Source: Tribonema minus (Eukaryota; Sar; Xanthophyceae; Tribonematales; Tribonemataceae). Taken from it: DNA of 64,000 nt. The position numbers and the translations under genes were made by a program. The notes under the pieces are model-generated. The model saw only the letters and a list, made by a program, of their open reading frames with translations, had not been told where the DNA came from and did not search any database. The stretch lies in contig JAFCMP010000379.1 of NCBI GenBank assembly GCA_017506865.1, positions 558,001 through 622,000 on the forward strand. Direction: 5' to 3'. Positions 1 through 64,000 of the stretch are shown piece by piece (the first letter of the stretch is position 1; each line of letters begins with the position of its first letter).

Positions 1-561
1 GACAGCGCCCAGAACTGAGGACCATGCTGACACGTCTGAATCACGCCTCTAGGCAAAATGATCACTGGGCACCAGGCACTGGTGCTAAGGGTATCAATGC
101 TGTTGCTACGAAGAGTCCAACCCAATCCCAACACCCCCCACTCAAACCCTGATCGGTCCCCACTATCATGCTGCACCAAAGTGCCTAAGCTACTGCCTCT
201 ACACGACCAGACCCACTTTGAGGCCTCCCGTGTCTCTGCCAAAATGGTCCTAACCGTGAACAGCTTTGTGCAGGCCTGGGCTACTGGTAGCAGCGCCCAG
301 AACTGAGGACAATGGTCATGGATCACTAAGTGCCAGGCACTGGTGCTGCAAAGGCTGATGCTGTCACTCCAGCAAGCATATATACTAAAACCCGCCCGTC
401 TATTTGCTAGTGTTACCCCCCCCGGTGTCCCCGGCCGCACACTGGAACCCCTGCTGCGAACTCCTTCCTCCTGCTGCTCCTGCTCCTGCTCCTCCGCGCC
501 GCTCCCGCCAAGCAGCTGCCGCCGCCTGCCCCGTCGCCGCGCACAGGCGCCGCTCTCTAAC
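1..561 (-). mobile_element. Non-autonomous retroelement, partial copy cut by window edge
   Basis: This stretch is a close copy of 12557-13133, the larger part of a 797 bp insertion in the left inverted-repeat arm. Both copies end at the same bases (GGCGCCGCTCTCTAAC, here ending at 561), which marks the 5' end of a minus-strand element. The 3' end lies outside the window. Near the 5' end is an imperfect CTCCTG hexamer run that is shorter here than at 13021-13070. The body contains degenerate internal repeats of about 240-290 bp, recognisable by the recurring string GCGCCCAGAACTGAGGAC at about 5 and 294. No convincing protein is encoded and no tRNA-like A/B boxes were recognised. Confidence 0.75.
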
Positions 562-973
562 CACATGCCTTGGACAACACTCCGCAGAGTTGTATGACTA
601 ACAATCAAGGGTGCCGCGAGGCCCCAAGATAGTGTCCTTGTGTCGGTTGTGGGTTGAAGGCGTGCGCCATCGCCGGCGGCAGGGACGGCGGCGGATAGGG
701 TCTGGTCTTCGACGGTGTGGTTGCAGGTGTTGGTGTTCGCGTTGATGATCTTGCCGCAGCAGGCAGCAGGCTTGACACTCGGTCGCTGCGTCGGCGTAGG
801 CCACCAAGCAGGCGAAGCCGCCACCTGCCTGCGCCGTCGCCGCATCGCTGACCCTCCCCACGGACAAGACTCTGAAAAAGTGTGTGCAACAACAATCAAG
901 GGTACCGCTAGGTCCCAAGATAGTGTCCAGATGTGAGGTGCTGGGGCAGCAAATGCGGTGTACTTCAATGTAC
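562..973. other. Intergenic stretch with a spaced direct repeat
   Basis: No gene is recognised. A segment of about 34 bp containing CCCAAGATAGTGTCC occurs at about 602-636 and again at about 894-928, some 290 bp apart with a few mismatches. The intervening DNA is GC-rich and has no clear coding signal. The right edge (967-973, AATGTAC) is the proposed target-site copy flanking the LINE B element. Confidence 0.4.
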
Positions 974-1051
974 GTATGGACTTGTATTTATAAAGGCCCA
1001 AGGGAGGCCGGGTTGCCTATGCAATCGAAAAGCTTGCGTCAACGCAGCAGC

Positions 1052-4000
1052 CTAGTCTGCGCTGTGCCCTAGGAGTTTGGATACCGGCGCCGCAACACAG
1101 CCCAGCATTCGCGCTCCACGTGTGTATGCCATGACGCGCTCCGCCAACTCCCGCGCCAGCGATATGCTCAGCTCAATGTGGATCTGACGCTTAGCTAACC
1201 CGGCCTTGCGTAACACATCTGCCTTCCCCCCCCCTGAGCACAGTGCTGAGTGCATTGCCAACTCCTTAACAAAAAGGCTTGTCTGCTTGCCCAGCCGTCC
1301 GTACGACTCCTGTACGAATGGCACAAAAGCCCAAGATGACGTCAAGGTGCCGGTGTGGTGCTTGACCTTCGCGTCCTCCCCCACCCCAGCAGCATAGCCG
1401 TCCGTGTTCGAGGCATTTGTTTTGCCTGTCAGGTACGAGCTCGCTGTGGGTGCGCGCACACTTGTGTCTAGCACTATTCCCTTGTTACGGTATGCACTGC
1501 TAAAGTGCAGACACCCTGGGTCAATGACTGTGTCCGCCCGATACCCCGGTACCTTGAAGACGCTAGCGTCCTCATTGCGGACAATAGAGACATGGTGCTG
1601 TCTCAAGATGCGCTGTAGGCACCGCTTTTGGGCAGTGTGTGTCGCGTTGTGCCCCCGTATGTGCTGGCTGGGGCAGCTGATCGCATGCGTGGAGGTGGGG
1701 CTCACGTCACTGCACCGCCATGGGCACACCTCGCCCTGTATGCCCCACCCGTCTATAAAGATCGCAACCATAATCATCGTGGCTGCTGCCATGCTGGACA
1801 TGGGCGCCGCACCCGGGCGGTCATTGGCAGCGGGTGGCACGCTCATCCACGCCATTGCCCCGGACGCACGCTGGCTGCGCAGCTGCGCCAGGACCCGCGC
1901 GCTAGCCTGTTGGCGGCGGCGGCTGGTGTCACGCAAGTCACCAATAAGTGTAGCCTGCGTCGGCTTGCCCACGGCACCAGCCGAGGCAGCCTCTAGGTCC
2001 TCCACCAGGCAGTCCTCGTATTGACGTCGAAGAACATTTGAAAGGCCGGCTTGTAGTCCGTGCGTGAAGTGACCGCGCCGGCGGCGGGGCACTACCTTTC
2101 TGCAGATCTCGTCAGCATAGGCCTCCCAGTCGTCGTCGTCGTCCTCCTGCCCGCCGCTGCAGCTGCTTTCTTCCGCGCTAGTTTGTGTTTTAGCGGGCGT
2201 GGAAGAGGCAGCCGCGGCAGCGGCTTGAGGGCCAGGTACGGTCGCCGCCGCAGCGGCCGCCTCGGCGCCAGGCACAATGCCGTGGGTGTGTGGGGCTGGC
2301 TCAGTGGTCCCCGTCTCCGTGACGGCAGTTGCGGCGTAGATCGCTTGCACCGCAGTGGGGAGCGTCGACGCTGCGGCCGTTGTATCCGCTGCCCACCGTA
2401 GCAACGATGCTGGGAGCTGCTCGGCCACAGCTGTGCGTGATTTTTCGCCGCCATCAGCTGTCAGCGCTCGCGTAGAGCGTCGCACGGCCTCGATGATTGG
2501 CGGCAGTCCCTGGTCCTCGCGTATTGCGCATGAGTGCTGCGCGAACCAGGTGACTGCGCCGTGTTCGTCAGTGCCGAGCCTCAGGGCCCCTGCTGCCACA
2601 GTGGCATGAATTATTGCAGGCCGCAGTGTTGTGCATGCCTGGGCCGTGTATGCGGCTGGTGCCAGTAGCCCCAAAAGCGGCATGCCCAGACCGCCTCGTC
2701 GCTCCGGCAACCGTGACGCCCGCAGTGGCACTGCGATGTCCGTGAGTTCTGGCGGGCCCAAGCGCGGCAATACCAGCACGCTGCCACTGCTGGCTACCTC
2801 ATTGTCACCAGCAGTGCAGGCGGCCAGCAGGTGTGACTTCATGACTGCCGCGGTAGCGCAGCCGTGCAGGTGCAGCATGCGTTCAAGCGTCCATGCACAG
2901 AACCCGTCAAATGCGTGCAGCCATGTCTCACTCAAAGCCGTGTCAACGACCCGAGCTAAGAAGCCCATGCGCTTTGTCAGTGACCTGCGCAGAATGGATT
3001 GTGCTGCCTGTAGGTGATGCCGCGCCATCCCAGCTAGCTGCCACGACAATCGCCATGTCCCTGCGTCAACAAGATGCTTGCTCATGGCAGCATGCACATA
3101 GGCTGGGTGCCCTACCGGTACCCCGACCGACGTAAAGCCCTGACTGGATTCTGGCATGGTGGCGTCCACAAACGGTATGTCAAGGGCGCGCAGGCGTGCT
3201 CTGGCCGCTTCATCAAACACTGTGCCGCGCATGGCAATGGCCAGCGACTTGTCTGGTCGAACGCGTAGGCCCCCTGCCGCAAGCCGACGGATCACCTCTG
3301 CCACCCCAGCGGCCGCTGCATCGTCGAAGTAGGCAGCTTGCAGCACGTTGAGGTCATCCAGGAAAGCGCAGTGCGGGGCTGGCGGTTCCGCTGTGCTGTG
3401 GCCGTAGGCCGGCATACTGCCGGGCGTCGCACTCACTCCATCAGGGTAGAAGAGTAGGAATGCCGCTGCCACTGCAAAGTACAGCGGCCCTAGAGGGTCC
3501 CCTTGCTGGCACCCTAGGTGGGAGCAGATAATGCGAGCTTCACCGTTCACCTCCACTCGCATCTCTGGGGCAGTGTCACCACAGTATACGGACTCAAAGT
3601 GCGGGAGCAGCTCCGGACAGAAGAGCATAAGTCCCCGCACAATGGCGGCGCGATCCACACTGTTAAATGCGTTCTCACAGTCCAGCTGGATTGTGGTGCC
3701 ATACAGCTCGTGCCACACGCGCGCGCGCGCTGCCACATGCTCGACGCCAGACCGGTATCCTACGCCAAACTGCGACATGGAGGCCAGCAGCCCCGATATT
3801 TTGCCCTTGACACCCCGTGCCGCTGTGGACCCGAGGAGTCTGCGCCAGACACTGGAGCAGGCGATCGGACGCCGCTTCTGTCCTATGCCTGAGAGGGCCG
3901 CGGCGCGGAGAAGCCGTTGCGATTGCTCCGGCAGCAGTTCGGGCTCAACAAGCAGCGTCGTGAACACCTTGGCCAGGTGATGGGCGAATGCCGGTTCCAT

Positions 4001-7000
4001 CACATCCGATTCTGAATCACCAGCTAGTCCTGGCGAGGCACTGCCCACGGGGCGGGTGGCTGCTTTCACTGGTGCACCAGGCCCAGCGGCCATCAAGAGG
4101 TGTTCATAGCGTAGGCCGTCCAGCCCTCCTGCCTTCCCCGCCCCTGCTGCGGACAAGGTCGACAGTATGTCTGTCGCCTCCACCTCGAGGCGCCGTCCGG
4201 CTGCGCTGGCAGCATCCTCAGGCCTATCGCTGCGATCATGCGCCTGACCCGATTCGAAGACGGGACTGCCGCTGCCAGCGGGCCCGGCGGTCGTTGCCAC
4301 CCCTGCGCCGTGCAAGCAGTGCCGCCGGGCGTCGCGTACCAGGCCGCGCACTTGCTCCATTGGCGTATCGACTACCCCGGGCCGGGTGCCAGTTTCAGGG
4401 TGCTTTGCTGCCAGCACCTGTGCCGTGACCTCGTCTGCTGGGGCGCATGCTTCACGCGCCTCTAGTCGTGCGGCAGCCAGGCCTACCCCCCGTCGCTTGC
4501 CTGAGAGGGCAGCGCATGCTGTTTGCTGCCTGGAGTCAGCCTCCGTCCAGTCGGCATCGAAGTTCGTTTGTGCCGACGCCGTAGCTGCGTTGTTTGGTTT
4601 GGGGGCCCGCAGCGCCGCTGCTGCTGACAGCGTCTTTCTCAGTAGCTCCGCAAAGTCGCCAGACAGCAACGCTGCCAGCCGGGCCGCAGGCGGCATACCG
4701 GTTCCCTCCGGTTGCCTACCAAAGGCCATTGCTGCTAGCAGGTGCAGCAGCCTGTAGCCGCGCTGCACTAGAGTCTGAGAAACCTGATGAGCAAACGCCC
4801 CGGCACCATGGTGGAGGCGCACCCGTGCCGCCTCACGTGCACTGTCTGTGGCGTCCGCCAGTAGTCGTGTGGCGTGCTCCACTAGCCGTGCCCACTGGGT
4901 GCACTGCAGCTGAGTGCGGAAGGGGTTGGCAGTCGTGGTGAACCGTAGCAGCAGTAGATCCGCCTCATTGGTCTGGTCAAGTGCGTGGACGACCGAGGGC
5001 GTCGAGAGGTCCCAAGCCAGGGATGCTCGTGACTGGGGCTTTGAGGGCCTGCCACTGGTGGTGGTGGTCGGGGGGGGCGGTGACGCGGCATCGTCCGGCG
5101 GGTCCAAGTCCATGTCCGCCCATCCCACGGCCGTCCCGTGGGGGGGGCTGCTGTCCTGCAGCCTTAGGCTGTTAGACTGAGTGCGGCTGCCGGCGCTGCC
5201 AGGCGGTGCTGCAGCAGCTGCCGTTCGGCGCCGGCGTTGCGCGCCGGTTGCCGTGGCCGCCGGGCGTTTCTTGCTGGACTTTGAGTTGGCAGCGCCACTA
5301 GCCGGCACCGCCGGTGGCTTTGGAGGTGTCGCTGCGGCAGCCCCCGCCGCCGCGGCCGCGCCGTCGCTACCCGCACCCCCGCCCTCGGACTGGCCCGGGG
5401 GTACTGCCGGGCGTGCGCGCGTGGGGGCGCTTCCATTCCGTCGACACGTGTGGCATGGCGAGGTCAGCGCGCATTGCCTCTGCCCCGCGCTGGCTGACAT
5501 ATGGACCAGACCGCAGGCACCTGTGCATGCACTCAGCTTCCTTACCGCCCGTAGGAAGTCTTCTGCCGTGCAACCATACATGGTGCTCATCTCCTGCACA
5601 CGCTTGGCATGGTGTGCCCCAGTGTTGCAGGTACTGCTGCCTGAAGGGGCACGGTCACCGGATGGGTCGTGATCAACCTGCTGCCGGATGCCCTTGGCGT
5701 ATGCTGCCGCCAGATTTTGCTGACAGTGTGATGTGCTCGCCTCAGGGTTCAGCATCGACCTCGTGCAGCTACCACCGTTGAAGTGGGCCACTACCGGTGC
5801 CATGCGGCTCGCAGCTGACAGTTTGCCTCGCTGTTTGCTGTCCTCTTTCTGACCAAGCTGCCAAAATGCCAGTGTGCATAAAGGACACCTCAGTGGCTCA
5901 GGCTGCTGTGGCAACTGCAGCGCAGTACGGGGCTGTGTCCGACTCGGAGCCGTGATGTGGGTGCTGTTAGCTTGAGTGGTCGCCGACGCTGTCATAGTGG
6001 TTGGCAAGGGCGGAGCTGCCGCAGGGGCGACAAGCAGTTCAAAGTGTCCCACATTTGTATATAGCCCAGGCGGCGTCCACAGCACATCCAGATGGCAGTC
6101 AGGCTGAGCTGGAGTTGCCGGTGCGAATACCGCTGGCAGCCCCATCAGTTGTGCCAGCACCAGCCCTGTTGATTTTTGCGTGCTGCCAGTGGCCTGAGGC
6201 TCGGCCTGCCACACCGTCACCGAGACCGCGTAGACCGCTGCAACAATGGCCCACACAGACAAACCGAGGGGCCGTCCCCACACGCCCTCTTCCTGTAGGC
6301 GTTGCAGCAGGAGCGTGTGCCCGCTGTCCGCGCTGTCCGTTTCATTTGTGCCGTACTCGATTGCGAGGCAGCGAGCGCGTGTCCCGTACGTGTCGAATTG
6401 TTCACGTGTACACGCAGGTTGGGCTGCTGCATGCGCGGTCAGTTGACGCATCGATGACATGCTGGCCCCTTGTTTGCCCGCCCCCTGCGTGACGTATGCC
6501 ACCATCCCGTCCAGCAGTGCCTCTCGCATGGCAATCACCAGTGCTGGGGCCGGCAGTCCGTGCTCAACTGCGACGCTGTCTATGCCGTGTAGAGCTGTAT
6601 GAATCAGGCAGTTGCCGTTGCCCACGTTGCTCACGGGGCGAAGCTCCCCACCACGTGCTAGCGTCGCTGTGTTTTCCCCAAGCGCCTGTTTGTGGAGTGC
6701 CTGCAGGCCCGTGTGCCAAGTGGAAAAACCATAGTTGGTGGCTTTTGCCAGCGCGTCTTGCTGCTCCTCCACGGTGACTGTATGGCACACGGTTGAGGGT
6801 ATCCGGGTCGCCACCGTCACGGTGGTGACCTTCGCCGGCCCGGATATTGGTGCTGAGGGGGCAGAGGCACCGCCCCTCGGCGGTGTGGTGGCTGGTGCCA
6901 GGGGTGCACGAGAATTGTCGCACTGGGCCTGTCGCTCCTGCGTCCGCCGTCTGTGTTTACCTCTGCGTCGACTGCGCTTTCCACTGGCAACCATAGCCGT

Positions 7001-7585
7001 GACAGGTGCTGTCTCGGTCATTGTTGCGTGGGTGCTGTTATCACCAGCCTGCGTTACGTCTGACTCACCACGTTTCCCGGCTGGCTGGCGAGGCGACCTG
7101 GCAACGACCGGTTCCCTAAGGGAGAGTTGGTCAAACACCGTTGCCAGGTCATTACCTTCTTCTCGGAGGGAGAGCAAGCTGAACGTGACCGTCAGGTCAT
7201 GCATCTGACTCACCAGCGGTGCGCAGGAAGTCCGGCCCAGCAGGGTCTGTGTTGCTGGCGCGTCGCTGGGCGCCGGCCGCATATGCAGTCGGCGTGACGT
7301 GCGGCAGGGTCCAAGCTTGGTACCCGTCGGCCAAGCGCAAAGCACCGTGACGCGTGCCCGATTGGGGGCAAGGGCCAGTGCACGTACCCTGCGATGTACT
7401 TCATTAGATGGAGCAGATAGCATCCCACCTGACAACACGCGAGCGCAGGAGCAATAAATAGAGCAACTATCAGACGACAGAATGCGTCTGGGAGACCAGC
7501 AGCAGCAGCAGCAGGCGTCTGGGAGACCAGCAGCAGCAGCAGCAGCAGCAGCCGGACTAGCCATGATCATCATCATCTCTGCCAC
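1052..7585 (-). CDS. Retrotransposon polyprotein: OTU protease, RT, zinc knuckle, restriction-like endonuclease
   Basis: An uninterrupted 2177-codon ORF. Seen in order: a CAG-encoded Ala/Cys-rich start that may not be translated (Met198 before a basic KRSRRRGKHRRR block is one alternative start); an OTU-type cysteine protease with nucleophile motif GNGNC (Cys326) and a downstream GHF histidine (His514); Cys/His clusters near residues 565 and 676-715 that look like zinc fingers; a reverse transcriptase at about 1100-1450 with GLDGLRYEHL, the LDCENAFNSVD catalytic motif, QQGDPLGPL and the FLDD box (Asp1410/1411); a CCHC knuckle (CX3CX8HX3C) near 1950; and a C-terminal restriction-like endonuclease pattern, RADTVID (Asp2018), LDTSV (Asp2040), then K/H-rich and FVPF motifs. 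No apurinic (APE-type) endonuclease was recognised. Family knowledge: OTU plus RLE recalls algal Dualen/RandI elements, which also carry APE. The product would reverse-transcribe its own RNA at a nicked target. Confidence 0.88.
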   Translation of the reverse strand: MAEMMMIMASPAAAAAAAAGLPDACCCCCWSPRRILSSDSCSIYCSCARVLSGGMLSAPSNEVHRRVRALALAPNRARVTVLCAWPTGTKLGPCRTSRRLHMRPAPSDAPATQTLLGRTSCAPLVSQMHDLTVTFSLLSLREEGNDLATVFDQLSLREPVVARSPRQPAGKRGESDVTQAGDNSTHATMTETAPVTAMVASGKRSRRRGKHRRRTQERQAQCDNSRAPLAPATTPPRGGASAPSAPISGPAKVTTVTVATRIPSTVCHTVTVEEQQDALAKATNYGFSTWHTGLQALHKQALGENTATLARGGELRPVSNVGNGNCLIHTALHGIDSVAVEHGLPAPALVIAMREALLDGMVAYVTQGAGKQGASMSSMRQLTAHAAAQPACTREQFDTYGTRARCLAIEYGTNETDSADSGHTLLLQRLQEEGVWGRPLGLSVWAIVAAVYAVSVTVWQAEPQATGSTQKSTGLVLAQLMGLPAVFAPATPAQPDCHLDVLWTPPGLYTNVGHFELLVAPAAAPPLPTTMTASATTQANSTHITAPSRTQPRTALQLPQQPEPLRCPLCTLAFWQLGQKEDSKQRGKLSAASRMAPVVAHFNGGSCTRSMLNPEASTSHCQQNLAAAYAKGIRQQVDHDPSGDRAPSGSSTCNTGAHHAKRVQEMSTMYGCTAEDFLRAVRKLSACTGACGLVHMSASAGQRQCALTSPCHTCRRNGSAPTRARPAVPPGQSEGGGAGSDGAAAAAGAAAATPPKPPAVPASGAANSKSSKKRPAATATGAQRRRRTAAAAAPPGSAGSRTQSNSLRLQDSSPPHGTAVGWADMDLDPPDDAASPPPPTTTTSGRPSKPQSRASLAWDLSTPSVVHALDQTNEADLLLLRFTTTANPFRTQLQCTQWARLVEHATRLLADATDSAREAARVRLHHGAGAFAHQVSQTLVQRGYRLLHLLAAMAFGRQPEGTGMPPAARLAALLSGDFAELLRKTLSAAAALRAPKPNNAATASAQTNFDADWTEADSRQQTACAALSGKRRGVGLAAARLEAREACAPADEVTAQVLAAKHPETGTRPGVVDTPMEQVRGLVRDARRHCLHGAGVATTAGPAGSGSPVFESGQAHDRSDRPEDAASAAGRRLEVEATDILSTLSAAGAGKAGGLDGLRYEHLLMAAGPGAPVKAATRPVGSASPGLAGDSESDVMEPAFAHHLAKVFTTLLVEPELLPEQSQRLLRAAALSGIGQKRRPIACSSVWRRLLGSTAARGVKGKISGLLASMSQFGVGYRSGVEHVAARARVWHELYGTTIQLDCENAFNSVDRAAIVRGLMLFCPELLPHFESVYCGDTAPEMRVEVNGEARIICSHLGCQQGDPLGPLYFAVAAAFLLFYPDGVSATPGSMPAYGHSTAEPPAPHCAFLDDLNVLQAAYFDDAAAAGVAEVIRRLAAGGLRVRPDKSLAIAMRGTVFDEAARARLRALDIPFVDATMPESSQGFTSVGVPVGHPAYVHAAMSKHLVDAGTWRLSWQLAGMARHHLQAAQSILRRSLTKRMGFLARVVDTALSETWLHAFDGFCAWTLERMLHLHGCATAAVMKSHLLAACTAGDNEVASSGSVLVLPRLGPPELTDIAVPLRASRLPERRGGLGMPLLGLLAPAAYTAQACTTLRPAIIHATVAAGALRLGTDEHGAVTWFAQHSCAIREDQGLPPIIEAVRRSTRALTADGGEKSRTAVAEQLPASLLRWAADTTAAASTLPTAVQAIYAATAVTETGTTEPAPHTHGIVPGAEAAAAAATVPGPQAAAAAASSTPAKTQTSAEESSCSGGQEDDDDDWEAYADEICRKVVPRRRRGHFTHGLQAGLSNVLRRQYEDCLVEDLEAASAGAVGKPTQATLIGDLRDTSRRRQQASARVLAQLRSQRASGAMAWMSVPPAANDRPGAAPMSSMAAATMIMVAIFIDGWGIQGEVCPWRCSDVSPTSTHAISCPSQHIRGHNATHTAQKRCLQRILRQHHVSIVRNEDASVFKVPGYRADTVIDPGCLHFSSAYRNKGIVLDTSVRAPTASSYLTGKTNASNTDGYAAGVGEDAKVKHHTGTLTSSWAFVPFVQESYGRLGKQTSLFVKELAMHSALCSGGGKADVLRKAGLAKRQIHIELSISLARELAERVMAYTRGARMLGCVAAPVSKLLGHSAD
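7499..7552. repeat. CAG trinucleotide runs
   Basis: Two CAG runs, separated by a repeated GCGTCTGGGAGACCAG block, sit at the very start of the LINE B ORF and encode poly-Ala and poly-Cys in different frames. They make the true start codon of that ORF uncertain. A similar CAG run lies at about 8173-8197. Confidence 0.8.
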
Positions 7586-9013
7586 TGAGGCTCAGGATTG
7601 CAGTCAGGACACGCAGTGGCACTGCTGTCAGCCTTCCACAAGTTGATGATTGCACACCACAGCAGGGTGCGTATGAGAGTCAGCTGATTGCCCACCTCAT
7701 GGCTTTGCATCGCGGTGCAGCACAATCATTTTGACAGTCCATCAAACTTCTAGCGAAATCTGTGCAGCGGGATCAACACGCACTCCACCATGGAGCAACG
7801 GTGCCACTGCCGTGGCGGGCGCAACTGCTGCTTGTTGCTGGTGACTGAGCATCCGCGCCATTCTGTATGTCTCACAGACGTTATTAATTCGTGACATGGG
7901 GGTTCAACACCATCTCACTCAGTAAGACTTGAGCAAAAACAAAGGAATGCAGACGGCATTTGCGTCCGGGTGTTGTCGACACCACGCATCCCAGTACCTG
8001 TATGACAGCATTCGGCATGTGCATCCAAGTTTTGTCGATACAACGCATTATATATTGCTATCTGTACGACAGTACTGATGCAACGCATCTGGGTACCTGC
8101 ATGACACTGTCGTAACGGACTTTGAACGACTGACAGCATAAGCCTGTGACATGCTGCCATCGCAGTGGCAGGAGCAGCAGCAGCAGCAGCAGCAGCAGGG
8201 GGTGTCATACCATGCAATGCCACATGGCGTCTTTCCATTCACATGTGTTATGCACCTACATCAACGGCAACAACATTCCTGTTTGCTCGAACACAACGCA
8301 AGCTTTGGTGATAACTTTTTATTTGGCTGAATCTGGTGGATCCCATGTTTAACATGCACACAACTGTTGGGCAGAGGTGGACGCATATGCTGCTGCGTAC
8401 AGAAAATGGCATGCAGAGCGCAAGTGCATTGACACCACTATATAATGCCCCAATGATCATGATAACTTTTTTCACCTCCTTGGAGGCTGCGAAGGCAGTA
8501 AGTATGCACATAAAATCATCGCGTACTACGAGTACTCCAGCAGAACGGTGGAAGTGAGGAAAGGCAAATCTTTCGAACTGTAGTGGGCGATGTGGTGTGC
8601 ATCACAACCAAACACAACAGCCGCGGTGCAGCCTCCCATGATGATATGGATAGGGGGCCCAAGCCCTAGGCCCAAGTTCAAGCCCTAGTAGGAGAGTCAC
8701 CTCCACAAGCCTCAACTCTAAATGTACTATCGCTCTCAGTCCTGTCACAGCAGGCACTGCTATTGTGGCCCCCACCACCCCAATCAACCAGTGTCGGCCA
8801 TTCTGCTGCTCTGCTGTTCGCCTGCGACCTCCAACCATGTCAATGAGTAGCCGCACATGCTTGTGGAAGAAAGCATTGCCAATTGCCATTGTGTGGCACA
8901 TGTTGCAGCACATGGTGCACAACCCAAAATTTATGATGCCAAAACACGTCCACACTCTGAACCTGCCATGCTGTGCTCTCACTCCGCAAACCTGAATCTG
9001 TGGATGCAAAGAT
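7586..9013. other. Putative LINE B leader and unassigned DNA with a dispersed short repeat
   Basis: No gene recognised. Between about 7960 and 8110 a motif of about 40-60 bp (TTGTCGA, then ACGCATC, then GTACCTG and ACGACA) occurs three times in diverged form. The same motif occurs once in each inverted-repeat arm (about 11985-12010 and 36825-36855), so it is a dispersed repeat rather than part of one gene. The part up to about 8720 may be the 5' leader of LINE B. Confidence 0.4.
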
Positions 9014-10722
9014 TGCTGTAATCACCATGTCAATGATCATCAGGTGATGCCCTAACGCAATGCAGCATTGGATTGTGGGCATTGCCTCTATAACAGGGTG
9101 CCGGCAACAGCACTGAAAAATCAGAAGGATAACTGAATCAGTAAGCTACGGAGAGTTGTTTACATACCATGCCATGTCCAGGCCCTATCATGACAATAAC
9201 CTGGCGGTGCTCGAAGCTATAGGACAGCCCAATGGTATGTAGCCGCTGCCTGCAGCAAAACTGCTTTCACCTCTAAGTAGCACCACTGCTACCATACTGG
9301 CTATCCTGCAGTAACTTGGAGCTCACGCCTATGTGGAGCTGTTGCCCTAAGGCAATGCAGCCATCCTTGAACTCCGCCCTTGACCTCTATAGTAGTAGCA
9401 CACAGCTGCATACTTCTTGCAGCGTCTGGTGGCAGATGCCAGGCTTGCACTGAAGATCTGGGCTGGCGGTGACTACCTGTTGGTGACAGGCAATGCAATG
9501 CGCTCCGCCTTCAGCTTCCCTGCACGACAATGTTCTTTGCGGAAAAGACCAGGAAATGTTAGCAGCAATGTGCGTGTGGAAAGCATGAGACGCTGATAAA
9601 AGACAGGCCCAAGTGCCTGCAAAAGGCCATCGAGTGAGCGATGATATGATTGCTAGGCAGCGTCACTGCCACCTGTCGTCTCGCGTATCTGCGCACGTGG
9701 AGACAGCAGATGAGCAGCACAATGGAACTAAGGAAATGGTAGGCTTAAGGAGAAAGGCCGTGCTTGTCAGCCGGATAAAACCGCTAAGTTACACCCGACA
9801 CCTCAAGGTCTTGCTTGGTACGGCAAGGAGCATGCCTAAGCCTTCGCACCGCGGCAAGGTGGAGACGAATTGCAAAGAAAATTTAAGTTTGCGGTGTAAA
9901 CACTGCCCCGAAAAGGAAGGAGGCGACACCTCCCCCTCCTCCCAGAGAAGGCGATGTCTCCTGCGACACCAGTCTACTACTGGATCGCCAACCATTGTCA
10001 GACTGAGTGTGAAGTTGGGCTCAGCTGTAGGCAGAACCTACAGAGCTAGCAGCCTGAGGCTGGTGCTTATTTCAAACGTGGTGATAGCAAGCAGCAGGTA
10101 GAGATGCAAGGGTGATCAAGTCCCAGAAAGCCCAAACCTCTATTTGCCCCCACAGCTACAGCCCCATGCTGCAGCCCTCTCCAAGCAACACTACTGTCAA
10201 TGCAATACCAATGCACAGCAAATCCGCTATGCTGCAATCTACTACCTTGCAAGCTGTCGCTACAGCTCCCCCAAGGCTCTGAGCCAAGCATTCAAAGCAC
10301 ACTTTGCAGTTTCAGAACTGGCCTCAGAATTGGCCAAGAATCTTCAAGAATTATCCCCACTGTCTAGCAATTTCCTGTGCGCAACTTCAAGGCTTCAATC
10401 CTAACAGTCGCCCCCACTACAACGGTGCTCGTCCCAAGTACCAATGTTGTAGTACATAGTGCAATGCACTAACCCCTCCCCACTGATCAGTTGAACTTAG
10501 GCCAAACGCCCCCCTGTGACCTGCGTAGCAGAGTACTATGCGTTCGCAGGCTAATGCGCAGAAGCAAAAGGTGCGACAACAATTGCGCCTCGCCGACTGC
10601 CTGTCACAAACTGCTATGACCCCCCCTCTCTTCAGGCGGCCCCGCCTGCTTGAATCTTCTTGAGAGCGTTGATCTTGTTGTTTGTGCCGAACAGGACCCA
10701 CGCATTTGCTCGCATCAATTGC
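9014..10722. other. Left-arm outer segment without recognised genes
   Basis: Moderate-GC sequence matching 38109-39809 in reverse. Short open frames occur on both strands, but none has recognisable domains or a convincing exon structure. Apart from the arm-to-arm match I see no features I can support. Confidence 0.4.
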
Positions 10723-11288
10723 TCATGTATAGTTGTTGAGCAAGAGCGGCACTTTGCGCGCCCACGGCTCGCCAAAGAAATACACCCGAGCAGTGCCGCG
10801 CTTCGTGCGCCGGCTTGGCTTCCCCCCACGCTCGCCTGCGAGGGCACAAACGCCCCTGCGTATGATGCCTTCGCACCACTGGAGACGCTCGCCATCCTTG
10901 TTGTCCGGGAAGCGCCACCGCATAAGGACGCGCACCCCGATCATCTCTGTGCTGCGCATCATCTCAAAAGATGGGCAGTCTCTGAGTTGCAATACCCCCG
11001 CTGGCAGTCGATACCTGCCCCCACTGGCAGCTTAGGTGACAATGGGCCGCCCTCATGCGTGCGCTCGCGCGCCTGCCTGATACGCCCTTGCACCACCCTG
11101 GTGCCAGCATCACCAATGTCGACCCCCGCTACAGTTGCTGTATGCCTGTACACCGCCGTTGCATGCTCGCATGCATCTAACATATTGGCATCCTCCCAGC
11201 TATCTGCAATGTGCTCGCCTTCCCACCTCACCAGGTACTGTAGTGAGCCTGGCCGGCCTTTGCGATCTCGCAGGACTCTATGCCCCAC
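10723..11288 (-). pseudogene. Chromodomain / integrase-tail relic (left arm)
   Basis: Two overlapping minus-strand frames. The upstream one (10959-11288) contains a chromodomain-like block, with LQYLVRWEGE followed by SWEDANML and a conserved AVYRH ending. The next (10723-10992) has a tudor/agenet-like pattern (GVRVLMRW, then WCEGIIRRG, then ARVYFFGEPWARKV). Chromodomains at the end of integrase are known from Ty3/Gypsy chromoviruses. No integrase core, RT or LTR is seen here, so I read this as the leftover 3' part of such an element, or as exons of a host chromodomain protein. The same two frames are preserved in the right arm. Confidence 0.5.
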
Positions 11289-11470
11289 TCATCGGGGCGG
11301 CTCTCCTGATGGACGCCCATCGGGTGCCTGATTGAGGCAGGCGCCCATCAGGCGCCCATCACGCACCTGGGCATGTCTTTTTCCCTGATGTACCAGAGGG
11401 TGCTGCATAATATGCAACAGTTCTCAACAAAACTGACTCAATTCCTGCTCCAATGGTGTGACTGTGTACA

Positions 11471-11490
11471 TAGGGTTAGGGTTGGGTTAG
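11471..11490. repeat. Short interstitial telomere-like motif (left arm)
   Basis: The string TAGGGTTAGGGTTGGGTTAG gives three TTAGGG-like units with one variant. It is conserved at 37341-37360 in the right arm, so it predates the arm duplication. Confidence 0.6.
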
Positions 11491-12336
11491 CGTCAAATCA
11501 GGCTGATCCGAGCTGCGGGCAGTGGCAGCAGCGACGGGGTTCGCAGCAGTGCCGAATCAGATGTGCAGACAAGTTGCATTGCTTGAGAATTCAAGAGAAT
11601 ATTTGTGACGGGCAGAAAATTGGGCAAGGAGCAACAACTGTGTCAATGCTTAACCTGTGCTCCGGGGCAGCGGCAGAGCGCACAGCAGCCCCAACCCTGA
11701 TTAAGGCTTCTGTGCGCCCAGGTGTTGTCGGTGCTGACATTTGTGAAACAGACGGCAGCAGCTCTTTTATATGCGCCATGTGTCTCACCAGCGCAGCTTG
11801 GGTAGCTTAGCTCATGGGGGCGCTTTCAGCTGTGTCTATTGCACATGGCAGCGCTCAGCCCATTGTCGCATTGAGCTGTGCACAGTAGCGTGTTTGCAGG
11901 TTCATTGTTGGGCCTGTACGCTTTGGACACAACGCCGCTTGGATAGCATCAGCAGTAGTGTCTGGGGGCGAATGTCGTACAGGTACCGAGATGCGTTGTA
12001 TTGACAACACCTGTGCGCACAAACTCACCCGCCACCGGCCCACCCTATTGTTTTGTTAGCGCATGCACAATTTTTCAACGCGTGTGACACAAGCGCTGGG
12101 GCGGGAGACAAATTGCGCAGTGCCATTATGTCGGGGGCGCATAGCAGGAGATGCTGCGCAGTACCATGAAGTTGGGGCGCATACATTAACAATTGTTCTA
12201 CTTGAAGCAGTAGCTGCATGGCGCTCTCAGTCGTGGCACTGGCAGATACATGTTATCTCCATAGCTGCAGTTGATCAAGTGCATGTGGTGCAGTGCGCAT
12301 GGCTCAGCAAGCTTTGCAGACCACGCTTGAGTGTAC

Positions 12337-13027
12337 TTTTATTGATTTCGCTTCGCAAGGGGCGCGAAAAGCCCTCTCTGTGGATGTGCACTCAATGCAA
12401 CATTCCTTCTCCGAAGAGAGACTCAAACGCCAACAGGCTTCCCCCTCTTCACACTACCACCAACACCCCACAACCAAACCCTACTTAGGGTTGCCCAGCC
12501 GTGAGGCACACTTGTCCCGTCTTGCAAAAGATTTGTGCAGGCCTGGGTCGCCTTTGACAGCGCCCAGAACTGAGGACCATGCTGACACGTCTGAATCACG
12601 CCTATAGGCAAAATGAACACTGGGCACCAGGCACCGGTGCTCAAGGTATCAATGCTGTTGCTACGAAGAGTCCAACCCAACCCCAACACCCCCCACTCAA
12701 ACCCTGATTGGTCCCCACTATCATGCTGCACCAAAGTGCCTAAGCTACTGCCTCTACACGACCAGACCCACTTTGAGGCCTCGCGTGTTTCTGCAAAAAT
12801 GGTCCTGCCGTGAACAGCTTTGTGCAGGCCTGGGCTGCTGATAGCAGCGCCCAGAACTGAGGACAATGGTCATGGATCACCAAGTGCCAGGCACTGGTGC
12901 TGCAAAGGCTGATGCTGTCACTAAAGCAAGCATATCCACTAAAACCCGCCCTTCTATTCGCTAGTGTTACCCCCCCGGGTGTCCCCGGCCGCACACTGGA
13001 ACCCCTGCTGCGAACTCCTTCCTCCTG

Positions 13028-13065
<38 letters not shown>

Positions 13066-13133
13066 CCGCGCCGCTCCCGCCAAGCAGCTGCCGCCGCCTG
13101 CCCCGTCGCCGCGCACAGGCGCCGCTCTCTAAC
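12337..13133 (-). mobile_element. Non-autonomous retroelement, left-arm-specific insertion (797 bp)
   Basis: The right arm shows the empty site at 36494/36495, so the insertion limits are exact. On the minus strand the element begins GTTAGAGAGCGGCGCC and ends AAATCAATAAAA, immediately followed by target bases GTACACTC. Its last 40 or so bases (GGGGCTTTTCGCGCCCC, then GCGAA, then ATCAATAAAA) resemble the LINE A 3' tail (GGGCTTTTTCGCGCCC, then GCGAG, then ATTAATAAAA), which suggests it is mobilised by LINE A machinery through tail recognition. It contains degenerate internal repeats and a CAGGAG hexamer run near its 5' end. The target-site duplication is at most 2 bp. A second copy is at 1-561. 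Short open frames carry a repeated PQFWAL motif, but coding is unproven. Confidence 0.78.
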
Positions 13134-14089
13134 ATCTTAAGAGATTTACCTATGATAAAACCTTATGACCCCAGTGCATCAATGTTTGAGCCACTTGAGT
13201 TTATCTAGCATTGTCATAAAATGCTCCTTGTGCATGCAGCATGCTTTTCAAAGTCATCATGTTGGGTGTGCAGCCAGCACGTATTCAAGTTGTTTGCAGC
13301 CACAGTAGATGATAGACGCCAGGGTGCGCCTCAAACTGTATATGGCTTACCACTTGTGTGTGGATGCGCCATGCAGGGGGCGTGTGTTGTGAGGCGACCC
13401 TAGGGTTGGAGGGGGCTATTTAGCCATATTCTGCAACACTGGCTCTATGCCATATTCTGCCACAGCAGATGCTTCATGCTAATCACTTCAACACCTGTAA
13501 AACCATGCTATTGTAAGCCTTAGCGCGTTGCTCTGCTTGTCCTTGCCAACCATGGTGGCCTACTTCGGTTAGATGGGAGTTAGGGGGCACCGTGACACCC
13601 TTTCTCACAGCATCACGGGCCATTGCTGGGTCAAGGTAGGAGCGGGTCGAGTAGTCGACAGCGGCTGGTAGCAGCTACACACACGGCACACACACATCAG
13701 AAGGCTAGCGCACCCCAGTTCCCCTACTTCTGCCACTCTTGACAACCACAGCCCACACCACGACCTGCAGCGCCTCCAGCAGCTGCTTTCGCACTTGCCT
13801 TCATCATGCTGTCTCACGCTGCAATGAGCTCTGCATGTCAAAGCTTCGCATGCACTTGCTGTCTTATGGCTGCCTTCAAAGTGATGGGTACTACAAGGTG
13901 AACGAGAGTGAGGCTCGGCTGCAAAAGCGGCCGTAGCACCGCCGCAATGATGTTGGCAATGGCGGCGGCATCAACGGCAGCAGCAACAGTAGCAGCAGCA
14001 GCCGTTGTGATGGTGGCCACGAACTTCATGTGAGACATGGCACGTCGGGGAAGACGCATTGATATGTGATCTGGAATTGCACGCTGCAG

Positions 14090-14100
14090 GTCTATGTACT
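14090..14100. other. Empty LINE A target site in left arm
   Basis: GTCTATGTACT is the reverse complement of AGTACATAGAC, the 11 bp sequence found on both sides of LINE A in the right arm (30026-30036 and 35541-35551). Here it is single and uninterrupted, giving the pre-insertion state. Confidence 0.92.
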
Positions 14101-14667
14101 ACAGTGTACGTGTGCAAGCGACCGCATTTGAATTCGCCTTTGGGCAGCACACCTCATAATGTGACAAACGTACTGATCAGGTACACTGTGCCGATTTATT
14201 TGTATTTGCTGGTGAAGCTCCCGCGCAACCGTAGACAAGTAGGGCCCACGCTGGCAAAACGGAATCTTCGCAGATAAACAAGTATACTGGGACAAGCCTC
14301 GTGTACTCATGTACGACACAAATGACAAATATGCAGCACAAATCCCTTTCTTCGGGCCCTGCCATTTGGCTACAGACTCTCACTCATCCAGCGCACAAGC
14401 AATATCGACACATTAGCACAGCGCAGCCTAGCCTGTTGCTTGCTACCTGTACGCTCTTGAGTGCAACCTGCAGCAGAGACCACCAGGCTGAGCTATGACT
14501 ACTACCGTACATCCGAATATCAGTCAACAAAACAAAGCACGTTAAGGACCAACAAGGTAAAGTGAGTCAGCATGCAGCTGTACATTCAGTATCAGCGCCG
14601 GAGTGAGTTGTGGTGGTGTGCATAACACTGTTAGAGTCTGGTGCTTTGACACAAGCATGGCACATTG

Positions 14668-14829
14668 TCAACCAAGTGCCCTGCCTTCATCCACTACTGC
14701 GCGGCCCATGAAAAGGGCAAGCACCTCCTGCAGACTCTCTAGCTGTCAACCAAGTGCCCCACCTTCATCCACAGTGACTTCTCCACGGCCCATGACAAGG
14801 GCAAGTACCTCCTTCAGACTCTCTAGCTG
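14668..14829. repeat. Tandem duplication of kinase 3' end (left arm)
   Basis: Mirror of 29292-29453; two units of 84 and 78 bp, the first containing the stop codon of the left kinase. Its presence in both arms dates it before the inverted duplication. Confidence 0.82.
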
Positions 14830-15930
14830 AGCAGCAGAGGCTGCAATGCGCAGCTTGCGTGTGCTGACACGTTCATGCTCAAACAGCTGCTCCTTCCAAT
14901 CTTCCTTGTGCAGCTCCACAGCCAGCATCACAGCCAGCAAGTACCAATCATGCTTGAACTGCGCAGCCTGTTGCGCCATGTTGTTGGGGAAGAACCATCT
15001 TGTGTAGGAGTGGATGGGGTCGTTGACGCGAACCGTAGAACCAAAGTCACCCAGATACCAATTTCCAGCCGTGTCCACAAACACATTGGCTGCCTGTCAT
15101 CAGAGCGAAAGCAGGCAGGAGCAGCCGTCATCAAGCTAGTAACAAAAACAGCATTGTAGCCACCTCTACTTCCCAGAATACAGCAGAGCACCTAAACGGC
15201 GATCAGAGCACCCTACGCAGCCGTTGGAGGAGAACATGGAGAGATATGCTGCATCACCCCAATGGCAACGAGTGCATCAGCGCTGCTTACTTGCCTTGAT
15301 GTCCATGTGCACATAACCCCTCTCGTGCATGAAGTCAATGGCCTGCATAAGCCGTGCTGCGCCTCGTGCGATGGCATGCTCAGGGATCAGTGGTAAGTCG
15401 CTGACGACGCAGGAGTACCGCGGCATAACCAGCGCTGGGTAAACACCTGGCCCATGCTTTGTCGTGCGCGCACTGGCGAATGGCAGCTGCAGTTCCAGGA
15501 CCTCTCCGCGCACCACAGGCACACCAGCATTGTTGGCATCTCTCAGGCGCAGCTCCCGGCAGACAAACGCCTCGGAAAGTTGGGATGCGGGTGCTCCTGT
15601 CATCGGATCATGTGATGAGACTGCAAGGAGTTTCACGATGGCAGGATTGCCATCTGAATCCAAGGCAGTCAGGATGCACTGGGGGAGCTGCTCCGCAAAT
15701 GGTCCATTCAGACGCAGCGAGTGCAGCTCTACCCAGCATGATGACGTAGACGACCCAGGCAGAAACTCAGCATCTCGATACAGGTCCACAGCTTGATCGA
15801 CAGTGGTCACTGCAAGGAGTCGGCTGGAAAAACGCCGCACGATGAGGTCCAGCACATCCGGACGGGGTCGATGGATGTAAGCCTGCCGCAGCAGCTGAGT
15901 GAGGCGTCCGATGTAGTCTGAATAGGGCAT
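14746..15930 (-). CDS. Atypical protein kinase, left-arm copy (2 exons)
   Basis: Exons 15930-15291 and 15089-14746 (minus), joined at a GTAAGC donor and GGCAG acceptor to give 327 residues. Kinase landmarks in order: a VKLL lysine (beta3-like), SEAFVCREL glutamate (alpha-C-like), an ALVMPRYS hinge-like stretch, the catalytic loop HMDIKATN (HMD instead of HRD), metal-binding GDFGS, and HDWYLL (F-helix aspartate). There is no clear glycine-rich loop. The HMD loop splits across the intron and is only complete after splicing. Substrate and pathway are unknown. The copy in the right arm (28191-29375) differs by one residue (Ile for Thr before VKLL). A membrane-protein gene fragment lies just upstream in the same orientation. 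Confidence 0.72.
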
Positions 15931-15998
15931 TGCATGACAACAATGAGTTGGTGTGTGAGTGCCAATTCGTGTTCACATGCCCTAGAGCCCACCCCTGC

Positions 15999-16382
15999 CT
16001 AGCAGTGCAGGACACATGTGCGTCTGTGATGTGCTGCTAGCTCTGCCACGCATGCGTAAAAGCACCACAGTGCCGCCAGACGCCAAATCAGCACCGCCTC
16101 TACAATTACTCTACTGATCACATGGGGACTGCCATACCTGCTACTGCAGGCGGCATCAACGCTATGCGACCAACGAGTGCCACCTGGGTATTGCACAAAC
16201 AAGAAAAACATGGGCACCAGCGCAAGCGTGCACAGCATCGACGTAGCCACCTGCACTGTATCAAAAGGAAATAGCGAAAAGATACAGGCGAAGTTCAAAC
16301 TGCTTGCCCATTGCAACATCTACCTCACCTCCCATGCCACCACCGCTTCCAGTGCCACCGCCAGCGCCAATTTGCGCACGTT
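15999..16382 (-). CDS. Small membrane-protein gene, 3' exons (left arm)
   Basis: Mirror of 27739-28122. Exon-like segments 16382-16329 and 16250-15999 end at a TAG stop. The translation has two hydrophobic stretches typical of membrane helices. Function unknown; upstream exons not resolved. Confidence 0.45.
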
Positions 16383-16399
16383 CTGAGAGCAGAGACAGG

Positions 16400-18750
16400 C
16401 GAGGCACGGAGGCGCAGCATGGCAGAGCACAACATCAGCCGCATGTGGCCAAAACTGGCACGAACAGCCAACTAACCTTTGGCATGGCCAGCTGCAGCAA
16501 TAGTAGTTACCCAATCCATTGCACCAAACTAACTTACTCCATCACCTCGCTCCGACAGTTGCATACTGTGTGCGGAATATAGTGAGAAAGGGCCAGCAGC
16601 GTTGGAAGCTACTGCAGCAGTAGGCAGCGTGCGACCTTCCGACAAATCTGCCATGACAACAGACCTGACATCATAGCGCAAGCTTCAGTTAGATGAGCAA
16701 TGATGCCATGAATAATTGTGATTCACCCTCAGGCTGATGCACAGTGCCTGCACACGCGACATTGGGCAACAGTGGTTTGTCCGTAATGATGAGGGTCAAG
16801 GGTGATGTGCACACACATGCAAGGGCAGACGAAGTAGCGGGCCCAGAACGCAGGGTATATACTTGTCAGCGACCAAGTGGAAGAGCAGGGCAACAAATTG
16901 GCCGCGTTTGCAAACGTGGTATAGGTATAACAGTAACCCGCTACTGCCAGAAAGGCACCAGCAAGCGTAGTGGCTACTAAGGATCTAACTCCATGAATTC
17001 CTCACACGATAAGCACGCGCACTGACGCGACCACCCCATTGGTAAACGGAAAAGCCAGCAGCATGGCAGCTGTCTCTGAGCAAGTTGCCTGTATAAGGTG
17101 CTGCCACACACAATGTCATGTGCAAAGAGTGCACCTACAGACTATCGTGCTGCAGCATACCATGAGCTACAGGACTGCAGTGAGTCAGGAACATGCCCGC
17201 AAGCGCTGTCAACACCCTGACGCGCAGCAGCACAGGTCAGGAAACATGCAATATGATTAGGGCAAAAGCGACGCCGGTTGGTTGGACCGTTGCTGACGCT
17301 TGACAGCTACTGCAGACTTTTTGTGAGCCGCTTCCGCATCATAACTGTTCAGACGAGCATTGATGGTGCCATGCCAGCACGCGCGGTTGACGGGTAGGAG
17401 AGAGCATATACATGTAAGGGCACGCAAAGCGGCAGCGCAAGCGAGCTGGGCACTTTCGTGTCAGCGACAAAGCGGAAGGGCAGGGCAATTCACTGGCCGA
17501 ATCTGCAGGGGCTGGCAAGAAGAGCCTCTCAGCTATTGGCATGACCAGCTGCAGTAAACTTCGAAAACATTGAAATACGCCGCAAGCTTTCAGCACTTTC
17601 CTGCACTGCTGCCGCCACATTACACAAAGGAAGGAGCTCAAAGAAAGGCCAGCAGGAGATTAGCCGGCTCTGAGCAATTTTCATGCAGAAGGTGCTTGCT
17701 GCCCATGCATCAAGGCTACAGCCACTATCGAGTCGCACAGAATCGGTCACCACAAGACTGCACTGAGTCCATGATGTGCGCACATTCCTGCAGCGCAGAT
17801 GCGGCATTAGGGATGATGAGCGCAAGCATGGCCACGGTTGTTGCTGGTGGAAAATGGCGCTAATACTCAGGTATAGCAGATTGCGGGCTGTTGCATCACA
17901 CCTGTTCACACAAACGTCGATGATGCCGTGCCGGCCGGGGCGGGTGACAGGTAGTGCGCACACGCATGCATGGGCACACAAGGGGGCAGCACAATCAAGC
18001 AGGGCATTTGCGTGTCAGCGACAAACTGGAAGAGCAGGGTACAGGGGGGGTCACGATATAAGAGCGGGCCCGTCCCGCCAGCATCACCGCTCCTATAACG
18101 TGACCGCTCCAATATCGTCCTTGTGCTTAAGTAGAATTAGCACTAACCCTAGGCTAACCCTACCCCTACACCTAGGTGGTGGTGAAGTATCTAAGTAGGG
18201 TTAGTGTGCGAGCAGTTTGAAGTTGGCTGCGAATTGAGCCGGAAAGCAACCGCACCGTGCGCTATACGCTGTGACTGATTGATACGCGCTGAATATCACG
18301 AAAAAGCCGCTGTTCAAGCATCATCGTGAGGCGGCTAGTGGTAGTGGACACGATCAAAGAGCAATCAGCCCGAGCAGCTCCAAACCGCTCATAGTCGACC
18401 AGATCCGAGTTCAGCTGTCAGACCGCTCTTATACCTTGACCGCTCTTATATTGAGCGCTCTTACATCGTAGCCACCACTGTAGATGGCCGCATCTTGCAC
18501 AAACTGGCCAGACAGGCTAACCAGGTATTGGCATGAACAGGCACGTGGTGAATGCAATAGATCAGGCTGCATGGGTTCCTCACACACTGAGCACACGCAC
18601 TGAACCGGCACGTGCCAACTGTAGTAAGAGAATAACTTTCATGAAGCCACTAGTCACAGCATACTTTCAAACAGCCACTATTATGCAAAGCATCAGCAGC
18701 TGGTGGAAGGCGATAGAGGGGGGATGTGCAAACACGCACCCGCCTCTGTC
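16400..18750. repeat. Degenerate tandem-repeat region (left arm)
   Basis: Segments resembling one another recur roughly every 560-600 bp. Examples are the strings built on GTCAGCGACAAAGCGGAAG at about 16865, 17459 and 18013, and the TTCCTCACAC-containing strings near 16995 and 18570. The units are heavily diverged with indels. The mirror region is about 25380-27720. Confidence 0.6.
18053..18469. mobile_element. MITE-like element with telomere-like core (left arm)
   Basis: The ends carry inverted copies of ACGATRTAAGAGCG (18053 rightward; 18469 leftward), and the interior repeats the GAGCGGTCA / TATAAGAGCG theme. The middle (about 18140-18205) holds CTAACCC motifs facing a GTAGGGTTAGTG motif. 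No target-site duplication was identified. No protein is encoded. Confidence 0.4.
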
Positions 18751-18872
18751 AACACAACATTGACCATCACGCACTCATGATTGTTGATGCAGCCGCACCC
18801 GCGGTAACTGTGCATCAATAATGTTGGTTGATGGCTACCGCAGACTGCTGCCGCGTCCATACCTGTTGTTAC

Positions 18873-19079
18873 CAGGGGTTATCACGACTCCTCAAAACCT
18901 GCACGAGTCCAAATCTGCTCCAGGGAGCTGTGACTCCGACTCCGCTCCGGGGAGCTGTGACTCGTGGGCCTACGACTCCGACTCCGCTCCGGCGAGCTGG
19001 CACCGATTGTTGTACGACTCAGACTCCGAGGAGCAATGAGCCGGCTCAAACGACGAGCGAGGAGTCGTGACAACCCCTG
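18873..19079. mobile_element. hAT-type MITE with perfect 8 bp target duplication (left arm)
   Basis: Terminal inverted repeats start CAGGGGTTRTCACGACTC on both ends (one mismatch over about 21 bp). The element is flanked by identical 8 bp GTTGTTAC at 18865-18872 and 19080-19087. A CAGGG-type terminus with 8 bp duplication is the hallmark of the hAT superfamily. The 207 bp interior contains short direct repeats of GACTCCGACTCCGCTCCGG and no transposase, so it is non-autonomous. Confidence 0.85.
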
Positions 19080-19172
19080 GTTGTTACAAAAACAAATGAC
19101 GGTATATTATGTTTACATACACTTCGAACTGCGTCTACAGAGAGAGATGGAGTAAGCGCACCTGGCAGTGCC

Positions 19173-20399
19173 TGCCAGAGGGCCCCAGCCACACCAGCCT
19201 TGAGAAGCGTACCCCCCATAGCTAGATGTCCCCTGATGGCATCTTCGTCCCAAAGTTCATTTTCCACCATGATTTGCCTGACAGCTCCTGTGAATAGCTT
19301 GTTCCTCCGCTCCAATTGTGGAATCAGCTTGACCAACAAGGCATCCAAGAGTGCCCCCTTGGCCGCAAGTTCATCGGGAGAGTCCATGCCTGTGGCAGCA
19401 GCAAATGTCATACTTGCGGGGCATGAAAACAACTAAGCGCGACAGATCAAAAGTGACCGAAAACATGCTTGGTAATGGATCATTACATTTCCAGCAAGTG
19501 ACCGTGCTCCGTGTCAAGGCACGCCTTCATGAACCCTTCTGCGTGTCGAGGCAAGCCTTTACTACACCTTCATGACACATAACACGTCCTCCACGCATCC
19601 ATGTCAGCATGCAAGCATCAATGTAGCTCAGACAGCAGGCATCACCCACGCCTGATGCGGCCGGGAAGCAAATGCATTGGACAGAGGACAGCATACCTCA
19701 GTTGCTGCCAGGACGCGGTTTGCCAGCTGGCGCACGATATTGAAGAGCTTTGACCCAGCCAATCAAGCTGTGCTTGTCACCTGCAATGTGTGCATTCATG
19801 ATGGTGGAGCACAGCAGAGGAAAGGGCTCAAATAAAAAGACAATAAATGGAGCGTATAAGGAGATCAGCCAAGGCATACACTGGTAGGGAACTTGTCAAG
19901 GGTGCCCTGGAGATTGTGATACATTGTATGCGCGATGTTCAGTACAACCAGCGCTCATACTTGCACGGCGTCTGGGTAGGCAAATGCAGATGTGATCCCA
20001 GCAGGAGTGAGCGTACACTGCATGCATACATGGACCCTGCAGTTTGCTTGCAAATGATTTTTGCTCACACCACTGTATTTCCTGCTGTGCCGTCTGTGGC
20101 CGCTGGTTGTTGCAATCGAGCGACATGCAGGGAGGTCACGAAAACAGAACATACAACGCGCCACTGTACCGCCCTGCACACTAAAAAATCCATCATGTTC
20201 TCGTCTGTCTCTTACTGAAGGCATGACAGACTAATCTGAAGCGAGTGTCCGCGGTCACTCGCCTGCAGCCGCACACCGCCAGCTGTTGCCTCCCCAGCTC
20301 TTGGATCAAACGCGTGTACGCGCGACAAATGATGTCCGCGTAGTTGTTGAGGCGGAAGGGGAACAAAACATTCAGCTGATGAGCCGCGATGCTGCTTTC
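19173..20399 (-). CDS. Unidentified multi-exon gene, exon-like segments (left arm)
   Basis: Mirror of 23725-24951. Exon-like blocks lie at about 20399-20259, 19747-19697 and 19389-19173. The last block differs from the right arm by a small insertion at its donor (GGCAGGCACTGCCAG), which would change the splice site or the reading. No family recognised; 5' exons would lie in the spacer, which is not shared between arms. Confidence 0.35.
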
Positions 20400-20754
20400 C
20401 TGAGGACACACAATTGTGCTCACGCTCTGACGCCACCTACAGCGAATCACACGCCCTGTCCAGCACCAGACGAGACGCCCCGCCGCGTGCCTCCCCCGGC
20501 TCTCCGCACACACTCGTCCGTGTTCGCCGCTGCGGGGTCCAGGCCGATCATATTTATGTATCGATACATACCTACCAAGGCAGACCGGGGCAGGCGGGCG
20601 TCTCGACTTTTCCAGGTCAACCTTGCTCAGCTTAAAGGTGGTTTGACCAGGTTGACCACTTTTCATGGTTATTCATTCATGCCTGCGAATTGAAGTTAGG
20701 TTTGTTGGGAAGATGCAGTGATGACCACATGCTGACCATGCTGACCGCGCGCGC

Positions 20755-20925
20755 TGTACGCTGAGTACGCTGACCACGCTGAGCACGCTGAGCACGCTGA
20801 CCACGCTGAGTCCGCTGAGCACGCTGAGCACGCTGAGCACACTGACCACGCTGAGCACGCTGAGCACGCTGAGCACGCTGAGCACACTGCGCACGCTGAG
20901 CACGCTGAGCACGTTGGGGGTATGC
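20755..20925. repeat. 9 bp minisatellite (GCTGAGCAC)n
   Basis: About 19 units of the 9-mer GCTGAGCAC with variants GCTGACCAC and GCTGAGTCC. The minus-strand reading is an artificial LSVLSV repeat; I do not treat it as a gene. Confidence 0.9.
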
Positions 20926-21450
20926 TGGGTATGCTGGCCATGCTCAGCACACTGAAAAAGCCGCTATCATTCAATATAATGTGTGGGTAGGTGAGCACAA
21001 ACGGCGCGCTGACCATTTTTTGTAGAAAAAAATTCAACTGCCAAGCTTGGCAACGGCTGAGTATTTTGGGTTTATGAGTTCCAGCAGAAGTTGGGTGTGT
21101 GAAGCGCACCATCAAAACTGGGGGCATCACTGTGTCTGTCTTCACGGTCTTAACATATATATTACATATAGCAGACATTGTACATGCAACACGTATCAAT
21201 ATGATTGGCACGCAAAACAGAGTAAAGCACCCCCCAGAGACGGAGGGGGCGCCGAAAAAAGGGCATCCAAAAACAAAAGCGCAGAAAACGAAAACGAACA
21301 CAGTTCCACGTACACAGGCTTGCATTTTGCCATGTTGTGCTGCTTGCTCTGGTGCGAAACACACAGAAACACCAGCGCTTCTCAGACGGGGACAAAAGCA
21401 AGGCCTATCGAGTTGTTGCGTCACCAGTAGAGTGACAGGCCAGGGTGGGC

Positions 21451-22110
21451 CAGGGGGGGGGGGGGGGGCGCCTACTGCGGGACACCATGGTGAGTGCCGG
21501 TAGATGATCACACGCCCCCCCCCCAGGCCAACACGCACACAGAAAAGCGCAAGACAGCATACACTTGCTCTCCCTCCCAAACCCAATTGTTCTCTAGGAA
21601 CTGTGAGACGACGTGTTGTCATCTCACGATTGGCTGAAAATGGGTGGGCTGCTGGGACACAAAGATATGTGACACAAAAATGCTCAGGTGCCCCAGCAAC
21701 CGCCTTTGCTCTCTGCGCGGGGTGACTGTGTCCGGAAACCATGTCAGCATATCACCACACACATGAGACAATGCACAGAAACATGTAGCACAAAAAGGAG
21801 AACCTGGGGAGTGCCGCACCCCCTAGACCCTCCCACGCTGGAGAACTGGGGGGAGGCTTCCAACCCCCCCGACCCCCTCTCCCCTCCCAACTCTAAGCTG
21901 CCGAACCCCACAGACCCCCCCCCCCCCCCACCCCCTGCCGGAGAACTGGGGGGGCTGCTGCCCCCCCAGACCCCCCTGCTAGATCAGTGGGTGGGCTGCC
22001 GCCCCCCCCAACCCCCCTGCTAGATCACTGGGTGGGGGGGGGCAGACCCCCCCGCTGACTGGGGGGGCTGCCGAACCCCCCAACCCCCCTCCCCCCTGCC
22101 GGGCTGACCC
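21451..22110. repeat. G/C homopolymer tracts and C-rich imperfect repeat
   Basis: A run of about 18 G at 21451-21468, then a C-rich block (21820-22110) of imperfect units built on CCCCCC with GAACTGGGGGG, CTAGATCA and GCTGCCG. The sequence could fold into G-quadruplexes and is a likely place for assembly error. Confidence 0.75.
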
Positions 22111-22209
22111 CCCAGACCCGAGGTTGGCAATGTCACGCAGGGCATCTGCCCCCAGTTGAGCTTGCTCTTTTGTGCCTTCCAGGAGGGTGAGGAGGTGGCG
22201 GTCAATCAT
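22105..22209 (-). pseudogene. Exon-like fragment of unknown gene
   Basis: The minus strand reads MIDRHLLTLLEGTKEQAQLG and continues as an acidic helix before running into the G-rich repeat. It looks like coding sequence interrupted by the repeat expansion. No family recognised. Confidence 0.35.
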
Positions 22210-22380
22210 CTGCGAGCCACCAGACGGAAAGCGGAATGTCAGCGACTACACTCAGCGCGCTGCCATGCATGCTTATGTGTGAGTTCCGACAGCACAACAA
22301 ACATTGCGCAGCAGAAGTCGCCATCAACACTATTGATTGACATCACCAAGCCTTGCTTCAAGTGTATGCTGTCTCTGACA

Positions 22381-22678
22381 TAAGCTTCAGTGATGGAAAA
22401 CACACGCATTTTGACAGCATAATACGGCAAACGACCAGTCTAAAGTAGACATGACACAGCTCGGTCTGCACCTTGCGGAGATAAGTGCGGAACGGAAGGC
22501 GTCCTGTTGGCACTCACAGTTGACAGACATAAGCTTCAGTGATGGAAAACACACGCATTTTGACAGCATAATACGGCAAACGACCAGTCTAAAGTAGACA
22601 TGACACAGCTCGGTCTGCATCTTGCGGAGATAAGTGCGGAACGGAAGGCCGTCCTGTTGGCACTCACAGTTGACAGAT
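22381..22678. repeat. 149 bp tandem duplication containing exon-like sequence
   Basis: A unit starting TAAGCTTCAGTGATGG occurs at 22381 and 22530 with very few differences. One difference is a single-base indel (GGAAGGCG against GGAAGGCCG) that shifts the minus-strand frame. On the minus strand each unit reads as exon-like sequence ending at a GTGAGT. Confidence 0.88.
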
Positions 22679-22705
22679 GGAACAAGACAAATCGTTGGTG
22701 AAGAG

Positions 22706-22766
22706 GTGCTTTTAATCAGATCTAGCTGAGGGCGCAAAAAAGCCCAGATAATTGATGCAAAGCTTA
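22706..22766 (-). mobile_element. LINE A-type 3' tail relic
   Basis: Read on the minus strand: ATCTGGGCTTTTTTGCGCCC, then AGATCTGATTAAAA. This matches the LINE A end (ATCTGGGCTTTTTCGCGCCC, then ATTAATAAAA). It is followed by GCACC, one or two changes from the GTACA seen at intact copies. It begins at the stop codon of the small gene at 22767-23120 and may be that gene's 3' UTR. Confidence 0.6.
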
Positions 22767-23120
22767 CTACCACAATCCGCATGTATCCTGCGGCAACTTG
22801 ACAGTCACTCTGTCTCGATGCGCATTGACGATCACTTCCAGACGAAATCGCCAAATGGCATATATTTCGTCCTGCTTGCATGTAGAGAGAGATCTAAGCA
22901 ATGCGACCATAACTCGTCGTTTAACAGTCAAAACTCACCTCTCGTTGAAAGCGCTGTTGTGGACATCCGTCTCATAGTCGTCAGGTTCGGTGGCGATGGC
23001 CAATACGATACATAGGTTAGCTGCTGCTGCGCCGTTGCTCCCGGCCTTTGTTGCCATGATGGCCCGTCCACAGCTTTGCAGGAAGAGCATCTGAGTGACG
23101 CCATCTCTAGGCCCGCTCAT
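22767..23120 (-). CDS. Small two-exon gene of unknown function in the spacer
   Basis: Exons 23120-22939 (60 codons plus 2 bases, GAGAG/GTGAGT donor) and 22893-22767 (CTTAG acceptor, stop TAG) join in phase to give 102 residues. The 45 bp intron is short; reading through it would stop immediately. The start is the first clear Met (MSGPRDGVTQMLFLQSCG), but an upstream exon is possible because the frame is open further. The C-terminal half (QDEIYAIWRFRLEVIVNAHR) is amphipathic and coding-like. No family recognised. Its 3' UTR coincides with a LINE A-like tail, so it could belong to a retroelement rather than the host. Confidence 0.45.
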
Positions 23121-23724
23121 GCTGTACCCGACTGGCACTGCTCTGTGGCGCGTCTGGAGGTATCGTCTTCAGCTGAGGTCACCAGCCGCACTCGAGAGCA
23201 CGGAAGTCGCCACCAAGGAGTGCCATGAGGAAGTCGGGGCCTCTCTGGTTCAATCTGAGGGGCTCTTGCATGCCTGCGGTGCTTGTGCACCTGTCAGCCT
23301 TGTCAATTGATCAAACCTGGTTCAGGCCCGGCGCCCGCGCAAATTCACGCGCGCGCGTGAATTCATGAAACAAATCCCCCGGCCTCCCTTAGATGAAGGC
23401 TGACCTTCGAGATGGGGTGGGCGGACCATTCTCGGGAGTGAACTAGCGCGACCGCGATCATAGCACCAGAGCACGACGGCTGCAGCAGCACCTGACTCAG
23501 CGTACGAGCAGGTGATCCATTTCTTCGCGCCTGAGCATCCCCCTGCCTGCAGGCTTTTGGTTTCTTCCAGGTGTTCGGCAGCAGGTCACGGGCAGAGGGG
23601 AGGCGTGGCAGGTCACAGCCAAGTGGCTGCCGGGGCTGTTCCAGGGTAGCTCGTCTGGTGCTGGACAGGGCATGTGATTCGCTGTAGGTGGCGTCAGAGC
23701 GTGGGCACAATTGTGTGTCCTCAG

Positions 23725-24951
23725 GAAAGCAGCATCGCGGCTCATCAGCTGAGTGTTTTGTTCCCCTTCCGCCTCAACAACTACGCGGACATCATTTGTC
23801 GCGCGTACACGCGTTTGATCCAAGAGCTGGGGAGGCAACAGCTGGCGGTGTGCGGCTGCAGGCGAGTGACCGCGGAAACTCGCTTCAGATTAGTCTGTCA
23901 TGCCTTCAGTAAGGGACAGACGAAAACATGATGGATTTTTAGTGTGCAGGGCGGTACAGTGGCGCGTTGTAGGTTCTGTTTTCGTGACCTCCCTGCATGT
24001 CGCTCGATTGCAACAACCAGCGGCCACAGACGGCACAGCAGGAAATACAGTGGTGTGAGCAAAAAACATTTGCAAGCAAACTGCAGGGTCCATGTATGCA
24101 TGCAGTGTACGCTCACTCCTGCTGGGATCACATCTGCATTTGCCTACCCAGACGCCGTGCAAGTATGAGTGCTGGTTGTACTGAACATCGCGCATACAAT
24201 GTATCACAATCTCCAGGGCACCCTTGACAAGTTCCCTACCAGTGTATGCCTTGGCTGATCTCCTTATACGCTCCATTTATTGTCTTTTTATTTGAGCCCT
24301 TTCCTCTGCTGTGCTCCACCATCATGAATGCACACATTGCAGGTGACAAGCACAGCTTGATTGGCTGGGTCAAAGCTCTTCAATATCGTGCGCCAGCTGG
24401 CAAACCGCGCCCTGGCAGCAACTGAGGTATGCTGTCCTCTGTCCAATGCATTTGCTTCCCGGCCGCATCAGGCGTGGGTGATGCCTGCTGTCTGAGCTAC
24501 ATTGATGCTTGCATGCTGACATGGATGCGTGGAGGACGTGTTATGTGTCATGAAGGTGTGGTAAAGGCTTGCCTCGACACGCAGAAGGGTTCATGAAGGC
24601 TTGCCTTGACACGGAGCACGGTCACTTGCTGGAAATGTAATGATCCATTACCAAGCATGTTTTCGGTCACTTTTGATCTGTCGCGCTTAGTTGTTTTCAT
24701 GCCCCGCAAGTATGACATTTGCTGCTGCCACAGGCATGGACTCTCCCGATGAACTTGCAGCCAAGGGGGCACTCTTGGATGCCTTGTTGGTCAAGCTGAT
24801 TCCACAATTGGAGCGGAGGAACAAGTTATTCACAGGAGCTGTCAGGCAAATCATGGTGGAAAATGAACTTTGGGACGAAGATGCCATCAGGGGACATCTA
24901 GCTATGGGGGGTACGCTTCTCAAGGCTGGTGTGGCTGGGGCCCTCTGCCAG
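23725..24951 (+). CDS. Unidentified multi-exon gene, exon-like segments (right arm)
   Basis: Blocks with good splice signals: 23725-23865 (CCTCAG acceptor, GTGACC donor, 47 codons, including NNYADIICRAYTRLIQELG), 24376-24426 (17 codons, LFNIVRQLANRALAATE, GTATGC donor) and 24734-24951 (72 codons from Met, helical, including LVKLIPQLERRNKLF and a GTGCGC donor). The first two join in phase 0; the phase into the third does not fit, so an exon is missing or mis-set. The predicted protein is largely helical. I do not recognise it. Its 5' end is cut by the inner edge of the inverted repeat (23650), so arm formation may have truncated the gene. Confidence 0.38.
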
Positions 24952-25034
24952 GTGCGCTTACTCCCATCTCTCTCTGTAGACGCAGTTCGAAGTGTATGTA
25001 AACATAATATACCGTCATTTGTTTTTGTAACAAC

Positions 25035-25242
25035 CAGGGATTGTCACGACTCCTCGCTCGTCGTTTGAGCCGGCTCATTGCTCCTCGGAGTCTTGAGTCG
25101 TACAACAATCGGTGCCAGCTCGCCGGAGCGGAGTCAGAGTCGTAGGCCCACGAGTCACAGCTCCCCGGAGCGGAGTCGGAGTCACAGCTCCCTGGAGCAG
25201 ATTTGGACTCATTCAGGTTTTGAGGAGTCGTGATAACCCATG
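25035..25242. mobile_element. hAT-type MITE, decayed copy (right arm)
   Basis: Mirror of 18873-19079 with flanking GTAACAAC at 25027-25034 and 25243-25250. Both termini have mutated (CAGGGA and CCCATG instead of CAGGGG and CCCCTG), so this copy is probably no longer mobilisable while the left one keeps intact ends. Confidence 0.83.
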
Positions 25243-25379
25243 GTAACAACAGGTATGGACGCGGCAGCAGTCTGCGGTAGCCATCAGCCAACATTATTGA
25301 TGCACAGTTACCGCGGGTGCGGCTGCATCAACAATCATGAGTGCGTGATGGTCAATGTTGTGTTGACAGAGGCGGGTGC

Positions 25380-27720
25380 GTGTTTGCACATCCCCCCTCT
25401 ATCGCCTTCCACCAGCTGCTGATGCTTTGCATAATAGTGGCTGTTTGAAAGTATGCTGTGACTAGTGGCTTCATGAAAGTTATTATCTTACTACAGTTGG
25501 CACGTGCCGGTTCAGTGCGTGTGCTCAGTGTGTGAGGAACCCATGCAGCCTGATCTATTGCATTCACCACGTGCCTGTTCATGTCAATACCTGGTTAGCC
25601 TGTCTGGCCAGTTTGTGCAAGATGCGGCCATCTACAGTGGTGGCTACGATGTAAGAGCGCTCAATATAAGAGCGGTCAAGGTATAAGAGCGGTCTGACAG
25701 CTGAACACGGATCTGGTCGACTATGAGCGGTTTGGAGCTGCTCGGGCTGATTGCTCTTTGATCGTGTCCACTACCACTAGCCGCCTCACGATGATGCTTG
25801 AACAGCGGCTTTTTCGTGATATTCAACAATGCTTAAGCGCGTATCAATCAGTCACAGCGTATAGCGCACGGTGCGGTTGCTTTCCGGCTCAATTCGCAGC
25901 CAACTTCAAACTGCTCGCACACTAACCCTACCTAGATACTTCACCACCACCTAGGTGTGGGGGTAGGGTTAGCCTAGGGTTAGGGCTAACCCTACTTAAG
26001 CACAAGGACGATATTGGAGCGGTCACGTTATAGGAGCGGTGATGCTGGCGGGACGGGCCCGCTCTTATATCGTGACCCCCCCTGTACCCTGCTCTTCCAG
26101 TTTGTCGCTGACACGCAAATGCCCTGCTTGATTGTGCTGCCCCCTTGTGTGCCCATGCATGCGTGTGCGCATTACCTGTCACCCGCCCCGGCCGGCACGG
26201 CATCATCGACGTTCGTGTGAACAGGTGTGATGCAACAGCCCGCAATCTGCTTTACCTGAGTATTAGCGCCATTTTCCACCAGCAACACCCATGGCCATGC
26301 TTGCGCTCATCATCCCTAATGCCGCATCTGCGCTGCAGGAATGTGCGCACATCAGGACTCAGTGCAGTCTTGTGGTGGCCGATTCTGTGCGACTCGATAG
26401 TGGCTGTAGCCTTGGTGCATGGGCAGCAAGCACCTTCTGCATGAAAAATTGCTCAGAGCCGGCTAATCTCGTGCTGGCCTTTCTTGGAGCTCCTTCCTTT
26501 GTGTAATGTGGCGGCAGCAGTGCAGGAAAGTGCTGAAAGCTTGCGGCGTATTACAATGTTTTCTAAGTTTACTGCAGTTGGTCATGCCAATAGCTGAGGG
26601 GCTCTTCTTGCCAGCCCCTGCAGATTCGGCCAGTGAATTGCCCTGCCCTTCCGCTTTGTCGCTGACACGAAAGTGCCCAGCTCGCTTGCGCTGCCGCTTT
26701 GCGTGCCCTTACATGTATATGCTCTCTCCTACCCGTCAACCGCGCGTGCTGGCATGGCACCATCAATGCTCGTCTGAACAGTTATGATGCGGAAGCGGCT
26801 CACAAAAAGTCTGCAGTAGCTGTCAAGCGTCAGCAACGGTCCAACCAACCGGCGTCGCTTTTGCCCTAATCATATTTCACGTTTCCTGACCTGTGCTGCT
26901 GCGTGTTAGGGTGTTGACAGCGCTTGCGGGCATGTTCCTGACTCACTGCAGTCCTGTAGCTCATGGTATGCTGCAGCACGATAGTCTGTAGGTGCACTCT
27001 TTGCACATGACATTGTGTGTGGCAGCACCTTATACAGGCAACTTGCTCAGAGACAGCTGCCATGCTGCTGGCTTTTCCGTTTACCAATGGGGTGGTCGCG
27101 TCAGTGCGCGTGCTTATCGTGTGAGGAATTCATGGAGCTAGATCCTTAGTAGCCACTACGCTTGCTGGTGCCTTTCTGGCAGTAGCGGGTTACTGTTTAT
27201 GCCACGTTCGCAAACGCGGCCAATTTGTCGCCCTGCTCTTCCACTTGGTCGCTGACAAGTATATACCCTGCGTTCTGGGCCCGCTACTTCGTCTGCCCTT
27301 GCATGTGTGTGCACATCACCCTTGACCCTCATCATTACGGACACACCACTGTTGCCCAATGTCGCGTGTGCAGGCACTGTGCATCAGCCTGAGGGTGAAT
27401 CACAATTATTCATGGCATCATAGCTCATCTAACTGAAGCTTGCGCTATGATGTCAGGTCTGTTGTCATGGCAGATTTGTCGGAAGGTCGCACGCTGCCTA
27501 CTGCTGCAGTAGCTTCCAACGCTGCTGGCCCTTTCTCACTATATTCCGCACACAGTATGCAGTTGTCGGAGCGAGGTGATGGAGTAGGTTAGTTTGGTGC
27601 AATGGATTGGGTAACTACTATTGCTGCAGCTGGCCATGCCAAAGGTTAGTTGGCTGTTCGTGCCAGTTTTGGCCACATGCGGCTGATGTTGTGCTCTGCC
27701 ATGCTGCGCCTCCGTGCCTC
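25380..27720. repeat. Degenerate tandem-repeat region (right arm)
   Basis: Reverse-complement counterpart of 16400-18750 with the same 560-600 bp periodicity and no additional insertion. I see no confident gene within it. Confidence 0.6.
25646..26073. mobile_element. MITE-like element with telomere-like core (right arm)
   Basis: Mirror copy of 18053-18469, same inverted ends and internal CTAACCC motifs, with a slightly different length. Confidence 0.4.
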
Positions 27721-27738
27721 GCCTGTCTCTGCTCTCAG

Positions 27739-28122
27739 AACGTGCGCAAATTGGCGCTGGCGGTGGCACTGGAAGCGGTGGTGGCATGGGAGGTGAGGTA
27801 GATGTTGCAATGGGCAAGCAGTTTGAACGTCGCCTGTATCTTTTCGCTATTTCCTTTTAATACAGTGCAGGTGGCTACGTCGATGCTGTGCACGCTTGCG
27901 CTGGTGCCCATGTTTTTCGTGTTTGTGCAATACTCAGGTGGCACTCGTTGGTCGCATAGCGTTGATGCCGCCTGCAGTAGCAGGTATGGCAGTCCCCATG
28001 TGATCAGTAGAGTAATTGTAGAGGCGGTGCTGATTTGGCGTCTGGTGGCACTGTGGTGCTTTTACGCATGCGTGGCAGAGCTAGCAGCACATCACAGACG
28101 CACATGTGTCCTGCACTGCTAG
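27739..28122 (+). CDS. Small membrane-protein gene, 3' exons (right arm)
   Basis: Exon 27739-27792 (CTCTCAG acceptor, GTGAGG donor, reading NVRKLALAVALEAVVAWE) and exon 27871-28122 (GTGCAG acceptor) join in phase 0 and end at TAG. The last exon encodes two hydrophobic segments, one around LCTLALVPMFFVFVQY and one around VLIWRLVALWCFYACVAEL, suggesting a two-helix membrane protein C-terminus. Upstream exons could not be fixed because the preceding DNA is degenerate repeat. No family recognised. It lies 68 bp before the kinase ORF in the same orientation, so a shared transcript or a single larger gene is possible. Confidence 0.45.
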
Positions 28123-28190
28123 GCAGGGGTGGGCTCTAGGGCATGTGAACACGAATTGGCACTCACACACCAACTCATTGTTGTCATGCA

Positions 28191-29375
28191 ATGCCCTATT
28201 CAGACTACATCGGACGCCTCACTCAGCTGCTGCGGCAGGCTTACATCCATCGACCCCGTCCGGATGTGCTGGACCTCATCGTGCGGCGTTTTTCCAGCCG
28301 ACTCCTTGCAGTGACCACTGTCGATCAAGCTGTGGACCTGTATCGAGATGCTGAGTTTCTGCCTGGGTCGTCCACGTCATCATGCTGGGTAGAGCTGCAC
28401 TCGCTGCGTCTGAATGGACCATTTGCGGAGCAGCTCCCCCAGTGCATCCTGACTGCCTTGGATTCAGATGGCAATCCTGCCACCGTGAAACTCCTTGCAG
28501 TCTCATCACATGATCCGATGACAGGAGCACCCGCATCCCAACTTTCCGAGGCGTTTGTCTGCCGGGAGCTGCGCCTGAGAGATGCCAACAATGCTGGTGT
28601 GCCTGTGGTGCGCGGAGAGGTCCTGGAACTGCAGCTGCCATTCGCCAGTGCGCGCACGACAAAGCATGGGCCAGGTGTTTACCCAGCGCTGGTTATGCCG
28701 CGGTACTCCTGCGTCGTCAGCGACTTACCACTGATCCCTGAGCATGCCATCGCACGAGGCGCAGCACGGCTTATGCAGGCCATTGACTTCATGCACGAGA
28801 GGGGTTATGTGCACATGGACATCAAGGCAAGTAAGCAGCGCTGATGCACTCGTTGCCATTGGGGTGATGCAGCATATCTCTCCATGTTCTCCTCCAACGG
28901 CTGCGTAGGGTGCTCTGATCGCCGTTTAGGTGCTCTGCTGTATTCTGGGAAGTAGAGGTGGCTACAATGTTGTTTTTGTTACTAGCTTGATGACGGCTGC
29001 TCCTGCCTGCTTTCGCTCTGATGACAGGCAGCCAATGTGTTTGTGGACACGGCTGGAAATTGGTATCTGGGTGACTTTGGTTCTACGGTTCGCGTCAACG
29101 ACCCCATCCACTCCTACACAAGATGGTTCTTCCCCAACAACATGGCGCAACAGGCTGCGCAGTTCAAGCATGATTGGTACTTGCTGGCTGTGATGCTGGC
29201 TGTGGAGCTGCACAAGGAAGATTGGAAGGAGCAGTTGTTTGAGCATGAACGTGTCAGCACACGCAAGCTGCGCATTGCAGCCTCTGCTGCTCAGCTAGAG
29301 AGTCTGAAGGAGGTACTTGCCCTTGTCATGGGCCGTGGAGAAGTCACTGTGGATGAAGGTGGGGCACTTGGTTGA
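28191..29375 (+). CDS. Atypical protein kinase, right-arm copy (2 exons)
   Basis: Exon 1 28191-28830 and exon 2 29032-29375, phase 1 junction, 327 residues. Without splicing the frame would run into a stop right after the HMDIKAS segment; splicing at GTAAGC restores the kinase asparagine (HMDIKATN) and continues into GDFGS, so the intron is well supported. Beta3 lysine, alpha-C glutamate, catalytic aspartate, DFG and F-helix aspartate are all present. The arginine of HRD is methionine, so phospho-arginine contact of RD kinases is missing. The same gene occurs in inverted orientation at 14746-15930. The 3' end is partly duplicated in tandem just downstream. Confidence 0.74.
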
Positions 29376-29453
29376 CAGCTAGAGAGTCTGCAGGAGGTGC
29401 TTGCCCTTTTCATGGGCCGCGCAGTAGTGGATGAAGGCAGGGCACTTGGTTGA
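29292..29453. repeat. Tandem duplication of kinase 3' end (right arm)
   Basis: The last 84 bp of the kinase ORF (29292-29375, ending GGGCACTTGGTTGA) are repeated at 29376-29453 with substitutions and a 6 bp shortening. The second unit lies after the stop codon and is presumably 3' UTR. The mirror copy is at 14668-14829. Confidence 0.85.
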
Positions 29454-30025
29454 CAATGTGCCATGCTTGTGTCAAAGCACCAGACTCTAGCAAGGTTATG
29501 CACACCACCACAACTCACTCCGGCGCTGACACTGAATGTACAGCTGCATGCTGACTCACTTTACCTTGTTGGTCCTTAACGTGCTTTGTTTTGTTGACTG
29601 ATATGCGGATGTACGGTAGTAGTCATAGCTCAGCCTGGTGGTCTCTGCTGCAGGTTGCACTCAAGAGCGTACAGGTAGCAAGCAACAGGCTAGGCTGCGC
29701 TGTGCTAATGTTTTGTGTCGATATTGCTTGTGCGCTGGATGAGTGAGAGTCTGTAGCCAAATGGCAGGGCCCGAAGAAAGGGGTTTGTGCTGCATATTTG
29801 TCATTTGTGTCGTACATGAGTACACGAGGCTTGTCCCAGTATACTTGTTTATATGCGAAGATTCCGTTTTGCCAGCGTGGGCCCTACTTGTCTAGGGTTG
29901 CGCGGGAGCTTCACCAGCAAATATAAATAAATCGGCACAGTGTACCTGATCAGTACGTTTGTCACATTATGAGGTGTGCTGCCCAAAGGCAAATTCAAAT
30001 GCGGTCGCTTGCACACGTACACTGT

Positions 30026-30036
30026 AGTACATAGAC
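30026..30036. repeat. Target-site duplication, 5' side of LINE A copy 1
   Basis: AGTACATAGAC, identical to 35541-35551, single in the left arm at 14090-14100. Confidence 0.95.
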
Positions 30037-33000
30037 AGTACTTGCGGATAGGTATGTAGCTGTAGCATGTAGCACCATGGCGTAGCAGAGATCATGAAAA
30101 GAATATCATGGCGGCGGCGGGAGGCCCGTATTGCCAACTCTGAATCAGCGCAGAAATGCAAGGAATCCGATCTAGCGTGCGCACAAGCGCAGGATATTAG
30201 CACCAGTGCTGCAGATGGCAATGGCGCTTGTCAACAGGACGATGGCACGAGTGGCAGCAGCAGAGCAACTGGAGACGGACGCGCAGCGCACAAACGCAAG
30301 AGGGTACAGAATGACGGTTGGTCAATTTCCGATCAAACAGGCGAAGGGGAGCACACGGGCGGGCAAAGTGCAGTCAAGCGCTCTAGAACAGGTCATAACA
30401 GTCTGGAACAGCAACCTCTGATGCTAGACGACGAAGCTGGAGGTGGAGGCAGTGCGGACCCGGAGTACAAGTGCAACTTATGCGACCTCGTGGTGAAGAA
30501 GGGCATGTCGCTGCTCTCGTTACAGCAGAGGTTAAACGCCCACATCGCGGCGAAGCACCAGCGCAAACACCACAGTGGGACAGCAACAACGTTCCTGGAG
30601 CGCTCCGACCTCAGCACGTCGCACTTGCAAACCATCTACACCGAGTGTGCCTTGTGCAAAAACCTGTTTCATGCCAACAAGACATTCAGAGTGGACAGCA
30701 GCGATGCCAGCGCGGGCAAGCACTGCCGCAAATGCAGGCCTATCACTTCACCCGCTGCAGTGGCGGCAACATTGTCAACAACAGCATCAGCAGCACCGCT
30801 AGCACCTGATGCATCGACGGCAACAGCTACCACGTCGCTGCCACAGCAGCAACCGGCGTGCACACCCATCGGCAACCCCTACGCAAAGGGACCAGCGCAC
30901 GCGCAGCAGGCACCTGCTGCTCAGGCTGGTGGCAGCAGCTCCTCCGGCAGCTCGAAGAGGCCGGAACGTGGGGGCAGCAGTGCTACACGAGGGGGTCGGG
31001 GTCGCAGTGGAGGGCGCGGACGTGGCAATGGAGGACGCGTTCGCAGCGGCAGCAATGATGCAGACATCAGCAGTAGCAGAGCGACTAGCGGCAGCAGAAC
31101 CGGAGGCGGCAGCAGCAGCGGTGCCGGCGGCGGCAGTGCAGCCGGTACTAAGGACAGCGGCGCTGGCAACGGCCGCAGCAGTGATGCCAGCAGCCGCAGC
31201 GGCGGTGCTAGCAACAGCGGCAGTGGCGCGCGAACTCAAAACGGCCGCGGTGGCCGTGGCAGCGGTCGCAGCAGCGACAGCGGCGGACGAGGCTGTGGTC
31301 GTGGCGGCCGCGGCGGCGGCGGAGGGGGCCCCAGAGCGGCAGGTGCGGCGACAGCAGCGGCAGCGCCAGGCCCTGCAGGCGCAGCAGGTGGGGCAGGTGG
31401 GCTTTTCACGTGGACCATCTCAACCCCCGCAGTCGCAGCAGTGCTTGACAGCATCAGCCTCGATGAGCTGTGCAAGCTGCAGTTCGCGACAACTAGAAGC
31501 CTTGCTAGACCACGCAATCGTCGCTATGTGGGAGCTGCACTGGAGAACGCAGCAACACATCTGTTGGCACACACAATGACGATGTTCGTCAATGCGGCGC
31601 GGGAGCCAGATTCCGCAGGGCGGGTGCAGCGACTGCAAAGATCCACGATTCTACACCACCTCATGCCATCACTCATCACCTCCACCGATGGCGCACCTGG
31701 CATCACTCGCTCCGACAGAATCAGAATGTTGGCACGCGGTGAGCTTGACCGGTTGGTGCCAGCGCTCCTCGCACACGCGCGTGCGCACCGGCGCTGGCGC
31801 GCGCGCCAGCAAACGGAGGCAGCGATCAACGCCTACGTCCTACAGTGCATGGGCACACGGGGGGGGCTACAGCAGGCAGCGCGTTTCCTTCAGCCCAAAA
31901 CGGTGGCGATACCTGATGATGACTGCTTTGCCGCCATGCAGTCCAAACACCCCCCCGCTGCGCCAGGGGAACAACTCCATGAGCTATCCGGCATGGTTGA
32001 TCAGCTTGTGGCGAAAGCAGCCGACATGCCAGCAGAACTCAGCCTGTTACAGGGGGAGGGAATTGAGCCAGAGACGGTTGCCAAGCTCATCCAGCGAGCA
32101 AGCCCTTACAGTGGAGCAGGCCCATCGGGGCTGCGCTACAGCCACCTGCAGGATGCGCTACGCACAAGCTGGGGACGGCATGAGTTTGCTGCTGTCCTCA
32201 CACGGTGGCTTCAGACCGTTATGCGGGAGGCTGCGCGGCTGCCGGATGCCTTCTGGCAGTTGCATGGCGCGGGGCGCCTGACGCCACTTGCAGAACAACA
32301 GGAAGATGGTACAGCTAAGCAGCGGCCCATCGTTTGCGGCGAGGTGCTGCAGCGACTATGCACTTCGGTGTACGTGGCAGACCGCAAAGACTTCCTGGCG
32401 GAGCTCCTTGAGCCAGACGGGCAGTATGGGGTAGCCGTCTCAGCAGGAGCGGAGAAAGCGGCCATGGCCGGCAAACTCGCGTATGAGCTCGGTCACTGGC
32501 AGTTCATGCTGGACCTCAAGAATGCCTTCAACATGGTGTTCGTCCTGGCGGCAGCGGAATGGGTAGCAGCACAGCTGCCGGACTTCCTCGACTACTTCAT
32601 CGGCACATACGTTCGCACTCGGCCACGCCTGCTGTTCCAGCACGTTGACGGCTCCACGCGCATCATCATGTCTCAGCGCGGGTTTAAGCAGGGGGACCCC
32701 GCGGCACCGATGCTCTTCTGCGGCGCCATTGCTCAGTGCTTGAAACGGTTCAATGAGGCGGCGGCTGCGCAGCGCGCGCGGAGGCGGATGGGCGCCTACA
32801 TGGACGATGCCAACGTCCGAACAGGCGCTTGCACGCTGACTCAGGATGACATACAGGCGGTGGCGCAGCTCAAACAACACTTTGCGGAGGTGGGGCTGGA
32901 GCTAAACCTCACCAAGTCACGCGCGCTGCCTGGCAGGGGGCATGTGGTGACAGACCACGAGCGGCAACTGCTGCAGCAGCTGGGCGTTCAGCTAGTGGGG

Positions 33001-35540
33001 GATACGGATGAAAATCAGAACCGTGGAGCTGTGTTGCTGGGGGTGCCGGTGGGCCACAGCAGCTTTGTGGACGCATGGCTGCGCAGGGAAGCGGGTGCAG
33101 GCGGGGCAGGGGCTCGATTTGCAGAGCGATGCGCGCGCCTGACATCTCCGAGGGCTATGTTCAGGTTACTGCGCTACTGCGTGGTGCCTCGCATGACGTA
33201 CTGCCTGCGCACCATTCCCACTACGCAGACAGCGCCAGCCGCCAAGGAGTGGGATCGGGTCACGCAGTGGGTGCTTGAGCACTCAATGGGCCTGCAGCCA
33301 CCAGGCCAGACCTGGCGCCAGTTTGAGCAAAGTGGGGCCCACTTCCATCTGGCAGCGCACGGCCCAGCCTTACAGCAAGCGCGACTCCCAACACGGCATG
33401 GCGGCCTTGGCATTACCAGCGCCTGCGACATCGCTGATGCTGCGTATGTGGCGGGCACGTTGCAAGCGCTGCAACCAGCACTCTCTGGATGGGCGGGGGT
33501 GCTGCAGCAGGCGGCTCCTCAAGCGGCTGCAGACAACGCTGCTGAGGATGCGGCAACACAAGCGGCACCGGCAGCAGCGGCAGCAGCACCAGCACCAGCA
33601 GCATCAGCAGCGGCAACTGTTACAGCGGCAGCGGCGGTTGCCAGTGGAGGCGCGACCGCCCCGGCAGCGGCAACTGCATCAGCGGCTGGCCGCGCTTATG
33701 GCGCAGCCATTCCGGCAACACACGACGCAGCTGCCGCTGGATCAGGGGCCGCGGCGGCAGCACAGGCGGCACCAGCGGCAGCAGCAGCAGCGGCGGCGCA
33801 CGGCGCAACTACTCCGGCGGCAGCAGCAGCGGCGGCAGCAGCAGCTGCTCCAGCATCAGAGGCTGCTGCAGCAGCGGCAGCACATGTTGCACCTCAAGTG
33901 GCCTCGGCGGCATCACTAACTGCAGCATCAACAGCAGCGGCTGCGGGCATAGGCAATACAGCTGCTACAGGCCCTACTAGCCTAAGGGCTGCTGCAGCAC
34001 CTGCAACAGGAGCAGCGTCGGCAGGCGGCGCCGCAACCGTGCCGGCTGCGACAGCGGCAATGGCGGTGGCAGCGGCCAATGCGGCAGGTGCTGCACCAAC
34101 ACCTGCGGCAGCAGCAACACCACTGGCAGCAGCAGCAACGGCAGGCGGCACAGCTGCAGCACCAGCGCACGCAGCAGCGGCAGCCGTCAATTCAGGCGCT
34201 GCGCGTTCCACACCAGCAATGCTACAAGGCGCAGCAGCAGCAGAGGTGGCGCGCCTGCCCCTCATGCAGACGATCGCCACAGCTGCCACATCTCTACGTG
34301 CAGCAACAGGTGACAAGCTGGAACATATACTGCCACCAGCGCTAACGCCACTGCAGCAGCAACCACCTACGCAGCAGCCGCCGCTGCGGCCGACAGCAGG
34401 TGGTGGCACTGGTGCGGATGCTGCTTGCGTACTTGACGCCAGTGCTCTGCAGTTGCAGTGTAGCCTGAAGCGCCCCAATCAGAGTGCGCTTGCAGATGCC
34501 GTCGCTACCGAGCTTGCAGATAAGGTGGAGGCGGACCTGCAACAGCTGCCGCAGGGCACGCAACGCACGCAAGCACTTGCTCGATTCCGGTCGCAGCGCC
34601 ACATGCACTCGATCGGCATGGCATTCCTCAACGAGCCCATGTACTCCACAACGGCTTCGTTCGATGGCCTATCCTGGCAGCTGGCCGTCAAACGCGCCAT
34701 CGGAGTAGAGGAGCAGACGGCAGGCTGCAAGCTGTGCGGGAAGTCGCCGGGCGGCACCCTGCATGCACGGCTGTGTCAAGCGCCACGCGTCAAGGCGCAC
34801 GACACCATTGTCCACAATAGCGTCAAGAGGGCCACGCAGCGCCTCCTGCGGCAATACCTCAAAACGGGACTGGTGGACGAGGACTACACGCCGTTTCTGG
34901 GGTCCGCCGGGCCGCCGGGGAGTCGCAGGATGGACATCGTGCTGCCTGCCGACGCCTTCCCGGTGACCGGCTACGACGACCCGACACGCCACCTACCGCT
35001 CATGGTGGACGTTACCTGCTTCGAGGCACAGGTGGCGTCGCGGGCGGCGAAGACTGCAGCAGACCCCGAGCGATGCTGCCGCGACCAAGAGGCCGCCAAA
35101 ACTACCCACTATTCTGGTCATTATGATCAGAATTGCTACAAACTTGCCACATTGGCAATAGGGTCATTTGGCAGCATCGGGGAGCAGGGGCGGAAGCTGC
35201 TGGAGGCTGTGGCGACGGAGTATGCCAGCAGGATGTCAGTGCCCGGAGGAGCGCGCCCTAAAGCTCTCAAGGGCATCGCCCTGGCGCGCTTACGCTCGGC
35301 ACTGTCGGCAGCGCTCCACATGGCGTACTCTGGCCGTGTCATGACACACATGGCAGAATCCAGGGGGGGGGGGCACATGGAGGAGGACGTAGGGGAGGAC
35401 CCCGAGATGCCATTTGGCGGCGGCGGCGTTTGAGTGGTTGTCGTTGCGACACTTTCAGACTGTCATACGACATGTAGATTCCTTACAGCTAGATGCCAAT
35501 CATCTGGGCTTTTTCGCGCCCTGAGCGAGAATTAATAAAA
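30037..35540 (+). mobile_element. LINE A copy 1: full-length RLE-type non-LTR retrotransposon
   Basis: A 5,504 bp insertion defined exactly by comparison with the empty left arm and by the 11 bp duplication AGTACATAGAC on both sides. It has no LTRs, a 5' leader of about 57 bp, one ORF (30094-35433), a 107 bp trailer and the A-rich end ATTAATAAAA. The shared 5' sequence with copy 2 starts at TGCGGATAGGTATG (30043). The six bases before it (AGTACT) differ from copy 2 and may be added at integration. The insertion postdates the inverted duplication. Confidence 0.96.
30094..35433 (+). CDS. Retrotransposon ORF: zinc fingers, RT, zinc knuckle, restriction-like endonuclease (copy 1)
   Basis: 1779 codons, intact. 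Order: a C2H2 finger (Cys127, Cys130, His150, His155); a second Cys cluster (Cys185, Cys188, Cys211, Cys214); a Gly/Ser/Arg-rich spacer at about 290-440; reverse transcriptase at about 670-1000 with GPSGLRYSHL, MLDLKNAFNMV (Asp807), KQGDPAAPM and the YMDD box (Asp904/905); an Ala-rich low-complexity linker at about 1140-1410; a CCHC knuckle (Cys1545, Cys1548, His1557, Cys1561); and an RLE-like C-terminus with RRMDIVL (Asp1614), MVDVTC (Asp1639) and a Tyr-rich THYSGHYDQNCYKL segment. Fingers before the RT and a knuckle plus RLE after it are the architecture of R2/NeSL/Utopia-type elements, known for sequence-specific insertion. No APE, RNase H or OTU domain was seen. The product would nick the target and prime reverse transcription there. 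Confidence 0.93.
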   Translation: MKRISWRRREARIANSESAQKCKESDLACAQAQDISTSAADGNGACQQDDGTSGSSRATGDGRAAHKRKRVQNDGWSISDQTGEGEHTGGQSAVKRSRTGHNSLEQQPLMLDDEAGGGGSADPEYKCNLCDLVVKKGMSLLSLQQRLNAHIAAKHQRKHHSGTATTFLERSDLSTSHLQTIYTECALCKNLFHANKTFRVDSSDASAGKHCRKCRPITSPAAVAATLSTTASAAPLAPDASTATATTSLPQQQPACTPIGNPYAKGPAHAQQAPAAQAGGSSSSGSSKRPERGGSSATRGGRGRSGGRGRGNGGRVRSGSNDADISSSRATSGSRTGGGSSSGAGGGSAAGTKDSGAGNGRSSDASSRSGGASNSGSGARTQNGRGGRGSGRSSDSGGRGCGRGGRGGGGGGPRAAGAATAAAAPGPAGAAGGAGGLFTWTISTPAVAAVLDSISLDELCKLQFATTRSLARPRNRRYVGAALENAATHLLAHTMTMFVNAAREPDSAGRVQRLQRSTILHHLMPSLITSTDGAPGITRSDRIRMLARGELDRLVPALLAHARAHRRWRARQQTEAAINAYVLQCMGTRGGLQQAARFLQPKTVAIPDDDCFAAMQSKHPPAAPGEQLHELSGMVDQLVAKAADMPAELSLLQGEGIEPETVAKLIQRASPYSGAGPSGLRYSHLQDALRTSWGRHEFAAVLTRWLQTVMREAARLPDAFWQLHGAGRLTPLAEQQEDGTAKQRPIVCGEVLQRLCTSVYVADRKDFLAELLEPDGQYGVAVSAGAEKAAMAGKLAYELGHWQFMLDLKNAFNMVFVLAAAEWVAAQLPDFLDYFIGTYVRTRPRLLFQHVDGSTRIIMSQRGFKQGDPAAPMLFCGAIAQCLKRFNEAAAAQRARRRMGAYMDDANVRTGACTLTQDDIQAVAQLKQHFAEVGLELNLTKSRALPGRGHVVTDHERQLLQQLGVQLVGDTDENQNRGAVLLGVPVGHSSFVDAWLRREAGAGGAGARFAERCARLTSPRAMFRLLRYCVVPRMTYCLRTIPTTQTAPAAKEWDRVTQWVLEHSMGLQPPGQTWRQFEQSGAHFHLAAHGPALQQARLPTRHGGLGITSACDIADAAYVAGTLQALQPALSGWAGVLQQAAPQAAADNAAEDAATQAAPAAAAAAPAPAASAAATVTAAAAVASGGATAPAAATASAAGRAYGAAIPATHDAAAAGSGAAAAAQAAPAAAAAAAAHGATTPAAAAAAAAAAAPASEAAAAAAAHVAPQVASAASLTAASTAAAAGIGNTAATGPTSLRAAAAPATGAASAGGAATVPAATAAMAVAAANAAGAAPTPAAAATPLAAAATAGGTAAAPAHAAAAAVNSGAARSTPAMLQGAAAAEVARLPLMQTIATAATSLRAATGDKLEHILPPALTPLQQQPPTQQPPLRPTAGGGTGADAACVLDASALQLQCSLKRPNQSALADAVATELADKVEADLQQLPQGTQRTQALARFRSQRHMHSIGMAFLNEPMYSTTASFDGLSWQLAVKRAIGVEEQTAGCKLCGKSPGGTLHARLCQAPRVKAHDTIVHNSVKRATQRLLRQYLKTGLVDEDYTPFLGSAGPPGSRRMDIVLPADAFPVTGYDDPTRHLPLMVDVTCFEAQVASRAAKTAADPERCCRDQEAAKTTHYSGHYDQNCYKLATLAIGSFGSIGEQGRKLLEAVATEYASRMSVPGGARPKALKGIALARLRSALSAALHMAYSGRVMTHMAESRGGGHMEEDVGEDPEMPFGGGGV

Positions 35541-35551
35541 AGTACATAGAC
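35541..35551. repeat. Target-site duplication, 3' side of LINE A copy 1
   Basis: AGTACATAGAC directly after the element end ATTAATAAAA. Confidence 0.95.
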
Positions 35552-37542
35552 CTGCAGCGTGCAATTCCAGATCACATATCAATGCGTCTTCCCCGACGTG
35601 CCGTGTCTCACATGAAGTTCGTGGCCACCATCACAACGGCTGCTGCTGCTACTGTTGCTGCTGCCGTTGATGCCGCCGCCATTGCCAACATCATTGCGGA
35701 GGTGCGGCGGCCGCTTTTGCAGCCGAGCCTCAGTCTCGTTCACCTAGTAGTACCCATCACTTTGAAGGCAGCCATAAGACAGCAAGTGCATGCGAAGCTT
35801 TAACATGCAGAGCTCATTGCAGCGTGAGACAGCATGATGAAGGCAAGTGCGAACGCAGCTGCTGGAGGCGCTGCAGGTCGTGGTGTGGGCTGTGGTTGTC
35901 AAGAGTGGCAGAAGTAGGGGAACTGGGGTGCGCTAGTCTCCTGATGTGTGCGTGCCGTGTGTGTAGCTGCTACCAGCCGCTGTCGACTACTCGACCCGCT
36001 CCTACCTAGACCCGTGATGCTGTGAGAAAGGGTGTCACGGTGCCCCCTAACTCCCTTCTAACCTAAGTAGGCCACCATGGTTGGCAAGGACAAGCAGAGC
36101 AACGCGCTAAGGCTTACAATAGCATGGTTTTACAGGTGTTGAAGTGATTAGCATGAAGCATCTGTGGCAGAATATGGCATAAAGCCAGTGTTGCAGAATA
36201 TGGCTAAATAGCCCCCTCCAACCCTAGGGTCGCCTCACAACACACGCCCCCTGCATGGCGCATCCACACACAAGTGGTAAGCCATATACAGTTTGAGGCG
36301 CACCCTGGCGTCTATCAGCTACACTGTGGCTGCAAACAACTTGAATACGTGCTGGCTGCACACCCAACACGGTGATTTGAAAAGCATGCTGCATGCACAA
36401 GGAGCATTTTATGACAATGCTAGATAAACTCAAGTGGCTCAAACATTGATGCACTGGGGTCATACAATTTTATCATAGGTAAAACTCTTAAGATGTACAC
36501 TCAAGCGTGGTCTGCAAAGCTTGATGAGCCATGCGCACTGCACCACATGCACTTGATCAACTGCAGCTATGGAGATGACATATATCTGCCAGTGCCACGA
36601 CTGAGAGCGCCATGCAGCTACTGCTACAAGTAGAACAATTGTTAATGTATGCGCCCAAACTTAATGGTACTGCGCAGCATCTCCTGCTATGCGCCCCCAA
36701 CATAATGGCACTGCGCAATTTGTCTCCCGCCCCAGCGCTTGTGTCACACGCGTTGAAAAATTGTGCATGCGCTAACAAAACAATAGGGTGGGCCGGTGGC
36801 GGGTGAGTTTGTGCGCACAGGTGTTGTCAATGCAACGCATCTCGGTACCTGTACGACATTCGCCCCCAGACACTACTGCTGATGCTATCCAAGCGGCGTT
36901 GTGTCCAAAGCGTACAGGCCCAACACTGAACCTGCAAACACGCTACTGTGCACAGCTCAATGCGACAATGGGCTGAGCGCTGCCATGTGCAATAGACACA
37001 GCTGAAAGCGCCCCCATGAGCTAAGCTACCCAAGCTGCGCTGGTGAGACACATGGCGCATATAGAAGAGCTGCTGCCGTCTGTTTCACAAATGTCAGCAC
37101 CGACAACACCTGGGCGCACAGAAGCCTTAATCAGGGTTGGGGCTGCTGTGCGCTCTGCCGCTGCCCCGGAGCACAGGTTAAGCATTGACACAGTTGTTGC
37201 TCCTTGCCCAATTTTCTGCCCGTCACAAATATTCTCTTGAATTCTCAAGCAATGCAACTTGTCAGCACATCTGATTCGGCACTGCTGCGAACCCCGTCGC
37301 TGCTGCCACTGCCCGCAGCTCGGATCAGCCTGATTTGACGCTAACCCAACCCTAACCCTATGTACACAGTCACACCATTGAAGCAGGAATTGAGTCAGTT
37401 TTGTTGAGAACTGTTGCATATTATGCAGCACCCTCTGGTACATCAGGGAAAAAGACATGCCCAGGTGCGTGATGGGCGCCTGATGGGCGCCTGCCTCAAT
37501 CAGGCACCCGATGGGCGTCCATCAGGAGAGCCGCCCCGATGA
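35552..37542. other. Right-arm segment with no confident gene
   Basis: Matches about 11289-14089 of the left arm minus its 797 bp insertion. A 73-codon Ala-rich frame (35582-35803, mirrored at 13838-14059) rests on CTG/GCC-rich sequence and has no family match. The 797 bp element's empty site is at 36494/36495. Confidence 0.45.
37341..37360. repeat. Short interstitial telomere-like motif (right arm)
   Basis: CTAACCCAACCCTAACCCTA, the reverse complement of the left-arm motif at 11471-11490. Confidence 0.6.
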
Positions 37543-38108
37543 GTGGGGCATAGAGTCCTGCGAGATCGCAAAGGCCGGCCAGGCTCACTACAGTACCTGG
37601 TGAGGTGGGAAGGCGAGCACATTGCAGATAGCTGGGAGGATGCCAATATGTTAGATGCATGCGAGCATGCAACGGCGGTGTACAGGCATACAGCAACTGT
37701 AGCGGGGGTCGACATTGGTGATGCTGGCACCAGGGTGGTGCAAGGGCGTATCAGGCAGGCGCGCGAGCGCACGCATGAGGGCGGCCCATTGTCACCTAAG
37801 CTGCCAGTGGGGGCAGGTATCGACTGCCAGCGGGGGTATTGCAACTCAGAGACTGCCCATCTTTTGAGATGATGCGCAGCACAGAGATGATCGGGGTGCG
37901 CGTCCTTATGCGGTGGCGCTTCCCGGACAACAAGGATGGCGAGCGTCTCCAGTGGTGCGAAGGCATCATACGCAGGGGCGTTTGTGCCCTCGCAGGCGAG
38001 CGTGGGGGGAAGCCAAGCCGGCGCACGAAGCGCGGCACTGCTCGGGTGTATTTCTTTGGCGAGCCGTGGGCGCGTAAAGTGCCGCTCTTGCTCAACAAGT
38101 ATACATGA
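37543..38108 (+). pseudogene. Chromodomain / integrase-tail relic (right arm)
   Basis: Mirror copy of 10723-11288. The chromodomain frame (37543-37872) has the same residues as the left-arm copy, and the tudor/agenet-like frame (37839-38108) differs only near its end. A stop just before the chromodomain frame separates it from any upstream integrase sequence. Both frames lack a full domain set, so an independent function is doubtful, though equal preservation in both arms could also mean host exons. Confidence 0.5.
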
Positions 38109-39926
38109 GCAATTGATGCGAGCAAATGCGTGGGTCTTGTTCGGCACAAACAACAAGATCATTGCTCTCAAGAAGATTAAGGCAGGCGGGGCCGCCTGAA
38201 GAGAGGGGGGGTCATAGCAGTTTGTGACAGGCAGTCGGCGAGGCGCAATTGTTGTCGCACCTTTTGCTTCTGCGCATTAGCCTGCGAACGCATAGTACTC
38301 TGCTACGCAGGTCACAGGGGGGCGTTCGGCCTAAGTTCAACTGATCAGTGGGGAGGGGTTAGTGCATTGCACTATGTACTACAACATTGGTGCTTGGGAC
38401 GAGCACCGTTGTAGTGGGGGCGACTGTTAGGGTTGAAGCCTTGAAGTTGCGCACAGGAAATTGCTAGACAGTGGGGATAATACTTGAAGATTCTTGGCCA
38501 ATCCTAAGGCCAGTTCTGAAACTGCAAAGTGTGCTTTGAATGCTTGGTTCAGAGCCTTGGGGGAGCTGTAGCGACAGCTTGCAAGGTAGTAGATTGCAGC
38601 ATAGCGGATTTGCTGTGCATTGGTATTGCATTGACAGTAGTGTCGCTTGGAGAGGGCTGCAGCATGGGGCTGTAGCTGTGGGGGCAAATAGAGGTTTGGG
38701 CTTTCTGGGACTTGATCACCCTTGCATCTCTACCTGCTGCTTGCTATCACCACGTTTGAATAAGCACCAGCCTCAGGCTGCTAGCTCTGTAGGTTCTGCC
38801 TACAGCTGAGCCCAACTTCACACTCAGTCTGGCAATGGTTGGCGATCCAGTAGTAGACTGGTGTCGCAGGAGACATTGCCTTCTCTGGGAGGAGGGGGAT
38901 GTGTCGCCTCCTTCCTTTTCGGGGCAGTGTTTACACTGCAAACTTTAAATTTTCTTTGCAATTCGTCTCCACCTTGCCGCGGTGCGAAGGCTTAGGCATG
39001 CTCGTTGCCGTACCAAGCAAGACCTTGAGGTGTCAAGTGTAACTTGGCGGTTTTATCCGGCTGACCCTTTCTTCTCAAGCCTACCATTTCCTTAGTTCCA
39101 TTGTGCTGCTCATCTGCTGTCTCCACGTGCGCAGATACGCGAGACGACAGGTGGCAGTGACACTGCCTAGCAATCATATCATTGCTCACTCGATGGCCTT
39201 TTGCAGGCACTTGGGCCTGTCTTTTATCAGCGTGTCATGCTTTCCACACGCACATTGCTGCTAACATTTCCTGGTGTTTTCCGCAAAGAACATTGTCGTG
39301 CAGGGAAGCTGAAGGCGGAGCGCATTGCATTGCCTGTCACCAACAGGTAGTCACCGCCAGCCCAGATCTTCAGTGCAAGCCTGGCATCTGCCACCAGACG
39401 CTGCAAGAAGTATGTAGCTGTGTGCTACTACTATAGAGGTCAAGGGCGGAGTTCAAGGATGGCTGCATTGCCTTAGGGCAACAGCTCCACATAGGCGTGA
39501 GCTCCAAGTTACTGCAGGATAGCCAGTATGGTAGCAGTGGTGCTACTTAGAGGTGAAAGCAATCTTGCTGCAGGCAGCGGCTACATACCATTGGGCTGTC
39601 CTATCGCTTCGAGCACCGCCAGGTTATTGTCATGATAGGGCCTGGACATGGCATGGTATGTAAACAACTCTCCGCAGCTTACTGATTCAGTTATCCTTCT
39701 GATTTTTCAGTGCTGTTGCCGGCACCCTGTTATAGAGGCAATGCTCACGATCCAATGCTGCATTGCGATAGGGCATCACCTGATGATCACTGACATGGTG
39801 ATTACAGCATGCACTTCATCCAGAGATTTTTAAGTGCGCGGATCAAGAGCATGATGGCATGTTTGGGATTTGCAGACGTGTTCTGGCACCATCCATCTGC
39901 TTGTAGCGCATCGCACACCATGTACT

Positions 39927-39948
39927 TATGATCTTGTATTTATAGCAG
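39927..39948 (-). mobile_element. LINE B-type 3' tail relic
   Basis: Read on the minus strand: GCTATAAATACAAGATCATA followed by AGTACATGG. It resembles the LINE B end near 974-1000 and the tail at 63647-63668, again with GTACAT next to it. It lies about 120 bp outside the right arm. No matching coding sequence was recognised upstream. Confidence 0.45.
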
Positions 39949-40660
39949 CCCCAAGGTGGGCTTGATGCGTTGGATAAGATTGCAAAAAACTAAAACCGGA
40001 CGGGCCCTTAGAGCCCTGCGTTGCAGGCTTGTACTAGACTCATGGGGGGTAGACACAGCGGCACCCAGTCTGAGCCACACCTATCGTAGCCGATGTCTCC
40101 ATCTCTTGAGCGAAAACGCCGGAGGACCGCGGTTATGCCTCTAGTATACATTTGGGCCAGAGGCGCCCGGTCCTCGATTCCTTGCATAAGCACGCCGCTG
40201 ACGTGCCTGGCCGAGGCTCTCTTTCTTGCGTGTTCAAGCAAACGATATGCAGTGTGCCCTGATGCTATCCGCATCCCCATGTTCCAATATCCCCTGCTGC
40301 TGCCCAAAGCCGTATCCTCACCACACGCGACTCCGCAGCTCCTGCTCACAGTCAGAGCCAGCATCTCCCATCCCCTAGCTGCCTGATGCACCCTCGCCAC
40401 CATCAGCGCCACCGCAAGCGCTGCCGCACCTCTCGTTGCTAACGAGCAGCTGGTGTGTACTGCACAGTGGCAATTTGCAATGCTTTGAACTGCATGTCCA
40501 GCTATTCACAGAAGGCTGTACTGCGGCTGTTGTGTTGTGCTGCACTGCGGCTGTTGTGTGGTGAACCAACTTGCGATACACCCCCAAATCGCCCACTACC
40601 ATTCAAAAAGAGTTGCCTGTTATCCCTTCACTTCCTCCCATGCTGCTGGATCACTTGTAC
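39949..40660. other. Intergenic, no supported gene
   Basis: A minus-strand open frame of 134 codons exists here (40008-40412), ending in a Cys/Gly-rich tail, but it has no recognisable domain or splice context. It may be the decayed body belonging to the tail relic at 39927-39948. Confidence 0.3.
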
Positions 40661-40830
40661 TTTTATTCTCGCTCAGGTCGCCAGAAAGCCCAGATGGTGC
40701 ATATCCAAATCGCAAAAAGAATCTACATGTGTCTTTGTGAACATCTAGAAAGTGTCAATCTGTCCTGACTCCGCCATGTGTGCCACGACACGCAGAGAGT
40801 ACGTCATGTGGAGCGCCGCTGAGAGAATTG
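40661..40830 (-). mobile_element. Decayed, truncated LINE A 3' fragment
   Basis: The plus strand reads TTTTATTCTCGCTCAGG, AAAGCCCAGATG, GAATCTACATGT, GAAAGTGTC, CCGCCATGTGTG and GTACGTCATGTGGAGCGC, in the same order as the last 250 bp of LINE A copy 2 (58110-58345), with a deletion in the middle and many substitutions. Its 3' end abuts GTACAAGTG. It is therefore an old 5'-truncated insertion. Confidence 0.85.
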
Positions 40831-41733
40831 AGTGTATGCACGCCATAGATGTATATGCATAGCGAAGCAACGCCATTCCCATTCTGATCATCACGCTGTT
40901 TTGGCCAGTTGCTCAATTCTTTAGCACTGTGACATCAGTTGAGTTTTTGATAAAAAATGACCTCCAAATATTGTTTGCCTTGCTGTGCGGTCTGGCCATG
41001 TGGGGTTCAATGTACGGCAATTCCACCAGCTATGAGCACTTGCCAATCGATACAAATACAGTGCCTGCCACGCTTTTGAAACACTCTCGAATGAACACAA
41101 AACAGTAGACATTTCATTCAAGTTGAAAGAGTGTCTTGGCAAAATGCCTACATAGTGTACCAAATCAATACAGGCAGGTGGCGTGCTGCTGTTGCTTTAT
41201 AAAGCACACTTTGGCTATGTAGCGAGTCATGCAACCTTAGAGAGCTTCGCTTGAGTGCTCACCATATGCACCACAACCTGACCTCTCTTGCTTCATGACA
41301 AGATTAACACACACCACTGGAAGCTTTCTACAACAACGGTATCAAAGACATGTAGCTGTGTGACAAGATCAACACACAACACCGAAAGCTGCCCGGAACA
41401 ACGATAGTATATACATCAGAGACAATGCACCAACAAGCAGCAGAAGGAAGAGGACATTGAGGTTGAAGTGCTTTTCATTATCTAATGTGATGTTTGCTAA
41501 TCCATTTCCGCAAGTCTGTCTGATGTTGCTTCTAGTGTCACCTGAGGGTTTCTGCATCTGTGCAGTGTGTATTTTCTTGCTGCAGCTACATCTGGCAGCT
41601 GGACTGTGGTCAAGTCAACTCAACTGCAGTCAACACATACAACCAAGCTACATGGTACAGAGCATTGGCCCTCTCTTGGGTGGTCAAAAAGCGCTGCCGG
41701 CGTATTTGCGTGCATCACTCGGTGGTCTGTCCC
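40831..41733. other. Intergenic, downstream of CYP38-like gene
   Basis: No open frame with coding character or RNA gene recognised. A near-repeat (ACAAGATTAACACACACCAC and ACAAGATCAACACACAACAC) occurs about 65 bp apart near 41300 and 41365. Confidence 0.4.
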
Positions 41734-44700
41734 CTACTTGGACTTCTTGAAGTTCTCCGCCCCCTGCAGCACCTTGGTGGACACAATGATGTCGCCTTCC
41801 TTGACATCCTACAGCACGGCGCAAGGGATGACATCAGCCAAATGTTGCAAGTGAGGTCACAAGAGAACGTGTACCAAGCACCATCAAGAGTGATGCAGGT
41901 GACACAGAGTGCAGCAAAGAGGTCAAAAGGTCTACGGTGTACTGCACACGATGATGCTAGACAAGCACATGAAATCCTGCGCTGGAACTTGCAAGTTCTT
42001 GCCAGGTATTGCTACATCGGTAGTGCAACAAGAACATATGGTAAATGGATCATGACTGGCGGTTGTCTTACAACAATACCTAAAGCAATAGCACTGCGGA
42101 TAGCACGAATGACCATGAGGGCTACAAACGTACATTGCCCAGCAGTTCAAGTAAGCTTTCGCTTCATGTTGAACTTACACAATGCCTACAGTATGTCATC
42201 AGCAATTGAGGCTGCCTAATTAGAGCATCAGGAATGGATGTTCTTTCTGGAGTATCAGACATGCTCCACAGTGTCATCTCACAAAGATTTGCATCTATCA
42301 GCCAACAAATCAGCGGGGCATGGCATGGCACTAACCTTGAGCAGCTCTGCATTCTTGACTGTGTACCCGAACTCCGTGTACCGGCCGTCCAGGAGGTTCT
42401 TGCCTGTAGAAAATATCATGTTTAAGCAAGTGCAGCAGCGGGTCATACCACTGCAGTTGCAGAACAAGCTAGTGGTACAGAAGCGGCACACACTGAAGGG
42501 GCATGATTTCACAACATTGCTAACATTAAAAGCCTGGAGTACAAAGGGCCACATCATGTGGCCACACATCGCAAGCACCTCGCTATCATGCTGCGTTTGG
42601 AAGTACTGTCTTTAGCATGTCGCGGAAGATACAATAGAGTTCAGCCTACCAAGCAATATGCACCACTTTTGCTATGATGCCTGAATGAAACATCTTGCAC
42701 GATGCTCAGCAAGCGCAGCACTGCTGATTGCTGCCACCATGGATGTGCGAATTGACAAGACTGCAGACTGAAAGCTGACAAGTCAAGATCTGTTGCTTGC
42801 CAATCCTCTCGGCAAGCGTCATAAGGCAAATCTGGTCTGGCGATCATGTTCAGCCCCACTGAGTGGACAACATGCCAGACTACACGACTCCAAGCAGATG
42901 AGCGCGCCATTGCGTAATGTTGAGCAACGGTATTAAGAAGATATTCTGATTGCCTCTCACACATGTGTTGCACAACATTGCACACCACCGAGATGAGCCC
43001 TCCTGCGCAACGCTCGGTGACTGACCTGCAGGCGTGAGGTCACTCTCAAATAACAGCCAGAAGAACTGCAAGGGAAGACACCAAAGCACCGCACAAACAC
43101 AATAGCAGCTGGATGAGAAAAGTGCAATAGCAGGTATGAATACTCAGCAGTTGAGCGCATTAAGCAGCAGTGTGTGTTGGGGACACCGCATGCAGGGCTG
43201 CATGATAAGAGTGCTTGACGTATGCGTCATGTAGCGACATGATACCGCTACAAATTGTAGGTGATACACGCTGAGCTCCGACCAAGTCAACACGAACATG
43301 CCAGATGCCAAAGAAGTATTGACTTGTGCAAACATGGCGCTTCATCATCAGGCAGTGCAGCTACAGGCTGAGATTGTGTCAGCACACTGTGAACTGTCAA
43401 CAGCAGGACCGAATGCAGCCACAGCCCCTGCACAGATCCAGCTGGCAAGAGCGCTCATGGCACACCACACAACAAGCCCCATACAGAGTGGTATGTGAAA
43501 AGCAAAGTCTGACGTGTTGACAACATGCATGGTCGTCAACATTTCATGCCCAATCGCTGACCTGGCTGCTTGCGCTGTCTGCTTCAAACTCTGTGCGAGC
43601 CATGCCCAGAGCACCATACGCCTGGAAAGGCAGAATTGTGGAGGCGTATCTGCGCAGCACAGACCACAACACAACAAGCGGTGTTGAGGGCAGGCAAGTG
43701 TCATGGCGTAGCTTAGCAAGATTTTGGCCACGAATGACAAAACGCCATTGTGAAAACATGCAGCGCCATGTCAGAAATGGCCAGCACAAAGCTCACAGTC
43801 CTAGCACACAACATAGTTTGTCGGACAAGAGCAGCTCCGCAGGTCACAAAAGCACAAGCTCTTGCCAGCAGACCTGTGACAACATTGCAACATTTGCGAT
43901 GGCGCGACAACAAAGCAGGTCATACATGAGAGTCTAATGTTGTCTATGGGCCATGTTCTCGACAGTTCAGCTTGTACCCAGCGTTCCAGCAAGCTGCACC
44001 AGCTTTCACTAAAGGCGTGAATACTGCCCCTCTAGCAAATGGGCTGCAACAGATGGCTGGCATGTAGTTGAACTCACCCCCTGCTGTCGTCTTCGGTGGT
44101 GAGAGAGTACATGGGGTACTTGTCGCCGCTCACAAAGATTTCCAGCGGCACAATGCGGTCCTCATAGCCGTGCTGCAGGCGGCAGACAAGTCGGCAGCAG
44201 CAAATGAGAGAAAGTGACAGCAGAAAAGAAGGCACAAAAAGACACCTGCAAAGCAAATACTTCGAAGTATGTGAGGTTGCAAGGGGCACTTTCATACAGT
44301 TCAACAGCGACACATTAGAAGTACTTCGAAGTAATTAAATACATAATCTATTGTGAACAATGGAACACAACCGTCTGAGTCGGCCGCAACTCAATGTCAG
44401 CCATGTTGCAAGTGAAGCGTACCTTGGTGCCTTCTGGGTCGGGGTCGCCTGTCTGTACCACAAAGCCGTCTGACCTGTAATCATGAGTGTGTATGGGCGA
44501 GACACAGGCAGGAGTGTCAGCAGTGCGTGAGCCAACATATAGTCTAGGTCTTCATATTTACTTCAATACGACACTGCAGGGAACGCCACAGGCAGCAGAC
44601 ACTTCTTCACTGCAGTGCAGCTGTACCACTTTTCAAATTCATGCATCCAGCAAAAGCTCAGACGACAGGACTACAGCAATCAGGGCCAATGTAACGCAAG

Positions 44701-47700
44701 AGATGGAGGAATTGAACAACGGCAGCACACTTGCTCCAAGACTCATAACCATAGAAGGTTCTTCTATTTTAACAATCTTAAAAGCAGCACCAGCTGAGAG
44801 CCATGACTGGTCAAGGTGAGGAACAAGGGCGAGCTATGCAGATTGTGCGACTGCGTACTTCTGCTCCTTGATAACATATGCTGCCTTCCTGCTTTGTCTA
44901 CGTGTTGCGTCAGACACACACGTGAGCTTGCCGTGCTCTGCTTCGAAAGGCGTAATTAAATGGGTTTCACCAATCGACTTGGCAGCCTTGCTGCAGTGGC
45001 CGTTGAAATGTCTGCAGCCTCACTGGTGCACATATGCACATCTACGCCTACATCTACACACTGTCACCTAAAGGGCGTGTCCTTCGCGACAGATGGGCAC
45101 TGTACACACTCAAAGCTGTTGCTAAAGCGGTCATGGCAGTGACACTACACTCACCTGGTGATTGCAAGTCCCTTGTAGAAGCCCTTCTGGACCAGATCCA
45201 AGAAGCATCCCGCTGTGATGGGAGCGTTGTACCCATCAATCACCATCACCTGCACAATGTGCGCATCATGCAGCAGCGGCACTATGTGATGAAACTCACG
45301 GTAATGGTAAGAGCACAGAAGTGGCCACAAGTAGACCAAGTCTGTGGAGGCCATGATTCCTGGTGATACAAAAAAAGCTAAGGTGCACCAGGTCTGCACT
45401 TAACAACTACACAAGCTGCCGCAGCAAGATGGCACACCACACCACACCGCACGTACGCCAAGCCGACGATGACCAGCAGATTAGAGCATCTTCAGACAAT
45501 ATCAGTCGGCACACAGTAACGCCCACTGGCTGGATCATCAAGTGTAATAGCGGCTTATATAGAGTCCTTATTGGGCGACTGCTGCTGAATACATGTTTAG
45601 TTGCCAATTACCAATGGCTTCCTCACAACAACACAATCACTAGAGTGGATCCAACAGTGAAAAGGACGATCTACCTGATGTGTCAAGGTAATGAAGACCC
45701 ACCAGTGGTGTATAAGGAGGCAGCATCTGTTGCATGCTGCCGTTGATTTGGTGACTCTCTGATTGGGCGATTCTTATGCTGGCATTGATTTGGTGACTCC
45801 TCGATTGGGCAATCCTTACGCATGTGGATGGTTTTCTACAAAAGAATCACCGTACTTGACAAATGTGCACACAACATAGCCTGTTGACCATGATGCTGCA
45901 GCGAGAGATTGGTATCAAATACAAGGTTGCTGTTGCACCTTCATGTCAGCACACTCACAACTTCCTTAATAAGAAAGTTGAACCCTCAATGCGGTACAAA
46001 GTCCGGGCTCTCCAACGTCTTATGTATCGTCTAATTCTAAGAGAAGTTTGTAGCTGATGCTGAGCTGTTGCCTTAGGTTTAGCTTAAATGTAGGTCATAC
46101 TTTATGACGTCCACACTGCAGGTCCTGAATACTCCTGACATATCATTTGCACACCGCCGCTCAGCTGCAAGCACCACTGTGAGTGGGTCGCAGACTACAC
46201 TCAAGGCAAAGGTTCAGACCAGCTTTGGTGTTCAACCATCTTTGCCCCCTGCCTTGCAGCAGCATGAGTCGGTGCAGCGCTTCACAGTACCCGGCATAGC
46301 ACAAATTTCCTGCAAGCCTTTGAATCAAAAGTGCCCAACTCACCAGCTTTGCCTGGTCGTACAGGGTCCCCTCAACATCAAACTTGTCCCCCTTGGTGGG
46401 CTTCTCCAACACAAACTCCACAGTGGCGCGCCCCAGCAACCGCGGCAGCTTGTCAAACTCGCTGGGAATGTTGGCCTCCAGCTCCTTTACATAGTCCGCC
46501 GGCACCATAAGCTCCTGCAGGCTGCCCACGGCATCGGCCACCTCCTCCTGAGCTGCGTACGCATCGTCGAGCTTGATGCGCTCCGCCACCGTGCCCGTGC
46601 CCTCCTTGCTTTTGAGTATGGCCTCCAGCGGCGTGAGCTTGTCCAGAATTGTCTGCAGCAACTGCTCCCCCTTCGCCTGAGAAGATATGATGATGAGACA
46701 AAGTGTCGCACAAAAGAAAAATGAAAGCTGCCCCTACTTTATAGCGAGCAGGCATCACAACAAAATACCGGGGTCATGTTGGTTCTTGCATCACGTGTGC
46801 TTGATGTGTTTTGCAAAAAAGGACACATGTTCGTACACATCTGAAGGTAGTTTATACGGTGCACAGCGATGTGCAGACTGACGATGCGCTGGAACACACA
46901 TCGACATTGAGGTGCAATGTATTATGCACACAGCAGGGTAGGCTGGTACATACCCTCACCTTCTCGGTCGGCCTCACAGCCGCCAGCAGATCCTTCCGCT
47001 TCTTGCTCACAATGCCACCTGCTTGCTTGCAATCGTTGAGCGCACGAGACCAGTCCTGCAAACACCAACACAACACATGTGGTCATTCATGCAAGCACAA
47101 TGAGCAGTCATGATGTTGAACATAATTTGTAACGCGCACCAGTGCAGCTCAACGTTGAACTTGAAGAAAGGTGAAGAAATTTCAAGTAGGCATTCAGCTT
47201 GCCGTCATAAAACAGCATCAAGTGTGTGCCAGTTGCTGCTATCTTTGCCTCGTGCCATCAGCATCGCCATGTCATTACATATCACATACAATCTTCAACA
47301 CCAACAAGACGCCAATCATGTGAGGACGTGACAACCTCTGCATCCAGGATTTCATCATTTTCAAACGCATCAAAACAGCAGGACACACCCTGTCAGCTTC
47401 TCTCCCAAAGCTCTTCGTGTTTTGATGTGCAGCTTTGTTGTCAAATTCAACAAGACCGCATCTTCAATAGCCCTACGTCATTTCACCTCACAAGCTGGCA
47501 GAGCGCAAGAGCGTACCTTGCGGTATGTGTCGTACTTCACACTGTCAATGGCTTCCTGCAGATCAAACACGGGCTTGCAGTTGATTGGAAGCCCTGCATT
47601 TCTCAGGATGCAAGCAAAGGTCTGGCTTTAGTCACAATGAACATGTGTTGCATGTGTTGCCAGATGTTGAACATCGTGGAATTAACGAAGTCAGTCCATT

Positions 47701-48593
47701 CCTGAAGTATTTGGCAACGCAAGTAAAATGAGGTTGCCTGGGTCACAGCATGCAACAGGAAGATATCAGGAACAAGATCAGCTCCAGCGACAAAAGCAAC
47801 TCAGCAGTGACGTAAAATGGGATTTGGTGAGGGGTGAGCCCCCTGTGAACAAGCGCAAAACTTCTTATGAGTGCAATGACACAGTTTTTTTCTTCTCATC
47901 CATGAAGCGCATGCTGCTGATATTGTCAATCCTTGTTGGGCACAAGGTACAAGACAGATTCGGGTTACATCATTGTGGTGTACACACAAAACACACGTAA
48001 AGCACGCTGCAACAGCGAGGCCTACCTTGGCGCAGCAGTGATTGAGGATCCTTGTTCACTCTGGATCCACTGCCGGTGTTGCTCGGGCCACGCCCACCTG
48101 CGGCAATGAAGCATACACAAACATGCATCAAAACGATGACGATCAGGCTAGGTGCAATCAAGTCTGTAGTAATCGACTGCAACATGAACCATAGGTTTAG
48201 TGAGCTGGCTGTTTGAGAGAGCTGCAGTTGAACTCACTTGCTGCCTGGGCTTCGCCTGGGGCCAGCACCGTACTGCCGGCCACGCTCAGCGCCGCTGCAA
48301 CGACACCGCTGTGGAAATCCGCTGCAAAGGTAAGAAGACACACACAAAAAGATTTAGGATCAAGTTTGCGGTGCCTCCACCAACATGCATGCTGAAAGGG
48401 GGCAAGCTCGTGCCGGTTGCGACTGACCTCTAGACAGCTCAGAGCCATTGGGTTGCTCTGCCGACATGCATACTGTCGACATGCGACCACGCGAATATCC
48501 ACTGCAACTTGCAGTGTAGAACGCGGTGCCTCGCTGAATGCACAGCGCCGCCAACAGGACGGAGAGCGGTGCGTAGGCACTTCTGGAGGTCAT
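41734..48593 (-). CDS. CYP38: Thylakoid-lumen cyclophilin-type PPIase, CYP38/TLP40 family (13 exons)
   Basis: Coding exons (minus): 48593-48428, 48321-48238, 48097-48026, 47593-47517, 47055-46960, 46676-46344, 45249-45155, 44474-44423, 44172-44078, 43649-43562, 43065-43026, 42403-42336, 41808-41734. All phases agree, giving 446 residues, close to plant CYP38. Exons 1-2 encode a chloroplast transit peptide and a lumen-targeting hydrophobic stretch ending in an AQAA-type cleavage site. Family landmarks: [24 protein letters not shown], a helical bundle, [13 protein letters not shown], then the cyclophilin-like domain with [74 protein letters not shown] and [12 protein letters not shown]. In plants CYP38 helps photosystem II assembly and stability in the lumen and has little isomerase activity. 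The divergent neighbour starts about 200 bp or more upstream. Confidence 0.93.
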
Positions 48594-48796
48594 TGCTGCA
48601 CGCTCTTTAGCCGATCAAGGAAAGCTGGTGTGCTGCTGCGCCAGCACAGACTTCGATGAAAAAAAAATCAGACATAGTGTTTCCACATCTGCGCTAATAG
48701 CGGGGGAAATCCCAAACTTCAAATCAAACAGCTGACGTGACGTGACCAGAACAGGACACCAGAGACATCTCTAGTACACGTGCGAGCACCGCAGGT
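48594..48796. promoter_or_regulatory. Probable divergent promoter region
   Basis: About 200 bp between the CYP38 start codon and the first plus-strand open sequence of the next gene. It includes an A-rich GATGAAAAAAAAATCAG stretch near 48655. No TATA box or defined element can be named with confidence. Confidence 0.35.
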
Positions 48797-49639
48797 GTGC
48801 CAGCATGTCGTAGCCTTGGCTATGGCAGTGTGGGCGGCGGGGATTTGTACAACTCCCCTCAGCTGTTGGAAGTCGAACCTCGACCGAAGCTGCAGAGGGG
48901 GAGAGCCGTCTACCGGGCCGGGTTCCTCAAATCGTGGGAGCTGATGCAGCCTGGACGCGCATCAGAACCTGCGACGGCGACCAACCACAGGCCCAAAATT
49001 GACTTGCTTGTTTTGTGCCGGCATCGCATCCGGTGTGTGCATGTGCCTGCAGCTGCGAATATTGATGCTTCGCTGTGCGGTGTTCTTGTCGCCATGCATG
49101 TTCATGTGGCGACTTTCTGCACCATGTGCTGTGGTGTGTGCTTGGTGCAAGTGTGGCTGCATGCTGCGTTTCACCTCGTTTCGAATGTGCGCTGCACAGG
49201 TTCAGCAACAGCCGCAGGCATCAGACATTGGGCCATGCGCCGCAAGGCAAGACTGATGGCGTTGACACTCCAATGCACCCCAGAGCTGCGAGCACTGTGC
49301 TTCGGTACCAGATTGCGTGAGATGTCAACATTTTGAATGCTTTCTTGTGCTGGTATACAGCATTGGGCGGTTAATTGGCAGCCACGCACGGGCATCGATG
49401 GCAGCCATGGTGGCGGGACATAATCCTAGTCATTGGCAAATATTTCAAGTCCTAGGTCTTGGGCTAGGTTAGGCTAAATTTGCCTCAGCCTCGCTTGAGT
49501 CAGGATGATATAGCAGCGGTGAGGCTGGTGGGGCTGGAACGGGATGGCTCTGATATACCGTGACTTCCATGTGGTCCAACGGGCGTCAACACACACAGTG
49601 GAACCACATTAATAAGATTTGTCTGGTCTTTAACCCCAA

Positions 49640-49745
49640 CTAACCTGGCCCTAACCATAAAACTACCCCTAACCCTAACCAAAACCCCTACCCTAACATG
49701 ACCCTGACCTGACCCTACTCCTACCCCTGACCCTAACCCTAGGTG
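49640..49745. repeat. Degenerate telomere-like repeat in intron/5' region
   Basis: Repeated CTAACCCTA, CCCTAACC and ACCCTGACC units over about 100 bp, ending CCCTAACCCTAGG. This is more decayed than the array at 52567. Confidence 0.75.
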
Positions 49746-49840
49746 AGTCATGCTTGGTTGAGACCGTGACATTAATCTGTTCGACATCACACTGGTGAGC
49801 TCATTCTTTCCCATGCACTGTGGCACCTCATTGCTTACAG

Positions 49841-52576
49841 GGATATCGTACAAAGCGGAGGGCAGCAGCGATGCCGAGGCTGTGGAACTCACGGCCAAGC
49901 CCGGGGACGTGCGGTCTTACACCGACGCCCTGCACCGCAGCCGGGACATTCTGCACTGTGTCCCAGGGAATCCCTATGCCCACGCCAACGCCACCGTCAT
50001 CGTCGAATCGATCAGCGTCGACACCGACAGCGGCTGCCCCAGCTCGGGGACAGAGCAGGTAGGATTGAATTGCGACATTCGGAACCCAAGTTCGGAAAAC
50101 GGGATCCAGCATAATCAAAACCATGTAGCACTAAGTGGCAGTTGGCGGAGTCGTGCCTGCGTTCGCTGCTGCATTTCAGCATCATGTTGAGGGTATTAGG
50201 TGAGGCACTAGTGTTGAAATTGGTAAGAATTGCATGTGAGCACTTTTCTAACTTCAATTCGGAGATGAGTGAACTGCTGTACTTGCTGAAGTTCACAGTT
50301 GAGGTTATGTTCGATGTCAGGTTCAACATGGTATATCTCAAGATACAGAGCGTAGAAAAAAAAATCTGACGGGCTTTAAATAATTATGAGCATGACTATT
50401 ACATCCGCATCATCACAATTGAGAGTAGTCGATTTGCAGAGTTCACACCTGTGGGTCCCGTTTTGAATTCGGGACCTGATTTTCGCAATTCAAACCTCAG
50501 GTGATCCGGGACCGGTGTGGATCTCGCCCCCAGCCAGCTCCAGCTCCAACGCTGCTGCAAGCTGTACCGCTGCCGGAGCTCAAGCACCAGATTGCACCTC
50601 CCTTTCGCGTCAACCGCTGCGGTACGTTCTCATGGCCTTTGCATGTGATGTGACCATACACTAGTTGCTGACAGTCAGAGATGCCCCGTTAACTGGTAGC
50701 ACCGGTACCCGTACCAGTTTTTGTACCAGTTTTAACCGGTAACTGGTTGCCGCTCGCTAACCGGTACGGGTAACTGCTCGCGTGAGGCAGCCCGTAAACA
50801 CGTACCGATGCTGTAGCTGATAACCGGCGCCACCAGTTAAAATGCAAGTAGACCGTTCAAATTCAGCAGCAGCGAATTTGTTCTTTTCGTGCCTTGAAGT
50901 TAGTTAGTTCAGCGGAGAGGTGTGCACAGGTCCCACGACACGACAGCTGCGCTAGTATGCTGCGGGCAAGGCTTTGAGCTGTGCGCACTATGCACTTGGG
51001 TCCATAACCTAGGATCCTCGAGCTCCTAACAAGCATATCTCCTGAAGCCTTTGTAGTTGTATGTACTGATTGTACGGGTGTACTACGTATGCTGTGCATA
51101 TGAGAAAGCATATGAGAAAAGCCCTGGCATCACTAGTAAAAAGCCTGGCATCACTAGTAAAAAACTGGTACCACACAGGTGAAAACCGGTCAGACCAGTT
51201 TTTACCGGTTTCACCAGTATACTGGTATGGGTTGTCAGAGCGCACCAATTAAACTGGTACTGGTAGCTGCTGGTACCAGTTATTGAGTACTGGTGCCGGT
51301 ACCGGTTAATTTTCTTCTCGCGCTACGCGCGACTGGTGCGATGTTGGCAGTACGGGGCATCTCTGCGGACAGTCACTGTGTTGTGAAGATTGCCAACATG
51401 CCATTCAACAGCACAATGATGGCAATGTAACACCATCCACAGCGACTGCTGCCAGACCTCATGTTCAACGTGGTTATCGCTCAGTCGAGTCTTGCTGACA
51501 CACTGTCAGATCCAGTGTAACAGTTGTGGTTGGTTGCAGAAGGAGCTTGTTGCACCTTTCGCTGCCGCCAGTTGTGTGTCTGATCGCGCCTACATGCGCT
51601 GATCACACTTTTTCAGGACAAGGAAGTTCAGGGGTGTACTAGGCGCTTGAATGACGGCACATGCTCTGCAGACATGCCATTGTTCGGAAAGTTTATTCTG
51701 AAGCAGTACTTTGCACATGCATGACATCATGTGGCCTTTATGTAGTAGCAATACCCTTGCCTGTCACTGGCTACATCGCCCACCACAGTCTAACATCTGG
51801 TGTTGGTGTCAATGCGTACATGCTATGCTTTGTGGTCCAAGTCTCTAAGACTTGTGCCCGTCACGCGTGTCGTTGAATGCAGACTACCGCTTCGATGGTC
51901 TGCGGACACGCTCTGCAACATCCGCTGAGGAGGCAAAGGACTGGGCCGCCAAGAACCGTCGCGTCGAGCTGGAGTCGGTCGAGGACGAGCATGGCTGGCT
52001 GGTTCTCCAGAACACGTCCGGCGAGATCCAGCTAGGTCAGGAGCTCATGGACGCGTTGCGCGTCAACATCAAAGGTCTGGTGTGGGCAGCGCCCTCGCTT
52101 TCAGGTAAACCATAATGATTGTACATTGTTGGAGTGTGTTGTGTGTCAGCCTCCTGTCAGTGACTAGCTGGAGTGAAAGCAAGAAGACGACTGGACACAC
52201 AGTGTATAACTAGTGCAGCAGCTGGTGCATGCACGCGCACGTGAACTGCTTGAAGCCAATGCGTGCCTTTGACATGGTCAGCTTGCTGAGCAGCTGCAGC
52301 AGCAGCAGCGGCGCTCAACGTGTGTAGCGTCTCATGGCGAGAGCCATCTTGAAGTTGACATCAGGGTCGCCAAAGGGGGCGCTGGGGTTCCCTGTGCTTT
52401 TGCTTGTCGCGCTCATTGTCAGAGTCGCTGCTCAAACACAAATGGACTGATGCCTGCTGCTCTGCTCTCGGCCACCTCCTGCACAACAGCGAACGCTTGC
52501 CCATGCTGCGGCAGGGACGGGCTCGCAGACAACCCCGCCTGCAGCCACCACCGCCAACATGCGTCTTACCCTAACC

Positions 52577-52611
<35 letters not shown>

Positions 52612-55600
52612 GGGGGGGAGGCAAGGAGCACGGCCTTCGAGGAGCACGGCCTTTTCCCCAAGCTCCTTGAGCAACCCGCACGCCCACAGCTGCTGCTCCT
52701 GCGTTGTAGTGTGGCCAGGGCGGTCACTGGCCGTCACCTTGTCGCCCACCGCTGAAAAGTGCACGGCAGCTTTCTTAGTGTCGGCGACAACAATCGCCTC
52801 GAGACGGAAGGCCGCGCTGCAGAGCGAGGCAAGCAAGTGACCCCGGCCAGTCCAAGTTTTGCATTCGTCGCTGGTGATTACAAATGCAACTGCCACATGC
52901 TACAAAATTGACACAGCTTATTATTACTAGTGTCGAAACGTATCAAGAGATCGCATAGCTCCTGGTATGTTTGCTGTTGGCTTGTGGGCGCGCTATCCAT
53001 ATCAAAGATCATGGTGGCAGCAAGCTGCAGCGGCGGAAACAAGGTGAGTGCTTTTGATAGCCATCGTCGAGCTTGTTGGCTAATTTAGGCGTACATGGCA
53101 AAGCGACATGCGATGAGTGCTTGTGTTCGTTTTGCAACTGAGGTGAGCCTTGCACGCCATTGGTGGTATAGTTGCAATTGGCGCGCTGGCGCTTATCATA
53201 CAAATGATTTGTGTTGGGGCGCCGCGGAGGCAGGCGGCGGCGGCACGGCGGCGGGGCGGCAGTGGCGGCACAGGAGCGCATGCTGTAGACTGACATATAT
53301 ATAGGCGCGGCAGCAAAGGGTGAGTTTGTTTGTGCGCCTGCGAGCTCACTGCCGAACACTGCGCTTGCCCCCTCTACTGCATGCCGCAGCAGTGACGCCA
53401 CAGGATTCAAAGCTTTGTGGTGCAGCAGTAACTGTTTCAGCATCATGATGGTGTTTGCGTCGGCGGAACACGTTGAGCTGCAGCTGCTCGAAACTATCGG
53501 CGTCTGCATGACACTCCAAAGCTGCCAATCTTGCGCTGAAGCACGTGCCGTCCTTTTTGCTGTTTCCAGGCACCGCTGGTGGCACCAAAACCCGGGACGC
53601 GGCGAGGGCGGCTGCACCTCCGGGCCTGAGCGGGACTGACCTGATGCTGGCAGGCGTGCCGTTCGCCAAGCCGGCAGACAAGCAGCGGGCGCTCGCCATG
53701 AGCCCGGAGGAGGTGGCTGCCACCAAGGCCAAGGCTAACCAGAAGCGGCCGAAGCGGTGGCAGCGGCAGAAGCGCGAGTGGCCGCACGGCGCGCGCGTGC
53801 GTGCGAAGGACCTTGCGGCCCTGCGCAAATTCGTCGAGAGGGACAAGTGCATGCACCACCCCAACATGCAGCTCACACTCATGAGGTACGGAGTGAATAC
53901 GTATTGGTTGCTCGCACACACGTTCCCTGACGTATAGACATCTCCTTGAGAAGTACTCCCACATATCCATGCTTCAGGTATAGATATATGCGGGCCCGAA
54001 CCCGATGCATGCTCCAGGTATAAATATATGCACATGTGCGAGTTTGAATCCGGTGCACAGCTCACGCGCACGAGGTACGGACAGGACTACATGCACGTCC
54101 TCTGAGGTTGTACAACGTGCGGAAGGGGAACTGATGCATGTCCTGTGAGGTTATTCCTCATCATCAATTCTCACTGAGGGCGCGAAACAGTCGAGACCGT
54201 TGAAGTCAAGCTTGCTCTTTGGTGTGGTCGTCTTCTTGTGACAAAGTATTTAAAGTTTTATAGTATTGAAGTTTGAGTTCAAGTTAATTGGTATTCATTA
54301 CTGCGGCTGGCCGCCAAGTGCTTGCTGTCATCTGTGCCGCCTGCGCACAGCAGTCCACACACCCTGTTGCTGCTCACCGCCATCGGCGCACTGCCAGCTG
54401 TACGTGCTGCAGCTGGCTGCCTCCAGCGCCCCGCTGCCTGCTGCCATCTGCGCCCACCGCTGCTGCTCTCACGGCCACTCGCACGGGCCGTTGCGCGTTG
54501 CCACCGGCCCGGCGTCCGCCTCACGATCATCTGCCACCGCCGCTCGCTGCCACAGAGCGCTGGGGGAGGCAAGGAGCACGGCCTTCGAGGAGCACGGCCT
54601 TTTCCCCAAGCTCCTTGAGCAACCCGCACGCCCACAGCTGCTGCTCCTGCGTTGTAGTGTGGCCAGGGCGGTCACTGGCCGTCACCTTGTCGCCCACCGC
54701 TGAAAAGTGCACGGCAGCTTTCTTAGTGTCGGCGACAACAATCGCCTCGAGACGGAAGGCCGTGCTGCAGAGCGAGGCAAGCAAGTGACCCCGGCCAGTC
54801 CAAGTTTTGCATTCGTTGCTGGTGATTACAAATGCAACTGCCACATGATACAAAATTGACACAGCTTATTATTACTAGTGTCGAAACGTATCAAGAGATC
54901 GCATAGCTCCTGGTATGTTTGCTGTTGGCTTGTGGGCGCGCTATCCATATCAAAGATCATGGTGGCAGCAAGCTGCAGCGGCGGAAACAAGGTGAGTTCT
55001 TTTGATAGCCATCGTCGAGCTTGTTGGCTAATTTAGGCGTACATGGCAAAGCGACATGCGATGAGTGCTTGTGTTCGTTTTGCAACTGAGGTGAGCCTTG
55101 CACGCCATTGGTGGTATAGTTGCAATTGGCGCGCTGGCGCTTATCATACAAATGATTTGTGTTGGGGCGCCGCGGAGGCAGGCGGCGGCGGCACGGCGGC
55201 GGGGCGGCAGTGGCGGCACAGGAGCGCATGCTGTAGACTGACATATATATAGGCGCGGCGGCAAAGGGTGAGTTTGTTTGTGCGCCTGCGAGCTCACTGC
55301 CGAACACTGCGCTTGCCCCCTCTACTGCATGCCGCAGCAGTGACGCCACAGGATTCAAAGCTTTGTGGTGCAGCAGTAACTGTTTCAGCATCATGATGGT
55401 GTTTGCGTCGGCGGAACACGTTGAGCTGCAGCTGCTCGAAACTATCGGCGTCTGCAGGACACTCCAAAGCTGCCAATCTTGCGCTGAAGCACGTGCTGTC
55501 CTTTTTGCTGTTTCCAGGCACCGCTGGTGGCACCAAAACCCGGGACGCGGCGAGGGCGGCTGCACCTCCGGGCCTGAGCGGGACTGACCTGATGCTGGCA

Positions 55601-57028
55601 GGCGTGCCGTTCGCCAAGCCGGCAGACAAGCAGCGGGCGCTCGCCATGAGCCCGGAGGAGGTGGCTGCCACCAAGGCCAAGGCTAACCAGAAGCGGCCGA
55701 AGCGGTGGCAGCGGCAGAAGCGCGAGTGGCCGCACGGCGCGCGCGTGCGTGCGAAGGACCTTGCGGCCCTGCGCAAGTTCGTCGAGAGGGACAAGTGCAT
55801 GCACCACCCCAACATGCAGCTCACACTCATGAGGTACGGAGTGAATACGTATTGGTTGCTCGCACACACGTTCCCTGAAGTATAGACATCTCCTTGAGAA
55901 GTACTCCCACATATCCATGCTTCAGGTATAGATATATGCGGGCCCGAACCCGATGCATGCTCCAGGTATAAATATATGCACATGTGCGAGTTTAAACCCG
56001 GTGCACAGCTCACGCGCACGAGGTACGGACAGGACTACATGTACGGACAGGACTACATGCACGTCCTCTGAGGTTGTACAACGTGCGGAAGGGGAACTGA
56101 TACATGTCCTGTGAGGTTATTCCTCATCATCAATTCTCACTGAGGGCGCGAAACAGCCGAGACCGTTGAAGTCAAGCTTGCTCTTTGGTGTGGTCGTCTT
56201 CTTGTGACAAAGTATTTAAAGTTTTATAGTATTGAAGTTTGAGTTCAAGTTAAATGGTATTCATTACTGCGGCTGGCCGCCAAGTGCTTGCTGTCATCTG
56301 TGCCGCCTGCGCACAGCAGTCCACACACCCTGTTGCTGCTCACCGCCATCGGCGCACTGCCAGCTGTACGTGCTGCAGCTGGCTGCCTCCAGCGCCCCGC
56401 TGCCTGCTGCCATCTGCGCCCACCGCTGCTGCTCTCACGGCCACTCGCACGGGCCGTTGCGCGTTGCCACCGGCCCGGCGTCCGCCTCACGATCATCTGC
56501 CACCGCCGCTCGCTGCCACAGAGCGCTGCTCGCTGCCGCCCGCACCTGCCTGCTGCCACCTGTGCCTGCCGCTGCTGACTGCCTCGCGCGCCCTCCTCTG
56601 CTGACTGCTGTTCACTGCGATCGTCTGACCGTCTGCCTCGCCATCTACCATGTGCGCGTGTCGGTGCTCACTGCCACCCTGCACGTGCGCGCTGCCGAGT
56701 GCGCCCCACCGCCTTGCCACACACTCCGCACAAAACTGCAGCTCCCTTGCCTTCGCTTCGCATATTTTGACACTGTGCCCAGCTGCTCACTGCCACACGC
56801 ACACTCTCCGCTGCTCGCTGTCACCGCGTGCCCGCCGCCAGGGAGGTGCAGCTGATGCCTGAGGGCGCGCCCGAGGGGATATCCCTTTATATCTGGCAGG
56901 AATTTGTCCTCGCCATTCCGGGCAAGGAGGAGGCGGTCCTGTGGCAGCACTACACCCAGGACGCGAGGTGGCTGTGCAACTGGCTTGGCGCGGGGCACCA
57001 GGAGCGCATCGTGAAGCTAGAGAGTTGA
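49841..57028 (+). CDS. Unidentified host gene, exons A-E (5' end unresolved)
   Basis: Phase-compatible exons: A 49841-50058, B 50501-50621, C 51883-52104, D 53570-53885 (or its duplicate D' 55518-55833), E 56842-57028 with a TGA stop. Joined, they give about 354 residues plus a missing N-terminus. Splice sites are good (CTTACAG, CCTCAG, ATGCAG, TTCCAG acceptors; GTAGGA, GTACGT, GTAAAC, GTACGG donors). Visible features: an acidic region in C (ESVEDEHGWLVLQNTSGEIQ), a strongly basic block in D (KRPKRWQRQKREWPHGARVR), and a hydrophobic/aromatic end in E (GISLYIWQEFVLAIPGKEEA, then WLCNWLGAGHQERIVKL). I do not recognise the family. The first exon may lie in 48797-49020, where a frame containing LLEVEPRPKLQRGRAVYRAG is open, but no start codon or join could be fixed. 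Confidence 0.6.
50676..51365. mobile_element. Non-autonomous hAT-like element in intron B-C
   Basis: The ends are inverted copies of CAGAGATGCCCCGT. The flanking octamers are CTGACAGT (50668-50675) and CGGACAGT (51366-51373), 7 of 8 matching, as expected for an aged 8 bp hAT target duplication. The 690 bp interior is full of ACCGGT / ACTGGTACC motifs clustered towards both ends (50690-50780 and 51165-51310), typical of subterminal transposase-binding repeats. No transposase ORF is present. It lies wholly inside an intron of the unidentified host gene. Confidence 0.82.
52567..52611. repeat. Interstitial telomeric array (CCCTAA)n
   Basis: About seven units of CCCTAA in tandem with one CCCTAAA variant. 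The array ends within a few bases of the start of the 1.95 kb tandem duplication (52615). It lies in the intron between exons C and D. The repeat is human-type TTAGGG, not the Chlamydomonas TTTTAGGG type. Confidence 0.93.
52615..52896 (-). other. Minus-strand open frame of unknown nature (unit 1)
   Basis: Opposite the host gene, the frame reads AVAFVITSDECKTWTGRGHL and on through VADTKKAAVHFSAVGDKV to KELGEKAVLLEG. The composition looks coding, and the frame survives in both duplicate units with few changes. No ATG start in a good context or partner exon was found and no family is recognised. It may be an exon captured from another gene. Confidence 0.3.
52615..54562. repeat. Tandem duplication, unit 1 (1,948 bp)
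   Basis: Starts GGGGAGGCAAGGAGCACGG, ends CACAGAGCGCTG. It is repeated directly at 54563-56528 with only scattered substitutions. It contains exon D of the plus-strand gene and a minus-strand open frame. Confidence 0.95.
54563..54862 (-). other. Minus-strand open frame of unknown nature (unit 2)
   Basis: Copy of the frame at 52615-52896 with changes including Asp to Asn in TSNEC and Ala to Thr in SLCSTAF. It has the same lack of a clear start. Confidence 0.3.
54563..56528. repeat. Tandem duplication, unit 2 (1,966 bp)
   Basis: Second direct copy. The 18 bp length difference is a local duplication of GTACGGACAGGACTACAT at about 56023-56058. Exon D' (55518-55833) is intact with the same splice sites and a synonymous change in the codon before FVERDK. 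Confidence 0.95.
56529..56841. other. Low-complexity intron before the last exon
   Basis: CTGC/CCGC-rich degenerate sequence ending in the CCGCCAG acceptor of exon E. No independent feature. Confidence 0.6.
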
Positions 57029-57190
57029 TGTGCCAGAGAGGGGGGGGGGGGCGGGGTTGGGGGTCCGCGCTGCGTGTGCGCGCGCGCGGCCAACAGGAGC
57101 GCATGGTGAAGCTGCAGAACTGATGCGCCAGCAAGGGGGGGGGGGGGGGGGGGGGGGGCGGGAAATGGGGGTCCGCGCTGCGTGTGTGCG
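56999..57190. repeat. 95 bp tandem repeat spanning the stop codon, with G runs
   Basis: CAGGAGCGCATSGTGAAGCT starts at 56999 and again at 57094. The first unit holds the C-terminus and stop of the host gene; the second repeats an almost identical ending (QQERMVKLQN, stop) in the 3' UTR. Runs of G at about 57041 and of more than 20 G at about 57137 follow each unit. Confidence 0.85.
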
Positions 57191-57352
57191 CGCGCGGCCA
57201 GCGTGCGCGCTGCGGGTTGGGGCAGGGGAGCGCGTGGGGCAGGACTGTCGCAGTGACCATGAGCGCAACGCTGACGCGGAGCCGCTGCAGCTGCCTGCAG
57301 ACGTTGGTGGCGGTGCTTATGTTGACTGTCAGCATTTTTGCCCCAGTAACGT

Positions 57353-57817
57353 TTGAAGCCAGTGAGGGTTGAACCACTTTTGACCACTTTTGACAAAGGC
57401 CAACAATATTTTGACTTCTCGTGGCTTGACTCCGAGTCTGATGATCTCTTGAAGTTTCTGCGATTGAAGTTCTGCGATGTTGGTGGCGCTTCTGGACAAG
57501 TTCACACAGCTCTTGACAGACCATGCTTTGAAACCACAAAACACCTGAATACCGTGAGTTGCTGCAGATTCCCAAAAATTGACATGATCCGTGTCGTCCC
57601 TGCCACATCCCCTGAACATGGTCAGTTTCTGTGCATGGGTTTAATTAGAGATTACTGTGCATACCTGCACTGTTCCATCTACCACAGGCGCGAGACTCGG
57701 CAGAAGACCAAGGCTGCGGAGATTGATTGGCGTTCCATTTTTTACATAGATTTGAAGCCGACTAGAATATGCGGTCGTGTGTATGCATGTGTGTGGGGCA
57801 CTGATTCTAATTTGTGA
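57353..57817 (+). other. Open frame of unknown nature ending at a GTACAT junction
   Basis: A 154-codon plus-strand frame without recognised domains stops in GTGAATAAAA, which is followed directly by GTACATCC (57828 onward). An A-rich end next to GTACA is what the retroelement 3' ends of this window look like, so this may be the 3' part of another element. A minus-strand frame overlaps it (57329-57619). Which strand codes, if any, is unclear. Confidence 0.3.
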
Positions 57818-57835
57818 ATAAAAGTACATCCTATG

Positions 57836-58098
57836 TTTTTGACAACAGTAGAAGAGGTGTTAGGGACGAAGTCACTAAGTGTGTGTGTGCCAGCCGCCGC
57901 ACTTGCTTCCCCCATACTAGCATGTGTGCAGCAGCAACTGAGTTGTTAGGTTTGAGAACATGACTGGGCACCATGCTTTGTGCCGAGGGCATGCATGTGT
58001 CACAAGCGCAACGGTGTTTTGCCATGCCATGGCTCATACTATGAACATCATGTCCTCAAACTTGCATACATGTTGCACATGTCGCAACACGTCATGTG
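57836..58098. other. Intergenic, nothing recognised
   Basis: AT-richer sequence between the junction at 57828 and the 3' end of LINE A copy 2. Confidence 0.4.
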
Positions 58099-58109
58099 TT
58101 TATGTACTT
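58099..58109. repeat. Target-site duplication, 3' side of LINE A copy 2
   Basis: TTTATGTACTT, identical to 63636-63646. Confidence 0.93.
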
Positions 58110-61100
58110 TTTATTAATTCTCGCTCAGGGCGCGAAAAAGCCCAGATGATTGGCATCTAGCTGTAAGGAATCTACATGTCGTATGACAGTCTGAAAGTGT
58201 CGCAACGACAACCACTCAAACGCCGCCGCCGCCAAATGGCATCTCGGGGTCCTCCCCTACGTCCTCCTCCATGTGCCCCCCCCCCCTGGATTCTGCCATG
58301 TGTGTCATGACACGGCCAGAGTACGCCATGTGGAGCGCTGCCGACAGTGCCGAGCGTAAGCGCGCCAGGGCGATGCCCTTGAGAGCTTTAGGGCGCGCTC
58401 CTCCGGGCACTGACATCCTGCTGGCATACTCCGTCGCCACAGCCTCCAGCAGCTTCCGCCCCTGCTCCCCGATGCTGCCAAATGACCCTATTGCCAATGT
58501 GGCAAGTTTGTAGCAATTCTGATCATAATGACCAGAATAGTGGGTAGTCTTGGCGGCCTCTTGGTCGCGGCAGCATCGCTCGGGGTCTGCTGCAGTCTTC
58601 GCCGCCCGCGACGCCACCTGTGCCTCGAAGCAGGTAACGTCCACCATGAGCGGTAGGTGGCGTGTCGGGTCGTCGTAGCCGGTCACCGGGAAGGCGTCGG
58701 CAGGCAGCACGATGTCCATCCTGCGACTCCCCGGCGGCCCGGCGGACCCCAGAAACGGCGTGTAGTCCTCGTCCACCAGTCCCGTTTTGAGGTATTGCCG
58801 CAGGAGGCGCTGCGTGGCCCTCTTGACGCTATTGTGGACAATGGTGTCGTGCGCCTTGACGCGTGGCGCTTGACACAGCCGTGCATGCAGGGTGCCGCCC
58901 GGCGACTTCCCGCACAGCTTGCAGCCTGCCGTCTGCTCCTCTACTCCGATGGCGCGTTTGACGGCCAGCTGCCAGGATAGGCCATCGAACGAAGCCGTTG
59001 TGGAGTACATGGGCTCGTTGAGGAATGCCATGCCGATCGAGTGCATGTGGCGCTGCGACCGGAATCGAGCAAGTGCTTGCGTGCGTTGCGTGCCCTGCGG
59101 CAGCTGTTGCAGGTCCGCCTCCACCTTATCTGCAAGCTCGGTAGCGACGGCATCTGCAAGCGCACTCTGATTGGGGCGCTTCAGGCTACACTGCAACTGC
59201 AGAGCACTGGCGTCAAGTACGCAAGCAGCATCCGCACCAGTGCCACCACCTGCTGTCGGCCGCAGCGGCGGCTGCTGCGTAGGTGGTTGCTGCTGCAGTG
59301 GCGTTAGCGCTGGTGGCAGTATATGTTCCAGCTTGTCACCTGTTGCTGCACGTAGAGATGTGGCAGCTGTGGCGATCGTCCGCATGAGGGGCAGGCGCGC
59401 CACCTCTGCCGCTGCTGCGCCTTGTAGCATTGCTGGTGTGGAACGCGCAGCGCCTGCATTGACGGCTGCCGCTGCTGCGTGCGCTGGTGCTGCAGCTGTG
59501 CCGCCTGCCGTTGCTGCTGCTGCCAGTGGTGTTGCTGCTGCCGCAGGTGTTGGTGCAGCACCTGCCGCATTGGCCGCTGCCACCGCCATTGCCGCTGTCG
59601 CAGCCGGCACGGTTGCGGCGCCGCCTGCCGACGCTGCTCCTGTTGCAGGTGCTGCAGCAGCCCTTAGGCTAGTAGGGCCTGTAGCAGCTGTATTGCCTAT
59701 GCCCGCAGCCGCTGCTGTTGATGCTGCAGTTAGTGATGCCGCCGAGGCCACTTGAGGTGCAACATGTGCTGCCGCTGCTGCAGCAGCCTCTGATGCTGGA
59801 GCAGCTGCTGCTGCCGCCGCTGCTGCTGCCGCCGGAGTAGTTGCGCCGTGCGCCGCCGCTGCTGCTGCTGCCGCTGGTGCCGCCTGTGCTGCCGCCGCGG
59901 CCCCTGATCCAGCGGCAGCTGCGTCGTGTGTTGCCGGAATGGCTGCGCCATAAGCGCGGCCAGCCGCTGATGCAGTTGCCGCTGCCGGAGCGGTCGCGCC
60001 TCCACTGGCAACCGCCGCTGCCGCTGTAACAGTTGCCGCTGCTGATGCTGCTGGTGCTGGTGCTGCTGCCGCTGCTGCCGGTGCCGCTTGTGTTGCCGCA
60101 TCCTCAGCAGCGTTGTCTGCAGCCGCTTGAGGAGCCGCCTGCTGCAGCACCCCCGCCCATCCAGAGAGTGCTGGTTGCAGCGCTTGCAACGTGCCCGCCA
60201 CATACGCAGCATCAGCGATGTCGCAGGCGCTGGTAATGCCAAGGCCGCCATGCCGTGTTGGGAGTCGCGCTTGCTGTAAGGCTGGGCCGTGCGCTGCCAG
60301 ATGGAAGTGGGCCCCACTTTGCTCAAACTGGCGCCAGGTCTGGCCTGGTGGCTGCAGGCCCATTGAGTGCTCAAGCACCCACTGCGTGACCCGATCCCAC
60401 TCCTTGGCGGCTGGCGCTGTCTGCGTAGTGGGAATGGTGCGCAGGCAGTACGTCATGCGAGGCACCACGCAGTAGCGCAGTAACCTGAACATAGCCCTCG
60501 GAGATGTCAGGCGCGCGCATCGCTCTGCAAATCGAGCCCCTGCCCCGCCTGCACCCGCTTCCCTGCGCAGCCATGCGTCCACAAAGCTGCTGTGGCCCAC
60601 CGGCACCCCCAGCAACACAGCTCCACGGTTCTGATTTTCATCCGTATCCCCCACTAGCTGAACGCCCAGCTGCTGCAGCAGTTGCCGCTCGTGGTCTGTC
60701 ACCACATGCCCCCTGCCAGGCAGCGCGCGTGACTTGGTGAGGTTTAGCTCCAGCCCCACCTCCGCAAAGTGTTGTTTGAGCTGCGCCACCGCCTGTATGT
60801 CATCCTGAGTCAGCGTGCAAGCGCCTGTTCGGACGTTGGCATCGTCCATGTAGGCGCCCATCCGCCTCCGCGCGCGCTGCGCAGCCGCCGCCTCATTGAA
60901 CCGTTTCAAGCACTGAGCAATGGCGCCGCAGAAGAGCATCGGTGCCGCGGGGTCCCCCTGCTTAAACCCGCGCTGAGACATGATGATGCGCGTGGAGCCG
61001 TCAACGTGCTGGAACAGCAGGCGTGGCCGAGTGCGAACGTATGTGCCGATGAAGTAGTCGAGGAAGTCCGGCAGCTGTGCTGCTACCCATTCCGCTGCCG

Positions 61101-63635
61101 CCAGGACGAACACCATGTTGAAGGCATTCTTGAGGTCCAGCATGAACTGCCAGTGACCGAGCTCATACGCGAGTTTGCCGGCCATGGCCGCTTTCTCCGC
61201 TCCTGCTGAGACGGCTACCCCATACTGCCCGTCTGGCTCAAGGAGCTCCGCCAGGAAGTCTTTGCGGTCTGCCACGTACACCGAAGTGCATAGTCGCTGC
61301 AGCACCTCGCCGCAAACGATGGGCCGCTGCTTAGCTGTACCATCTTCCTGTTGTTCTGCAAGTGGCGTCAGGCGCCCCGCGCCATGCAACTGCCAGAAGG
61401 CATCCGGCAGCCGCGCAGCCTCCCGCATAACGGTCTGAAGCCACCGTGTGAGGACAGCAGCAAACTCATGCCGTCCCCAGCTTGTGCGTAGCGCATCCTG
61501 CAGGTGGCTGTAGCGCAGCCCCGATGGGCCTGCTCCACTGTAAGGGCTTGCTCGTTGGATGAGCTTGGCAACCGTCTCTGGCTCAATTCCCTCCCCCTGT
61601 AACAGGCTGAGTTCTGCTGGCATGTCGGCTGCTTTCGCCACAAGCTGATCAACCATGCCGGATAGCTCATGGAGTTGTTCCCCTGGCGCAGCGGGGGGGT
61701 GTTTGGACTGCATGGCGGCAAAGCAGTCATCATCAGGTATCGCCACCGTTTTGGGCTGAAGGAAACGCGCTGCCTGCTGTAGCCCCCCCCGTGTGCCCAT
61801 GCACTGTAGGACGTAGGCGTTGATCGCTGCCTCCGTTTGCTGGCGCGCGCGCCAGCGCCGGTGCGCACGCGCGTGTGCGAGGAGCGCTGGCACCAACCGG
61901 TCAAGCTCACCGCGTGCCAACATTCTGATTCTGTCGGAGCGAGTGATGCCAGGTGCGCCATCGGTGGAGGTGATGAGTGATGGCATGAGGTGGTGTAGAA
62001 TCGTGGATCTTTGCAGTCGCTGCACCCGCCCTGCAGAATCTGGCTCCCGCGCCGCATTGACGAACATCGTCATTGTGTGTGCCAACAGATGTGTTGCTGC
62101 GTTCTCCAGTGCAGCTCCCACATAGCGACGATTGCGTGGTCTAGCAAGGCTTCTAGTTGTCGCGAACTGCAGCTTGCACAGCTCATCGAGGCTGATGCTG
62201 TCAAGCACTGCTGCGACTGCGGGGGTTGAGATGGTCCACGTGAAAAGCCCACCTGCCCCACCTGCTGCGCCTGCAGGGCCTGGCGCTGCCGCTGCTGTCG
62301 CCGCACCTGCCGCTCTGGGACCCCCTCCGCCGCCGCCGCGGCCGCCACGACCACAGCCTCGTCCGCCGCTGTCGCTGCTGCGACCGCTGCCACGGCCACC
62401 GCGGCCGTTTTGAGTTCGCGCGCCACTGCCGCTGTTGCTAGCACCGCCGCTGCGGCTGCTGGCATCACTGCTGCGGCCGTTGCCAGCGCCGCTGTCCTTA
62501 GTACCGGCTGCACTGCCGCCGCCGGCACCGCTGCTGCTGCCGCCTCCGGTTCTGCTGCCGCTAGTCGCTCTGCTACTGCTGATGTCTGCATCATTGCTGC
62601 CGCTGCGAACGCGTCCTCCATTGCCACGTCCGCGCCCTCCACTGCGACCCCGACCCCCTCGTGTAGCACTGCTGCCCCCGCGTTCCGGCCTCTTTGAGCT
62701 GCCGGAGGAGCTGCTGCCACCAGCCTGAGCAGCAGGTGCCTGCTGCGCGTGCGCTGGTCCCTTTGCGTAGGGGTTGCCGATGGGTGTGCACGCCGGTTGC
62801 TGCTGTGGCAGCGACGTGGTAGCTGTTGCCGTCGATGCATCAGGTGCTAGCGGTGCTGCTGATGCTGTTGTTGACAATGTTGCCGCCACTGCAGCGGGTG
62901 AAGTGATAGGCCTGCATTTGCGGCAGTGCTTGCCCGCGCTGGCATCGCTGCTGTCCACTCTGAATGTCTTGTTGGCATGAAACAGGTTTTTGCACAAGGC
63001 ACACTCGGTGTAGATGGTTTGCAAGTGCGACGTGCTGAGGTCGGAGCGCTCCAGGAACGTTGTTGCTGTCCCACTGTGGTGTTTGCGCTGGTGCTTCGCC
63101 GCGATGTGGGCGTTTAACCTCTGCTGTAACGAGAGCAGCGACATGCCCTTCTTCACCACGAGGTCGCATAAGTTGCACTTGTACTCCGGGTCCGCACTGC
63201 CTCCACCTCCAGCTTCGTCGTCTAGCATCAGACGTTGCTGTTCCAGACTGTTATGACCTGTTCTAGAGCGCTTGACTGCACTTTGCCCGCCCGTGTGCTC
63301 CCCTTCGCCTGTTTGATCGGAAATTGACCAACCGTCATTCTGTACCCTCTTGCGTTTGTGCGCTGCGCGTCCGTCTCCAGTTGCTCTGCTGCTGCCACTC
63401 GTGCCATCGTCCTGTTGACAAGCGCCATTGCCATCTGCAGCACTGGTGCTAATATCCTGCGCTTGTGCGCACGCTAGATCGGATTCCTTGCATTTCTGCG
63501 CTGATTCAGAGTTGGCAATACGGGCCTCCCGCCGCCGCCATGATATTCTTTTCATGATCTCTGCTACGCCATGGTGCTACATGCTACAGCTACATACCTA
63601 TCCGCATCTCGTGGAGGCCTAGTTTGTACTTCTTA
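58110..63635 (-). mobile_element. LINE A copy 2: full-length RLE-type non-LTR retrotransposon
   Basis: 5,526 bp in reverse orientation, flanked by the 11 bp direct repeat TTTATGTACTT (58099-58109 and 63636-63646; AAGTACATAAA in the element's sense). The 3' end is ATTAATAAAA as in copy 1. The 5' end has about 29 bases upstream of the shared TGCGGATAGGTATG where copy 1 has only six. It inserted right behind the 3' tail of another element (63647-63668). Confidence 0.95.
58216..63555 (-). CDS. Retrotransposon ORF: zinc fingers, RT, zinc knuckle, restriction-like endonuclease (copy 2)
   Basis: 1779 codons, intact, and the same domain order as 30094-35433. Only three amino-acid differences from copy 1 were found: Pro to Arg after LEQQ near residue 110, Ser to Ala in AAVNSGAARS, and Gln to Arg in LPLMQTIATA; none touches a catalytic motif. 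YMDD, CCHC and both RLE aspartates are present. Two nearly identical intact copies imply recent transposition and a possibly active family. The Ala-rich linker is the same length in both copies, arguing against free slippage. Confidence 0.93.
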   Translation of the reverse strand: MKRISWRRREARIANSESAQKCKESDLACAQAQDISTSAADGNGACQQDDGTSGSSRATGDGRAAHKRKRVQNDGWSISDQTGEGEHTGGQSAVKRSRTGHNSLEQQRLMLDDEAGGGGSADPEYKCNLCDLVVKKGMSLLSLQQRLNAHIAAKHQRKHHSGTATTFLERSDLSTSHLQTIYTECALCKNLFHANKTFRVDSSDASAGKHCRKCRPITSPAAVAATLSTTASAAPLAPDASTATATTSLPQQQPACTPIGNPYAKGPAHAQQAPAAQAGGSSSSGSSKRPERGGSSATRGGRGRSGGRGRGNGGRVRSGSNDADISSSRATSGSRTGGGSSSGAGGGSAAGTKDSGAGNGRSSDASSRSGGASNSGSGARTQNGRGGRGSGRSSDSGGRGCGRGGRGGGGGGPRAAGAATAAAAPGPAGAAGGAGGLFTWTISTPAVAAVLDSISLDELCKLQFATTRSLARPRNRRYVGAALENAATHLLAHTMTMFVNAAREPDSAGRVQRLQRSTILHHLMPSLITSTDGAPGITRSDRIRMLARGELDRLVPALLAHARAHRRWRARQQTEAAINAYVLQCMGTRGGLQQAARFLQPKTVAIPDDDCFAAMQSKHPPAAPGEQLHELSGMVDQLVAKAADMPAELSLLQGEGIEPETVAKLIQRASPYSGAGPSGLRYSHLQDALRTSWGRHEFAAVLTRWLQTVMREAARLPDAFWQLHGAGRLTPLAEQQEDGTAKQRPIVCGEVLQRLCTSVYVADRKDFLAELLEPDGQYGVAVSAGAEKAAMAGKLAYELGHWQFMLDLKNAFNMVFVLAAAEWVAAQLPDFLDYFIGTYVRTRPRLLFQHVDGSTRIIMSQRGFKQGDPAAPMLFCGAIAQCLKRFNEAAAAQRARRRMGAYMDDANVRTGACTLTQDDIQAVAQLKQHFAEVGLELNLTKSRALPGRGHVVTDHERQLLQQLGVQLVGDTDENQNRGAVLLGVPVGHSSFVDAWLRREAGAGGAGARFAERCARLTSPRAMFRLLRYCVVPRMTYCLRTIPTTQTAPAAKEWDRVTQWVLEHSMGLQPPGQTWRQFEQSGAHFHLAAHGPALQQARLPTRHGGLGITSACDIADAAYVAGTLQALQPALSGWAGVLQQAAPQAAADNAAEDAATQAAPAAAAAAPAPAASAAATVTAAAAVASGGATAPAAATASAAGRAYGAAIPATHDAAAAGSGAAAAAQAAPAAAAAAAAHGATTPAAAAAAAAAAAPASEAAAAAAAHVAPQVASAASLTAASTAAAAGIGNTAATGPTSLRAAAAPATGAASAGGAATVPAATAAMAVAAANAAGAAPTPAAAATPLAAAATAGGTAAAPAHAAAAAVNAGAARSTPAMLQGAAAAEVARLPLMRTIATAATSLRAATGDKLEHILPPALTPLQQQPPTQQPPLRPTAGGGTGADAACVLDASALQLQCSLKRPNQSALADAVATELADKVEADLQQLPQGTQRTQALARFRSQRHMHSIGMAFLNEPMYSTTASFDGLSWQLAVKRAIGVEEQTAGCKLCGKSPGGTLHARLCQAPRVKAHDTIVHNSVKRATQRLLRQYLKTGLVDEDYTPFLGSAGPPGSRRMDIVLPADAFPVTGYDDPTRHLPLMVDVTCFEAQVASRAAKTAADPERCCRDQEAAKTTHYSGHYDQNCYKLATLAIGSFGSIGEQGRKLLEAVATEYASRMSVPGGARPKALKGIALARLRSALSAALHMAYSGRVMTHMAESRGGGHMEEDVGEDPEMPFGGGGV

Positions 63636-63646
63636 TTTATGTACTT
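63636..63646. repeat. Target-site duplication, 5' side of LINE A copy 2
   Basis: TTTATGTACTT; it directly borders the 3' tail of the neighbouring element at 63647. Confidence 0.93.
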
Positions 63647-64000
63647 GTGGACTTGCATTTGTAAAGGTGTTTCATTTACGCCTAAGATACAGGCTTAGCC
63701 TTCCGCGCTGCTGTCCTTGTAGCCAGCGCCGTCACCAGAACTAGCACCACATTGCTGCCACTGCCGCCAACATTTCTTGTGTCGCTGGCATTGTCGCTGA
63801 CATTGTCGAAAGGTTCACCACAAGGGGGAGGGTACGCCCCATGTGTTTTTGAGGGCAGGAGACACAATGAGGTTCTCACAGAGCACCTCATATTCGGCTT
63901 CAGTTTTAGCAATGTGAGCGTCATGTACCAGCCGCTGCCATGGAGGCAGCGTCAGATTGTCGCGCCAGGAAGCCTCGGCAATCTGCGCCTTCTCTTGCGG
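63647..64000 (-). mobile_element. 3' end of another retroelement with LINE B-type tail (cut by window edge)
   Basis: The last bases on the minus strand (CTTTACAAATGCAAGTCCAC followed by AAGTACATAAA) match the LINE B tail near 974-1000 at most positions. Upstream lies a 3' UTR of about 145 bp and the end of an ORF (63815-64000). The rest is outside the window. Confidence 0.55.
63815..64000 (-). CDS. C-terminal 61 codons of an ORF running off the window
   Basis: Open from the window edge to a TGA stop. It reads EASWRDNLTLPPWQRLVHDA, continues through an acidic helix and ends GVPSPLW. Position upstream of a LINE B-type tail suggests a retroelement ORF, but the sequence does not match the C-terminus of the LINE B ORF at 1052-7585 and I do not recognise the family. 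A spliced host exon is the alternative. Confidence 0.4.
   Translation of the reverse strand, partial: PQEKAQIAEASWRDNLTLPPWQRLVHDAHIAKTEAEYEVLCENLIVSPALKNTWGVPSPLW

Follow-up and report, generated by a model that had tools for sequence, protein, structure and literature searches.

GTACA as a probable common target word of R2-like LINEs and a short non-autonomous element in Tribonema minus

LINEs with R2-type endonucleases are known chiefly for hitting one gene. R2, which inserts in the 28S rRNA gene, carries a reverse transcriptase (RT) and a C-terminal endonuclease like the element LINE A described here, but it occupies a single site in a multicopy gene and not a short dispersed word. The initial annotation of this DNA had considered elements with restriction-like endonucleases to be site-specific, usually for multicopy genes. 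This holds for most described types, which are directed to multicopy genes or to repeats (PMC4640811), but not for EhLINE1 of Entamoeba histolytica, a dispersed LINE with a CCHC motif and a restriction-like endonuclease that nicks preferentially at 5'-GTATT-3' and that, by the title of a paper cited in the same source, has target sites in common with its SINE (PMC3118788). The EhLINE1/EhSINE1 pair is the closest precedent for GTACA targeting. By description, it resembles LINE A and the 797-bp element of this locus in its five-base word, its dispersed sites and the association of a LINE with a short partner, whereas LINE A and the 797 element differ in the word (GTACA), the tail end (AATAAAA) and the length of the duplications (10-11 or 0-2 bp); nicking has been measured in Entamoeba and is predicted for LINE A.

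Other systems are less similar. The Utopia/NeSL clade, likewise with a restriction-like endonuclease, occurs in stramenopiles (oomycetes) too, and some of its reptile families show weaker specificity, for short U2-like sequences (PMC4640811); unlike LINE A, the clade targets U2 snRNA genes, the spliced leader, tRNA genes and other repeats. Abundant CRE-clade LINEs with short dependent families are described in the brown alga Ectocarpus (PMC12477816) and are likened to LINE A by description, no target word having been found in the accessible part of that source. BLAG of Blattella, a non-site-specific R2-like element inserted at many places, is described as randomly located (PMC7650587); it is like LINE A in its R2-type protein and its many sites, but not in its random location as against GTACA. 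No description of GTACA-targeting LINEs was found in the literature searched, most subscription journals lying outside it.

The window, i.e. the whole stretch of 64,000 nucleotides that was analysed, includes an imperfect palindrome (8933-20474 / 23650-39892). The LINE A copies, the short element and their target sites are the following:

30043..35540, plus strand, body of LINE A copy 1 (5498 bp), with RT and a predicted R2-type endonuclease in its reading frame
30073-35433, plus strand, reading frame of LINE A copy 1, 1786 aa from stop to stop
30026..30036, plus strand, target duplication AGTACATAGAC on the 5' side of LINE A copy 1
30037..30042, plus strand, 6 extra nt (AGTACT) between this duplication and the body
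35541..35551, plus strand, target duplication AGTACATAGAC on the 3' side of LINE A copy 1
14090..14100, minus strand, left-arm empty site of LINE A copy 1, with AGTACATAGAC once
58109..63606, minus strand, body of LINE A copy 2 (reading frame 58216-63576)
58099..58108, minus strand, target duplication AGTACATAAA on the 3' side of LINE A copy 2
63636..63645, minus strand, target duplication AGTACATAAA on the 5' side of LINE A copy 2, including the GTACAT that follows a LINE B tail relic
63607..63635, minus strand, 29 extra nt between this duplication and the body
12337..13131, minus strand, short non-autonomous element of 795 bp (797 with GT), its last ~38 nt LINE A-like
12332..12336, minus strand, GTACA adjoining the 3' end of the short element
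36495..36499, plus strand, GTACA within the right-arm empty site of the short element
1..559, minus strand, 5' part of a second copy of the short element, with the 3' end beyond the window and GT also ending the 5' flank

Comparison of the core palindrome arms revealed that only two insertions of more than 11 nt set them apart, LINE A copy 1 and the 795-797 bp element, and the empty site of each was found in the opposite arm. When the flanks of LINE A copy 1 are joined with a single copy of the 11-bp AGTACATAGAC, they are identical to the left-arm empty site (60/60 bases), which proves the target of this copy. The target of the 797 element is proven by the right-arm empty site, CTCTTAAGATGTACACTCAAGC; compared with it, the element in the filled site stands between ..GATGT and GTACAC, and its duplication is therefore 0-2 bp. 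GTACA lies at the exact insertion point in both empty sites, and for this reason it belongs to the target; the alternative that the tails simply contain GTACA as a piece of the element was rejected for LINE A copy 1 and for the 797 element. LINE A copy 2, with 11 differences from copy 1 over 5498 bp, is flanked on both sides by AAGTACATAAA, a duplication of 10-11 bp with a match score that was reached in 13 of 2000 random comparisons, and its location at GTACA is strongly supported.

Additional LINE A-type (A-type) tails, and one string without such a tail, were located as follows:

40661..40845, minus strand, decayed LINE A 3' end (by homology, the end read by hand), with GAGCGAGAATAAAA as tail and GTACAAGTG next to it at 40660
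22710..22755, minus strand, A-type tail relic from the tail scan, followed by GCACCTC, an exception without GTACA
56125..56165, minus strand, with a tandem-duplicated copy at 54158, A-type tail-like relic and second exception, GTACA being absent within 30 nt
57817..57828, plus strand, AATAAAA/GTACA string

The tail scan was run without GTACA as a criterion. It detected six A-type tail events, with GTACA after four of them, one of the four by hand reading. This one is the decayed fragment, in which the scan raised no GTACA flag because its alignment extended to 40655; tail homology gives good support to its placement at GTACA, with the hand-read end at 40661. Neither exception had been listed in the initial annotation. 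The tails at 54158 and 56125 were counted as one tandem-duplicated event, the end of which is not definable. The exceptions may mean that the preference is not absolute, that these relics have decayed or that the tails come from another subfamily. All the junction strings that the initial annotation had named are present in the window, including AATAAAA/GTACAT at the 57828 junction (57824 site), but in this case neither tail homology nor a duplication was found, and the string is left unassigned, its reading as a junction being unsupported. Reading the A-type relics as coding sequence gave nothing. The tail hairpin was not unusually stable (z from -0.67 to 0.77 for five tails against shuffled sequence), and GGGC pairs with GCCC in the best fold of the LINE A tail only, not in those of the 797 or decayed-copy tails.

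The 797 element and LINE A have the last ~38 nt of the 3' end and the target word in common, and no convincing similarity upstream of the shared end was found in the last 1 kb of LINE A. By their common 3' end, unrelated 5' part and identical target, the two qualify as a stringent LINE/short-partner pair. With the LINE A tail as query the match to the 797 tail scored 17, against maxima of 9-16 in six shuffled comparisons, and with the 797 tail as query it scored 17 against 10-17, i.e. at the noise limit. Because the similarity is confined to the last ~38 nt, the 797 element has probably been mobilised by LINE A, as a non-autonomous partner moved by its machinery. No tRNA or Rfam match for the 797 element was obtained in the window at standard thresholds, which a diverged RNA polymerase III part could escape.

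In the 64 kb, GTACA is present once per 970 nt per strand (132 on both strands), and the independent GTACA sites are at most six, with exact empty sites for two. The surroundings differ from site to site in this window, the sites agreeing in GTACA and in no more than one or two further bases. A search of the window gave no Rfam match at the gathering threshold and no tRNA, so that a known multicopy RNA gene explains nothing here and was rejected as target; with these different surroundings, insertion into one gene or repeat is not what the window displays. A short dispersed motif, as initially proposed, agrees with these data and was present before insertion in the two empty sites. Since GTACA predates at least two insertions, its choice is attributed to the endonuclease, and LINE A probably selects a short scattered word and not a particular gene. 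Coincidence among junctions picked after GTACA had been noticed is hardly credible, and for LINE A and the 797 element it is very unlikely. The word is not rare, one of the eight listed junctions is unsupported and two tails without GTACA were left unlisted, but GTACA is also found at junctions fixed without it (the two empty sites, one duplication and the tail scan). Depending on what is counted, P is 1e-8 for four random junctions sharing any one pentamer or, by arithmetic with the word chosen post hoc, about 1e-7 for four of six A-type events and about 1e-4 for three of six, with the hand-read event dropped. A larger repeat or gene family containing GTACA, as with R2, NeSL and Utopia, would conform to the habit of the majority of elements described with such an endonuclease (PMC4640811), but it is highly improbable given the few bases on which the sites agree, the lack of Rfam families and tRNAs in the window at standard thresholds and the location of the two empty sites in separate stretches of the palindrome. 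Somewhat less improbable, although still unlikely, is that annealing and not the endonuclease picks GTACA, the end of a read-through RNA (..AAAAGUACA) pairing with a nicked strand that ends in TGTAC while nicking is little selective. Read-through from a copy located at GTACA would yield an RNA ending in ..AAAA-GUACA, GTAC is self-complementary and the sites have only about five bases in common, all of which would suit such pairing. However, the bases after GTACA vary among copies, and therefore the old flank is not carried into new insertions; two A-type tails lack GTACA, and annealing would still require a nick exactly beside the word. Selection of the word by the LINE A endonuclease is preferred. 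For LINE B, the following features were recorded:

975..7591, minus strand, LINE B, with the tail ..ATAAATACAAGTCCATA followed by cGTACATTG and a candidate 5' end near 7390
1052-7591, minus strand, reading frame of LINE B, 2179 aa from stop to stop
39927..40457, minus strand, ~530-bp insertion with a LINE B tail, located in the right outer arm and preceding aGTACATGGTG
63646..63675, minus strand, LINE B tail relic from the tail scan

It is possible, but rather doubtful, that GTACA is used by LINE A and its partner only, GTACAT being in LINE B a part of the tail and the real target lying a few bases on. In the tail scan GTACAT followed all three B-type tails, with an identical sixth base, which would be expected of a tail. 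In addition, the tail-defined end of LINE B is directly before cGTACATTG (974-973), but a near-duplication (13/14), TGAAGTACA[T/C]CGCA at 7403 and 967, would move the junction 7 nt further. This near-duplication itself contains AGTACA and was rejected as proof of the junction, 26 of 299 null comparisons being equally good. The initial suggestion that LINE B probably stands at GTACA is favoured by its tail end, but the junction is unproven. Stronger evidence comes from the relic at 39927: where the right arm shows the tail and then GTACATGGTG, the homologous part of the left arm reads GCACATGGTG, and since the insertion-free arm carries GCACATGGTG, GTACATGG is host DNA at this site, which gives good support to its assignment to GTACA. 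The relic at 63647 does show a B-type tail and then GTACAT, as had been noted, but it is not independent, its target being common with LINE A copy 2. When the tail of relic 39927 was used as query, a weak tandem-duplicated match scoring 13, with maxima of 10-11 for comparison, was obtained at 53013/54961; the bases after it are GTGGC instead of GTACA. LINE B probably uses the same GTACA word as LINE A.

The protein analysis, carried out for LINE A domains with the copy 2 protein, identified an RT (PF00078, E 2.1e-10), a family matched by all eight members of alignment A1, LINE A included. A C-terminal CCHC finger (C1552, C1555, H1564, C1568) is invariant in the 8 rows of A1, whereas the invariance of the C-terminal K of the group is lost once P0010 is included. 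In structure prediction the C-terminus models as an R2-type endonuclease with a PD-(D/E)xK-type fold, and R2 gave the best structural and profile matches; on these models LINE A is a LINE with a restriction-like endonuclease of the R2-group type. The RT match of LINE B (28.4 bits) is below the Pfam cut-off of 29.6, and 13 of the 14 members of alignment A2, LINE B included, matched RT at E 0.01; the CCHC motif, D2020, D2042 and K2075 are invariant in its 14 rows. Profile comparison aligned the LINE A and LINE B proteins over 1048 columns (25% identity, E 7e-105) and their C-terminal endonuclease parts at E 4e-29, indicating that both elements are distant cousins. The description of two element types with different proteins needs qualification: the proteins are related, and because they align, endonuclease parts included, a common target can be inherited. 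An RT tree of 28 rows, with P0001, P0007, P0008 and P0030 excluded and no R2, NeSL, R4, CRE, HERO or Utopia references, separates the LINE A group from the LINE B group and nothing more. Relatives were obtained as proteins, apart from their DNA context and hence with no further junctions to read, the best 8000 candidates being scored per search; none of LINE A or LINE B appeared in viral_contigs and none of LINE A in genome_contigs. The LINE B profile gave only low-complexity-looking matches to solved structures, C-terminal profiles alone gave no useful matches, single sequences gave none at E 0.01 and NCBIfam gave none.

The explanation considered likely as a whole is that LINE A, an R2-group-like element, integrates at GTACA with the 797 element as its partner, and that LINE B probably uses the same word. 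LINE A, with its RT, C-terminal CCHC and restriction-like endonuclease, would integrate by target-primed reverse transcription at the dispersed word, with a nick in the strand reading 5'-TGTAC. The resulting 3' end would adjoin (A)GTACA, and the RNA tail (GGGC..GCCC, the GCGA stretch and AATAAAA) would be copied from the nick. A second-strand cut 10-11 bp downstream for LINE A, or 0-2 bp downstream for the short element, would determine the duplication. Through the common last ~38 nt, the 797 element would borrow the LINE A machinery and hence reach the same target word, and LINE B, only distantly related and differing in its tail, would probably use this word as well.

R2 proteins are under development for targeted DNA insertion, as described in PMC12222951 and PMC11331408. 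A natural relative with recognition limited to about five bases, and a short template with just ~38 nt in common with its helper, would show the share of the endonuclease in R2 specificity, and the palindrome arms of the window provide clean before-and-after sites. The locus also bears on the evolution of site choice between single genes and dispersed words. More tentatively, GTACA might be the dispersed target of two deeply diverged LINE lineages in one alga, both with R2-type endonucleases and each equipped with a tail type and a short partner of its own, the word being left intact so that sites are re-used; if so, short-word specificity would be ancient and heritable in endonucleases of this type, and not only a decayed form of gene targeting. 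An apparent case of site re-use is seen in LINE A copy 2, which was inserted at the GTACA standing after a LINE B tail.

Two comparisons of a filled with an empty site are offered by an imperfect palindrome (8933-39892), whose core arms are 96-98% identical, the homology outside the core being weaker (72% at 8527-8632/40539-40659). Gaps of up to 11 nt aside, only two insertions distinguish the core arms. The right arm carries LINE A copy 1 and the left arm the short 797 element, and each arm therefore represents the empty site for the insertion in the other. This comparison is independent of the GTACA word, as it was not chosen after the word was noticed. The palindrome may be a real, gene-converted structure, or it may have arisen during assembly, by head-to-head joining of two haplotypes. 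The features considered are the following:

8933-20474 and 23650-39892, arms of the palindrome
30043-35540, plus strand, body of LINE A copy 1 (R2-group-like LINE)
58109-63606, minus strand, body of LINE A copy 2
40661, 3' end of a decayed LINE A
12337-13131, minus strand, 797 element (non-autonomous, 795-797 bp)
1-559, minus strand, second copy of the 797 element
975-7591, minus strand, LINE B
39927 and 63646, relics with a LINE B-like (B-type) tail

The flanks of LINE A copy 1 read ..CACTGTAGTACATAGAC [AGTACT + body] ..AATAAAA AGTACATAGACCTGCAG and the left-arm empty site reads ..CACTGTAGTACATAGACCTGCAG..; joined with a single AGTACATAGAC, the flanks reproduce the empty site in 60 of 60 bases. 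The target duplication is 10 or 11 bp, and its first A could come from the A-run of the tail. In sense direction, the 797 element is found as ..CTCTTAAGATGT [TAGAGAG...AATCAATAAAA] GTACACTCAAGC and its empty site as ..CTCTTAAGATGTACACTCAAGC, so GTACA preceded this insertion and the duplication is at most GT. The 5' end is identical in the second copy (559-1), whose flank likewise ends in GT and whose 3' end lies beyond the window. The presence of GTACA in both empty sites confirms, for these two insertions, the proposal of the initial annotation that the word belongs to the target; it is not part of their tails.

The two LINE A copies differ at 11 of 5498 bases. Copy 2 carries AAGTACATAAA at both ends, plus 29 extra nt on the 5' side (13 of 2000 random comparisons gave a duplication match as good). 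The extra 5' nucleotides of the two copies (30037-30042 and 63607-63635) are of unequal length and both contain GTAC (AGTACT; ..AAGTACAAACT..). In the decayed LINE A, found by homology, the terminal part is shortened to GAGCGAGAATAAAA, and GTACAAGTG comes next.

A scan for LINE A tails, made without reference to GTACA, returned seven matches scoring above 16, the best score among six shuffled controls. They lie at 35540, 58109, 12337, 40655, 22710 and 54158/56125 and correspond to six events because the last pair is a single tandem-duplicated event. GTACA directly follows four of these six A-type (LINE A-like) tails, three flagged by the scan and one hand-read, since the alignment extended into the flank to 40655 and the end at 40661 was set by eye. 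The 797 element scored 17, barely above the limit. The tail at 22710 is flanked by GCACCTC, and the 54158/56125 tail, whose end is not placeable, has no GTACA within 30 nt; both speak against GTACA as an absolute rule. The 797 element and LINE A have only their last ~38 nt in common (score 40 versus 28 or less in 40 shuffles), comprising GGGCTTTT(T)CGCGCCC, a GCGA stretch and AATAAAA. The tails showed no greater fold stability than shuffled sequence, GGGC-GCCC pairing appeared in the best fold of the LINE A tail only, and searches of the window for tRNAs and Rfam families gave no match.

The two strands together contain 132 copies of GTACA, or one per 970 nt of each strand. Four random junctions would agree in some pentamer with a probability of 9.8e-9; for four of six junctions with any pentamer allowed it is about 1e-7 (15 x 8.1e-12 x 1024), and without the hand-read end (three of six) about 1e-4 (20 x 4.8e-9 x 1024). 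GTACA, preceded by zero or more A, follows five of the eight AATAAAA words of the window, and two of the remaining three are twins in the palindrome arms. Four of these five cases are A-type junctions and the fifth is 57824, where tail homology and duplication were both looked for and neither was found.

The LINE B tail gave three matches that exceeded the shuffled maximum of 12, at 975, 39927 and 63646, and GTACAT follows each of them. The tail of relic 39927 recovered the 975 site and a weak, tandem-duplicated match at 53013/54961 (score 13 versus maxima of 10-11), followed by GTGGC. Relic 39927 lies in the older, outer portion of the palindrome; the uninserted arm carries GCACATGGTG there and the other arm tail|GTACATGGTG, and GTACA is thus host DNA at this site. 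Judged by its tail, LINE B ends immediately 5' of cGTACATTG; a 13/14 near-duplication, TGAAGTACA[T/C]CGCA at 7403 and 967, would set this end 7 nt further on and the 5' end near 7390, and 26 of 299 random comparisons match equally well. Insertion of LINE B at GTACA is probable rather than proven. The ~530-bp insertion with a B-type tail (39927-40457) may be to LINE B what the 797 element is to LINE A; it gave no tblastn match to 32 LINE-related proteins, a search that also missed the decayed LINE A. The site opposite this insertion in the other arm holds a 12-bp tandem, GCACATGTTGCA GCACATGGTGCA.

Six sites with GTACA result from this one 64-kb window: copy 1, copy 2 together with 63646, the 797 element, the decayed fragment, LINE B and 39927; 63646 is not counted separately because its target is identical to that of copy 2. 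For LINE A and its short partner, the junction motif postulated initially for several families is real and exceeds chance; it is likely for LINE B and unsupported at 57824.

By analogy with R2 and EhLINE1, the LINE A endonuclease would nick opposite (A)GTACA, on the complementary strand and at the edge of the word, a position and specificity that we infer; the nick would prime copying of the tail, and the second strand would be cut downstream, by 10-11 bp for LINE A and 0-2 bp for the 797 element. GTACA persists after insertion and therefore the site can be hit again. At 63607-63675, LINE A copy 2 sits at GTACA (63645) directly after the B-type relic, possibly one target re-used by two families.

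An Entamoeba LINE/SINE pair reportedly has common insertion sites, according to the title of a 2004 study. The literature searched contained no description of LINEs that target GTACA. According to PMC3118788, elements with this endonuclease type insert dispersed in Entamoeba with a preference for GTATT, nicking between A-T and T-T, whereas the five-base word here is GTACA. Most other elements of this type aim at genes or repeats, with many non-specific members in HERO and some loose Utopia families (passages of PMC4640811). Ectocarpus is rich in CRE-clade LINEs and in short families that depend on them, the passages of PMC12477816 giving no target word for these LINEs.

Residues 430-1130 of the LINE A protein are 98-99% identical to three T. 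minus proteins (P0001, P0007 and P0008) over 38-79% of that part, which places the origin of the window in this xanthophyte alga or a very close relative. Their gene models, in which parts of LINE A are joined to foreign domains (PF03567, a sulfotransferase family; Lon protease; a Chromo-domain name), are probably annotation chimeras and useful markers of further copies. Pieces at 11037-11282 and 37549-37794, which match residues 908-993 of P0008 (named Chromo domain-containing) at 42% identity, possibly originate in another retroelement. LINE B (1052-7591, minus strand) has an N-terminal NVGNGNCLIH stretch, which we take to be OTU-protease-like, without a Pfam match and with counterparts in most longer relatives. 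The giant palindrome has a 3.2 kb spacer that holds a 9-bp tandem array (CACGCTGAG-like, 20720-20935), and both arms contain a kinase-like reading frame (15277-15972 and 28149-28844; Pfam match below cut-off, E 0.0048, for the first of the two frames). A 1.95 kb tandem duplication, 98% identical, is located at 52614-56528.
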